Source: Candolleomyces eurysporus
Taxonomy: Eukaryota > Basidiomycota > Agaricomycetes > Agaricales > Psathyrellaceae
DNA length: 64,000 bases
Assembly (NCBI GenBank): GCA_027579435.1
Contig: JANBPK010000864.1
Location: 51,436-115,435 of the forward strand
Direction of reading: 5' to 3'
The notes under the pieces were generated by a model, which saw only the letters and a program-made list of their open reading frames with translations, searched no databases and was not told the DNA's origin. The position numbers and the translations under genes were made by a program. Positions 1 to 64,000 of this stretch are shown in pieces (the first letter of the stretch is position 1; each line of letters starts with the position of its first letter).

Positions 1-333
1 AAGAGATGTATAAACCTGTCCACTATATAGTGTCCAGGAATTCCATACAATGGCCCGTCCGGGCATCCCTGGACACGCGGGTGTTGATGTAGAAAATTTG
101 ATTTATTAAATTCCGATTTGCTGGAGAGCTCAGGTTTGTGGTTGGTATTTAGAATTGCGGAACGGGGACGAGAAATAGAGCAGATTTCAAAGAGTAAGAG
201 GAGATGAACGGCTACCAAAGACAGTTAAGTTTTTGTTCTTTGGGATCACCAGCTGAATGAAGCCAAACGATAGCGTGTTGTGAAAGAAAACCTTGTTACC
301 GTATAGGCGTCCATATAAAAAAATTAAATTAAA
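1..333. other. Intergenic, with a 12-bp palindrome
   Basis: I see no gene here. Positions 21-32 form a perfect palindrome, CACTATATAGTG, flanked by TGTCCA and TGTCCAGG, with TGGACA again near position 71. The same TGTCCA/TGGACA hexamer is clustered at 36.7-37.6 kb, so this may be the edge of a related repeat running off the window. Confidence 0.4.
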
Positions 334-1556
334 TTAAAAAAGCGATAGTCGTACATTGCATCTTACTGTATTACATCCAGTCTGGTATGTGACGCGACCA
401 GGTAAAGTACCATACATCTTCCTCCAAAACCGCTGCCCTAAAAAGGCGAACATCGCGTCTAGATTCCACCAACCATACAACGTCGAAGGTGACCTCATCA
501 AGCTTTCGTGGCATGTAGGACATGTCTGAGTAGGGCAATATAGCCTCTGCCTGTGGAGCAGGGATGATTTTTTTTTACCTGTGTGCAGTGACATTAGTTC
601 ATGAACGCGAAATGGAAATAAACATGTACGACTAACCACACAAGGGGATATTCCAGCAATGCTTATCTCGTAGGTGTCGAGGACCCAGTGGAATTATCGG
701 ATTTGCAGTCGTCACGTCGACCTTGAAGCCTTTGCTGAGGTACTTCTGCGCCCATGCTGGAGGCCAGGTCTCGATGATACTCGCCCGGGAGCATACTATG
801 AAAACACGTTCCAGAAAGGTTGCCTTTGAGAACACCGATATGGCCTCGTTGGCAACCATGAAGTTCATGACTCCAGCTGGGGTTTTTTTAGCGTCAGCTA
901 ACGTTGAAGATGATTTAAGGAGACGAAGAGACAAACGTACTGGAATGGTAAGAATGAACTATATGCTCCACGGGATCCTGTGCGACTACTACCACTTGAA
1001 CTTTCAAGTTGGATGTAATCTTTCGATGGTAGCCATAGGCCTCCCTTTCAAAGTCGAAAATCTTGATTATTCCGTGTTTTCCGCCTCCTCTGTGAAATGC
1101 GCGTGTAGAAGTTATGCCGAACGCTTCATCGATCACATGGTAGTCTTCGGTACGTTTCTCTGGACCACCCCTTCCGATTCTCGAATAGCCCTCTCTAATA
1201 AGACGGAGTAAAACACGCAGAGCACCTCCGACTCTGACGACGACATCTAGGTCAGAGTCGGGGTTGGGGGGTAGACGATCGAAAAACCTGAGTACCTGCG
1301 ACCCTGAGATCACTCCGCCTGACTCTAGCAGTACGGTGCGAAATTGGTGCACGTCACCGAACCAAAGGGATAGGAAGTTTGAAACATTCCACGCACGGAG
1401 TTCGTATGCCACCACAATCTGCCTAATATTCATCGATGTGCTCGAGAGATTGGTGAGATCTAAGGGCGAGAGGTGACCGAACAACGTATCCAAGACAGCC
1501 TCGTCGCACTTGAAGAAGAAAGAGAGGAGAAAGTTTGCTACGTGGGGTGAGCGCAT
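334..1556 (-). CDS. F-box-like protein of the agaric type
   Basis: Three exons read on the minus strand: 1556-941, 876-637 and 578-334, 1101 nt in all (366 aa). Introns begin GTACGT and GTTAGT and end CAG. The N-terminus (FGHLSPLDLTNLSSTSMNIR, about residues 26-45) has the leucine-rich F-box-like pattern of many Agaricomycete proteins. The middle has the LRFFDRLPPNPDSDLDVVV segment and an HSTGVMNF motif that is formed only when intron 1 is removed. The C-terminal exon has the common RDKHCWNIPL segment. Such proteins are presumed substrate receptors of SCF ubiquitin ligases, but no target can be inferred. A relative lies at 31.8-33.0 kb. The last exon is the least certain part. Confidence 0.7.
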
Positions 1557-1817
1557 GATTGCGATGCACGGTCGGAAGGCCAGGAAGGGATTATATGGCT
1601 GCCTGGGTTCATAATATTAGATAAGCGATAACTCTGGACAACAGGTGATAAATATGGTTAACAGGGATTAAGTCCCTATTTAATCGGGGTAAGACGTATA
1701 AATTCTATAATATTTATAGTATACCTCCGGAGGATTCCTCTTGCACCTGAAGAAATTCAGCAAGCGAATTCTGGAGACAAACTACAACGATTNAAAAAAT
1801 TGTTTCAAGCGTTGAAG
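1557..1817. other. Intergenic between divergent genes
   Basis: This is the shared upstream region of the minus-strand F-box-like gene and the plus-strand gene at 1866. It is AT-rich, with one ambiguous base at 1793 beside a run of A. No other feature is visible. Confidence 0.4.
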
Positions 1818-1826
1818 TATAAAAAG
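1818..1826 (+). promoter_or_regulatory. TATA box of the gene at 1866
   Basis: TATAAAAAG lies 48 nt upstream of the proposed ATG, a normal distance for a fungal core promoter with a short 5' UTR. Confidence 0.6.
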
Positions 1827-2585
1827 GGCGCAGTTTAGGTTGAAACGGCTCTCTATAACAACAAGATGTCCTATTCATCGGCCCTCGACCACTGGAGCAA
1901 AACTCGCCTCTCCGGAGACGAAACTCCATTCACACAGGTCTCAGAGATGATTGGTGAAGGTTCGGACCGTTACTCCATCCAACGTTCAGGCGTTTTCAAA
2001 GGATCATGGCAGGTGAGTATCCTGTGTCCTTTTATATTTCTATGCTTACGAGCGTTTTATGCAGCTCTGGGACAATGAAACGGATTCTGCAGTGGTCGCG
2101 ACGCATGCATTCGTCATCGACTTCGCTTCAGACCTCATGTCTGGCAACTTTGTCCCAGATGGTGAAAAACCACCTAACGATATGCTCGACTACCAATGGT
2201 AAGACTGTTTGCTTTTAGTTAAAGATGGGCAACACTTACTAGGTAACATTGCAGCAAAAGAGAACCTGGGCTGCAGGCTCAAATCACTTTAGCGTTCAAC
2301 ACAAAGGAAGACAAATCCGTTTACAGATGCGTCAAAGTACGTTCATTCAGTATAAATTTTCCTAGACACGCTGAGAATTCACCCTGACGGCCTTCATAGA
2401 CGGTAGAGGACTGGCTATCCAACATCTCAGATTTTAACACGCTGAAAAAGCCTAGATCAACCTGGATGTCACCCGAGAAAGACAACGAGGCCAACCAACA
2501 CCGGTACATTGTTAACTCCCCTTTGTTCCAGAAACGCACGGCTTTCAACTGTCCCGACGGGAAGTACTCCGTGAATTACGAAGTA

Positions 2586-2590
2586 CATCC
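2586..2590. repeat. Left target-site duplication CATCC
   Basis: CATCC directly precedes the 5' LTR (TGTTGAG) and recurs directly after the 3' LTR at 8287-8291. Five bases is the usual size for Ty1/copia integration. Confidence 0.9.
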
Positions 2591-3205
2591 TGTTGAGTAT
2601 TCTACTTTCTTTCTCTTATTGCTTATAGTCTACGATACTTTACACCACTATTTCTTATTCGATGCTCTCATCGACGGTCTCCTATTTTACGTTTCATCTC
2701 GGACTCTCGATTACTATTTGGACTTGTTTATTGTGTCAGCCCGATCGCCTCTTTATATATCATCTCGCCTGTAATCCGTCCCTCAGATTCTTCTATCAAT
2801 CTGAGGGTACGTCTATTTAGTTCTATCTCGCCTTTATCATTAGCTCACCCACAGTAGTTGTATTCACCAGTCTACTAGGTAGCTTACAGATTCCGAGGCA
2901 TTTTGACTCGGGTACATTGTTACCCTCGAGCCTTTGCCGCCAAGCTTTTGCAGTGATGGTGAGCTTTAAGCTCCGCCGCTCAATTTGGTATGTCATTCTC
3001 ATGTGCATCACCTTCATTCCATCCGCCTCCCGAAGTGTTTAGTTGAATGCATTGAAACCCCAACAGGTCAAAATGCCTCGGAGAACTGCCGTGCAAAGCA
3101 TCGGCCCATTGACCACAGGTTCTTCTATCAATCTGAGGTTGTATTCACCAGTCTACTAGCCGTCCCCACTGCCTTTCTACCATCGTCAGCCGACTGCTTT
3201 CGACA
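2591..3205 (+). repeat. 5' LTR with a 229-bp extra insertion
   Basis: This LTR is 615 bp against 386 bp for the 3' LTR. The difference is one block, about 2894-3122, bounded by a repeated TTC. The rest matches the 3' LTR almost base for base. Positions 2781-2806 form a hairpin with stem CCTCAGATT/AATCTGAGG, and the segment TTGTATTCACCAGTCTACTA is present twice in each LTR, showing an internal duplication older than this insertion. Confidence 0.85.
2893..3081. mobile_element. Nested MITE-like insert in the 5' LTR
   Basis: The extra block in the 5' LTR starts with CCGAGGCATTTTGAC (2893-2907) and holds the exact reverse complement GTCAAAATGCCTCGG at 3067-3081, giving a 189-bp unit with 15-bp perfect inverted ends. 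About 41 bp of extra sequence follows before LTR sequence resumes, so either the real right end lies further on or two events happened. No clear target duplication is seen. It encodes nothing. Confidence 0.5.
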
Positions 3206-3219
3206 GTTATGAGCCCCGG
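3206..3219 (+). promoter_or_regulatory. Primer-binding site (half-tRNA type)
   Basis: GTTATGAGCCCCGG follows the 5' LTR directly. It is complementary to the anticodon-loop region of initiator methionine tRNA (GGGCTCATAAC), the kind of internal tRNA priming known for Drosophila copia and yeast Ty5. It is not complementary to a tRNA 3' end. The ATG of the polyprotein lies within it. Confidence 0.7.
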
Positions 3220-6200
3220 TAGCGACACCGTAACCCTCTCCAAGCTTTATAGGCTAAAGGAAGATGGTTCCAACTGGGCAGCTTACCGAGACCGGACTAC
3301 CGACCACCTCAAAGGAAAGGGTCTCCGCAGCCACCTCAATGGCCGCGTTAAGAAACCAATCGAAATTGTCGAACGCTTCAACGATTCGAGCAACGCCATT
3401 CAATATTTTCAACCTAGCGACACCGTCTTTGCTACACCCCTCACGGCCGACGATATCGAGAAGTTCGAAATTGCCGCTTGCGAATACGACAAGAACGAGG
3501 GCATCGGCAGCGACGTACTCAATAATACCCTTCCCACATCCATCTACCGCGAAATCCAAACGTACAAAACACTCGCCGAGAAATGGTCCGCCCTGTCGTC
3601 CATGTTTGAGCATCGAGGCAACGTCGTTCAGTTCGACATCCTCGCCAAACTTCAAAATGCTCGTTACCAAGGCGGCTCGATGCGATCATTCCTTTCTCAA
3701 CTCACCGAGTGGAGGAATCAGCTTCTCGACAACGATTACACCCTCTCTGACTCCCAATTCGTCACATATATTACCTCTTCCCTCGCTTCCAACACCGACT
3801 ACCGTACACTTATTTCCGCTATCGAAGGGGCTGCCGAAATTTCGAACGCCAGCCTCACCTCGGAAGTATTGAAGAGGCGGCTGATAGCCGAGCACGAAGC
3901 GAGGAACGGTATCAATTCGAACGCCACCACTTCCGGATCGGGCTCTACCGCGCTCGCCGCAGGTCATTCGAAGGATACGAAAAGCGGGAAGAAGAAGAAG
4001 AAGTCGGAATATCATTGTACCATTTGCAATGTGAATGGGCACTCTAAGGAGAGGTGTTACGCGGAAGGGGGAGGACGTCATGATCAGGCACCCGAGTGGT
4101 ATAAAAAGAAGCAAGCCGAACGACTCGCTCAAGAATCCAAGAATGCGAACGCCGCTACTACTTCGACAGCTGCCAAGTCATCTTACACTTGTGTCGTCGA
4201 AGGTGTTTCTCGCTCCTTCAACCCAATTGCTTTATCCACTTCGAGAACCCCTGACAACTACCAGGGTATAATCCTCGATTGCGGCGCCAGTGACCACTTT
4301 ACCCCCTATCGTCATCTCCTCACCAATTTCGTCGAACTCCGAGAACATACGCGTGTGGCTGACAATCGCGCTACCTTTGTTGAAGGGAGAGGGACGATGG
4401 TGGTCGAGTTACCAATGGGCAACGGTCAACCCCCAACCACCCTCACTCTCACGAACATCTATTGCGTACCATCATTCGTATTCACCCTCATCTCGACTAC
4501 GCGAATAGACCTCGCTGGCTATGGCATACTTCAAAAGGGAGGCATGGCGACTATCACCGCTCCTGACAACACCACCATAGGCCGTGTTCCTCTCACACGA
4601 GGACTATATCGCGTTACAGACCCACTCGGCGGCTCCGACGGATCAGGACCACTGCGCGCTAACTCTATCACAATGTCGTTGATGGATTTTCACATCGTCA
4701 TGGGCCACCGGAGTTTTGGGGATTTGAAGAGGATGATAGAGGGAGGAATGGTCGAGGGGATCAAGGTCAAGGACCTATCAGGTGCGCCTCCGATTTGCAG
4801 AACGTGCGTCAAGGCGAAGGCCATTCGTAAGCCCTTCAAGGAGAGTAGATCTCCTCACCCAACGGCCTATGCTCAGGAGATCTCTTCCGACGTTTGGGGA
4901 CCTGCTTCAGTCGAATCTATCGGTTGCAAGAACTATTTCGTTCTTTTTATTGACCGCTTCTCTCACGAAACCCTCGTCTATTTCCTTCGCAACAAATCCG
5001 ACACCTTCGACGCTTACCAGCAGTACGAGGCCTGGGTACGTGTTCAACGCGATGCCAGCATTAAAGTACTTCGTTCGGATCGAGGGGGAGAATACCTGGG
5101 CGCCGAGTTTGCTTCACACCTCAAACACAAGGGCACCATTCGCAAACTTACAACCCACGACTCGCCACAATCGAACGGGATCGCTGAACGTGCTATGGGC
5201 GTTCACGTTTCAACCGCCCGCGCTCTCCTCATTCAATCCAAACTCCCTACGTTCCTCTGGGCCGAAGCGATTCGCTTCAGCGTCTGGCTTCACAACCGCC
5301 AGTTCACCACTTCAGTTCCGACTCTCAAGACTCCTTACAAAATCGTTACCGGGAGCAAACCTAACCTCTCGACGCTCCATCCTTGGGGAGCTAAGGTCCT
5401 CGTTAAGGATCTGAAGGCCGGTAAACTTCAATCTCGCATACGAGAAGGACGTTATTTGGGGCCGGACGAGGAGTCGTTGGGAAGTAGGATATATTGGGAG
5501 GGGAAGCGATCTATTACAGTGGAACGGGAGGTTTTCTTCGACATACCGGATGCTGGAAGCGTGTCCGTTGAGGGGGAAACTGGTAGTGACGATGAAGACA
5601 AATTCATCTACCTTTTCAACAACTCCACTTCCAACAATCAACGACCTCAACCAGCGCTCCATTTTCCTCAAGAGGATGATGACCAACCTGGCGAATATGC
5701 CGCCGACGACGACGTTGTTCTGCCTCCTTCACTTCCTCCTAATCCTCCGCCTTCTCAACCTTCCGTCAACTACGGAGAGGAAGATGGTGACGACGAAATA
5801 CCCCCCTTGATGGAAGATTCAGACGACGAGGACGATGGAGATGAGGAGGATGATGAGGAGATAGAGAAGGAGTTGTTGCAGGGAGAAGAGGACGTGCGGG
5901 AGGAAGGGGGAGAAGGAACGCTGCCTACCGTTATCGAGCCTGTTAACGAAAATGTCTCGATGCCCGGCCACTTCAACACGCAAGAACCTTCGACTACTAG
6001 TCGTATGCGCAGGAATGTTGCGCCTCCTCCCGGTTTCTACGCTGAATCGAACCAGGAAGCTCGAGGGAGAGGTGCCAAGGTTCCTCAGCCATACACACCG
6101 AAGGAAGCTGCATTAGCCGCGCTCATTGCAGAAATCGACGAGATATTAGGGCAAGAGGGAGTTAGTGTTGGTGCTAATCAGGACTTGGTGTCTGCACTCA

Positions 6201-7906
6201 CCATGGCAATGGCTGCGTCTCAGGACTCGGATAGTCCATCATTTGAGGAAGCGATGGCCGGAGAGGAGAAGGAGAAGTGGATGGAGGCTATTAGGGAGGA
6301 GATGGCTCAGATCGAGAAAATGCACACCTACGATGTCGTAGAGGTCGACCGACGCGAAATACCGAATATTATCGGCTCAAGATTCGTGCTTCGTCGCAAG
6401 AGAGACACTCAAGGCAATATCGTCAGGTACAAGGCTCGACTCGTTGGCAAAGGCTACTCCCAACGTCCCGGAATCGACTTCAACGAAACCTTTGCTCCTA
6501 CCATCCGTCCAGTCACTCTACGCCTCATTCTAGCACTCGGAGTGACCATGGGCTCAGCAATTGAGCAAGGTGATGCGAAGAACGCGTACCTCAATGGCGT
6601 CTTACCTCCAAACGAAATTATCTATATGCACCTTCATCCAATCTTCTACAAGCTCAACCACAGTCTTATTCCTCGTTGCGACCGCGCTAAGGCAAACGGC
6701 AAGACGCTCGTACTTCGACTCTGGCGTCCTCTCTATGGTATCAAGCAAGGCGGAAATAAGTGGTACGAAGAGCTATGCTTCGTGCTCAAGAAGCTCGGCC
6801 TCACCAAGTCGAACACCGATCACGCCCTCTTCTATCGCTTCAAGTCCCCTTCCGAGTACTGCCTGTTAGGAGTCGCAACCGACGATTTTACCTATGTCGC
6901 CGACTCTACAGGAACCGTCAAGAAGTTGAAGACCGAGATGGGGGAGCACATGGAGTTAGCAGAGATGGGGGAACTTAGCTGGATCTTGGGAGTTGACGTT
7001 CGCAGGGACTTAAAGGCACACACTATATCTCTTTCTCAGTCTGCCTACATCACCCAGATTCTTGAACGATTCGGTATGACGAACAGCAAGAATGCCACCA
7101 CCCCTCTCGAACCACACATCGACCTCACTCCCGGCTCCGAGCATGTCTCTACCGCTTTACTTCCACCCAAGAAGAAGTCAGAGTATCGCGAACTCGTCGG
7201 ACTTCTCATGTACCTTAGTGTCATGACCCGTCCCGACCTCGCTTCTGCTCTCGCTATACTCGCTCGCTACCTCGAACAGCCTCACACCACCCACATGGAA
7301 GCTGGTCTCCATGTCCTTCGATACATCAAGGCGACTAGAGAGTTCCATCTCACTTTGGGCGGGAAGGACTTCGTTTTATCTGGTTACTCCGACGCTAACT
7401 GGGGCACGGAACTTCATCGGCACTCGATCTCGGGCTTTACCTTTTCGACTGGGACGGGCGTCATCTCTTGGAGCTCGAAGAAGCAACCTATCATCACCCT
7501 TTCTTCTACCGAGTCCGAATACGTCGCGTTAACCCATGCTGCTAAGTAAGCGAAATGGTTACGAACCCTAGCTCGCGAGATCTTACCTGTTGTTGGCCTC
7601 GGCTCTTACGTTGACAAGTTCAACCCTACCGTGCTCTATTGCGACAACCAGGGGGCAATAAAACTCTCCACCAACCCGGTCTTCCATGCTCGTACAAAAC
7701 ATATCGACATCCACTTCCATTTCATTTGCCAGACCATTACCTCTTGTGACCTCCAACTTATCTACTGTCCTACCGACGCTATGGTTGCCGACATCATGAC
7801 GAAGCAACTTGCGCGCGTCAAGTTCGCTCAGTTCAGGAAGATGATGGGAGTTCTCGGTCCAGACGAGTCAATCGACTCTGATGCTCGCATCGAGGGGGAG
7901 TGTTGA
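3209..7906 (+). pseudogene. Copia Gag-Pol polyprotein with one nonsense codon
   Basis: A single frame runs 1446 codons from an ATG inside the primer-binding site to TAA at 7547-7549. The same frame then continues to TGA at 7904-7906, six bases into the 3' LTR. In order: Gag region (about 1-260), CX2CX4HX4C zinc knuckle (about 270-283), protease with DCGAS where DSGAS or DTGAS is usual (about 356), GAG-pre-integrase, integrase with the DD35E triad near residues 560, 623 and 659, an acidic linker, and reverse transcriptase from about 1040. Its active-site box reads ATDDF where YVDDM/L is common. RNase H comes last. The internal stop falls in the TESEY...AAK region of RNase H, where relatives have a glutamate, so a single G to T change explains it. 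Only RNase H is cut. Confidence 0.9.
7893..7900 (+). promoter_or_regulatory. Polypurine tract
   Basis: AGGGGGAG abuts the 3' LTR. This is the expected primer position for plus-strand DNA synthesis. The tract is also read as the last codons of the polyprotein. Confidence 0.75.
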
Positions 7907-8286
7907 GTATTCTACTTTCTTTCTCTTATTGCTTATAGTCTACGATACTTTACACCACTATTTCTTATTCGATGCTCTCATCGACGGTCTCCTATTTTAC
8001 GTTTCATCTCGGACTCTCGATTACTATTTGGACTTGTTTATTGTGTCAGCCCGATCGCCTCTTTAAATATCATCTCGCCTGTAATCCGTCCCTCAGATTC
8101 TTCTATCAATCTGAGGGTACGCCTATTTAGTTCTATCTCGCCTTTATCATTAGCTCACCCACAGTAGTTGTATTCACCAGTCTACTAGGTAGCTTACAGA
8201 TTCTTCTATCAATCTGAGGTTGTATTCACCAGTCTACTAGCCGTCCCCGCTGCCTTTCTACCATCGTCAGCCGACTGCTTTCGACA
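7901..8286 (+). repeat. 3' LTR of the copia element
   Basis: 386 bp, beginning TGTTGAG and ending CGACA, followed by the duplication CATCC at 8287-8291. It lacks the 229-bp block of the 5' LTR. Because both LTRs are copied from one template at integration, the block must have entered the 5' LTR afterwards, or been lost here. Confidence 0.9.
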
Positions 8287-8291
8287 CATCC
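8287..8291. repeat. Right target-site duplication CATCC
   Basis: Second copy of CATCC. Leaving out one copy and the element restores the host codon boundary exactly. Confidence 0.9.
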
Positions 8292-8931
8292 GTGGATAGA
8301 GAGAAACTGTGTCCCTCACAACAGGTCCTGGATTCCCAACCCGTCCCTCGTTTCTGTTCTCGACGGCCTGACTGGGACTCTTCTCGATATTCGCGATGTG
8401 CCTGACTCAGACCTCGAGCAAGGCGATATCGTTAAGATGAAATTCAAGGTTACGTTCTCCGTTAACAGACAGAACTGGCTGACTACGTTGGTCCCGCTTC
8501 AAGTCGTCTGCGTTGGGCGCGTAGATCCTTCTGGTCCTCAAAACTCGGTTTACAGTGGAGACCATGAGGGTGTTATCTTGCTCAAGCCAGGATCAAAGCT
8601 TGCTCTCTTGCCAGGTATGACACTAATTCTAATATGTCTCTTTCATTATATGCTCACAAATGCGCCATCTCTTCCCAACAATTACTTTTTAGACCATGAA
8701 GAGCCGGCAAGACCAAAACGGGAACAGAGAGAAGGCGGCAGTCCTGATTGGGTTTCTATCAAAGAAGAAGAAGATTCTGTCAACCCGCCAGCCATTGGAG
8801 AAGATCGGGAGGGCAATCTCACTGACGAGGACGATATAGTGCACGTATCGTCCAAGGCGGACATTAAGGGTAAGAGGAAGGCCACTGACAAAGGCGATAG
8901 GCGAAAGCGGATCGTTAAAGCGAAGAAATGA

Positions 8932-9419
8932 CCAGATTGTTGAGCGGCTTGCACTCCTACGGGTACCGGAGGATGGCCTGTCTCGAAGGTTCATGAATCT
9001 TGTCGAATAAACCCACATTTACCCAGTTTAATCCAATAGCTGGTGCATAGTTGTACACGTAATCGATACACATCGACATCTTGAATACATATTTACAAAC
9101 ATAAATCGTTTAAAGCGTGAAAGTCGGCAGATAATTCACATGTAATTATAACAGGTATTGGTCCCAATGAAAGCGGCAGCAGCGCGAATATTCAAGATTA
9201 TATTCAGTTGTCTGAAGGACACAACGTCAATGTACAAGCAGTGACCACCTTACTAATCTAAGATCCATTCTAAGAGGACCCTATCCTTGAGGACAACAGG
9301 CTAGAGGTATAGCGCGTCCCCGATCCTACCCTTACCAATAGCAAAAAACACATCGACTTTTGATGAAACTGGCGATGACGTACGCCGTGAACCGAACCTT
9401 CGATGTCTCAAGCACAATT
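8932..9419. other. Intergenic, no gene seen
   Basis: AT-rich 3' flank of the disrupted gene. No open frame with recognisable content. Confidence 0.4.
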
Positions 9420-11060
9420 CTATTGCAGGCCGTAGTCCCACGTCGAATGTTCAGGTAGAAATAAGTTGGTGTCTCCGGTGCTTGTGGAACCAAGCGGACC
9501 GTTCCGATTAATACTATCCTTTTGGCCGCTACTTGAGGAGTCGCAACAAGCTTCACGTCGAGTGTCGTTGATGACAACGGGCATTGTCGAATGGATCAGA
9601 GGAAAGTTTGATCCGAATCCGTGGTCGATCAGCTGAACGTCAAATCCATGAATAAGTGAAGGATAAACATCCTCCGAGTGGTCCAAAGGAAAGATATTTG
9701 ATTGAGGATCCGTAGAGAGGATTTGCAACGGATGGGATGGACAGTACGCTGGGAAGAACCCAAGGTAGAGCCACATACTAACTTCGGCCGACAGGCTGAG
9801 ATCTTGGTCCAGTCTGAGATAATCGTCAACAGACGAGTTGCCTATATCTCGCGTCGCGAAATCCCTGCCAGGCAGTTGATGCATGGCTGCAGAGTCACAA
9901 GGACATGTCGACGGAAAATGGGATCCTGTGCGGTCTATTCCATCGTGCACGAGGTGGATAGGGGTGGGACCGAAAAGAAGGCAAGGGACCGATCCGTTGG
10001 GTTCGAGTCCTTCTGTGGACGGACTGCATAATCGTTGCCGGTCGGTAGTGCATGGCACCGGGGATGCGAAGGTTGGTGTTACTGCTGATTCTTGAAAAAT
10101 TTCATGTTCATCCGGGACGTTTACGATGGGTGGTTGCTCGATGCCTATATAATTCATCTATACCAGCTAGCACCTAAAAATCGAACATGCTTACTTTCGC
10201 GATCCTTATCATGGCCGACAGCGAGACACAGGTCTAAGGGGTCCTCGACCAACTTGAATTTCATAACCACCTCTATGTGTGTAGTAGGTTCGCAGTCAGT
10301 TAGGACGACAGACATCATGCGGTTCAATGTGGCAGAGTGCTTTTTCAAGGTGATGACCAAAGACACAACCAATGCTGGTGGTTCGTCAACNAAAAAATTA
10401 CCGAATATGCGAAAAGGCTACTCACCCTCGAAACTACCACGTAGAAATTTATCTGCCACGAAAGGCGGTAAAAAACCTTTGCCCTGTACCCACGAAGTCG
10501 ACGATTCCTCGAGCGTAAAAGGCAATCTATGCTCGATGGTGTGGGCGGAGGAAATCTCTCTGACGGCCGCCTTCTGGCTAATTTTCCAGTCTGTTTGCAG
10601 CAGTATGTGTGCGCTCGCAATATGCGAACCCTGTACTTCCATAGAAAAGTGGCGATCCAGAAAGGTACTTGATGTCTGCAGCGTCGTAGATTTGTCGACC
10701 ATTGTTCCGTTTTCGGTCACGGACACGTCAACGTTTGCGCGGAGGACAGAACGGGCGAGGAGGTCCCTGTCTAGGTCCTCAGCTTGCGTTATTCTTGACG
10801 AATCATCGAAATAACCAGAAGAGGATGGAGCCAGATGGGTAAATGCTGGGTGAACATCTGGATCGTAGTCGCGCTTCATGCACCTAAGTCTTGACCTTAT
10901 CTTTGTTGGTGGGACGTGGATGTTATACGCGTGCTGGAAGTAAAAATCGATGAACCTGGTCCTGAGCGGCCACACACCGTCTTGCTGGCCGACGTCGAAA
11001 GCATCGGACTGAAGAGCGCCCAATATTGAGATGGACCTATAGTACGACGAGAGGGCTATA
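9420..11060 (-). CDS. Possible multi-exon gene, unknown function
   Basis: Three long open stretches on the minus strand can be chained: about 11060-10418, 10372-10154 and 10157-9420. The first contains RTRFIDFYFQHAYNIHVPP, whose pattern faintly recalls the middle homology region of fungal Zn2Cys6 transcription factors, but no zinc cluster is found upstream. The last is a serine/proline-rich tail ending STWDYGLQ. An ambiguous base at 10391 lies between two pieces. Splice sites are not all clear, and the region could equally be a decayed gene. Confidence 0.3.
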
Positions 11061-12056
11061 GTGAGGAATCAGTCCAAAATCCGGTATTTTCGAGCATTGA
11101 CAGATTCACCTTCCTGAAGGCTGATGCAATGTTAGCAGGTGTATGAAACAATGAATACGACTCGAAATCGCAAATATTGAGCCGAGGGTCAGAAGGGTTT
11201 GAGCTGCTCACCGGTCATCTATATCTGGCACCATGAGGAAGAGCGTACAAACTGTAGCCACGACGCACGTCCGCTGTCCACCTCTTCAGTGTGGGATCAG
11301 TCACGGGTGACGAACCTAATACGATATGCGTCAGGTAGACGTGGACTCAAGCTTGATAGACAGCTCCACCTCGTCGACATACCTCTGAGACGACTGGACA
11401 ATTTAAACACTGCACACACCTGGATACACCATTTGCTAGGTGAGATGTTCAGTATTCACATTAAAAATGAAACAAAAAAAATAAAAAAAAGAAGNAAAAA
11501 GACTCACATAACACTCAAAGCTTGGCATCCACTCTTTCTACCAGGCACTCAACCTCGACAAGTCCATCATGGGAGAAGGGATACGACGCGTTATATGGCT
11601 CGCCAAGTCTTCCAAAAATGTTATGGTAGTGCATGGGAGGTTTGCGCTGCCTAAACTAGACTGGGGAAAACGGCGTTCCATGTCCTGGCACCACGTACAC
11701 AGAGCGTATTAGCTTACTGCAGATTGAAAGATGAAATCGAGTAGGTCTAGCATCGGCATCTCCAAGATATCTCATGAGCAGAGAGAGCGGCCGCATAGAA
11801 TACATAAAGCACAAGGACGGGGAGCGAAACAGGTTGAGTACGACACAAGGTAGATACCACCTTTCGTCTAAGCCGCTGAAAGGAAAAAGGCTGACTAGCG
11901 TTATAGAGAACACATTCACATCTCGACCTCACCGGTCGAATCGGTCCTATAGGTCAAAGTGAATAAATCCCTCGTCGCAACACCAGCTTTGGGTATGCGC
12001 AGAGCTCGATCAGCTGAGAAAAAAAAGGAGAAAAAAAAATTCAAAAATTCAAAAAT
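11061..12056. other. No assignable gene; coding-like scraps on minus strand
   Basis: Short minus-strand stretches such as RTQPVSLPVLVLYVFYAAAL (around 11790-11850) look protein-like and weakly resemble a cyclin-box helix, but no neighbouring exon confirms a cyclin. Position 11495 is ambiguous. A poly(A)-rich stretch lies at 12018-12060. Confidence 0.25.
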
Positions 12057-12204
12057 TTAAACAAACACCACCCCAAAAAGAAGCAAAGCGAGGTTGGTTC
12101 GTGTTACAAGAAAATGCGAGGCCAGCGAGGAATTGACAATGAACGAAAGCAACAATGAGACGACCGGGAAAGGTAGGGTCATCTGTATTCTATCTTCTGT
12201 TCGA

Positions 12205-13314
12205 TCAGCGTCGACTCTTTTCCTCGCATAGTCGGATTTCATGGAAGACATTCCAGAGGATAGCACCATAGAACCAATGAAGAATCATTCTCGCCGATGA
12301 TATCCAGCATACAACAAGCGGTAGCTGCAGTTGCAGATCCATGCCTAGGCAAGGTCCCAAAGATCCGTTGCCAGTCAATGCTCGAGGTTGCTCCCCTCCT
12401 GGTGGTTCTGGCCCGGTCTCATTCCTTCCAAAGGAAGAGACGAGGCTAGAGATGATCTGAATAGGGGAACAAGCAACCTATAAGAAAAAGTGGGCGGTAA
12501 ACACTGAAGAAAGACGTACTTCGATCATACCAGACGCCGGTTTCCCAACCCACCGGAAAGACGCGGGCCTCCTCCAAACTGGGGAGAGTGAAGGTAGAAC
12601 CAAGAACTAAATGATCTGGGGTGAGAAAGAGGGCTTCGAGTGTCAAAACTGAAGTAGGAGCCCGACGAGTCTAAACTGTCCACTTGACGATCTCGAGCAT
12701 AGCGTCAAGTTGTCGCGCTCTAGGCAGTTTAATGCCTGGTCTGACGACCATCGATGTTTGACGTCTCATAAGAGAGGTGTCTGCTGCATAGAGACGCAGA
12801 GCGTCCATGCCACCATACTTCTTTCTCCCCTCTAGGGAACGATACGTCGAACTTTGCTTCTCTTCTACACAGACAGACAGTCCTAAGAAGCTGGTAGCAA
12901 ATACCAGAGTCTTCTTTGTTCTTCTGGACCATAGTGGAGGGTGGATCTCGAGTCGAAGGTGTGGTGATGCGACGACTCAGGCTAGGCTAGCTGAAAACCC
13001 ATTGTCTTTCAATATCGAATCGCATTCGGCTAGGCTTTCCAAAACCTGCGCGCGTTGAAACAGATCTTGAGGGTCTGTGGAGTCCATCGTTGAAATATGC
13101 TGTATGGTCAAACATTGAACGTAGGGGTGAAAACATGGATGGAAGTTCGATAATACTGCTGGTAGGTTCTCCACGGCTCCTGGTTTCTATCCTGACGGCA
13201 GTCATTTATACCTGGTGGATTGGAAAGTGAGAAGACCGATGATACAAGGGACTGCGCACACGGTAACATCGGCGATTGCAAAGTCGGCAGTGACAGTATT
13301 GGCAGAAGTGCCAT
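12205..13314 (-). CDS. Possible multi-exon gene, unknown function
   Basis: Minus-strand exons can be joined from an ATG at 13314. A 53-nt intron (GTATAA...CAG) links the first two pieces, giving a stretch ending STDPQDLFQRAQVLESLAE. Further pieces are KKYGGMDALRLYAADTSL (about 12760-12830), LTLEALFLTPDHLVLGSTF (about 12580-12640) and a tail ending at a TGA at 12205-12207. I recognise no family. Some junctions are uncertain, so the extent is approximate and the gene may be decayed. Confidence 0.3.
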
Positions 13315-15121
13315 TCTCTTGACGCCCTGTCAGATTAAACCCTCTTCTCTACTGGATCTAACTTGAACAAGGGATTACTCACCAACGCAGTATCCGGTCA
13401 TTAGAGACTCGTTTCCCTAGACCCTTCCACGAACAGAACATCAACGCCTACTTCTGAACAAGTTGAAAAGGAATGTCAGCGCCCCTTCCGCGTTCTCCTC
13501 GAAGAATCAACTTGTGCGACTGTATACGCCGGCATGCTACATCCAGGATCTCTCTACAAGGAATTCACTGAGAGTAGAACTCCAAAGATCAGAATAGCCA
13601 TGCTTGGCTCAGTGTAGGGAAAGTTCCAGCAAAAGAGGGAGCGACCGTGGAAATCGAGTGCTTGTTGGCCGACATTTCGACCTCGTCGCACGCTCTCGCT
13701 TACAGAACGGTTTCAAACTACTCAAGTATTGGAAGGGTTTGAGCTGCGAATCCAAGGCAAGGGGTTCACATTTCGACTTCGACTAGCATGATGTTCCTAC
13801 TCATCCACGCCTCGTGCAATTGAAGATTGACATTTGTTCCTAGTATCTAGATTATTGAAATTTATTCGTGTGTATAAGGAAAATTTGAGGTCACCGGTGT
13901 CAATGTGATACGCATCCTACGATAATATATACACAGTGAGACCTTTGCCCCAGTCGTTGACGAACAGGAAGAGGAATACACTTCTCTGGATTTACGCTGT
14001 CTAACATTTGCAACAACTTGATACCCTATGACAAGAAGTAGTGAATCTATGTGAACAGCGGAACCGCAGAAAGAGACAAGTCGTCAAGCAGGCATATTGG
14101 GGAAAAAAAAAAAAAAAAACTACATCCCAGAATAAAAGAAACATCCCAAAAGACATCAAGCGAGCATTTGCGCGTTGGACGGGCACGGGTTTGCGATATC
14201 CCCAGGTTGGTTAAGGACGTCTCGCTGGTCGAAAAGAATCTGTATAAGTGGCTCATGAGACAACATTTATTTTGATACTTAATCAGAACTCTTACCTTGA
14301 GCAAAAGCGTATTCAAATTTATACCACCTCACGTACTATCTCATCGATAATGAAGTGAGCAAGGCGGTTTTGGAGGTATTCGAAAAGGCTACAGGTGAAA
14401 CAGATATGGAGACCTTCGACCCTGGAAAGCAGGTTGTTCGACTAGCATAGATCGGGGCATCCTACATCGGTCCTTAGAATCGAAGATGGACAATATTACT
14501 AGTTTCTCCACTAACATAAACAACTTTCAACCGCTCAGAGAAAGCGCGTCTATTTTCATAGCCCATCGCCACTTGGCAGCATCTCTTTGCATAGTGGTCC
14601 AGGAATAAAGCATTTTTGTCATGCTATGACAAGTCAAAGTCTAGAACAAGGAGATCTTTCGTATCCTTCTTCACATGCATGCCTCATCTAAGAGGATAAT
14701 TAGAGTGGAGCACTGTTGCGGCGGGATATGCTGGAGGAGGTACGTAGCTACCTGAGAAACCATAGAAGCTCCGTGCCTTTACTGTACACACCTCACCAAT
14801 GATGCAATCAACATGATCATCGTCGACGATACTGTTGACAGTAACGAAGAAATAGAGCTTTTATCCAGTTGAGGGAGACAATGGCAAGGTCGATCTCGTC
14901 TGCTCTCCATAATCTGTTTGTCCACTGTACACAGGTGAGGAAAGATCGGCGCAGAAGGTAGATTCCGTAGAAGCATTGAGCGATCTCACGTGTACTTGTA
15001 AATCCTCGATAGCCAGATGATGAAATATTCGTCGAACTTCGAGAGCATTGGTTCATAAAGCAAATTGACGAGCGACGTGGAGGACAATGAGCAACCATCA
15101 ATGCCCAAACTTATCTCGGCC
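13315..15121. other. No recognisable gene
   Basis: Only short open frames on both strands. A run of A lies at 14104-14119. Minus-strand fragments near 14820-15060 look weakly coding but have no start or domain I can name. Confidence 0.35.
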
Positions 15122-15973
15122 AGGACCCCGGAATACCCTGCTGGAACTTTGTTCCCTGTGAAGGGGTTTTTGTCCGGACGGTTTTTGACGAATTTTGTCC
15201 GGATTGAAACAAGGTGGGGTCGGGTCCCAGGCCAAATGTCCGGATTTCGGTAACAAGGTTCTAAAAATCACGATTTAATTCAAATTTTCGCTATTTTCCC
15301 TTGAATTTAGCTCGTACAATGTCAGAAAGAGTGTGAAGCCGCAGGAGGTATCGTATAACAATGATATAATCCATATCTCCATCACTGGAGTCACCAGCGC
15401 CGTTCCTTTTCCTGTGTGAATTGAATGCTCTCATCGCGAGACTGAGTTGTCCCGCTTTAGTTGTAAGACTGCGGAAAAGGTTAGTGTGATGAGTATCTAT
15501 GAGCAAGCCCCCGTCTGGTTGAATCGTGACAGAAGATCTGGGTAAGAGCACTAGGAAGCGTATTGGTGCAATGGACACAAACTGATGAGTGTTGGGCAAA
15601 GCAGTTGCTTCAGGGAGGGCTGTGAAATGATTGGCTGTCGGGTTCTCGAAAAACTGTAGGCCAATATCAGAGACGAGTCTGTGATAGCTGCGTGCTGATT
15701 ATGACAAAGATGGAAAAAATAGCCTAATATATCTTGCACACTTTGAGAGTCGAACTTTGAGCCACGACACTAGGCCTGACGCCCTACATACCACTAGACA
15801 ATTTGTCCGGATGGGGTACAAGGTCCTGANTTTTTTTATTGCCCCTTGTCCGGAGAGGGGAAATTAGTTGGAGCCCGATGTTTCTGTCCGGATCGCAACA
15901 AAGTGTAGGGGTCATTTCTCCTCAAGTCTGTCTGGATAGGGAACAAAGCTCTGGTAGGATACTCCGGGGTCCT
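15122..15973. mobile_element. Non-autonomous hAT-like element, 852 bp
   Basis: The element starts AGGACCCCGGAATACC and ends with the imperfect reverse complement (...ACTCCGGGGTCCT); the terminal inverted repeats match over about 36 bp with several mismatches. It is flanked by a perfect 8-bp duplication, TCTCGGCC (15114-15121 and 15974-15981). Eight bases is the hAT superfamily hallmark, though the termini are not a family I know. Inside both ends are seven copies of TGTCCGGA or one-base variants, three on the left (from about 15172) and four on the right (to about 15945). No transposase frame is present, so it must move by a transposase encoded elsewhere. Confidence 0.75.
15747..15796 (-). 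other. tRNA-like pol III A/B-box segment
   Basis: On the minus strand, CTAGTGGTATGTAGG resembles a tRNA A box and GTTCGACTC, about 40 nt on, matches the B box (GGTTCRANNCC type). Stems around the B box do not pair well, so this is a tRNA-derived remnant or SINE head inside the hAT-like element, not a working tRNA gene. Confidence 0.35.
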
Positions 15974-16222
15974 TCTCGGCCATTAGCGGATAGATCTGAT
16001 AATATTCACGTGATATGATATAATCGGGAGTTGCCGAACCACAGACACATATCACCCCTTAACGCCCTTTATTTCGGACGTATCCCCCATTGTTTTACTT
16101 TGCGAAGTAAAGTGAATCGATGAAAGTTGATAAATATTCACCGATAGCAAGGTATAGAGCTCAATAATCTCAATTCTATGAGTTACGATCTCAGATGGTC
16201 CGTATAAGGCAGACACCAGTAG

Positions 16223-16231
16223 TATAAAAGG
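16223..16231 (+). promoter_or_regulatory. TATA box
   Basis: TATAAAAGG about 100 nt upstream of the ATG at 16329. Confidence 0.5.
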
Positions 16232-16328
16232 GCCAGTATACCCCCCTCGTTGGAAATAAACACTCGTGGATGCCTCTCTCCAGTTGATCTCACCCATCTT
16301 CACATATTCACAATCGTCCAAATCCACA

Positions 16329-16628
16329 ATGAGTGTCGATCCCCAATCTTTCTTGCGCTGCCTGACGTATGCTATCGGTAAGAAGGTCAACAAAGAAATC
16401 TGAATGCGTTGTTCTAACCTTACCTCCCCATCTCCAGTGAATAGGGCTATATCCATGGAGCCTCCCCACGTTCACACGACGGCCATGAGACTTGAAGTTG
16501 TGGAGTGGAACTCCCTGCACGATTTCAAGGGCGTTTCTCGACTCATCCATCAAGGAGACCCTCGAGTTACAGACCCCATTTATCTCGTCTTCCAAATGCC
16601 TCTGGGGGTTATGAAGTTACATCTTTAA
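16329..16628 (+). CDS. Small hypothetical protein, two exons
   Basis: Exons 16329-16377 and 16438-16628 total 240 nt (79 aa). The intron is 60 nt with GTAAGA and CCAG ends. The product begins MSVDPQSFLRCLTYAI and contains RLEVVEWNSLHDFKGV. It has no cysteine pattern, signal peptide or membrane segment, and no family is recognised. The TATA box and clean splice signals favour a real gene, but it may be the surviving start of a longer one. Confidence 0.45.
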
Positions 16629-17028
16629 ATATCTGATTATTACACGTGACCAAGAAATACCTGGAGCTGGTACGAAATTGGGAGTGCATTCCTCAAAGTA
16701 CCTGTCCTGGTGGGCTCTATACCCATAACATGTTCATTGTGATCAGTAAAAAATGCATGCATTTCCGACTTATTGGACTAATGACAAGGTTTTGATGCCT
16801 CTTGATTTCGTTTCCTTGACAATTACATACAAATAAATACGCTGGATGGCACCAGTAATTGGATGCTAAGTCCCATTTATCTTGACTTCAGCATTTCCCA
16901 CCCACTGCTGGTTCTGTTCTATTCTGTGCGAATGGCTCTTGAGTGGTTTACCGTTCNTTTTCTTTTCGATTTTTTTTTTTTGTTCGTAGACTCATGCCTG
17001 TCATGTCAGCAGAGGTCTAGCGAGGAGT
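16629..17028. other. Intergenic, AT-rich
   Basis: No gene. One ambiguous base at 16957 near runs of T. Confidence 0.4.
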
Positions 17029-17037
17029 TATAAAAAG
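17029..17037 (+). promoter_or_regulatory. TATA box of the ribonucleotide reductase copy
   Basis: TATAAAAAG lies 73 nt upstream of the ATG at 17102. Confidence 0.55.
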
Positions 17038-17101
17038 GTGGGTAAGCTCCTTTCCTGACTCCGACTCCTACTTCCTTCAACGCCAACAGTATCTCCTCGT
17101 C

Positions 17102-20100
17102 ATGGCAAGCGTTTATGCCCAAGTACAGGTTCTCAAGAGAGGTATGCAATCTTTATAGCGTGAGTGATAGCATCGCTAACAACTTATATGACGTATCGTC
17201 TTGTTTTTCTTCTTTTCTGCACCATTCCTCCTTCACCTCCTTGTCCCTCGACCTTTTGCTTAGATGGGTATGTCGTTCACNTTTTTCGCTTGATAGTTGT
17301 GGCTTACCGCTTCTGTAAGGCGTGTTGAAGCATTCAGTTTGGATAAGGCAAGTCTGCCTCTTTATGCATATAATTATGAATGCACTGATCCTGGCTTTAG
17401 CTCTACAACAGAATTGTAAACATACGTCCCTTGACGGTTTATCCAGCTGCTCCAAGTAACTTTTGTGCCCAGTCTACAAAACTCACTAGGCCCAATCGCC
17501 GAGTCAAAGACCTGGCATTCGCATAAGTTATTAGCGTCTATTCGTTCTGTTTGCAAGGGTTCCCATTTGAGGCCCCCTGACTAACAGCATCATAAAACTT
17601 GACTGCAATATACAGGCTAGCTGATCTTGTCTCCAAGCACTTACAACCTGAAGCCCAGAGTCAGGACATTGATGTAAGTGTATTTCGCTCGTATCAATCA
17701 TCTACAACGTCTCACCATGTACATCGAGCAGATCGTTACTAGCGATTTGGCTGCTCAGCAAGTGTCAACGGATTTGATGTATGGTTCCATAGCCTCCACC
17801 ATCACTCGCGAGTCCCTCTATCGCATCACCCCATCTAGGTTCTCGGCTGCTATGTTCAAGGCAGAAGATCTCCTTTCTGAGGACTTTGTCAATACGGTGG
17901 AACGAAATAGAGACGCCTTGGACGCCATGATCAATGAAAGCCAAGACGACATGTTCAATTAGTGAGTGCACACTGTTCCTCAGTATGCGACTTTACGAGC
18001 TTCCGGTTTAAAAAAATGCTTCATTTGGGCTGTCTCGTTGCATCATTCTCTTCTTCTCGACTCTTTTATTTATTTTTTATTTTCTTTTATCTTTTGATTT
18101 GTGTAACTGACCTATTGCATTTATAGCACGGCACTGAAAGCTCTGCAGAGGAGCTATCTTCTGACCAACGGTGCTTCAGTGTTAGAACGACCTCAACATA
18201 TGTTTCTGCGAGCAGCCCTCAACATCCATGGCTCTGATATTGAAGCCGTTAAAGAGTGCTACGACAAACTCTCCATGCTACAATTCATGTTCACATCCCC
18301 TACCTTGTACAACGGAGGTACCAGAGCTGCCCAGCTCAGCTCGTGTTTCCTCCTCCCGGCTGAGGAAGCGCTCGACGACTTTATTGGAAATACCCTCCCG
18401 AAGATCATCAAGATAACCCGCAGCAGTGGTGGGATGGGTCTAGGTCTGCATCATATACTGGCAAAGGGGCATGTTGTTATGGCTGTTGACGTTCTTTCTT
18501 TGACTCAATTTCTTGTGTCAGGTCCAAGGTGCAGGGTGTTGAATGCAGCGGATTGGTTCCAGTGCTTAATATGCTCGATGCTGCCATAGGATTGATACAT
18601 GGCAATGATGCTGATGCGCCGTCTGCGCGAACACCCTATAAAATTCGCGAACTTACTTTTAATGTTCGTGAACTGACTTGTGCATACAGAAGATCTTCGT
18701 GAAGTGGGAAACTATAGAGTTGGAGCTTTCCCTGGTTGCCAACTAAGCAGACTACCTAGCAGAGACGAGAAAGACAAGTAAGACGGTTCTACAATGGTAC
18801 TTTAAGTTCGTGAAGGCCTTGTGAACGTATCTGAAACAGCTACAACTAGAATCGAAGCTACCTGATATGCCTGACCTGGCGAGGGACAATATCAGTGGGA
18901 GTTATGTGTACTACAAGGGAATTCGCCCTGACATTGCTAAGTGGAAGTCTTCGTGAAGTAGCCGATGGCTTCGAGAACATGATCGTCAATCTGTCAAGTC
19001 AATAAGCGCTGACCTTACCATCTTTGGAAGGTATTGGCGTTAGTTGATGAGCTTCGGAGGATCGTCCGAAGTTTGTGAACCTGCTCGGAAAACCGGAAAG
19101 TACGACTAAAACTTATGTGGTCATCTACCCGAAGCTCAGTCAGCCTGGCCATAGCCAAAAGAAAGAAAGAGTCAGCAGAGTAGTGAAGCAGTATGGCTTG
19201 GTGGAGCCAAGCACCCAAAATTTGGATCAATTCGTCGGATTAGGTGCGCGAACAGAAGGGCGCGCTCTCCAGAAGCAATCCTCAGTGAATATCCATGCGG
19301 ACTCGACAACAGCCGCATCCAGATCAGGTTCACGAAGTGCCTGGGCTGCATTCTAAAGTTCGAGACTCAACTCTCGGCCTTCAATACCCTCATGTGATTG
19401 CGTTTCTTATCTCTCTCCGTCTCTGTCATTTGTTTGTTTCTCTGTCTATTTGCCAAACAATAATTACATATATATACGTTTCTGTTTTATCTATTATAGC
19501 ATTAGTGGGTAGCTAGCGTTTGTATTTCGCGTCGGGACCGTGTTCCCAGGAATCTACGAGAGCCATCTGTTATCGAGAAAGAGTGTTTAAGTTTGCGAAG
19601 TCAATCAGAGTTGTGTCGCTTGCGTATTATCGAATTGTTCTTGCGTTAAAGTTGCTCGAGACCATGTTCTCTATTCGCGAAGTTATCCGTTGTATCTCGA
19701 ACCCTACTGTGTGTTAGCAAAGTCACTTCGTGAAGCATTTATATTGTTGCTGGTTGAGCCTTAGCTCCCCCTCAAACTTGCGATTGTACAAGAAGAGTTC
19801 TAGAAGCCTCTGTCGACTTGACTTAGAGCTTTTACCTATACCCCTTGCCCACCTTTATCTTCACAAAGGTATTTGGTGTGTTGTGTTATTGTGGTTGTGT
19901 GTGTGTGTTTTAGTTCTATAGTTTGGTTGTTAGAGCACCCTAGTTCACTACCTGCACATCAACGCTGAGAATTGAGGTGCAGTGGCAGTCTATCTGGAGC
20001 CGTGGCATGCTGAAGTGTTTGAATTTGTTCAAATGAAGACAGCTAGTGGTTCGGAATACCACAAAGCTCATCGGCTTTTCTATGCACTTTGGATGAACGA

Positions 20101-21671
20101 TCTCTTGTGAGTCTGCCCTTATTATCTCAGTAACGCGTATGTTCACTTTATTTATGTGTCCCCAGCATGAGGCGTGTGGAAGACAACGGGGATTGGACCC
20201 TTTTTTGCCCCTCGGACGTGCCTCAGCTGGTTATGCTGCATGGCGCTTCATTTCAACCGCTTATGAACTCTTCGAGCAAAAGGGAGAGGGTAAGAAGACA
20301 GTACACGCACAAGCCAAATTGAAAGCGGAGTGTCAATTCTCTTCAAGGATGCAATAAATTGTAAGTGTTCTACTCGAGTTCATCTGTTGCGTTTGTATCC
20401 ACTCGTCCCTGCCACATTACAGGTTCCAGTAACGACCGTCATAGAGGTACAATTACCCATTCCAACCTCTACACGGAGATCGTACAGTACTCTTCCCGAG
20501 AGGAAACCGCTGTCTGCACCTCGGCATCTGTTGTACTACCGGCATTTGTGAAGATCGATTGAACCTTCGATTATCAAGCTCTCGAATTGGTCGTCCGCCA
20601 TGTGGTATTCTCACTGAATCGCGTCCTCCATAGGACACGCTACCCCGTATACTCTTCCGACCGATCCGCTTCTTTGAACAGGGCCATCGGAATAGGCATA
20701 CAAGGGCTGGCCGATGCTTTTGCTTTGATGGCCGTGCCATTTGACAGCGAGGCAGCATTCAAGATGAACCGCCGAGTAGCAGAGACCATATACTATTCCG
20801 CACTCGATGAAAGCTGCAACTTGACAAAGACTTTCGGCATTTATCCTGCCTTCAAGCATAGTCCATCTGACGAGCAGTATGATTACTGGAACACACTTCT
20901 GGAAGAGGGGCGTTATGACTGGGCTGCGCTGAGACGGAAGGTTTCCATGGGCATATGCAACTCCAATGTTACCGCCTATACGCCTACGGTTGGCACTTCT
21001 CAGTTCACTCAGTGCATGGAGTCGTTCAAACCATTCCCTAGGTGCATCATTTTCCTTCCTCTCGGTTTGTTTATAATGATTCAGACCTGCTTATACAGCC
21101 TAATTTATACATACAAATTTCCGTCAGGTCAGTCCACGATGATCAACAAGTATTTAGTCAGATACCTCAGTGATGTTGGGAAGTGGAGTGAAGTGATGAG
21201 AGATCAAATAATTGCGAACAAAGGTCTGTGATCCAGTTCTGATTAGATCTCTAGGAGATAGTAACTAACCCTCTTTTCAAAGGTTCCATCCAGGACATAG
21301 ACGGTCTGTCCGATGATCTAAAGGCCATCTTCAAGACATTGTGGGAGATGAAACCTGATGTGATGGTCCGAATGGCGTCCGACAGGGCCCCCTTTGTGTG
21401 CCAGAGCCAGAGTTTATCTCTCCACTTTGCCGAGCCTACATTGACTGCAGTGGTGAGTTTTGGTTTATTGTAATTTTTTCATCCATATGTCCTCCTGATC
21501 TTTTGCTTATCACGGCCTATCTTACAGAGCCATGCAGTCTTCCAGGCATGGAGATCCGGACTTAAAACAGGTCTATATTGCTTGAGGACTAAAAAGGCTT
21601 CGAACCCGCCTTCAGCTACTTTACATATCGGGTTCAGGGTGAAGACTGAATCCATTAAAGAAGAGGTATAA
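17102..21671 (+). pseudogene. Ribonucleotide reductase large subunit, decayed copy
   Basis: Class I ribonucleotide reductase R1 normally makes dNDPs from NDPs in the cytosol with an R2 partner. Recognisable pieces in order: VLKRDG of the ATP cone (17102-17141 spliced to about 17278), the segment leading to LQRSYLL and ERPQHMFLR (18128-18240), SPTLYNGG and AQLSSCFLL with the first redox cysteine (18295-18350), YLEPWH and LFYALWMN (19995-20100), IGIGIQGLADAF (20690), and the SQSLSLH/GLKTGLYCLRT C-terminal region (21410-21590). Disablements: the conserved NLCTEI box reads NLYTEI, so the thiyl-radical cysteine is tyrosine; there are in-frame TGA codons near 19977 and 20560; much of the ATP cone is missing; and a 1.35-kb repeat splits the gene. 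One intron (from about 18470) would need a GC donor. It is a redundant copy; a working R1 gene must exist elsewhere. Confidence 0.9.
18612..19961. mobile_element. 1.35-kb TG...CA repeat, copy A
   Basis: It starts TGATGCGC and ends GCACATCA; copy B ends GCGCATCA, the exact inverse of this start. It lies inside the ribonucleotide reductase copy: joining ...GGCAATGATGCT to GAGAATTGAGG restores the spacing expected between the LNML and YLEPWH regions. ATGC (18608-18611) and ACGC (19962-19965) may be a mutated 4-bp target duplication. There is no coding frame. TTCGCGAA, TTCGTGAA or TTCACGAA occurs eight times (for example 18644, 18665, 18696, 18807, 18950, 19329, 19674, 19727). The TG...CA ends suggest a large solo LTR, but a DNA-type non-autonomous element is also possible. 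Confidence 0.75.
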
Positions 21672-22042
21672 TGCACTGCCTGATAGCGTGAAGGGATCGA
21701 GAACAAATGATCGGGTATATGCAGACTCGGCCTTGGCGTGTTGTCTGGATTATGGACGTGCTGAACAAATCGAGCTTCCAAATAATGTGTAGCTTGTTAA
21801 CTAGTTTTCTTGATATCACATATTTTGTCTTGCCCTCATGTTCTTGATGAGAAGTGTGCCCAGACCAATGGAACTGCATGTTGTCTTGTTAGTTGATTTC
21901 TCAATGCTCCATAGAGTTTTGTCTTCAAAACCTTTTGACTCCTCTGCGATCGTTTTGTTGATTCATAGCCGAAAGTATCTTCTCCGTTTGGAATATGATA
22001 TTCCCATTCCTCATCGCCATTAACCAAGATCTATTGGTGTTA

Positions 22043-22457
22043 CTAGTATAAGCGCATGAGCTGTAATCCTCCCTGGAACCCGTAATTTGATAGAAAATGC
22101 TTTACCAAACGATAATCAGAAGGTGTTACATCTGAAATCGTAGTGTATAGATCGTCTCTGCATCTTGCAACCACTAATGATCCTCTCCAAGGAACGCGTG
22201 TGTCTCTTTGGTCAACAGCCTTGGCGGTGGCTTCTTCATAGTTCGTCTTCGGTGTACCATCTTTCAGTATTCTTGTTGAAGTGGAAAGGTAGGTTGTCTT
22301 CAGAAACCATAGGGTAGAAAATAGCAAATGGCCCGGTGGGTTCTTTAAGTACGCCATCGTCGTGTTGGAAGATTTGGTTTGAGGTTACCTCAAAACACGT
22401 AATTGAACTGATTGTCAACGTGAGCAAGAATTCCACATGTGTCCTCGAAGAGATCAA
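22043..22457 (-). CDS. Partial hypothetical protein with PWRG motif
   Basis: Minus-strand frames give NLPFHFNKNTERWYTEDEL and, in a second piece, RVPWRGSLVVARCRDDLYTT followed by DYRLVKHFLSNYG. This pattern (PW.G.hhV.R followed by an Asp-Leu helix) resembles small proteins common in agaric genomes, including the gene at 33.26-33.92 kb (MWIGNVAVAKY). The start lies upstream, perhaps beyond the ambiguous base at 22491, and joins are uncertain. Confidence 0.35.
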
Positions 22458-24557
22458 TCTATATTTTTTATGTTTTATTTTTTATTTTTTNGTTCTGAAT
22501 AGGCTCTGCAGAGATGTCAGACTCAAAGGTGCTTAGATATTCCATGTAGAGTTAGGGTGAGGACTGCATATATTTCCCGCATAGGTTGACCGAGTGTCGC
22601 AAACAGGTGAGAACTTTCATGTTCCTCGAAAGGAGTAGAAAGTTGACCTTGTTGGCTGCTGCTCATACGTCCAAGTAGACTTTTAAATGTTACGCTGAAG
22701 CGTGATTTATCCAGGTCCGGTCGGAGGGTGTGCCTCAAAGGGTAAGTGCTCAAGCCCACCCAAGATGATTCAGTCCCGTCCTGACATTTCTACGATCATC
22801 ACGGTCTTCCGGTGTATTTCTTTTACTCTATGCCAATCATAACAGGAAGTCTCCCAATTGATCTGGATAAGGTGATGAATTTTCTCAAAGAATGGCTTCC
22901 TATATAATATGCCTTTGCTTTTTCCTAGGAGGATTTCTTTCTCCCAATTTCCTTTTGTTAACTTGTGGTTTCAAGTCATTTCTCAGTGCCTCACATAGGT
23001 CCACAAACAAGATTTCGAACCAATCCCAGTCCCAATTGCTCTTTAATGCAGATCTGGGTGCAAAGCCATGTGTAAGGAGAGATCGTAAGTCGTTTGTTAT
23101 TGTTGTTCAAATTTGTACGTCCACCAGTCTAACTAGGGTTTCAACTCGCTTCTGTCAGTTATGGAGACTATTCCAGGCCATGCCAGCATTACTACGCTTG
23201 TATCTATATGGGAGAAATCACTTTTGACTGTCAGGGAAAGTACTGCAAAAGCAGCTCCGCCCACATTCACACCAGATACCAAGATTGCCGCTGCAGCCAG
23301 GTATGTCTGGATTTCGATCGAAATCTAGCTTTATGCGATGCTTATACTGCACTCAAGAACAACATTGATGATAGAATTGTTGAGAATTGGCTCCTCTGGC
23401 TCTGCCCAAACTGTACAGGCAACCGAGAAGACAAAGCTGACCCTAGGGACCCTACAGCTTGGCTTTTAATCTAATGAAACTAAACATGGACATTGGTCTA
23501 GGTGTTGTGAGTCGCTTTCAAGATTGCATGTATGGTCATTTAGACATCAATGGGTACTTTTACTATACTTAAATGTCATACTTATCTCCCTTGTTCACGC
23601 TGCATGCATGAGGGGTTAGCAGAACGGCGGAGCTACCTCGGCCATTGACTTGGATCAAATCAAATATTTGTGGCAAGCGTGAGTCATTCAATCCATTTTG
23701 GTCAATATGTGGGTCTTTTGTGATCTTCTACGCCACCATCGGGTGCTAATCTGCGAAACAAAAATGATCTTCATGTATTATTTGTTCGACTGCATTGAAT
23801 CCTTGGCCAAATTTTGAATTTAAATGACTTTGGATGTGTTCCAAAAACAGCAGTAAAATTATAATCATATGACTCCTTGCTTGTTAACTTCTTTGATTTT
23901 ACATAGTCAGACATGTAAACATTACGGCTTTGAAGCTGAATCCATCTTTCAGGTTTACAGCAGTCTGCTGGGAGACACGGGCTTCTACATACTAAAACTA
24001 CCTATGGATGGAAGAAATTTGGAGTGACAAAAATATTGAAACAGGGTTGAGAAGTCCGAATCTTCTGCGTCTTTAAGGCCGCTGCCTGGATTGCCAAAAA
24101 TTTTGGTGACCACAACATCTCCCCTCCAAGCCGTGTTCTCAGTGAAGTGCTTTCCTTGGATCGATCTGATTACTTGATTTACTGGTAATAGATCACCAAG
24201 GAATGCAGGTGTAGCATGAAAAATGATATATTGTTCGTTTGGGACGAGGGGCGAGTCGTTTGGTACAATGTTTGCAACCTGTATGGGCGAGTTATCAGAT
24301 CTTGTGCATCAGCTCGATGGTTGGAGAACCTGCCTCAAACCCCCAAGCTTCCTTCTGAAGCATGAGCTAATCAGGTTAATGGGTCAGACACCAAGGATAG
24401 TCTCTGATCCAGCTGTCACAGGGCGTACTCTAGGCATGAAATCTTCTAGACATGGCTTGTAATAAGGCTTCAGTCTGTTGAGCAATGTGTTAGACAGCAA
24501 TTCTTGCATGGTAATGCGAGTCCTTGTGTCGCGCAGCTACAAGTAGGGAGAGTATGT
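22458..24557. other. No recognisable gene
   Basis: About 2.1 kb with only short frames. The longest of interest is a cysteine-containing plus-strand frame ending at 23474 (DCRCSQVCLDF...LWLCPNCTGN), which has no start or family I recognise. Confidence 0.3.
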
Positions 24558-24916
24558 TGTTGAGACATACCGTATACTATAGGATCGACTAATGAGTGAT
24601 GCTTGAGGGATGTACTACTGACTTTGCTTATAGAAAGTGCTTCGAGCTTTATTCGTACTAAACTACATGGTTTATATACTACTCAAATATGTGACTGTAA
24701 CGTCACATAAAATCACCTAGTGGTCTGTGCACATTAGATGACTGAGCATTGCATGCTGAAGGTGCAATAATGACACCATTATGACGCTTTGCTCTAGAAG
24801 CTGAACCTAGAATACAACTAGACCTACTATATACTGAATATACTGCGTAATACTATTTATAGCGGTTTATGTAATAAGCGCCATGGAACAGGCATCTATT
24901 TCACATAAGTTCAACA
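24558..24916 (-). repeat. Probable solo LTR, minus orientation
   Basis: The ends are TGTTGA and TCAACA. Read on the minus strand it holds TATATAAA (24670-24678) followed about 25 nt later by AATAAA (24648-24653), the U3-R arrangement of an LTR, and ends GTCTCAACA. No internal element is attached on either side. Flanking 5-mers (TATGT and CGATG) do not match, so the insertion is old or one end is wrong. Confidence 0.5.
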
Positions 24917-26008
24917 CGATGGTGGTGTCAATCTGTTGTCAATAGGGTTCTCAGTACACATTTGTCACTCCGCATCACCAGTGAGATCAGTTCAATAAAT
25001 AAGTGGTGGCATACACGGATTATGGATGAGACTGACGGCCTCTCTAGGGTCTATAAAACGAAACGAAATAGTATACGACAGACGAAAAGGAAAAGATAGA
25101 TGGGACAAATCAACTCACTTTAGACGAAGTTTTACAAATGCTGGGGCATGCCCTGTGTAGCGCCACGTTAGACCTTCAGAGGGTTTTGAGACAGACAAAG
25201 AGTACCTAGCTGTGGATATAGTATGGCCTTCACGTCCTTTTCCTTCATCTGCGCATACATTCTGGTGTCACAGCGATGATTATATGGCAGTACAGAAGCA
25301 GACTGAGGACCGAATAGGAATCAAGGTCCTTGCGCTTTATATTGCCTGTCGTCCTCTTGCACCCCAAATCCGTCTTTGCGTCTGTGTTGGGCTTGGTACG
25401 GGCTGAGAGAGGTGGGCGAAATCTAGATTTTGCTATAACGTACCGGGGGCTTGGACACGCTTACCTGCTTACCTTTTTTGTTCTCTAGAACTGTATTGAG
25501 ATCCTTATTGGCCAATGAAGATGCCTTGATGAATGGTGCACAGCATCCTTCCTGTTAGATGGACACTTTGGAAGCATGTACGGTGAATTTTTGAGAACGC
25601 GAAGGTGAATTTATGGGGCACTGTATGCCAATCGCAAGTTTTCACCTGCAGAATACCTGATCCGGATCATACAGTCTTCAACATACCTTGGCGATCGGCG
25701 GAGAACTCGAGCCAATGCGGAAGGGAATAGGATGCACAAAGGATCCTCTCCAAATATCGAGGATAAAGGCTTCCACACGCTCGAGGATGATAGGTTTACA
25801 TTACACATTATGTCTGCCTTTTGCCTTGAGATATTCATGCACTGTATGTGCATAAAAGGTCTCATTTTTTGGCGAAATGTCAATCGAATACGGTCTGGTG
25901 TCCGTTACGCAATCTGATTTACTGACTGTTGCATGAATTATGAGGTCTTAACGATATTTCCTATTCAGTTTGGGAGTAAATATTACATATTAGGTCAATC
26001 CGGGTATC
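24917..26008. other. No recognisable gene
   Basis: This stretch should contain the 3' terminus of the Helitron, but I could not find a convincing hairpin plus CTRR end on the minus strand. Confidence 0.3.
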
Positions 26009-29000
26009 CTACAAAGCTGAACCGTCGCTCTCTTTGGTGACTTCTGATGTAGATAAGACTAGCCCTTGCTTAGCAGGGAATGCATCTGTTGGACATTGTA
26101 TGGCATAGCCTGCCTTTGTCCTTTGCTCAAGAAAGTCCAACCTATCAAGTTCTTCCCTCAGTTTGCCAGACATTCTCTCGACTACCCGTTTGGAAGGAAA
26201 ATGGCGCAAGATCAGGAGGCCTTTCAGTGATTTGACTCTTGAGAGCATGATATAGGCTCCTTGTCCTTTGGCTGTAGCCAGATCCACTATAACGTTATCC
26301 AAAGTTCTTCCTTGGCTCTTGTAATCTGTGTAAGAGTATGCGGGAGCCAAGGGTATCTGAAAACAACAGTAACTTTTTGAAATGACGTCACCTATGTGGA
26401 TCAGCTGCTTCACAGACACAGGTCTGGAAAATATGGGAACTATGCCTTTCCCAAGCCCAGGAACTTCGACGAGGCTTGATCGTATCTCGACGTATACAAC
26501 ATCCGCTTTCCTCCTCCCACTCTGGTCTTCAGAGTATACGATCTCTGGACGATCCCTTCTGAGCCGTTGACCACTTTGTACGGGATAGATATGTTGTCCA
26601 ACACCATCACTCTCATCCCGATAAAGAGAGGAAGCTTCCCTAGGTGTTCCCTAGTCATCCGAGCTGGCATGTTATGTAGTCGATCCGCCATAGTGCCCGT
26701 AATAGGGTGTCCCTTCACTTTATCGGTCGAATAATAAATGTGAACCCTTTTGTTCAAGCCAGAAGCGTGGGCTGTCAACAACCGGACATTTAGTGCATCC
26801 CTCAGGGTCTTGCTCCCAACTATCACTGGCGCATTTGAGAACATGGTAAGTGACTCTCTGTCATTAGTGTACACGTTTGAAAGCAGTCTGCTGGACAAAT
26901 GCTGAAGCACCGTCTTACCCAAGATGACCGTGTGTATGCCATCCACACCGATGCACTTGTTGTTTCTGATACAGGTAAGAACCTTGGCATAAGTAGGATC
27001 CTCGGGTTGTCTGACATTTTTTTTTCAGGTGTACGACAGTCTCTACGCGTCGCCAAAGGTATGCGCCGGCTATGGCGTCGATGCCACAGGTGTTGCTTGT
27101 GTCTATGAAAGCTGGGTTTCATACAAGCCGGTAAGAGAATAAACTAGGTTGCTTGGGAGGTGGCAGTTGGCAAAAATCCCCCATAAAGATGATGCTAATT
27201 CTGCCAAAGATCTTTGACCCGCTGCGATGTATGTCTCCTTTTGCCATAGAGAGTCTAGAAGACATAGTTGCCATGAACTGAGCTCTGACCATGGAGATTT
27301 CGTCGACAATCAAGTATCGTGCCATCCTCCACTCGTTGGTCAATGCTTCCGACAGTTTTCCCTTGTGAGACGGCCCTAAGCATAGTAGAGAATGAAGTGT
27401 GCTACCACCTATCAGAGCAGCTGCAATGCCTGTAGGTGCACCCAGTCGCAGCTCTTCCAAATGCCCTAGCTCGGCAAACAGCTTGACTACGGTCTTGATG
27501 ATATGGGATTTGCCTGTTCCTCCTTTGCCGCCAACGTACATCAGTAATTGGTCATTACCTTCAAGGACATGATGCGCAATAATGCGAAAGGCTCTCGACT
27601 GAGCCTTGTTCCTCGCCAATCCTTTGGAGTGTGTTAGACGCTCTATCAAGTCGTATCTGTGTACGGAAGAACTGGTTCATAGTCCGCTTAAAGTCTCAAT
27701 GGTAACGGTTGGCTTCATGGAATTGCCTGGTCGTGACAACCTTTCGTTTTGGATGTCTTTTTTTTTNCTTTTTCCCTCTAGTTGCTGAGCCCCTGTTGAA
27801 CCTTGTTCCTGCCATGAAATCTTGGTGATTTTGTACGGTCTGAGGAATAACGTCGCCTCTGTTTTCCACCTCATCCTCTCCATTCATGGCTGGACCAGAT
27901 TCGTCTTTCCCAATCTGGCACTCATCAAACATTGACGAGACATCTCTGCCCAGGAATACTTCCAGCTGGAATGGCTGTATGACACTCTGTGGTTTGCAAG
28001 AACCAGGTGGCAAATTTGGCTCGTGCAGAACGGAGTATACGTTTCCTTCCTCCTCCCTCACAGACAGGTCTAGCGGTCCTTCTTCCTGCATACTTGACGC
28101 CATTCGAGCGAACTCCTCATCCGTCCATAAAGTACGAACTCTGGACTTTCTTCTAGGGCGCTTATCCCGGGCTGCTTTAGCCTCCGACAAGAGGGACATG
28201 TTGATCATTGTACGGCGTTCCACTTTGGTGAAATGTGGGTATGCTTCCTGCAAAGAGCCGTACCAGGATGCTGATTGCTCTCTCAGATTGATTGGCATCC
28301 TCCACGGTTTGAACAGTATGCACATTTCTTTTGACCACGCCTCTGTTTCGCCTTCAGTCCCCTTTCTCCTTGAGATTTTTGGACCCAAAAGGACTGGTAC
28401 AACACTGCGGGTTCTAGACTGCACCCCATGGGTACGAAACTGTGGGTGATGCTCTGTTGAGAACTTGGATATGGTAGCACTGATTTGCGGATATCCATCA
28501 CTCCCTAGTGGGAGGGGTAATCTCAAAACGCTTGACCAGAATGTATATAAGCTCATCGACTTGTAAGGGCTGAACGCTGGTCTAAATATGTAGTCAAGCA
28601 GATGGTTTGATGCGACTATGGTCCCTTTTTCCATGGTGATAGTCATCTTCATTTCCTTGGTCTTCTCTTCTTTCACTCTGCAAGAATGGTCACCATTGTG
28701 CTCCTCCCAACTCTGATTGACATATTGCAGTGTTTCAGACCAGTTGACTGGATGAAACTGATCGCTGGTGTAAGATTCTCCGCAACCCAGGATGAAACTC
28801 ATTACTTGTGGGTGTGAAAGTTCTTGATGACCCAGCATACTGTTAATGGCTACTGTAATCGCTCTGTGTGCAGCTTCTCCTTGGTCGCCCTGGAGTGTCA
28901 CATCAAAGAGTCCTTTCGATTGGCACACACGGATAGCATATGCTAACGCCGTCAGTCCCGCATGCATCGAAAGTGGCGCTTTCGTGATGTAGTCTGTCAC

Positions 29001-31740
29001 GTAGTACATGAAAGCCTTGGCGTCTTCTCCTGAGCCTATGAATTTCAAGTCCGTGTTACATTTCATCAAGAAAGTCAGTGTCGGGTTAAAGTGAGTCATT
29101 CTGGGATGGGCTCGTTTAATCCTTATCTCTGCTGAGACAGGATCTATCTCTGTGGCGTCATTGATGGTCCCATCTAGCCCGAACCTGCAGTTCTTTTCTG
29201 ACCTGGCTTCCCCTGGCCTGAGATACTTCCAACATGTGCTGGTGTGCTTATGGATCTGGAATTTCAACAGAAGTTCGTCTATATGTTCCAGCATGTTATC
29301 TCTGAAAGTTTGAGGGTCAGCCTTGGCCGCTTGAGGGCCAATATGAGCTCCTGGGTGCAAAGCCTGGTTGCTCGGGTCGAGATCGCCATACAGCAAAAGA
29401 TCTGCATGATTCAGGTGGGACTTGGTGCCTAGAAATCCAGAGGTCATGACAGAGTCGATCCATTGTCTGAGTTTCTTTCTATATGTGTCCGACTGTATCA
29501 ATCTGTCAGCCAGGACCTCAGGAGGTAGATGGCCTTTCAGCCAGATGAGCATATGGCAGTGCAGGCTGCCTCTTCCCTGAGTCTCAACCATTCTGTAATA
29601 TGCTTCACAGTGCCTGAATAGGCCAGGTCTCTTCTCCTTCCTTCCATGACGCAGGATGATTTTGATGAATGCTTTGATCATCAAATCAAAAAACTGGGCG
29701 CAGGCAGCCGGGTGACCAAGGGAAATTTGCATCCAATCAGAGGCGCTAAGATCGGGTAGCTCTCTAAGCTCTGTCTCGTTGGCACATCTATACGCCAACA
29801 CGCAAACGATCGGATGATGGTGATCTGCAGGGTTCAATGTTACAAATAACGTAGGAGATCCTCGTTGGCATATGAGAGATCTGATCTCATTTCTCATATG
29901 TATTCGTTGCGAGGTGCTCCCAGGGACCTGCTTCGCTACTGGCATTATTGAAGACATGATACGAAGTATATCCTTCTCCTGCCTAGTCCGAGGCTGATAA
30001 AACGGGTCACCCAAAAATCGCATCCTCATAGTCGCAAGAACCTCACGGTCCAAATGGACTATGTCATCCACCACTCGTGTGTATGATGATATGGGAACAC
30101 AAAATCGCAGGCTCAAATTTACCATGGATTTCCGAAGTATATTGTAAACATCGAAAGCTATGGCGTAGTCCTTCTCAAAGAATGGATCTCGAACAGCGAG
30201 AAGATGTTTCAGCTGCTGCCCCATGCTAATCCGATGTTTCCTTCGCGGATTGTTGAAACCCCCTAGGCCATAAGGATCTGCCTCTGGATGGGCCCAGCTC
30301 AGCCAGTTAGGGTTATCGATATCTGGTACAGGCGTGGACCCACTTCTGCTGCAAATGAACAGTTGTCCCTCCCTACATCTTTGAAGCGCAGTCATTGTCA
30401 TTTCCCAATAGCTCTGTGCAGTCATGTCGCCAGTGGTATAAGCAACACTTTCCATGAATAGGCCTTCCAGTTTGTCTAATCGGTCGGTGTAATCAATCAT
30501 TGGGGCTTCGAGCGCCTCTTAGATTGGAAGATGTCCAATACGAAAGGACTGGGGTACCCCTTTGTCATCTGGCCCCAAGAATAAAGCTTCCAAATACTCC
30601 GAGCTGTAGCCTTTGAAAGCCTCCGAAACGCAATAATGTGGATTGTTTTGTATCAAGAATTCTATCAGCAATTTGACACGGCTTTTACGAACCAAAATCG
30701 GACGCAATTGTTTGATGATAGCTTTGTTGGGCATTTGTTTCGAAACAAAAAGGGCACAAACCGTGTCTCGAATTTCTGAGGGAGATGGTGGAAGCATCGC
30801 ATTCATCCGGCCTACGTCAAAGGGCGTGGAGATGATGTTCCCTCTTATGTGTCTTTTGTCAAACCTGACATTGTCTTCTGCGTTATGTTCTTTGTAGAAG
30901 CCGAATCAACATAGAAGACTGTTCGTCCTGACTCGGCAGATCATTGCCTTTTCAAAAATGCTCATGTTCTTGAAGGCTACTGAGACGTCTTTGGGAACCC
31001 TTTCCCGGGCATAGTAGAGCCAGTTACATAGTGCAAACTTTGGCATCTTGCCTCGAGTCAGATCGCCACGACATTCCTGACAAAAGAGCATTATACCTTT
31101 CGCAAATGGCTCCTCTAGCCCCTTAGGTTCAAGAATAGCTCGGTCATATTGTTGAAAATTGTATGAGTCTGGAAGGAGGTGCGAAGGTAAATCGTCGTTT
31201 CGCAGCAAAGACAGATCCACATCCTTTGCATGGGCCTTGTGTAGATCCTTTTCGTATCGAAGGCCACTGCATGCAGCACATGGTAGACGAATGAAGTTTT
31301 CTAGTGCCATTTCCCGCTGCCATTCCCTTACGATGGTAAGAACCCTTGACGAGGGGATAGTATCTAAGTGCAACATATCCAAAATCTTTGTCGTACCAAG
31401 ATCTAGCTGATTCGCGCGGTGGAAGAGCGTTATGGAGAGCGCGCGGCTGTGAATGTCGTTCCGATAGCCCCTCTGGAACTGCTCCAGTGGTACCTTTCCG
31501 ATTCTCCATGCCTTGAGTACGGGTTCTCGTTGGAGTGGAGTCCCATCTTTCAACTGACACATGGTCAACCCAAGGACACACAGGCCTGTATTGCGATCGT
31601 TGCTTGAAGACATAGAAGAGGTCTTCACAGCTTCGATGACATCGGTGCTCTTGCAATTGGCGTACTATTTCCCCTTTTACGGGCTTTCGGACTAGTTTGA
31701 CTTTGTGTCCTTGAGCAATGATCCTCAGGAACGGGATCGT
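26009..31740 (-). pseudogene. Helitron Rep-helicase, disrupted
   Basis: Minus-strand frames collinear over 5.7 kb encode the rolling-circle transposase of a Helitron. In order: a SAP-like start (LRIIAQGHKVKL, near 31710); a cysteine-containing region with FCQECRGDLTRGKMPKFAL (31030-31090); a Helitron-like N domain; the HUH motif in GSLHCHMLIWL (about 29550); the tyrosine pair in MYYVTDYITK (28981-29010), expected to make the DNA cut; then a PIF1-type helicase with GGKGGTGKS (about 27510-27535) and LIVDEISM. The helicase ends after DYKSQGRTLDNVIVDLA at a stop at 26009. Breaks: TGA at 27119-27121; a run of nine T (27017-27025) where the helicase frame needs eight; and an ambiguous base at 27766. 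The second could be an assembly error; the first suggests real decay. Neither terminus was found. Confidence 0.85.
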
Positions 31741-31800
31741 GAAATAATGATAGCCTCTGATCGCTCGGTATGCATAACAAGTGCTTTGGCCCTCTGCGTT

Positions 31801-33044
31801 ATGATGGGTCCTCTCAAGTCATTCCTTCTCAGGGCTAGAGACAAGGAAGTCGACTATCTTCTGGGGCATTTCAACACGCCTCAGTTGATCCGTCTGGCAA
31901 GCCTTAACCAACTTTTGCGCCACTGGTTTGATTCGTATGCCAGACGGACGTGGTCTTTCACCGAGTTCATAGGCAAATACGTATCTAGGCCTGTCTCTCT
32001 CTTGTCCCTAATGGATGGCAAGAACGCTCTTCTATTCGGGAAGGCTGTACTTGCTTTCATCGTCCGATGTGTCGACCCCGCCATCCCTCTCAACATTAGC
32101 GTTAACGTGACCAAGGTCAGTCTTGTCAATCGCATACTCCTCGATGACGGCTTTGTCCGCAGCAGTAGCAAACGCAACAAGTCGCTTAGAAACTTCACTG
32201 ATATTGTTGGAGGTCTCATACATCAGGTGCAAGCGGCCAACGAAGGGATTTGGGCAAACACCGGAGACAGGGCATATTCAAGATCCGTATACCTAGGAAG
32301 ACAGTTTGTGTACTGAAAACGGATAGGAGACACCCACATTCGGATTCGAGTTCACTTGGTTTGATGCGAAACACACAGATACGTCCTCGAGGCTAAAAAC
32401 AGTGAGCTAACATTTGCTGCCTCATCTTATATGAATCTCAACATAGATTTATGTCGCAGCCGCCCTGACGTGTCACATGTCCAGGGACAAGGCGGTATGC
32501 CCTTTTGCGTTGAGCACCTTGAAGCTCAAGTGCACATACGCCATCGTGGGACACAAACACGCAGCAGAAGGCCATGTGTATCGGATCGTCCATGGACCGC
32601 CCATAACCTACAGAACTCGAGATAGCGACAAATTTGGATCCAGATTTATAGGGGACAAATACTGTTGGACGATTGAGAGGAGCCTTCAAGGTGAGAGACT
32701 TCCTTAACCGTTTACTTGAAATGTCGCTAATACCGAATTTTTACCATGCGATTTGCTACCCATGCTGGTACCTGATCTCGCAAATATCTGGTAACATCTA
32801 TAACAGATCCTACCCTCCCTGCGGAAGAACATCGTGGCCCATCTTTTGAGGTTATGGACCGGACAATGATTCAAGACAAAGGGGGATCATATCTGAGGAT
32901 AGGTGAACCATTCGTGTGGAGGTAAAGTGTGTTCATTTGTCGAACTGGATGATTGAGGCTCAAATTCCTGTCAACCTTTTTAGCTCCATGTATTATCATA
33001 AAATCGCCCAGCTGAACGCTCACCGCCACTTCTGGAATATTTGA
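31801..33044 (+). CDS. F-box-like protein, second copy
   Basis: Five exons: 31801-32286, 32327-32401, 32447-32690, 32807-32921 and 32984-33044, 981 nt, 326 aa. The first intron is only 40 nt. The N-terminal LLGHFNTPQLIRLASLNQLL matches the F-box-like start of the gene at 0.3-1.6 kb, and exon 3 ends with the shared RFIGDKYCWTI segment. The C-terminal exons carry LRIGEPFVW, a segment I associate with this agaric family. I chose the ATG at 31801 because it gives a start comparable to the first gene; an in-frame ATG at 31747 is possible. It is presumably an SCF-type adaptor. It begins where the Helitron reading frame on the other strand fades out. Confidence 0.7.
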
Positions 33045-33256
33045 AGTCGGATCACACCGGTCGCTGGATTCCCCAACAAGACTAGCAATCGGTCTCCAGA
33101 TCTCTATCTTGCCAAATCAGATGTTAATTGTGCTGTACCACTATAAATAAACTGGCCTTTTAGCTACATTTCGCTCAATAAGAATCATTCAAAGCTCTAT
33201 CTTGATTGTTCTCCACTCCCCAGACTGATTGGAACGCCGTACTGCACCCAACTACT

Positions 33257-33924
33257 ATGGATTTTTTGCAGTGGGAATACCTTCCGTTACTGTTGACAGT
33301 ACGTTCAGCATCATTGATGCAACCCCCCACTCGTGATATAACCAACCTCCCATTCAGCATGACAAAGGCTCGTTGCCCGCAAGATCGAAAACTGTAAGCA
33401 ATCTTCCCTGCATAATCGGAAAGCGGACTGACTCGGCTTATTTCTACCTTCTCAGCAACGCACTGTAGAAGTCATCCTATTCCCTTACTCTTCCATCAAG
33501 CCCGAGACGTGGGATGCCGTCATGCATGAAGAAACAAACGGCATATACAAAACTGAAGAACTCAACCTCAGCACTCACTTCCCAAACGGATTTCTAAGCA
33601 TCCTTTTCACCACAGTCCCAGACACTTCCTTCCCCCTTCTGCACGTATATCGAATCTTTGTTGACAACTTTTCTCAAGCGACACCTCTTAACCTATCAGT
33701 CAAATCCATGTTTGGCACTATGTGGATCGGGAACGTTGCCGTAGCGAAATACACCAAGACTGACATGTACACGAACTTATCCTTTTCGAGCATACAATGT
33801 CCCGAAGCTGATCTTCTGGTGACCCTCGTAGGAATGTAAGTACCACTCATTGCAAAGACTGTTTTGCAGGTGCTAATAGAGTCGCAGGTGGATTTGGTAC
33901 CAGTGGAGGTGCATGTTTTCCTAG
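33257..33924 (+). CDS. Small hypothetical protein, four exons
   Basis: Exons 33257-33298, 33358-33393, 33456-33835 and 33888-33924 total 495 nt (164 aa). All introns are GT-AG, 52-62 nt. The product has no cysteine pattern. A segment MWIGNVAVAKY followed by CPEADLLVTLVGM resembles the PWRGSLVVAR region of the partial gene at 22 kb. It follows the F-box-like gene by 212 bp on the same strand. If the last intron is not removed, the protein ends three bases later at TAA with nearly the same length. Confidence 0.5.
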
Positions 33925-34808
33925 AGTGTTGGACAAAGAGGAGCCACAGCCATATAGGCGACGTGCTGGCAAAAACATCTACATTACTTATTTCATTGTT
34001 GTGTCAATACATTCAAATGTAAACCAGCAATTTCTTGAACATACTTGTTGCAGTGTGAAACATAAATGAAAATGCTGCTCCAAAGGATTGCAGGAACCAA
34101 TCGTGCGGTTGTCTCGTGTAATCTTGACCTAACCTTGAGCCATCCAGTTTCTACTCTACTTTTTGTTTCTCTCATTACGCATCAGGAGAAATCATCTGTC
34201 CACGGATACAACAGTGGTCAATGAAGGCTTGAAGTAAGACCACTTCTTTATCTCAAAACAAAAAACATGTCGATCAGCTATTGATCGAGACCAAGTGGCG
34301 TATTCTTTAAGACAAGTCGGGATTACCACCAGAGCCATCGTTACTCTGCGACAAAGTATAAAAAGCAGACTTTGACAGGTCCTGCCAGCTAATTAATGGC
34401 TAGATACTTGGCTATTTACACGCTCAGAAAGATCGAATCTATCACCTACTCCCAACATGGGAAGAGTAGGTGGAAAGACCAGATATTGACAGAATGAGCA
34501 ATTCTAACTCACGGTTGTCAGCATGAGCCACTTATAACAAGATCGGCACCATTCGATCTAACATAACCTCTTAGTTCGGTGATTATATATTGGTCTACCG
34601 GCAATGGATCAACCCGTTGACTCCTTGTCCTTGTCTCGTACATTCCAATAAGCCTCTCAGACCAACACTTTAGAATCCACTCCAAATCGCCTGTCTCTCT
34701 CTTTTCACCTCACTCAAGGTAAGCCGGGCTACAGCTTAAATTCTCGTCCCAAATCACCGACAGCATATTAACCCTAGTTCGTCTTTGAAAGCTGTTTGTT
34801 TTCAAGAA
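33925..34808. other. Intergenic with a TATA box
   Basis: No gene. TATAAAAAG at 34357-34365 lies 444 nt before the next ATG, far for a core promoter, so a spliced 5' UTR or a missed exon is possible. Confidence 0.35.
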
Positions 34809-36228
34809 ATGTACAAAAGCGTCAATATAGTTCCAGACAGAGCCTTCCTGGCCATGGTCAATTCGTTGGCAACCACCACAGATAGTCCCCCGTACAAACG
34901 ACCTGTAAAATTTGTATATGGCCGCCAGGATGAATTATTGGAGGAAGGCCAGCTCATACCCACAAGCATGCAGGTTGGTATGACCCTTTGTAAATAAGCA
35001 AAGCGGACGGTCTCACATATGTCACAGTTCTCCTACAAAGCTATCTACAAGAAATCTAAATCACGTTTGCCTTCCTCCGGATCATATCCTCAGAAGATAC
35101 AAGTTAGGATTTACAAGAGGGCAACAGATGCATGTCCCCTTTCCTTGCATAGGGTCATTCTACACAACAGCAGGCTGGAAATCAAAGATTTGAGACGTCA
35201 GCTTAAGATCCTCCCCAGCAAGAATCTCACTGTACGTAGAACAGATTGGATTCTTACCTCTCATGCAATAGACTAAACATAGTATCTAGGTCCTAGATCC
35301 ATTGTCCCTTGAAAAAGTCACAACCGAACAGTTGTCAACCCCGGGATCTGTCAAAGCACTGCTAGAGAAATCGAAATGGATCAGAGCTGTAGTCAGAGGT
35401 ACCAATGGAGAGTGCTTGTCTCCTGTTGAGTGTCCTCGACGCCTTGCCAAAAGACGCTTCTTTGCAGCTTCAGGCACGGGAAAGGTAGAATGGACTCAAT
35501 AGCAGATACTAGTCAAGCGGTGGGTGTCAACGAGACGTTGATAGTTCCACCAAATCTCCATCAGGTCCCGCTATTCTCTCAATGTGCCTCCTTTACATGT
35601 GTTGACACAACGAAAACTGGTTTTCATGCTCCACTTCTTTCCCTGAACCACAGGCATCGTGCTTTGGCTGATCGTCCCAACTGCTCTGTACCCCTACCTA
35701 CCTCATACCAGTGGGTAGTGACAGATGCCACAAGCAACAAGGACCAAGGATTTCCACTTCGTTCTTGTGAATCATGCTGCATTTGTATACGCCATCATCT
35801 TGTCTTACAGTTCCATATTCCATCTTATCTATCAATCAGCTGAAGAAAGCCGATGGCACGACGGTGATGTTAAAGCGGAGATCCAATTAAACAAAGGAGT
35901 AATATGGCAGAGATATATCAATTATGATGGCAAGCCTACAATGCCGACCCCTCTACCAGTTACAAGGAGGAAATGACATCGGCCTTTTACGGCCCTACTG
36001 GGTATCCTATGCAAAGCAATTCTGCAAGATTCAGATACAATGGTTGAGAAAATGCTCACTATCGAGAGTTTGTGGAAGTCTCAAGCTCCTATTGGACCTT
36101 ACAATACAAGAACACACAATAAAATATACATCGGCTCTCCGTATAGAGCATGCAAGAATAGGTACAACCAGTTCATTAGAACACGAAACAGTAGCAAGTT
36201 TGTCAAGAAAAGGAACAAAAAGAGTTAA
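34809..36228 (+). CDS. Hypothetical protein, at least three exons
   Basis: Exons 34809-34973 (55 codons), 35028-35231 (68 codons) and from 35290 (VLDPLSLEKVTTEQL...) each keep phase 0 with GT-AG introns. The product is rich in Lys/Arg and has no recognised domain. Downstream the likely frame passes through GTCCCG at 35565 and may end at 36228 with TRNSSKFVKKRNKKS, but the joins after 35485 are uncertain. It could be two genes. Confidence 0.4.
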
Positions 36229-36720
36229 CCTCCAGGAAGTGCTCTAACGGACACCGTCCAGGGCGAGCAAGCCTTGATCGCCGTTAAACAGGGACATGAA
36301 AGAGTCCAAGAAAGGCGTGGAATCCAACCAGAATGCCCGGTCAGATCCGAATTCTTCAACGGGTAGAGAGCTAAATGAGTCAGTGAGCACGGACATCGAA
36401 GAAAAAATAATAAAATGAAATGAAAAATAAACAATGGCGAGACTATGCACATTTGTTCTTTAACAGTGAGGTTGGAACTGAGATTTCTCTGCATATAAAA
36501 ATGTGAAGACTCGGCTGTTGAAGCCCCAAGAATCGAGCTTTCCCCAAGATCAATGGGTTCCCTCAATCTTAAGTCCACAAACCCATCAGCCTCCTCTGTC
36601 ATATCAGCAATAAAGGGACGCTAACCTCATGAATTGCAACAAAAACTCAACATCTGCACCTCAGTCACCTGGATATGACCACCTCTTAGCCAACAAAAAC
36701 TTGAATCCACAAAGCCTAAG

Positions 36721-37580
36721 CACAAGCCTTCCAGTGGTCATGTCCTATCCTGGATACATCCAGGGTTTCCATGTCCTGCTTAGGCAGCATTTCCAACTAT
36801 GGACAAGTGTGTTGCATCCATGTCCACAAATCCAACCATTGTCCATGTCCAGTGTGACATGTCACAAGGTGTCAGGGGTCCCTGTCCAACAAACCTACAT
36901 CAATAAATGCCAAACAATATGAAACTTTGTTGTTCCACTTGAAAGATCACAAAGTGATCTGTTTCAATAAAATTTCATCTGTACACTTGATTTAACTTAT
37001 AGGCAGTGAAATAGATGCCAGATTTTCCAAAAGATGGTTCAATATCAATGTGCTACCTTAAAATTTAAGCTTTTCAAAGGACTAGGTTATACTAGAAAGG
37101 GTATATCTTTGTGTGTCCTGTGTTTATTGGAATGCTAGATATGGACCACAGACTTTACTGCTGAGTTTCTTGTCCAACCACCAAGCCAGGAGATATCCAT
37201 TTCCAAAGTATTTCCAACAATATTATGGACAGCACAATGATAGGCTTGTCCATGTCTTGGACAGACCATTAATAGGGTTTCCATGTCCTGGACAGATCTA
37301 TAACAGAGCTAATTCATCTCCACTTTCTTGTTGTTTGTCCAACCATAGCCTTGGACATATCCATAATCATGTCCACTTCTGACCACTTGTCCTTACTATG
37401 GGCTGTCCATGTCCTGGACAGAGAAATGGTAAGACATCTATTACCTGGTTATCCATTTCAACTTTAATATGGACAGAAGAATGACAGGCCCACCCATGTC
37501 CTGGATGTGTCCATGCAGTGTCCACTGTTCAAAATATGCCCAGTGTGTCCAAGACCAGAGCAATATGTCCAGGCCTTAGT
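36721..37580. repeat. Cluster of TGTCCA/TGGACA motifs
   Basis: About 25 copies of TGTCC or its reverse complement occur in roughly 860 bp, many as TCCATGTCC or in the inverted form TCCATGTCCTGGACA. They are spaced irregularly and fall in both orientations, with a gap near 36950-37100. There is no coding frame. The cluster lies downstream of the minus-strand gene at 38.0-42.6 kb and looks like the subterminal repeats of a DNA transposon, but no inverted termini were found. Confidence 0.6.
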
Positions 37581-37984
37581 TCACTTCATTGAAGACCAGC
37601 ATTTCTCAGATTAGAATTTCAATATATACCCTTAGTGTAGAGTTAAGGCCAGAATTGCAAAGACCTGAAAGATTGATTAACAATAAAAGATAAGTGAACA
37701 CTAAATTAGATCCACAGCAAAAGAAAGATGCCAAGTGAGAATGTAAGTTACAAAGTGAAGTCTTAACTAGCATAACAAGAACACACATGACACCAACAAA
37801 CAGTTGACCAGAAATAGAAAAGTAAGCAGAAAGCTAGTAAATGCAAGCAAAGAATCCCTTTGCAAGAAGATAAGTCAATAGCCATAACCAATGCAAAAAT
37901 AAGTGTAACAAGTTAAAAGAACACATAAACTCAGATATAACAATGAAGTGTGAGCTAACAATAGAGGGCAAGAGAAAGGTCCAA

Positions 37985-40900
37985 TTAATGGCGGCGAGAG
38001 GTGCTTTTACAAGAATAATGAGTGTATTGTGAGCCATGAAACCCATCGGAGTCAGAACTGTTACCTTGCACAGAGCGAGAGCGGGAAGCACGATGGGTGC
38101 CCATATACACAATTGATGGGGATCTTGACCTCCTATGCCTTTTTCTACCCTGTCGATAATCGCGGCGAAGATCCCTATGGTGGCCTTCATGCTGATAATC
38201 GTACCAGCCATGATTATACCCTTGAGAATGATCAGCATGATCATTTTGCTGATTTTCATCTCTCCGGTCCATATTTCGATAACGGGAGTCTTGAAGACAA
38301 TCACCACAGAGGTGCTCCAGGTCATGTTTACAGGAATAGTCATGAGACCAAGATCGGCAACGGAAGGGTGAACGACCACGTGCAGGGGAGGAACCACGTG
38401 GGCGCAAGGGTTCACGAGAAGGGCGGCGAAGGTGCGAATAAGGGTGGCCATGAGATGAAATACGGCCATGCAAGTGCGACTGTTCACGAGATGGGGAGCG
38501 ACTGCATAAATGAGAACGTTCGTGAGATGTGGAATGACTGCGTAAATGAGAACGGCCACGAGATGTGGAACGACTGCGTCGAGAACGTTTGCGGGATGTG
38601 GAACGACTGCGTAAATGAGAATGTCCCTGAGTTGGGGAGCAACTGCGTAAGTGAGAGCGTTCACGGGATGAGGAATAGTGAGGATTGTTGGGGTGGTGAA
38701 TGAATGGTGGAATAGATTTGCAGGATTCAGAACGGTCTTCAATCTTCTTCTTTGCGGCGGTATTCTTGAGACGGCCTAATGCCTGGTCCAATCGCATGAT
38801 TGTATCGCTGGCAGCAGCAACTAGGTTAGAAGAGGATGGCCTTGAACCTCCAGGTATAATGGCGTTTCCAAGAACTTCACGGGCATGAGACCTGAACTGG
38901 GCTTTCTCCAATGGTTTCTTGAAAGCAGAATCATCAATCTGGGCTACAGTGGTGTCGACAAGCTTCTTCAGTCCTGCCACAGACGTTCCGACAGTTTGAG
39001 TGACAAGTCCGTTAGCATCTTTGACAATGGGTATTTCAAGATATCTTGGGTTGCCCTTTGGAATTGCACGCTCTTCTATATGAGAGGTCAGTTGCTGGCC
39101 AATTTTATTTCAACAATTTTACACGTTACCTTCGGTCCAGTGCTCCAAGCCCAATTCGGTGATCTCTGTTCCATCATGGAGAGCCTGGCCTAGACTTGTA
39201 ACCCAGCCCCGAGGCCAGGTGTTTGTATCCCAGGTGGAATCGCCTGGTTGACCACTAAATTCAGATGGAAATATAATTCGAAGCTGCTGTTCAATCAAAA
39301 GTGGGACAGTGTGCTGTCCCCAGAAGCGAGTTATATTCGTTTTCTGCAGCAATTTCTCTGCAATAAAATACTAGAAGTCAGTCTTCTATCAAGGCTCCAG
39401 AGTCAACACCACTTACAAAGGAGCCGTACAAAGAATTGGCGAACCAAGGTACGAGCCTGGTCAGGCGACACCTTGCCATTCTTGCCCTTCACCTTCGAGT
39501 CTATCCCTTCAGGTTCGCACTTTGGGACACATTCAAACGACCGATGGGCACCAGCAGTTCTAGAGTCAGGCTGGGGAGCAACGAGATTGGCTGGTGAGGG
39601 GCACTCCGCTGGCGCAGTTGAAGTACTCCCTTCTTGGACAGGCTGCACAGGATCCCTTCGAGCAGGTAGCTCGCCAGCGATAAAGCACTCAGCAACCTCT
39701 TTCATTGTTATGTTCTGTGGCTTGACAAGCCCGCTCCCAATAGCACTGTCCAAACAATTGAGTCAGCAAAGAACATGAACACATGCTTGCAAACTTACAA
39801 GAGAAAATTTGCAAAATTATCGATGAAATCAGCTAACTCCACTTCATGGGCAGTGATGAAACTTGTCAGCGCCGCATCGGCTGTGGTGATTGTTGATGCT
39901 TGACGAGCAATTGGATTGCGACTGGTGATGACAGACACAACTTGAACGTCGCCATTTGTATACTTAGATACTTCTTCACTCTTCAAAGATGTTAGATAAA
40001 CGGAAGAAATGTTTGCCAAATGACACACGAACCAGACGACAAACATGCTTAGACATCTTCCGCATATAACCAGCCAATGCTTTCCCTTTCACTGTGGCAT
40101 CGCTATCACCGACAGCTGCGCTGAATGAATACTTCTTCTCATACGCCTGCTTCCAGACTGGGGCCATATATTTCTTCTCTTCTTTGTCCATTGCACAGTA
40201 AATTGCCAATGCATTTTGATTGAATTCAGCACAGCCCACAGCTGCAGTGAATCAGCCATGGAATCAAAATGAAGGTCAAAACGACAGGCTTACAGTCAGG
40301 TCGCTCATTCAATTGCGAATAGTGACATAGGAAATGGTTGTAGCGGTTGCCAGCACGAGAAAAGTGTATCCCAGTCTCACTTGGTTTGAGAGGCCTGTTG
40401 TGTGACAATCCAGAGCCAGCAAGGGCAACAGAATCTGGTAGGGAAAGCACTGGATGAGGCAAGGGTGATGCCGCATTGCTGTCATGGTGGCTGGGAGGTG
40501 GCTGGAGAGGCGGTTGGGGAGGCGATCTGGGAGCACACCCTTTTCCCTTTTGTGCAGCGGATAGGCGTGGTGGTGAAGTAGGGTTGGGTTTACGAACATC
40601 CCGGTGCTTCTTGCTCTGAGGTAACAACGGCCGTGGGGTTGGTGGATTATCTGAGTGTTCTGAACAAGCACGTCTACTGGTAGAGGTGTCTGGCTCCTGA
40701 CAAAGTGTTCGCCTTTTGCGTTTTCCAGCTTGAGCAGTTTGGTCATCATTGTAATCGTCATCCTCACTATCACTGGAACCATTGAAACTCGAGCCCGAAT
40801 TGGTACTGACACCATCCACATGATCACCAACAGAGGCTCTGTCATCTTCGTCCAGGTCGCTTGGGGGATCAGGGGTTGGAACATCCGGAATGGCATGCTT

Positions 40901-42625
40901 CTTGCGGAGGGTTCGGAGCTCGAGGCGAGCGGCATCCCAAGCACATTCCACTTCTTCGGGGGAACTGGCACCAACGATAGCAGGACAGAAGTAGGTGGGT
41001 GGTATTTGATACCATTGGCGGTCCTTTGGAAGTCGAAATGACGTGAACTTCTTGTAGCCTGTAGGGACAAAGTTTGGGGGCCGAGGGATGACAGGGCCTA
41101 GAACGGATGCACACCAACCGTCACCGCTTGGGACACTCCGGCCAATTTGCACCGGAACATCAACATTAGGAGGTGGAAGTAAGGGCGGAAGTCGATAAGA
41201 GTACATATGAACCCTACGTGGGATACGATAGGCAGTTGTGGTCGAAGCTTTTTTGGCAGCTGACCGGTTGGAGTGGTCACTGCAAGAGGGTGCTGCAAAA
41301 CGGCCAGACTTTCGGGGCACAAGCGATCCTGATCGTGCATTCGAGGACATAGTTGGACCCAATGGGGAGCTAGGGGTGGCCCTCTGTTGCGCACTGTGAA
41401 AACTGTCAGTGTACAGCTCTATGATGAATACCAGACAGACGCACGGGGTAGTTCTGTGCAAACCAGACTTGATCTTGAATTGCTCGTCCACAAAAGATCG
41501 CGGATTGGGCATGAAAACCTGGGAACTGAGGGAAGTCAGCATAGATAGATGCCTCCGACAACACGTAGCTCACAACATGGCTTGAATATCTCCAGACTTT
41601 TGACTCGCAGTGGCTGCAGAGGATGCCTGCACTCGAGCTCTGAGAGGGTCATTCTGAAGGTCACGACTAGTAAGGGTTTGGGCATGGCGAGTGCCAAGGT
41701 GCATCTCTGCTGGTGCCACGGTGTGAGAGAAAACTGATGAAATCCTAAGAAGAATTAGGAAGCTTCACCAAAAGTGTGCGATCGTAATACCCACCCGGCG
41801 GTAGCAGTAGTGAAGACCAAGGGCTTTGTCTTGTAGGCGGTCGCTGCTTTAAGGGCGCTGAAAGGGAATGGTTACTTGTTGTTTTGAACAGCTAAAGGTC
41901 ATGTGCTACCTTGACAGCTGGCTGGGTTCAACAGTGACTGTGGGAGACTGCGAAAAAAAGTGAGCAAGTGATCAGTGGGGTTGTAGTGGATGTACACACC
42001 GTGTCGACATCCATGGGTACACCTTTGTCGGTTGGAGAGGCACTCCTGGGGCGGCAGAGAACTGAACGAACAGAGGGGACTTCTACACTATACAAGGCAT
42101 CAGTTTGTGCCATACTCGAGTTGAAATATATAGAACCACAAAGAAGACCATGCTGTCGACAACAATAAGTCTAACCGACGCGTGAGCACAGGCTCGATGA
42201 CAGTAAGTCAAATCGAGGAGGGACCAGTGACATTTAGTCAAACTGGATGGCAGAGAAGAAAGAGGAAGTAGAGTAAGCATCACAAGAGACACGTACAACA
42301 ACATCTTCAAAGACCCAGTGGCAATACCAGACCCCTGCTTGTCGAGCGAGGTATTGTTGCTCTTCTCTTTGTTCGTATGGGCCCTAGGGGAATTTTAGAG
42401 CCAGGAGCAACGAGAGAAAAGGAGTAGCATGCGGCACTTACTTCTTATTGCCTGTCTTCCTGGGTTTCTGTAGCATGACACGTCAGATAGAGGTGAAGAG
42501 GTGTAGAACGAGGGACGGACCCGGGCAATTTGCCTTGGTTCTTGAAGAGGCCCAACGGCAGAAGGTGCTTGGTCCCTCTGACGCTTGCTCTTTCTGGTAC
42601 CTTGAGATTTGGATGAAGTGGGCAT
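37985..42625 (-). CDS. Large hypothetical protein with Arg/Ser-rich tail
   Basis: Coding pieces chain from about 42625 to a stop at 37985. Well supported are the segments ending GVPMDVDT (about 42010), TVTVEPSQLSS, ALKAATAYKTKPLVFTTATAG, the exon ending ATASQKSGDIQAML (about 41570), PTGYKKFTSFRLPKDRQWYQ (about 41030), an acidic Ser/Asp region, EEKKYMAPVWKQAYEKKYSF (about 40150), GDSTWDTNTWPRGWVTSLGQ (about 39200) and NPRYLEIPIVKDANG (about 39030). The C-terminal 200 residues are Arg/Ser/His repeats. I recognise no domain. The RS-like tail suggests a nuclear, RNA- or chromatin-associated protein, but that is inference. The first exons and the join near 39400 are unresolved; the simplest join there creates a stop, so the copy may be damaged. 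Confidence 0.5.
38488..38673. repeat. 36-bp minisatellite in the RS-rich coding region
   Basis: Five imperfect units of 36 bp (one shortened to 33), each with ATGTGGAAYGACTGCGTAAA or a close variant, then a partial sixth. The period is a multiple of three, so on the minus strand it gives a 12-residue Arg/Ser/His repeat (for example RSHLRS, SRSTS). Confidence 0.7.
42198..42242 (+). repeat. Spaced 15-bp motifs, left pair
   Basis: TGACAGTAAGTCAAA at 42198-42212 and TGACATTTAGTCAAA at 42228-42242, start to start 30 bp. The same two motifs recur inverted at 44.40-44.48 kb. Confidence 0.6.
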
Positions 42626-44577
42626 TATTCGAGTGTATGAAACAAGTCAGGAAGGACAGAACAGGTGGAGTAAGGTATTTAACGGGTGGCGGACTCAGGG
42701 TCGCGATCAGACAAAGCCGGGGGCGCGCGATGGCAGAGGCAAACTTCATTCTATCCAACTCCGCAAATATAGCCCACCAGGCTTGGCGGTGAGCAAAGTG
42801 AGATGCGTATCTATTTTTATGCCCACTATCAATTTGAAGCTGGTTAAAAACCCCATCCGAGCTGCAAAAGGAGGTAGAACGTACCTTGAGAATGAGAACA
42901 AGAGTGGCTGCAACAGGCAGGCATTCTTGAGCAGGGCGCCGTGTCTCGCTTGAATCAGCAATTGTTGAGAGGGTGTCTATGAGTATCGTCAATCAAGATT
43001 CGACTCATGAGTGAGAATCCAGTAAGGTAACTAAAAAAATAATGACCCTCTCACTACAGATCGACAACTACGGCTACTCACCTTGAACAGCGACAACAGA
43101 ATGTGTTTACTATCAAGAACCACAGACTATAGACGAAAGAATATTTCCTTCATTGCTCTCTGTGAAGTCTTTCAAGCTCTCGCAATGATCCAGAATGGTA
43201 ACGTGAGGTTATGAATGGTCAGCTATCTATTGATATGAGATTGACTACATTGGTGAAAATAACCAATGAACACTCACACAAAGTTTGCACATAGCTGTCA
43301 GCGAAGGTCCTTCAAACTTGCACAACATGATCCCAAAGCAGTAACGCAAAATTACGAATGGTAAGCTATCCAGCCTGTTGTTATGAGATAGGATACAAGG
43401 CAAAAACAGTTACTGAGCACTCACAAAGTATCTGTCAATGTCCCAGACACCCAATGAGACACTTCTAGGTTCATGAAAGGTTAACAATATCATAGATTCC
43501 CTAGCGAACAAACCCACCTCAAAATCATGGTCCAGACTGATTGAGATGCATTGACGCACACTCACAAAGGTGTGAACATGGGCAAGAAATTCCTGGCGAT
43601 CGATGTAAGTGTGTATTCGTGAGATATACTACAATTTTACCCCACTATGCGCGTGGAGATATGACAAGACTCAGCTCACCTTGGAGGCTTGGTTATAGCT
43701 TCATCCTGGGCGCAAACTGCGACGGCCGATGGGCGGCAATTGTCTGATAGAAGAAAGTGAGTATTCGAGAAACATAGGGAATAATAGAGGAAAGGTGCAA
43801 GCTCAAAGATGTGAGTTCGAACGAATTTGAACCGTTCGCAAATTTTTACAACGATGGAAGACGCCATTGTTGTTAACAGGCGACAGTCAGTCAAGCCATA
43901 TCAACAAGGGGAGGTTGACAGTAAGTCGAAACCTACAATACGATGCCTGTGGCGACAATTAGTTGAACCTCAGGCGTCGTTCCGCATTGAAGAGGGGTAG
44001 GGGAGAATAGAGAGTAAGGTGATCAGAGTTAGATCACTTACGATAACAATTCTTTCTCTCAAAAAAANTGCTACCGGCGCTTCTTCTACGCAAACAGCAC
44101 CGCGTCCTTCCCCGATCTTCACTATACTAGATTGCTTGTCGTCGTCGTGGCTGTCGTTGTGTCGTTGTGTCGTTGTGTGGTGTGTCTTTCGGAAGTGAGA
44201 GATTGCATCAGTCCTGGGCCGGATTGCTTAGCTAACCTGCTCGTGACTGCACGAACACGATCAACGGGCCTCTCAGCCTTTCTTGATGTCATCCCAACAC
44301 CTTGTCGACGTGTTTGCTATCGCCCGTTGCCTGTCTGCTCGCATAGTAAGTCCTCATAGCTCTTCCTTTATTTGTGGTTGCATCGGATAAGAGGGGTTTT
44401 GACTTACTGTCACCCCGGATTCCACTGGATTTGACTAAATGTCATCCTACCTTTCCATCACGAGGTCTTGACTTACTGTCGCTCGTATTCTTTGTGGTAT
44501 TGTTGAAAAGGCTCATGAATTAACTGCTGCTCGTTAACAGCTATTTCTCTTGCCTTCACAAAGCCATTGCTTTCAAT
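42626..44577. other. Intergenic; three-motif cluster at 43881-43967
   Basis: No gene recognised. CGACAGTCAGTCAAG (43881), TGACAGTAAGTCGAA (43917) and CGACAATTAGTTGAA (43953) are spaced exactly 36 bp apart. Ambiguous base at 44068 after a run of A. A short GTCGTTGTGTCGTTGTGT repeat lies near 44155-44175. Confidence 0.4.
44398..44482 (-). repeat. Spaced 15-bp motifs, inverted triplet
   Basis: On the plus strand TTTGACTTACTGTCA (44398), TTTGACTAAATGTCA (44430) and TTGACTTACTGTCG (44468) are reverse complements of the motifs at 42.2 and 43.9 kb, spaced 32 and about 38 bp. Confidence 0.6.
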
Positions 44578-45226
44578 ATGGCAGCAAAACCCGTTCTCGA
44601 GCCAAATGAATCATCCGGCGAGCGTAAGTCCGAGCTATCTTGGGTTGTCGTCAATGCTAACTAGGTCATAGCATCTCTTTATGGAGCGGCTGATGCTCTA
44701 TCCTACTATGTTTTAGACCATCAGCTTCCTCCATGCAAATTCCTCTTTGAAGGCACTCGACTCGCCCCGAATACGCCAGCTCGCCCACCTTTTGGCTCGT
44801 CACCAGTCCCAACATGAATTTTATTCCTGAAGTCCCAGCCGGCATGCGGCGCGCCCATGGCCGTAAAGATGGTTGATTTGGGCTGGACAACCAAACCCTG
44901 CACCCTCAGTTCATGTATCCAGGCTTTGACTACATAGCCTGCATTCCGCGACGATCCGAAAGACTCGAAGCGCTTTGGTGGACTGCGACAACTGACAACG
45001 CCCCAGCTGTAGAAGGGAACACAATTGTGTACGAGATTCGGGTTCTCACACCGCACCGCGTCGAGATGCTACGGGAAACCGAGGAGGAGTGTAGGAAACG
45101 GGCTTTTCGGGTGCTCGACAAAAATCCCTCTGCAACGTTGCTCAGCTTGTTAGTCGTACATGCGGAACAATGCCTCCAGCGTCTCAAAACCTACGGAATT
45201 GACTTCAAGGGCATCCTTGAGACCGT
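44578..45226 (+). pseudogene. 5' part of a hypothetical gene, truncated by copy B
   Basis: It starts MAAKPVLEPNESSG, then an intron (GTAAGT...ATAG), then SLYGAADALSYYVLDHQLPP. After a region with a stop (near 44817) the frame resumes as FMYPGFDYIACIPRRSERLE and ends at ILETV, where copy B begins. The YPGFDYIACIPRR...LWW pattern resembles uncharacterised agaric proteins. An intron (GTAAAG...CAG, about 44863-44909) joins the last part, but the upstream stop suggests decay before or after truncation. Confidence 0.5.
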
Positions 45227-46635
45227 TGATGCGGCGCATGCCTGTATACCCTTAGAAAAATCGCGAATTAATAGAACTTTTCTTTGGAAGTGCTTCTGAA
45301 TTAAAGGACTAAGTAATGATGACAACTTATAGAACTCAGCATGTCTTCTGAACATTGCGAAACCAAGAGTCGAAGTGGTTCCCGGCTTCAGACTTAGCAG
45401 CTCTCAAGGATCTGGCTCAGAACCTAAGTACGACGGTTCAGCAGTGGTGCTTTAAAATAGGAAGGCCCTGCGAACGTATCCAAAGGGTAGCAAACAGATT
45501 CGGAACCACAACTGCGCGCCCGACCTGGCGAGGTACGGCATAGGAAGAGAGTCTGCACACTACAAGGGACATTCGCCCTGACATTCGCTAAGTGGAAGGT
45601 GTAACGTCACTCTGTGGCTTCGAGGACGTGATGGCAAATCCATTAAAGTCAATTAAACATGACAGTTACTGGATTCGGAAGTACGAAGCAGCTCAGTTGA
45701 GAACTTCTGAAGAGCCGACTCAAGGTGTGAACTGATGTGGAGTGGAGACCGGACCCTCGGCTGTCTTCAGAACCCGAGATAGGTTTCGGTCTTGCAAACT
45801 GGCGTGGATAACAAGGAAAGCATGGAGTGTGGAAGAATGCGGAAGGCCTAGAGCCGGGGCGATGACGTGATAAGGGCTTGGGAGTGGTGCCCAGCGAACC
45901 GGATAGACGGAAGTAGGATTGGGAGCAAAGGTACTCACCTCTGAACCTATTCCGAACTATCTAAAGCATGTGGAAGTAGTGGAGTGCCGTTTCGGCAGTG
46001 GTTCCGAATGCGCCTCGATGCAAGTCTAGGGAGGTCGAGACCTAGTTCTGGAGCCTGGATACCCTCATATGATTATTTCTTTCCGGACTGGTTAATTTCA
46101 TGTGTTTTTATCTCTGTTTGTTTTGAATGTGTTTGCCAAACTTATTTACAGTATTTAATCTTGGACTCTAAGTACTGAATCTACATAGCGGGTAGCTAGC
46201 GTTGTATTTTGCGTCCGGGTCCGTGTTACCCACCGAATCTACGAGAGCCTTTCTGTTATCTTTTGCGTGTTTAAGTTCAGAAGTCGTTCGGAGGCCGTGT
46301 CCTCATCGCGTTGTCAAAAGTTATATCGTGTCGAGACCGTGTTCTCACTTCTGAAGTCGAATCCGTGTATTGTCGAAGTCTGTTGTCTACGAAGTTTAGC
46401 TTCCGAAGCAATAACATCGAACCTGGTTGAGCCTTAGCTCCCCCCTCGAACTTGCGATTGCAAAGTTTACGTTCCGAAGCCCAAGTCCAGCTTGACTTAG
46501 AGCTTTTCACTATACCCTTGCCCGCCCTTTATCTTCTGAAGATACTTGGTGTGTTTGTTTTGTGTGTGTGTTGGTGTGAGAGTTTGGATCTTCGTCTTGT
46601 TGTGTTTTGAGCCTTAGAACGCGACCTGCGCATCA
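45227..46635. mobile_element. 1.41-kb TG...CA repeat, copy B
   Basis: Homologous to 18612-19961 over its length: both begin TGATGCG, share GGTAGCTAGCGTT, GGTTGAGCCTTAGCTCCCCC and TTGACTTAGAGCTTTT in the same order, and end in CTGC-R-CATCA. It has no coding frame. TTCNGAA occurs 13 times (45294, 45346, 45499, 45674, 45705, 45766, 45950, 46002, 46276, 46349, 46401, 46472, 46534), where copy A has 8-bp TTCNNGAA forms. No target duplication is seen, and the two flanks belong to different genes on opposite strands. Confidence 0.75.
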
Positions 46636-48913
46636 GCGGTAATGTGCTTTGATTCGGTAATTGATGAGCATAGACCATTGGAAGCACCAAAGTCAGTAAC
46701 ACCTGGTGGGAAGTGCTTGAGAGCATGTTGCCGAGGAAGCGAACAATGAGCCCGAACTCCAGTTGTGACAAAGACTTCACGTGTACGACGAAAGTCTTCA
46801 AGGTGTTGCTCAGCTTCGTCCAAAGCGGAGGACGTGATTGCGTTACGTCGAAAGATGTAGCATGCTTCAAGAAACGAAGCAAGGCATCTTGTCATATCTT
46901 CTGGTATGTATTCAACTACTGCCGCAAGATAGACCTAGGTCACAAAGGAAGGTGACATGGTAAATGTAAGAATAGAGGTAGACAAATCGAGCTCACCTTC
47001 ATCAATGCCTTCGAATCATCACCTGTCCACTGGGCAAAATCATGACCATCGGGAAACCGACGGAGACCAGGATAGGATGGGACTGCAGAAATTCTGACTC
47101 CAGCCATGTTTAGTTCAAACCGTTCAAATGCGGATTTCTCTTTACTCACCTACGATCAATGTCCTGGATTATCTCAAGGGCTTCATTTGTTGGGTGGGAA
47201 GAATTAATATAACTGTTAATCCATGTAACAAGGTGGTCCTTGAATGTTCCCTTGATGACTTGATGAAGGAGATCGGGGGACAAGAGCTGGTGGATATCTG
47301 CTCTTGGAAAGCTGTGAGTGAAAGGCTACACAAAGTATTAGCACAAATTGGGACTGGATCCAAAACTGAAAGGAGCATACAACTACATCGTCTCGGACAC
47401 CAAATGAGTCCCAAATAACTGCTCGGTCATAATGCTTCACAAGAAAATCAGTCTTTTCGTGTGTACGATGAGTTGCAGTGGCGTTGTCAAGATCGTTGGG
47501 TGGCGCCAAGTCCCTAAACAGCTGTCAGAAAATCTAGTGAAGGTTCGATGTTAATGGGCATACTTTGGGCACCAATTCTGAACAATGGCTGCAAGCCATA
47601 CTTGCTCAGGATAATCAGCAATAACTGGGCCAATGCTGAATATACTGTGTCTGAAGTGACCGTCGGGACACCGCATGATCTCTGGTTTGGTCATTCCACT
47701 CCTGAGGGGTTCAAAGATCAGACGGATGCAACAGTGATAAAGTTGGCGTGCAAAAGTCTTGAATTCCTTGCGCTTTTTCTGTCGCTTGCTCACTTTCATT
47801 TTTTTGAACAGTCAGTATATTGATGACTCCTGAAAAGTGGAAGAATAAGTACAATACCTTTGGAAATAGGAAGAAATGCAACAGGAACGACACCACTTCC
47901 GTGACTGCGCCGTGCGAGATTTGTCAGGTTGCCAGCAGATATGTAGAATGGGTGATATTCTTGGTGCCTGGTTGCGACTGAGACGGTTGTCTTATCAAGC
48001 CCGGATACAACAGGGACAACCATGGCCCCATGCGTGGCTGGATCAGCAGCAATTGTGTCCTGGTAACGAAAGGTAGAAGAGGGTTAGGATGGAGCGTGTC
48101 GTGAAGATATTAGTATGGTGACTTACTGCCTCTCGATAGATCCAATCCGCCGAAAATAGATTCAAGAAAACCCGTTCACCTTTGCTGTTGAAGAGGCGGT
48201 AAGGCACAGTCTCGAATTGGGTGGCAAACTCAGGATTGTCGAGCTGCTGTTGAAGAACAAGCCGTGAATCACGGAAGCAAAATTCGAAGGTATCTACCAT
48301 CCATGACGGAGGATTGAGAGGTTTTGTGCCCTGGTATTGCAGATGAACGGTCCTGAATGGTGCACCACCCTCCTGAATTTCATCTATCGTTGAATATACC
48401 TCTTGAGCTGTATTCCACGGAGCAGAGCTCACATCCTCGGGGGAGCCGAGGGCAGCAATAGTGACTGCCTTCCAGTGGTCAAGCGCCGTGTTGATCTTTG
48501 CTTCAGAGGTCTGAAGCTCCACATAGTGATAGTGAGCGAAATCGAACTCTAACCGATTGTTGAACGGGTACCAAGCGTTTGTTGAATACGGTTCCCGGGG
48601 AGGAGGTGCAGTGCCTGGCAGCAATGGTACACCGTTCTTGTCGATGATCTCACCTGTCAAAGGAACTGAGTTTTAGACTATGACGATCATTAAAGCTTGA
48701 GTACTCACCAGTAAGCTTTGGGTGCCGCAGAACTGTTATTCCACCAAGTTCCTCTGCATCGGAATCGGATGAGAGAATGGGATGAGCAGAGGCCATGTGT
48801 TGGCTACGGCCTCCGCGTGATTTGCAGATGCGAGGGCATTGCGGGCAGGGGAAGGAGTGGAATTTATCAGAGTCGTACGCGGTTGCGCTATTATTCCTGG
48901 TCTTTTGAGACAT
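46636..48913 (-). pseudogene. Plavaka-type transposase, C-terminus lost
   Basis: Starts at an ATG at 48913 with a C2H2 finger (CPQC...HMASAH). Exons continue with NAWYPFNNRLEFDFAHYHYV, the SGLDKTTVSVATRHQEYHPF segment typical of Plavaka proteins (about 47960), GPVIADYPEQVWLAAIVQNW (about 47600), DLLHQVIKGTFKDHL (about 47240) and finally FGASNGLCSSITESKHIT (46640-46690). Relatives run on for a few hundred residues beyond this point; here the reading ends at copy B. Plavaka elements are cut-and-paste DNA transposons of fungi, in the wider CACTA/KDZ group. Introns of about 50-60 nt separate at least eight pieces. No terminal inverted repeats were identified. Confidence 0.8.
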
Positions 48914-49136
48914 TCAGCAGTGTCGGTTGGTAAGAAATGGAGGAAGGTCAAAAATTCGAATTCCTACACTACGTACATAATGCAGCAAGGGTCGGAGAGT
49001 TGCATTTTGGCGAATGCCAGTTTGAAGGACATCACCGTGAGCCGAAATAAGCTATCGAATTTCAACATCATACCCCACGGTTCAACTTGCCTTCTACCAT
49101 TCAGCTCGCAACCTACCTCCCTTATTTTTCCACCCA

Positions 49137-51615
49137 ATGTCATCTCGTTCAACTCGGTCCTCGTTAGCTGCCAGTGCTGCAGCCACACCCACCCCTGAAA
49201 ATGGCGGGCAAAGTACTCGCAGCTCGAGGAAAACCCAAGCCACCCGTGCTGCAGCTGCGGAGCCCAACGCGTCTCTCCCCAAACAACGCGGTCGTGGCCG
49301 TCCTCCTAAAGTCACCGTCACCCCCGAGCTGCTTCCTGAGTCTCCAGAGCTCAAGTCTGCTGCCCCCGCTGTCTCGAAGGCACCCGGGGCAAAGAAAACA
49401 GGAAAGCAGGCATCCAAGACCCCTGCCGGCCCATCTCCGCAGCTGCCTTTGCCTCAGATGAGCCCAAAGAAGATTGCAAACCTCCAAAAGGAGAGGCAGT
49501 CGGAGCTTGCGGACGAGATCTGGTCCACAATCAAGGCAAAAGACGCGCGGGAGATGGCCAAACGTTCCTCCCGCACAGTGCGCCATCTTGCCAACATCCA
49601 GGAGGCTGACGAGAGCGCAGGCGAGGAGGTATTCAATGTCACCGACGTCAGTGGCGGAAGCTCTGAAGATGAAGCTCCCAAGGCACCACCTGTTGCAGCG
49701 CCGGTAAGCGTTGTTTCTCACTTTTGGTAAGAGTTGATACTTACCTTTGCTATAGCCTGCTAGGATCCCTGCCAGTGCAGATGCTGCTTCGGAGATTGCA
49801 GCCCTCAAGGCAAAGATCGAGGAGCTCGAGGCACTCTCAAGGATGAAAGAGAAGAAGCCAGCGTCAGCGCAGAAGGGAACGAGGTCTGTCGGGTGGCCAT
49901 TCCGAGATTGTTGATCCTGACTTTTTCCCAGGAAACCCCCTTCTTCCTTTGCTTCTGGCCTTCACCCGTTGTACTTCCAACAGGCCAACAAGGATGTCAC
50001 TGGTACCGATACCCAAAGGTCCATCAGCCCATTTGAGATGGGCGGTCTTGACGACGACGACATTGCTGACACCTGCCCGACCTCCAGCATTGCTACGGGG
50101 GCCAACGCCCCTGCAAAAATTCAACAGGAGTCTCTCGCTAGACAGTATTCAACTGCCAAAGGTCTTACTAGAGACACAGCACGGAAAAACGATGTATGAC
50201 GTTCTTTGAGGTCTTGTTGTTGACTGGGGACTTACCATTTGCTTTACAGAATGTTCTCGTTGCTTTGCATGACCAGCCTGCCCAGCGCCAAGCTCAGAAT
50301 GCAGCCGTTCCTCCTCGTCTTGGTTGTGGACAGCCCCTTCGACATCATGAAACGTTCATCGACCTGACCGGTACCAATGCACCGCCCCCCGGCTATACAC
50401 TTGTCAAAAANCCATGCACCCACCAGCACCCGAGCACCTGCCAGCACCCACGCAACTGCCAGCACCCATGCACCTGCCAGCACAAACACCAACCCACCTT
50501 CCAAGACGAAGCCCAATTCACGAAAGTCAAAGAAGGCGTTGAAGCAGGACTCATCGGAGAACAGCGAAAGGAATTCTGCGGGTCGTTTGACCGCCAACGG
50601 TGTCAGGACGGCCGACCTGCCAAATTTCCTTGAAGCCCGGAACAAGTGGAAGGCTGTTTTTCTCCCCTCCCTCTATCACACCCTTTTCCTTTCATTGGAG
50701 ACCTTCGACGCATTCAGGTCATCTTCTCCCGAGTTCCATGAAACCGTACAAGAGCTGATTGACCTCATTTACCCGGAGAGTCGATATGTTCTTGCCGAGG
50801 CAGGAGACCCAGTTGTCCTTACGGTGCGTAATATCTCAATCTTCCATCTGTTCCTTTCTCATTCACCCACCTATACCAGGCTTATAACCGTATCAGCATT
50901 ATTCGCTCCCAAATTGCCTCCCATGCTGCCACCGTCATTCAAAATCACTTGCGGGAGACTTTTCGCTTGCAGGATAAACACGTGGCGCCCAACTACCGTG
51001 GTGCCCACTCCTGGCTTCTCTGGGCTCGTCAATTGGCTTCAGGTCCCCTTTTCTTCGAGGTCCCTACTCCATTAGAGTGTAGAGTTCCAAGCGACGATCC
51101 CGCCTTCATCGTGAGTCACTTCTGATTGTTGTTAGTGGGCATAGCTCAGGCACAGGCAAACAGTTTCCACATGGCCGTATGCGGTCTCCGTTCCTACTAG
51201 GCGTTGTTACAAACGCCCTCAGCCATGCCGATGGCTCTATCAAGGACAGGAGCTTGTTCCCTTTTGGACTGTTTTCCATTTCGATGGCGGCGGTGAGTTT
51301 AGATCTTGGCTCAGCATTGGGGATTGCGCGAGCTGACGGATGTCTACTTAGCTTGAGCGAGCTGCCTGCAGTATCAAAGAGGATGCAACAATTGATTCAA
51401 AGCTCATGACGACCTTTTGCAAGGTCAAGTGGGGCGAAGCGATCAGGAACTACTGCAACCTTTGCTGTGCATTCGACCCGGACACGTTGGCCTCTATCCT
51501 TAACCTCTGTCAGAATATCGACGACGCAGGTTGTGTGATTCCCGCTGAAGGGCAGGATGATGTCCGCATCGTTCAGCGTGCCAATATTTTTAGCTTCCCC
51601 AGCCCAACAAAGTAG
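49137..51615 (+). CDS. AT-hook and coiled-coil protein, DUF6532-like C-terminus
   Basis: Seven exons: 49137-49703, 49756-49883, 49932-50193, 50250-50823, 50880-51110, 51164-51292 and 51352-51615. The sum is 2155 nt; dropping one base at the ambiguous run near 50411 gives an open 717-codon frame, and the frame also changes exactly there. The start is Ser/Thr-rich with an AT-hook (KQRGRGRPPK, about residues 49-58), then a short coiled coil (EIAALKAKIEELEALSRMKE). A repeat-rich linker follows. The last 330 residues (LETFDAFRSSSPEF..., ISIIRSQIASHAATVIQNHL) resemble the fungal domain of unknown function DUF6532. Binding to AT-rich DNA is likely from the AT-hook. It begins 224 bp from the transposase start, divergently. 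Confidence 0.65.
50416..50487 (+). repeat. 18-bp tandem repeat in coding sequence
   Basis: Four units of the type GCACCTGCCAGCACCCAC, giving Ala-Pro-Ala-Ser-Thr-His repeats in the linker of the AT-hook protein. Confidence 0.7.
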
Positions 51616-53108
51616 AGGATACAGCCAGGCAATCTCGGGAGCGAGCGGGAGCAACGGGCTTTCCGCTTTCGTACTTTTTTGGACTTTGGCACGCTTTTCG
51701 ACTTCGGACTTTCGAACGATTATCTCACTTTTGATCATTTCTTGACATATTTTGTACATACCGAGCCCAGCTTATCGGAAAAATCAGAATCGACTTTTTG
51801 ATTTGTGGCATTTGACCTTTTTTTGACTTGACAGCGTGTGAGATTGTATGTAAAAGTCCTGAAGCGAAATGTAGGTTTACTGATGTAGAGCTCGCTCTTA
51901 GGAGGTTGACGTGCTAAGTTGTACCTTGTAATCGGAATGAAGATCTTATCACTGCTTTATCTGCTNTTCCCTGCTGTTCCTGAGACTCCCTTCATGCTTT
52001 GTGGCTGCGCTCGCTGACGCACGCCTGCGGCGTGCTCGGGCTCGGGCTCGGGAGAGGGGAGCCTGAGGACGGATGACCAAATGGCGGAACACTGGTCTTT
52101 TTTTCTCAAAGGCACCTACAAGCACCCACAAGTTGTACCTTGTTTACTCGTCAAAATAAAATCCAGCCAGGATTCGCGATGCGCGATGTGAGCTGTGAGA
52201 GACCTACATACGATTGCTGACCCGCAGCAGGGACATGCACTCGCACACGAGTGAACCCAAGTAGTCGAGAAAATAACAAACGAGAGGGCAAATATAGCGT
52301 GAGAGGTAAATGCCATACACTGACGTGTTTCTGACGTAATCTAGCAAGGGGGGGGGGGGTACTAAAGACCCGCTACTAGAGTAGCAGGCATGATGATGGA
52401 TCCGTTCTTCTCTTGCTCCCATCGATCGCACATTCAATAATGTCCAACAGGTCATTCAAGTCCTATCTCAAGTCCAACTTTTCTTCCCAAGCCTCTCGAC
52501 ATGACTCGCATTACCAACCTTCGGGGGGTGGGCCTCCCCGAGCGCTGCCACCTACGTTCTTACAGCATGCAACGAAATGATAGGCCCACTTTGCTCGTAC
52601 TTGATCTTGTTTTTCTGTGCAACTTATGCGCGATTCAGTAGGTTATGCTTCATTCTACCAAGATCTCTTACTAATAAGCTCTGGTCGAAAGTCAACGACC
52701 ATCGTACCCGTCATGGAATATATACCACACGGTACGATGTCCGGCAAGATTGAGAATTTCTCTCTTGTAAGCACACTCTTGGACCTTCAACAATGGGCAG
52801 TCGTCACTATACCTCCAAAGATGCGAAGGAGCAACTCATTGTAATGTCAGTGTGCATAAAACCTCGAGCTATTGCAAATTTGAGTAGTCTCGAAGCGTAC
52901 GGTGAATCCGGGAGCGAATGCAATGCTGGTTGGTGGTTAAGAATGAAACCTAGCCTGCTGAATCTGGCATAGTTTGTTTGTACGGCTCCACAGCCAAACG
53001 AAATCAATTGCGAAGATTTCAAGAGCAAAGCGGGTCTATCGATTCGTTGCTTGTTGGTCGCTTGTTATAAGGAAATAACAAACTCGATGTATCAGTCCGT
53101 TATTAACA
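51616..53108. other. Intergenic, one possible 46-codon frame
   Basis: A run of 12 or more G sits near 52350. Ambiguous base at 51966. The only candidate frame with a clean ATG is 52440-52580 (+), starting MSNRSFKSYLKSNFSS, which may be a first exon or noise. Positions 53032-53108 are the 3' flank of the next gene. Confidence 0.3.
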
Positions 53109-54433
53109 CTATTCCTCCACCTTTTCAGAGTCGCTGTAGTTCTCCGGCTCGACGCCCCGGTCGTCCTTTGCGTGGTTATTGTGGTGGGGATGAAGGTGCC
53201 CCAGTTGCAGCGGGACTGGTACGACCTCCTGAACCCTTTGATTAATATGACCATCAACTTCCTCACCCGACTTTAGTGTCCTGTAATGATTGAATGCGTC
53301 GATTGCCGGAAGAACTGGCGCAATGAGGTAAAGAAGAGGGACAAGTTGGCCAAACCCCCATCGGTCTTCCGTCTGCATGTTCTCTCCGCAACGCATGAAC
53401 GCTATTTTCCCTGATATCCTAACACCGACCATGTCGAGCAGCCCAAGGGCAAACCATATACCGGGAAACAGTATTTGGAAGGTCATTGAGTCCAAAAAAG
53501 TGGACATGACGACGAGAACCTTCGCAAGGCACTTGCCGATGAACGAGTCTTGAAAGTGAAGTACATAGCGGGGTACCTTGCGTTCGGAAGAGATGAGAGT
53601 ATTCGTGGTCGTAGAGCTTTCCGTGAGAAGGGATGGGGGAGAGGCGAATAGGAAAGGGAGAATGGCGGAACCATAGCCCCACAGCAACAGTCCATAACAC
53701 AGAATCGTTATCCCCAAGGGAGGTCCACCTGGCTTGAGCCCCTTCACGACGCACATAACTGGGCACTCGAACGATTCGCGCCACCCTCTGTGACTCTGAA
53801 CGGTGGCGGCTGCAAAGAGCATTGCGAAGTGGCCAACCATGAGGACTCCTCGACTCGTCTTTGATCGTTTCGGTAATTTCTGGTATCGGCGGATGTGACT
53901 TGATGTGTGGTTTGGGACTCTATCGAGATCTGACATCCGTGCTGCCCGAGCATCGTAGTGGTCTTGAAGCATCTGCAATGCAAAGAACGCTAGGAGCTGA
54001 CTGTTCGTCGCTGACCACGCCATATTGGCGATGACCGAAAAGTGGTACACCGATAAGTTCTTCCAAACTTGGATCCATCCCGCCAGCAGAACTATGAATC
54101 CAGTGAGTAGTTGAGAGTCGCTTGACGAGAATAGGATTGGGAGGAGGATATGATGGGTTATCTTCTGGGCCAAGTTTCGATCCATTCGCTTAAGGCGCCT
54201 AAACACGCGACTGGAAACCCAGCGATCAATTGCGTTGCGAGAGTCGGCGAGATTGAGCAGTAATGTGGACACTGCGAGGATGATGGTAAATCCTGACCCA
54301 AGAGCGAATGAGATCATGCCCTGAACAGAGATCGTCAGAACAGTCGGAGGGCCCCATGCGTAACACACACCCCAATTCCAGCGATGTCAGGGTCAGGCTG
54401 GAGACAAGTGCATTCGCAACTGGTGGGAGACAT
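53109..54433 (-). CDS. Multi-pass membrane protein with PDxAGIG motif
   Basis: Exon 1 is 54433-54371 (21 codons, MSPTSCECTCLQPDPDIAG...) and exon 2 is 54320-53109; removing the 50-nt intron gives 424 aa. PDPDIAGIG just before the first membrane helix is characteristic of a fungal family of multi-pass proteins of unknown function. At least six hydrophobic helices follow (for example FTIILAVSTLLLNLA, LLTGFIVLLAGWIQVW, ITILCYGLLLWGYGSAILPF and a last one LVPLLYLIAPVLPAI). The C-terminus is hydrophilic with His and acidic residues (PENYSDSEKVEE). Placement in the plasma or vacuolar membrane is a guess. The gene looks intact. Confidence 0.75.
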
Positions 54434-54810
54434 AGATGAGAAATAGGAGAGACCATACCCAGCGAGATGGGGGCTACTGGTGCAGGCTACTGACAGGATC
54501 TAGGGTGCTCCTCGCTGGTACGTTCTTTATTGACTTGAAGAATGCGTGACCCGTCATCGGAACCGAGTTTCGTTCCCCAACCGTCCTGCCTCTTGTCATG
54601 ATAGGCATCGTCCAAGACGACGCCCATTCAGAAGCCATGCGGTGCATTGGAGCCCATTCACCATTCAAAGTGCCACACCCGAGACATCTTTGTATTCCCC
54701 GCACAAGACACGCTGAGGCTAAGATGCCTATCCTGCCAAATCACATATATCCACGTTATATGAAAGGTATATTATACAATACTTACTCAATTTATGAAAA
54801 TCTTCGTTCC
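54434..54810. other. Intergenic, no gene seen
   Basis: Upstream of the membrane-protein gene and downstream of the beta-glucosidase, which run in the same direction. No gene. Confidence 0.4.
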
Positions 54811-57800
54811 TTACAACCCGTTCCACTCGAAGTCCTTCTCCACAACGAACGAGCCCTCCAAGTCCAGCTTATCACTGCTTGTGCCGATATGCACAGCATA
54901 CTCCCCACGTTCAACGATCCATCGGTCCAAATTCTCATCCCAGTACGAAGTAGCGTACTTGTCCAAAGTCAAATCAAGCTTCTGTGACGCTCCAGGGGCC
55001 AGGTCTCTGACTTTGGCGAACGCCTTCAGTTGCAGAGGCGCGTGGGTGAGGTGCGAGGTCTTGGGCAATGTGACGTAAAGTTGCACCACCTCCGAACCAG
55101 TGAGAGGGCCAGTATTCTTGACAACGACCGAAGCCTTAACTTCCAGCTCCTTATCGGTGATCGCGGGTTTAGACACTGAAAGATCGGACAGTGCGAAGGA
55201 GGTATATGAAAGACCATGGCTGAGGGAAATAATCAGTAGACTTCGTGACCACTTGATAGATGGGTACATACCCAAATGCGAAGAGCGGCTTGATCTTTCG
55301 GTGGAGATAATGTTTGTACCCCTATTGCAGGTCCGTCAGTACGATACGCTCAAAAGAATAATGAACTGAACATACGACGAAGATGTCCTCTGCGTAGCGA
55401 ATCTGGTTGGAAATGTGAGCGATTTTTAATCGAGCAGGCAAATACGCGAGATGTCTTACCTTGCCGTTCTCAGTATGGAAATGGCCAAAAGAGGGTACAT
55501 GTTCCTCTGCTTGGGGGAACGTCAACGAAAGCTTTCCAGCAGGATTACGATTTCCAAATAGAACGTCTGCGATGGAGGCACCAGTGGGGTTACCGAGATA
55601 CCAGGCGTGTACAATAGATGGTACCTCATCGGCCCATGGGAGCAAGATTGCGGAACCCTGCGACGTTCCGTACGATCAGCACATTAAACTTCCAGACTTA
55701 ATAAATGACAACTCACCGATTGAGTGACTACGACCGTCCTAGGATTGGCAGCGGCGACCTTGGAGACCAGTTCATCTGTCCGTCCTGGGAGAGCCAATGT
55801 GGTTCGATCGTAACCTTCCGTCTCCCAGTCTCCATTCAAACCCACAACAGCGATGACAACGTCAGCCTCCTTGGCCAGTTTTACAGCCTCAGCCATCGCT
55901 TGATCGGGATCTTGAACCTCAGCGCCTCCCAAGCGTACTCCAGGATTACTGAAGAAGGCGACCGTAAGTCATGGCGTGATGGGATTCGATGATGAAAGTC
56001 ACCTGTCCATAACAGCCTCGTCCTCGTCCCTGTCAGCCGGCCCACGAACGTTGCAAAACTCAACATAGACTTCGTGTTCTTTGCCAGCTACCAAATCGTA
56101 TATACCCGTTTCTTCAACAGTACCCACGCCGAAGAACGAGTCGCCACGGCGTTGACGGGTCCAGTTGTCGATAACGAGGTTACCATCCACGTATAGCTAG
56201 AAACCAACGAAAGTCAAGAACAATGACTAAGACGGTTCAGAAAATCAGCCAACCTTTGCTCTTCCCGCCGCCGTAAGCCCAAACTCGAATTTACAGTCGT
56301 AGTCCTTCTTGAGGTATCCTCGCAATCTCAACGTCCACTTCTTGGTGATACCTTTTGGAGTGGATGTGCTGATGAAAATCCTAGTCTCGTCAATGAATCG
56401 GTCAGCGATAGGTTTCTCGATTGGTGTCATGCTATCATCGTCTAGGTGCGAGTGCCAAGTTCCGATCCAACCACGCTTGCCATCAGCAGTGAACAGGTCG
56501 TACTCGAGAGTTGGGAGGTTCATGAAAGCTAGAGGGCGTTCGTGATGAACTGGAGTTCGGACGAGCGTACGAATGGAAAAGAACGTACTGCGAGCTCCTT
56601 CGGAGTAGGTGACTTCAACATTCTCGCTGGTGAGGACGTCAGCGATTCCTTGGTACGGAGACACGAAGTACGACGCTTTGAGAGCAGCAGACCCTCCGCC
56701 AGAGAGAACGGTTGCCTTGGCGTTTCCACCAACGATAGCGACCTTCTTCAACGTCTTGGGGTTGAGAGGAAGCACGTTATTGTTATTCTTCAACAAGACG
56801 ATGGACTCTGCGGCGACCTTCCTCATCAACTCCTTGTCTTCTTCACTCTCGACCGTCCTTTCTTCACCATCTCCATCAAGAATCTAAATGACGTACAATT
56901 AGTATCGAGAAGGGCCTACTTCTGAAAATCCATACCTCAGGTGCACCCTTAGCGCACTTCTGCACCAATTCAAGGACGTTCTTGGCTCGTTCCTTGATCA
57001 TCCGGACGGTGACTTTCTTTGCCTGAAGACATCTCCCAACGTACTCGAGCGTTCGCCACTTGTTGGTGCCCGGCATCTCGAGATCGCAACCAGCGTTGAT
57101 AGCCCCGTCGACGCCGTACGTGCCAAACCAATCACTCATCACCTACAAGGCACATGAGGTCATGGAGTGAAGAAAAGAACGTAACGCGTACCATGCCATT
57201 GAACCCCCATTCGTTTCGAAGAATGTTGCGTAAAAGGGTGGGGTTCTCGGAGCAGTGCGTTCCATTGACTCGGTTGTACCTTTCGATGTCAAGTCAGAAA
57301 ACGAGGATAAGACGAATTCGCAGTGGCGCTCACCCAGTCATGTAAGACCAAGGCTGCGCGTATTTTTGCGCAAGCATGAATGGCATGAGGTAGATCTCAC
57401 GCAAGGCTCGTGGGCTGACGACGCTGTCGTAGCCAAATCGTTCATTCTCTTTGTCGTTCGCACTAAGAAGATGATTGGGTGAGGTGAGTGATGGTGACGA
57501 GGGTGGTGGCAACGTACACAAAATGTTTGATGGTGGTGCCGATCCCACCGCTCTGAACGCCGTTCACGTAGGCGGCAGCAATCATACCGGAGAGGAACGG
57601 ATCCTCAGAGAAACTCTCGAAGCTCTAAACAAGGTATCAGCATCCGGAGACCAGATGTTCGGGTGTATACGTACCCTGCCTCCGAGAGGACTCTAAAGAC
57701 TGTCAGTATGAGAGATAGGAACGAAGTGTGGTGAGAGCTCACTCGTTGGATGTTACAGGTCGGTGCTAAGACGAGTGAAGCTGCTCGCAACTTAGCCTCC

Positions 57801-58196
57801 TCAGCAATGAGCTTACGCCCGACGACCTTGACGAGGTCAACGTCGAAGGTTGCGCCAAGGGCTGTTGAAGCCTGAGAGGTAGCGTAGTCAGACATACGGT
57901 CGCACGATATCAGCGTATTTTACTCACTGGTAGAGCTTTAGCGGGTGTACCCATGAAGAAGTGGTTACCGCGAATGCCATTGGGGCCATCGCTGACCTGG
58001 GACAGTCGAAAGGGCGTCAGTGAACCTGCCTATCGAGGAGAACGAACAAGCTCGCCTTGATGGCGGGTATACCGAGACGTGGTACTGCATGAGTGTGCCA
58101 GAAACCCACTCCCGCTATGAGGCCAATGGCCTCTTCGGTCGTGAGTTTGTCGACGATTTCGTCGATGTTCGCGTTGGCAAAATCAGAGGGTGGCAT
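54811..58196 (-). CDS. GH3 beta-glucosidase with PA14 domain
   Basis: Sixteen exons on the minus strand (58196-58056, 57996-57928, 57871-57743, 57692-57675, 57624-57518, 57462-57334, 57279-57192, 57142-56936, 56883-56589, 56528-56254, 56196-56003, 55948-55717, 55657-55460, 55402-55376, 55321-55272, 55219-54811) total 2568 nt, 855 aa, open throughout. GH3 N-terminal domain with [15 protein letters not shown] and the nucleophile in VMSDW (about Asp231); GH3 C-terminal domain split by a PA14 domain (about residues 395-550, [11 protein letters not shown]), as in Kluyveromyces marxianus BglI; fibronectin-III-like end from HGLSYTSF. It hydrolyses terminal beta-glucosyl residues, such as cellobiose. 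There is no signal peptide (start [15 protein letters not shown]), so it is probably intracellular. Intron 1 has a GC donor (AAG|GCGAGC); exons 4 and 14 are 18 and 27 nt. Confidence 0.93.
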
Positions 58197-58247
58197 GATT
58201 GGGGGAGTCCGGATCAGGGTATTGAGCTATGGGGTCACAAAAGGACC

Positions 58248-58256
58248 CCATATATA
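58248..58256 (-). promoter_or_regulatory. TATA box of the beta-glucosidase gene
   Basis: TATATATGG on the minus strand, 52 nt upstream of the ATG at 58196. Confidence 0.6.
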
Positions 58257-61200
58257 TGGTAAAAATCGCTCTGAGAAGCCCGGCATATGATAACCTGTGT
58301 GGAGAGGATAGCCTGTTGGTATCTGGATGAGAGTAGAGGAGAACGAGAGATTCGCCGATATTTTTCCGACTCGTATCCGAGCGCTCAGGTGACCTCTGGA
58401 TTGAGTAGGTCCTTCGCACGGAAGCTCTGTTTTGTCATCGGTGTCCCTCAAGTCTGGGGTAAATAAGCTTTTGTTCAGCTTCTGGAAGGAATACCCCGCA
58501 TGCCGCCTCTCGACATGATGAGCTGATGACCATACTCCTGTCAAGCAATGAAACTGTTATTGACGGCGATGAGAATCGAATTGCCACTTTTTAAGTCGAC
58601 TAGAGGTCATTCAACACACAGGAAGTTATACTCGTACTTTGTTTGACAAGAGAAGCTTTCCTCAAGGCGAAGAAGATGCACATTTCTCTGGCGACGACTC
58701 TCATGAAAAGTCTACGTGACTACTTTTCGCTCAAGAGTGCTTCATAGGAATCAGCAACTGCCGAGAACAGCAACCATGCTTCCAGGCTTCTAGTGGCAGA
58801 AGGTCAGCCGGGCAACCTGATGCGTATGCTGATATACTTTGGATAGCAGACGTAGAAGCTCGAGCATAGTTTCGCAGCCTCACAGACACAGTCTTATCTG
58901 AAACTAGCAGAACACAGATACATGCACACCGTGCTTCGACGGCTGATTGGTCGAAGCCCACACCGTCGAACTCAACAGACCTTTCCAGCCTATACTTACA
59001 GGTACATAAAGATGCGGCCGGGGAGCATTGGTCTGAGCTCTAGACATGCCCTGAATGTGCGAGGATGAAGATCACGAGCTGTACGACCGTCGACGTACGT
59101 GAGGGAGAACCGGCCCCCACGTCGTATATAAGTTCCAAGTCGCCGGCAACAAACCCCGTACGCAAAATCAACACCGACAATTTAAAATGACTAATGAACT
59201 CATAATTTCGCAAAAGTACCTTGGCGCCAACTCCCCTGTGCCTATGTATATGCCCCCGAGCTCCCCCGAGTCGCATTGAAACATCGCAACAACATCGTCG
59301 TCGATTTGATCCCGCTCGCCTGAGAGTCTGTAGGTCCGGTGCAATTGCCAGGTACTTTTTTTTCGCGTAAAGTACCCTGAACGCCACTCACCTTCGCGGT
59401 ATGTAAAGGCACCCCGAGGTCGCACACACCTTGGACACCGCAACAGCCGCCATCAACGTCGGCATATGGTAGCTTAAGCGATGCCGGCGCGATCACGGTG
59501 TCGGTACCACAAGTCGGGTTTGGGCGTCTGTTGGCTACTATTCAAACCTTGATTATGCATTGCCGTCAGGATTTGTATGCGGGGGAGTTTGCATGCCATA
59601 AACACTAGAAAGAGGGTGGTTTGTCTGAGAAGGCTGGGGCGAACGGTGTCCCCGATCTCCAGCCGTATTAATCATACTATCGCTTCAGGATGGAATCGAA
59701 CATGCTGCTTCACAAGAACTTGTGGATTTGACACTTGAATGCTCTTAGCTTGAGGAAGCACACACCCAGCCAGTCAGCGTTGAGCCTCACGTAAAACCTC
59801 ACGTACCAACTTCCATTCAGTTTACACCGTTGACTGTGCCATGAGCTATTGTAAGATATCACAACACCCACCGAAATGAATTGTTCGCGCTGAATGAAAG
59901 GCCTTAATGTCGCCGAATTGAAATCTTGACCAGATGGATTAGAGTTCTATAAGTGAGTATTGATCAAGACTACGACGGCATGTCGATTTGAATACAATTT
60001 AAACTCGACACTCTGGTCCCCATTCAACCCATCCCGTCCGCGTTCCGACCCTCCGACGCATCGTTACTTTCGCCTAGGACGACTCACTTCGAAGGCAGCT
60101 CAAAGGTCTCGAAGTCTCCAATCGTCGAAGCGAGAGCTCCATGAGTAACGTACGAGTAGTCACTAGTCGAGAACCGGGATGGAGCTCGCACCGGAAACAT
60201 TCCAGACTTCCCGGCTGGGAGCCGAATAACACCCTAATCACCTCCGAGGCGGGTCGCGATACTGCGATAGACGGCAATGCTGGAAAACATGGCTCTTCCT
60301 CGCGGACTCTGAGGTTGCTCGGCGCAGCTGCATAGGTGCTATACCCCGCATGCTTCTACACACTAGAAGGAAGAGCGCTTACTACACGGAGACCGCAGAC
60401 CGCGTTTCAGAAAAGAGAGAGAGAGGTATGTATTTCCTACTGGCCTTCGTGTAAAATATGTCTGGTACAGATCTAGCCGAGAGGCAAAGTAGTCAGTCAC
60501 CTTAAGCTATTTGGGGTCGCTCCATCACTATGTACAAACCAATTGCTGCGGTGACCAAGACTTCTGACAGCGACACCCTTGCGACACCTCGAATTGACAC
60601 TTCATTGACAGGCGGAATGACATCCGCCCCACATGGCTCTCCGTACCCCTGGGTGGCGATGCACGTCGCCTTCCTCAAGGCCACAAGGCCGACTTGTTCT
60701 GCTTGGAGAGGCTTGGGCGTGTGTGATTGGTGGGCGGGGAATGGTGCAAATACTAGTACACTTGTGGCTTAGCACGGACGCCTGAAACGATTTCTGCGTA
60801 AAGCGATCGAGGGAGGCTTTAGGCTTCGAGTTGAGGAGCAACTTGGAAGCAATGCTCCAGCGATAGCTGCAATCATAAGTAAAAGATACCAGCATCGGAT
60901 CGAGAGTCCGAACGCATATTGTGAAAAAAAAGTTCTACGAGGGCGATACTATCGAAATCATTACCAGCCTCACGAGTCCTCGGTCCCAAACCTCGAGCCT
61001 CATGACTGAATGTCGTGCGAGTCAGACACGTCGTCCACTAAATACGAGAAGTAAGCTCAGGTGGCGAATCCTCACCCTGCTTCTTTCCGAAGTGCTTCTC
61101 ATGCCTTCGGGATCCCACGTTTCCAAGGTTCTCGACAGCGACTCTGATGAGGTTGCCCTTCTTCTTCGAAGGTTTAGGGCGCTAGCGATGTGAATTGATG

Positions 61201-64000
61201 CGTTAGTATGCCCTCTTACCCGTAGGTCACCACAGCTGATAAGTCTCTTCTTCGACCGTCAACACACACACATGTCTTCCTTTCATAGTTCACCCTCTTC
61301 ATAAATGAACAAACTTTACGACTCAGCGCTCCACCTCGATCTTCATTTAAAATAAATGAAATCACTGGACACGCCAATCGACCGTCCAGCTGACCACTGA
61401 CTGGCAGTCCGGAACCTTTAGACTCCAGAATTGAGGTCGAGTCCCCCTCCGAATCACCTCCCCAATCGGACTCGACAAAACCTCGGAACAGCCCACCATC
61501 ATACATCACTGCTTCTCTTTGGAGTTTAATTACAAAGGTGCATGGGGGACATAAGACGAATCCAGGCTCGAAAGGCTCAATCGCCTTGAAATAAGTGCAA
61601 GACGACAAGTTGGATCGATCGGACTGGGAGGGATACAAGCAGATAGTGGTTGCCAATCGAACGACCGCGATGTCGTTTAGATTCCGTCGAGCCACTCGAG
61701 CCCTCTACTTACTTCTCGACAGCCATCCGAGGCAGGGCGATCAACGCCCTTGTCCGTGGTCGACTCCGCGTGCAAGTTGGTTCCTAGATCCCAAGTCGTT
61801 TCGTTCCGGACACGAGTAATAACGGGTTGAGATTGGTGGCAGTGGCTCGATCGTTTAATTGGTTACTTGCTTTCTGTTACCTTGTTTTTGCGTGCCTTGT
61901 TCGGGGATAAGTAGCAAGTCATTACTAGTACATACTAGCATCGGTGATCAGGGTTTGTTGGAGCGAGTGGCTGGAGCCTCGAGGTGTACCTTTTTCTTTT
62001 TGTTTTTTTTTTGACTTCCTTGTGTCTTGTACTTTCTTCCCGTTTGGCTGATCCGCGATTATTGAGTATCGACAGTTAGAAGGGCTCGTGATGAAACCGA
62101 AAGCGATGATAGATGCGACCACTTGAATCTTAGTCTTTAAACGACTGTTGGAGTTGAGATCTGGATCGTTCAAGTTGGGAAGATCCTCGAGGGCCCAATC
62201 ATGGGTAGGAGTCCGTAGGCTACATTTTAATCAATCAAGGTCTATCCAAAGTTGCTTGTTACACCTTTATTGCAGCCCACAAGCTGTTGCCCATCGTCGT
62301 CGGTTATCATCGGCTTCACGAGGACAAGTGTACCAAGTCGTAGGACTGATATTGAGAGGCCCCTTCAATGGGGATTCGACATGATATTTTTATCTACTTG
62401 CACTGGCTTGACACGAGTATCCTTCCCTTGATACGTAAGGAGTATGGTGAATCCGAGTACTATTATAATAGTTTTCATCATCAGTTCGGTGTAATCAGTC
62501 CCCTCATATAGCCTTGGGTTTGTTCACTACCCCCCTATTCACCGACCTTGGGGCGTGTGCATGAGAGAGGGTGAGAGAACGAGATACGTATATGTTATAG
62601 ACCGCTCACTCAGCTAGCGCTCATGGTGATGGCATCCTTCTTGGCCGGCCATGGTGACTACGTGCGCAGCCATTCCATTCCGTTCATCCATCCAACCGTC
62701 CGTCGACGACCCCATCCATCTATCCAATACAATGATGAGATCTGTAAATGCTATGTGATTCTACATCGTGAGTGAGCAAGTAAGCACCGGTCGACGGAAT
62801 AAGGCAAGCCTTTGGACAGGACAGCTGGTCGGGATTTGATCATCACCAAAGGTCAGAGGGTAACGTACATATTGATTCAATGATTGAGTGATTGATTTGA
62901 TGTCCGTGAATTTCGTGTTGGCTTTCCTTCTCCGTGGATATATACTTGTAATAGTACGCTCGGGTGTTTTTCTTTTCTCTCCCTTTCCTTTTGTTTTGGG
63001 CGGATGGGTGGATGAATAGGGTCTGTTGTATTGAAACGATCGAGCGGCAGACACTCGGATGATGATGGACGCATACGTGAGTTTGGTGGGAAGTGTGATA
63101 TTAGGGCAAGGGTGTGTGCATAGGAATACTATGACGATGGTTGACGTAGTGACGGCAAACGAAAGAAGGAAGGTTTTCGCAGAAAACTTTCGAGGTGACG
63201 ACGATTGGGGTTGTAAAGCACAAAGGAGCTGGCAAGTAGAATGCAAAAAAGACAGACCGATCGCGAAAGAGAGAAAACTTTATTCCTGGAATACGCTCCA
63301 CTCAGGAATGAACGAAAAGACCTGCGAGTGTTCCGAGTCGGTGTTGATGGATAGATAAAAAGATGGATAGCGGAAGGGTTGAGAGGCGCTCGGAGATTGG
63401 AAAAGGCTCGAGCGAGCCAATTGCCAACGACCATTCATGAGATAACCTGATCACGAGTCCAGGCCGTTGCTCCGGGTAGGAGAGTCCGAAGCAAGCGAGC
63501 GAACGAAAGGCCGCGAAGCAAGCGACCGGGCAGACAGCAGCCAAGCAGCAACGGTCGGGGCGGTCGCTGTGACGAAGACGGAGATGAGGGATAAGAAAAC
63601 AAGTGCGTCCGAAAAGGGGCAGATCAGGCGGGGCAGGGGGCGATAGAGAGGTGCGAAAATGATCTCTGGCTCACTCCAAGGCAAACGCCGGATAGAGCCG
63701 CGTGGGAGTGTACTTTTGAACGGTGGAGAGGCGTCGCCCTTTGCGGAGGGATTGTGGTCCGTGTGTGGAGAGAGCTCAGAGAAGGACGCTGGCCAGAGCT
63801 CGCGCCGCTCCTGGGCAATTCGAGCCGGACGCACGACGGTGGAGAGTGATGAGGACCCTGACCCGAGAGAGCGGGCCAGGAATGGATGGCATGTGTACCT
63901 GAGCGGCCAATTGGAGCTATATATCCATTTGTACGTATTGTGGGAAGGGCTCAGAGGGCTGTTGATCAGGCACCTTCTCTTATATCAACAACGTTTTGCG
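58257..64000. other. 5.7 kb without a recognisable gene
   Basis: Only short frames on both strands and none with a domain, a convincing exon chain or a promoter next to it. The part at 63450-63850 is GC-rich and may be the promoter or 5' region of a gene beyond the right edge. Runs of T occur at 59356-59363 and 62004-62011. A gene with many small exons could still be hidden here. Confidence 0.35.

Follow-up and report, generated by a model that had tools for sequence, protein, structure and literature searches.

Two LTRs in the window and their dyads

The window, the whole 64,000-nucleotide stretch of DNA analyzed here, contains two long terminal repeats (LTRs) on the forward strand, both with TG...CA ends. 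The A-type LTR is 1350 bp long (18612..19961) and the B-type LTR is 1409 bp long (45227..46635). Each is most likely a solo LTR; for A, this is indicated by the absence of a polypurine tract before the LTR and of a primer-binding site after it. The A copy is flanked by ATGC on the left (18608..18611) and ACGC on the right (19962..19965), which are presumed target-site duplicates, the left one decayed. The B copy is flanked by CCGT (45223..45226) and GCGG (46636..46639), which are unlike each other. A sequence-only reading of the window had taken TGATGCG...CGCATCA as the bounds of a whole element. These are LTR ends; reading TGATGCG as the inverted ends of a DNA transposon or a MITE was rejected.

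A motif scan of the A copy found ten TTC-N2-GAA dyads (N2) and no TTC-N1-GAA dyad (N1). Eight of them are the CpG-type forms named in the sequence-only reading: TTCGCGAA at 18644..18651 and 19674..19681, TTCGTGAA at 18665..18672, 18696..18703, 18807..18814, 18950..18957 and 19727..19734, and TTCACGAA at 19329..19336. The other two are TTCGAGAA at 18970..18977 and TTCTAGAA at 19798..19805. A decayed N2 dyad, TTTGCGAA, lies at 19592..19599. The B copy carries thirteen N1 dyads and no N2 dyad: TTCTGAA at 45294..45300, 45346..45352, 45705..45711, 46349..46355 and 46534..46540, TTCGGAA at 45499..45505 and 45674..45680, TTCAGAA at 45766..45772 and 46276..46282, and TTCCGAA at 45950..45956, 46002..46008, 46401..46407 and 46472..46478. 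The six sites from 46002 onward were identified by the scan together with column alignment. The original observation of two arrays with two gap lengths holds, and the arrays extend farther than first noted. The accompanying estimate of about 0.3 chance copies was too low, although the excess is real: dinucleotide shuffles averaged 0.55 N2 for A and 0.64 N1 for B, with maxima of 5 and 4, respectively, in 2000 shuffles. The rest of the window (~61 kb) contains 17 N1 and 28 N2 dyads. A Copia element at 2591-8290 with an open 1446-aa frame carries no N1 and three N2 dyads, and the TTC dyad is absent from its top eight ranked dyads.

The two LTRs had been described as aligning end to end, which was unconvincing. 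In comparisons of A with B-type copies and the reverse, BLASTN matches were confined to roughly the final 400-560 bp, with 70-74% identity and shorter pieces reaching 81%, and the first ~800 bp were aligned by MAFFT alone. Aligning 34 A-type with 30 B-type copies column by column confirmed the five places at which one form had been reported to replace the other. At A 19329 (paired with B 46002), 19592 (46276), 19674 (46349), 19727 (46401) and 19860 (46534), N2 was present in 18, 16, 20, 18 and 20 A copies and N1 in 24, 29, 29, 24 and 23 B copies, respectively. A sixth such column, A 19798 (B 46472), had N2 in all 34 A copies and N1 in 25 B copies, and the dyad at A 18696 falls in a column that is N1 in B copies. 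Transitions occurred at a rate of 0.14-0.17 at CpG versus 0.03-0.04 at other C and G, in agreement with the suggested decay through CpG.

Arrays across LTR copies, coding sequence and a third family

We examined LTR copies throughout the genome, which is 65.9 Mb in size. From 78 loci, 64 copies were kept after exclusion of overlaps, exact duplicates and copies with more than 5 bp missing at either end. The 34 A-type LTRs had a mean of 8.6 N2 per copy (range, 4 to 14) and 0.35 N1 (0 to 1), and the 30 B-type LTRs had a mean of 12.0 N1 (6 to 15) and 0.17 N2 (0 to 1). Free mixing of the 7-bp and 8-bp forms, which would have spoken against a switch between subfamilies, was not seen. Two exceptions recurred: TTCGGAA or TTCAGAA near A 19052 in 12 of 34 A copies and TTCTGGAA near B 46046 in 5 of 30 B copies. 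In an unbiased ranking of 704 dyads, the TTC dyad came first in both A and B. The sequences flanking the motif were unrelated past one base.

The two LTRs belong to two related (sister) families of Ty3/Gypsy-order retrotransposons with an element of roughly 14-15 kb. A PBS-like sequence, TCTATTGGAGCCCA, follows 9 of the 64 copies, a polypurine tract of the strict pattern precedes 7, and 3 have both. Identical 4-bp flanks were found in 10 of 51 other copies versus 2.1 expected (maximum of 7 in 1000 shuffles); most flank pairs differ, and a preference for NCGN accounts for part of the likeness. In L070, Pfam matched RT_RNaseH_2 (E = 1.7e-14) followed by Integrase_H2C2 (E = 1.2e-14), in the Gypsy order. 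The gag zinc knuckle, the protease and the RT - RNase H - integrase order of the Gypsy layout were all present, with the RVT_1 (E = 0.014), zf-CCHC and protease matches under the Pfam cut-offs. Outside this genome, a search for DNA relatives gave 5 pattern matches in viral contigs and 43 in genome contigs, none of which was a relative.

Beyond the window, the array spans the whole retrotransposon: gag, pol and the 4-5 kb that follow pol all carry sites, at about one per 210 bp. The A internal region (8.45 kb, one copy) contains 33 N2 versus 4 N1, and the B internal region (8.41 kb, one copy) contains 35 N1 versus 4 N2; this comparison comes from one genome with few internal copies. The post-pol stretch of a second copy of each gave 30 N2 versus 2 N1 for A and 24 N1 versus 3 N2 for B. 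Ten 1.5-kb internal flanks from seven LTR loci gave 26 N2 versus 2 N1 for A and 23 N1 versus 6 N2 for B, and the same count in four host flanks gave none of either form. The pattern was weak in three internal 3' flanks (2 N2 and 1 N1 in L017, one of each in L004, and 3 N1 and 2 N2 in L002).

Within coding sequence, the A total of 26 N2 compared with 5.0 in shuffles of synonymous codons and the B total of 22 N1 with 5.2 (maximum of 12 and 0/1000 in both cases). The site positions in pol and gag differ between the families: of 21 sites in A and 19 in B, a single pair falls within 4 nt. Tandem repeats were looked for in six stretches and seen in L082 alone, where they are short and lie at 1276-1337, and a tandem-repeat origin of the array was rejected.

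The sites are phased along the DNA. For 129 sites and 67 distances of 9-130 bp, with overlapping homologous stretches excluded and each A/B part counted once, the mean cosine at 10.30 bp was 0.56, whereas jittered sets averaged 0.14 and none of 5000 reached the observed value. Phasing was strong in LTRs and weaker in gag-pol (171/5000) and the post-pol region (90/5000).

A third family, C, carries a dyad distinct from the TTC dyads, TSA-N-GC-S-GC-N-TSA. L080 has 41 sites of this dyad versus 4.2, and an LTR at a different locus has 17 versus 0.7, compared with 8 in A and 6 in B. Genome-wide, TGAAGCGGCGTSA was found 34 times versus 6 for the reversed pattern. The pattern with its outer T replaced, which serves only as a control, gave 37 versus 41 for its own control. 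The group C LTR pieces contain zero N2 sites.

The antisense gene downstream of pol

Families A, B and C each have an antisense gene after pol, and six cysteines align across all three. We located 56 gene places by matches to the cysteine exons or the helix, 43 matches of one search having been merged to 26 places. A listed pol lay within 8 kb upstream of 26 of the 56; all of these genes were on the opposite strand and none on the same strand, 3.1-5.0 kb past pol. The pol positions entered were 42 of 50 matches, and the other 8 are on C562, C867, C874 and C1184, contigs without any of the 56 places.

As judged from sequence identity, the antisense gene is fast-evolving. A and B are 48% identical in its cysteine exon and 37% in the helix part, versus 80-91% in pol. 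Gag (55%) and a second antisense gene (32-61%) likewise diverge fast. Beside A-type pols of 92-99% identity, the cysteine-exon part of the antisense protein matches the B-type query at either 31-41% or 47-48% identity. With this much variation beside a single pol type, the motif need not follow the divergence of the protein in strict parallel. Ten candidates included no homologue of the family C cysteine exon.

The Zn2Cys6 pattern is CX2CX6CX5-12CX2CX6-8C. The family C cysteines fit this spacing, with a PF00172 match (E = 0.058) of 13.9 bits versus a cut-off of 21, and the A/B spacing is C-x4-C-x6-C-x9-C-x2-C-x6-C. A Pfam scan gave no zinc-cluster match for the A/B cysteine cluster, and none of 21 Zn_clus matches genome-wide lies on the antisense genes. 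In two AlphaFold models, the cysteine cluster has low pLDDT, and only the helix that follows it (203-251 of P0122) is confident. One PDB sequence search gave no match, and another gave seven with E values of 0.66 or worse. The one named relative of the protein is from Candolleomyces efflorescens. Four exon places in the genome match DNA_methylase. Given this relative, these matches and the 21 Zn_clus places, the genome looks fungal, and an oomycete host, considered at first, was rejected.

Candidate binders and comparison with known systems

The best reading of the arrays, the family-wide switch and the phasing is a sequence-specific DNA-binding factor whose specificity has switched family-wide. 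A factor of this kind, which would bind the array, had been proposed from the two LTRs, and the pattern supports the proposal. As to its identity, we lean, at slightly better than even confidence, toward a dimeric DNA-binding protein that each family encodes in antisense, whose operators would be spread along that family's elements and which would have a VANC-like role.

An unlikely alternative is that the arrays are read by transcription factors or silencing factors of the host, such as heat-shock factor paralogues that prefer different gaps, so that the element gains host-driven expression or is silenced by the host through the sites. Such a binder requires no element gene, and TTC-N2-GAA matches the 2-nt gapped heat-shock core, a likeness confined to family A. 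In Phytophthora infestans, individual heat-shock factors are described as binding TTCNGAA or TTCTAGAA (PMC11267843); this precedent is from an oomycete, whereas the genome here looks fungal. Against a host factor, sister families in one nucleus have different gaps with little mixing, and the arrays are spread over coding sequence and not over a promoter. The sequence-only reading had noted the core of a heat-shock element in the array. Heat-shock factor does not fit as the general binder because B has a 1-bp gap and the family C dyad is unrelated to heat-shock elements. Alternating nGAAn units with a 2-nt gap were not found either; the sites are single dyads.

It is slightly less likely still that the dyads are bound by another protein of the element (Gag, integrase or the product of the second antisense gene), perhaps to compact cDNA or to join integration complexes. 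Sites along the whole element, including pol, and the quick divergence of Gag and the second antisense gene agree with this explanation. However, the integrase C-terminal regions, like pol, are 80-91% identical between A and B, yet the site changed. Dimeric recognition of a spaced dyad is also not to be expected of a zinc knuckle or an integrase. The second antisense product stays a candidate under both points.

Retroviral RNAs dimerize via palindromes, and most of the sites fall in sequence expected to be transcribed. It is nevertheless highly improbable that the words act in genomic RNA as packaging or dimerization signals. A-form RNA has about 11 bp per turn versus 10.3 bp for B-DNA; the mean cosine was 0.00 at 11 bp versus 0.58 at 10.3 bp, and an RNA-level signal was rejected on this phasing. 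In addition, TTC-N1-GAA with any central base is a DNA dyad, and that base would be mismatched in RNA. The chance that composition, codon use, tandem duplication or CpG decay produced the arrays as a side effect is negligible. In favor of such an origin, sites of the A type are rich in CpG and are lost through transitions; however, shuffles preserving dinucleotides, or codons and protein, failed to reproduce the counts, and the near-absence of tandem repeats, the unrelated motif flanks and the Copia element in the same window also argue against it.

In the favored reading, in which the antisense product is the binder, each element would be tiled, coding sequence included, with a palindromic operator (TTC-N2-GAA in A, TTC-N1-GAA in B and TSA-N-GC-S-GC-N-TSA in C). 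A symmetric (dimeric) protein would recognize the sites in double-stranded DNA and act cooperatively along one helix face. The most likely binder is encoded by the element itself, in the antisense gene after pol, which apparently contains introns and lies outside the window; the product has six cysteines, spaced much as in a zinc cluster, and then a long helix, and may form a zinc-cluster dimer. Such a protein would recognize only the array of its own family and thereby mark the family's copies in chromatin, probably activating them or lifting silencing, as VANC does for VANDAL elements. A change of half-site spacing in the protein of a lineage would have been followed by a rewriting of the array throughout the element: some LTR sites would have changed in length by 1 bp, and in the genes substitutions would have created sites at new positions. 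A broader proposal, held more tentatively and at somewhat less than even confidence, is that fungal Gypsy families generally label themselves with a phased operator that extends over the entire element as well as its genes and is read by their own antisense protein, a switchable barcode that would decide identity, defense against silencing and competition.

Gal4-type Zn2Cys6 proteins have six cysteines and a helix after a linker, and their dimers read two triplets at a spacing set by the protein. The antisense product resembles them in its six cysteines and following helix and differs in that A and B have C-x4-C instead of the canonical C-x2-C, Pfam refuses the cluster, and the triplet is TTC/GAA, not CGG.

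Among the titles and abstract beginnings listed from the PMC open-access library, none described a dyad array over a whole element or an antisense zinc-cluster gene in a fungal Gypsy element. In plant Gypsy elements of the Retand lineage, antisense ORFs lie between pol and the 3' LTR, and their product is predicted to bind DNA, with a suggested regulatory role (PMC11963269). The long pol-to-3' LTR region with an antisense ORF is shared by the elements here. The Retand protein has TRP28 (PF04195), which was absent from the antisense ORF pieces scanned here, and about half of Retand elements carry tandem repeat arrays between pol and the 3' LTR, a whole-element dyad array going unmentioned in the available text (PMC11963269).

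The Arabidopsis VANDAL/VANC system combines an element-encoded anti-silencing protein, a short motif accumulated in the cognate elements and related families with different motifs (PMC5735166, PMC10398659). A family-specific short motif accumulated in cognate elements was also found here, and the coevolution of protein and motif proposed there is presumed here. According to the text available, the VANDAL motifs are noncoding and often tandem repeats, not spaced dyads (PMC5735166, PMC10398659). Few systems are known in which an element distinguishes its own copies from other genomic DNA; VANC is one. If the favored reading is true, these families would add a set of DNA-binding proteins, possibly differing in half-site spacing, that could be found by motif statistics alone. 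Three related families in one genome, each with its own motif and a linked candidate gene, allow direct tests of specificity, of how it switches and of what a regulatory code in coding sequence costs. VANDALs are DNA transposons, whereas the elements here are LTR retrotransposons with palindromic, phased sites that include gag-pol and are not arranged in tandem repeats.

LTR families A and B and their dyad words

The repeats at 18612-19961 (A) and 45227-46635 (B) of the window start with TG and end with CA. A search of the 65.85-Mb genome (1296 contigs) gave 438 initial candidates for A and 412 for B; 40 of each were scored, and the resulting set held 64 full-length copies, 34 A-type and 30 B-type. 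A purine tract ending in GGGAGA preceded 7 of the 64 copies and TCTATTGGAGCCCA, interpreted as a tRNA primer-binding site, followed 9, with both present in 3; the tract of one A-type copy, L070, is a variant outside the strict pattern used for this count. The 4-bp flanks of the 51 copies with neither feature favored NCGN on both sides and were identical in 10 copies, compared with 2.1 expected. These ends, tracts, primer-binding sites, and flanks identify the repeats as LTRs, mostly solo. Most of the 51 flank pairs were nonidentical despite the NCGN preference, which may reflect CpG decay or recombination between copies. At three loci (L015, L048, and L065), LTRs had inserted into another LTR of the same type, each time at the same spot, between CCGT and GTT(C/A)CCC, and these flanks suggest recurrent self-targeting at NCGN sites. 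Four other loci (L006/L043, L017, L038, and L070) had a polypurine tract upstream and a primer-binding site downstream of the LTR, a tandem LTR-internal-LTR-internal layout.

Behind the A-type LTR L070 and the B-type LTR L079, Pfam placed the domains in the order typical of Gypsy elements (Gag, protease, then RT-RNase H-integrase), with the RT, protease, and weak Gag zinc knuckle matches under the cut-offs. We classify the element as an LTR retrotransposon of the Ty3/Gypsy order, with a full length of approximately 14 to 15 kb estimated from B-type pol-to-LTR spacing. Among the genomic pol matches listed, an A group (90 to 100% identity), a B group (78 to 87%), and a related group C (57 to 60%) were found, together with partial matches. 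Additional polypurine-tract-like copies of the types TTGGGGGGAGA and TTTGGGGGA lay past the integrase, inside the element, at about 9920 in L070 and at 1542 and 2287 in L080, a group C post-pol stretch.

The sequence-only reading had described one dyad spacing in each repeat, and this was confirmed: A held 10 TTC-N2-GAA (N2) and no TTC-N1-GAA (N1), and B held 13 N1 and no N2. Dinucleotide shuffles (2,000) gave means of 0.55 N2 for A and 0.64 N1 for B, with maxima of 5 and 4. Scored copy by copy, the same division held throughout the collected set, with means of 8.59 N2 and 0.35 N1 in A-type copies (n = 34) and 11.97 N1 and 0.17 N2 in B-type copies (n = 30). There were two exceptions: 12 of 34 A-type copies had an N1 near A 19052, and 5 of 30 B-type copies had an N2 near B 46046. 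The 64-copy alignment contained columns with N2 in A-type and N1 in B-type copies; in several, the flanks agreed and B was one base shorter (for example, AAGTTCGCGAAGTC in A versus AAGTTCAGAAGTCG in B). Further sites were confined to one family, and thus dyads have been gained and lost. The end-to-end alignment of A with B was not convincing, as BLASTN between the types covered only roughly the last 400 to 560 bp. Both LTR families (34 A and 30 B copies) showed a pattern consistent with decay of methylated CpG: the transition rate was 0.14 to 0.17 at CpG and 0.03 to 0.04 at other C/G positions, a 4- to 6-fold excess. Since the genome also contains DNA-methylase-like exons, the copies are probably methylated.

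Extent and phasing of the arrays

The arrays extended through the whole element. The internal region of A (8,450 bp) held 33 N2 and 4 N1, and that of B (8,410 bp) held 35 N1 and 4 N2; when 704 dyads, formed from 64 half-sites with gaps of 0 to 10, were ranked in an unbiased scan, TTC-N2-GAA came top in A, as did TTC-N1-GAA in B. Post-pol stretches of second copies held 30 N2 and 2 N1 (A) and 24 N1 and 3 N2 (B). Ten 1.5-kb internal flanks of seven LTR loci gave 26 N2 and 2 N1 (A) and 23 N1 and 6 N2 (B), and four host flanks of this set had neither; several of the 3' flanks were weak in dyads, and the L002 and L017 flanks overlap the post-pol stretches L081 and L082. In nonoverlapping pieces, A carried 66 sites in about 13.7 kb and B 63 in about 13.4 kb, approximately one per 210 bp. 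A Copia-type LTR retrotransposon in the window (2591-8286; open 1446-aa frame, near-identical terminal repeats of 300 and 91 bp, 98 to 99%) had no N1 and 3 N2 over 2591-8290 and serves as a useful negative control without the array. The window also contained a 934-aa frame with a Helitron helicase-like N-terminal domain (27696-30500, minus strand; PF14214, E 1.6e-27) and an imperfect repeat with 36-bp spacing (38440-38684; 68-nt reference, five copies reported), whose spacings of 36, 36, 69, and 36 are all multiples of 3.

The dyads were also over-represented within coding sequence. In 1,000 synonymous-codon shuffles of gag-protease-pol preserving protein and codon use, none reached the 26 N2 of A (mean, 5.0; maximum, 12) or the 22 N1 of B (mean, 5.2; maximum, 12); single B pieces were weaker (53 of 1,000 for the N-terminal part of pol and 18 of 1,000 for protease). 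In the pol and gag codon alignment, only one pair among 21 A and 19 B sites lay within 4 nt, and at several A sites the encoded peptide was identical to that of B, whose DNA had no site. The two arrays were thus built separately within the same genes. The motif flanks showed no likeness past the [CG] adjoining the core, and no tandem repeats were found under the sites in the tested stretches.

Among 129 nonoverlapping sites, 67 distances of 9 to 130 bp gave a best period of 10.30 bp with a mean cosine of 0.56; jittered sites gave 0.14 (SD, 0.06), and 0 of 5,000 sets reached the observed value. By part, the values were 0.86 in the LTRs (0 of 5,000), 0.44 in gag-pol (171 of 5,000), and 0.44 post-pol (90 of 5,000), with 3 of 5,000 for the last two pooled; these counts are partly nonindependent because A and B LTR sites share ancestry. 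As the period equals the B-DNA repeat, it suggests that proteins sit next to each other along one face of double-stranded DNA.

Group C and the antisense genes

The TTC array was absent from the dyad scan of L080, which repeats TGAAGCGGCGT instead. The dyad TSA-N-GC-S-GC-N-TSA (match at ≥9 of 11 positions) occurred 41 times in L080 versus 4.2 in shuffles (maximum, 12) and 17 times in a group C LTR at a different locus versus 0.7 (maximum, 4); because it was discovered in the former and its degeneracy was fixed after viewing the latter, the two counts are not blind tests. A and B had 8 and 6 sites. Genome-wide, TGAAGCGGCGTSA occurred 34 times and its reversed pattern 6 times; many of the 34 lay in contigs of group C (for example, C17, C1006, C1099, and C1206). 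CTTCGCGAAG occurred at 184 places versus 108 for its reversed pattern, including, among the matches listed, contigs C22, C31, C33, C151, and C156, which carry A-type pols. The group C word occurred 7 times in 1.5 kb at L022/L063 (one locus, represented twice), next to a fragment of a pol from a different group, compared with 0.56 per kb in the window and 4 in 1.5 kb in L024, a group C relative.

The interval of about 4.4 kb from pol to the 3' LTR carries genes that run antisense to pol and apparently contain introns, the introns being placed from reading frames and GT-AG ends in the DNA. The six cysteines of gene 1 align across the three groups. In A and B they are spaced C-x4-C-x6-C-x9-C-x2-C-x6-C; in group C the pattern is C-x2-C-x6-C-x10-C-x2-C-x6-C, the spacing of fungal zinc-cluster proteins. 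Such proteins dimerize and recognize two triplets a fixed distance apart, and a TTC/GAA dyad with a 1- or 2-bp gap therefore fits them. Pfam support for a zinc cluster was weak in group C, and the scan gave no zinc-cluster match for gene 1 of A or B. In predicted structures, the cysteine cluster was modeled with low confidence, and the related P0122, a hypothetical protein of Candolleomyces efflorescens, had a long helix after the cysteines (residues 203 to 251; pLDDT >90 across most of it). Matches to the cysteine exons or helix of gene 1 were found at 26 A/B-type and 30 C-type places in this genome. Among the pol matches listed, 16 and 10 of these, respectively, had pol within 8 kb upstream, always on the opposite strand and with gene 1 3.1 to 5.0 kb past it; the other 10 and 20 had no nearby pol among these matches. 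Gene 2, also fast-evolving (L081 3277-4561 and L082 3510-4846), had no Pfam family above the cut-off in either stretch, PF23005 being a weak match below it.

Identity between A and B was 48% in the cysteine exon, 37% in the helix part, and 25% in an early exon of gene 1, compared with 80 to 91% in pol, 79% in protease, 55% in gag, and 32 to 61% in gene 2. Gene 1 was strongly divergent also among copies beside A-type pols, which weakens a simple one-protein-one-motif argument. In A-type pol contigs, its identity to the B query was approximately 31 to 41% in C22, C1002, and C1089 versus 47 to 48% in C156, C33, and C1203; the post-pol region was possibly exchanged as a module among these copies.

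Proposed recognition and known systems

The dyads are family-specific, symmetric, helically phased, over-represented in coding and noncoding DNA, and changed as a set. These properties argue for a dimeric, family-linked protein that would recognize them, in agreement with the earlier proposal of a binding factor and of a joint switch of specificity in the two subfamilies. Because the families differ within one nucleus and each has a linked, fast-evolving gene whose cysteine cluster resembles those of DNA-binding proteins, the binder is probably encoded by the element itself, with gene 1 as the candidate. What binding does is the most tentative part of this model: our first choice would be anti-silencing or activation in the style of VANC, the anti-silencing proteins of Arabidopsis VANDAL elements (PMC5735166), and self-repression or cDNA compaction would be the alternatives.

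VANC/VANDAL is the nearest concept, and Retand, a plant Gypsy lineage with antisense ORFs (PMC11963269), is the nearest anatomy. The proteins of both differ from those of the present element in the tested features. We do not assign the element as a VANC system or the gene 1 protein as a Gal4 member. The phased dyad array through gag-pol sets the present element apart from both systems as the consulted portions of these sources describe them.
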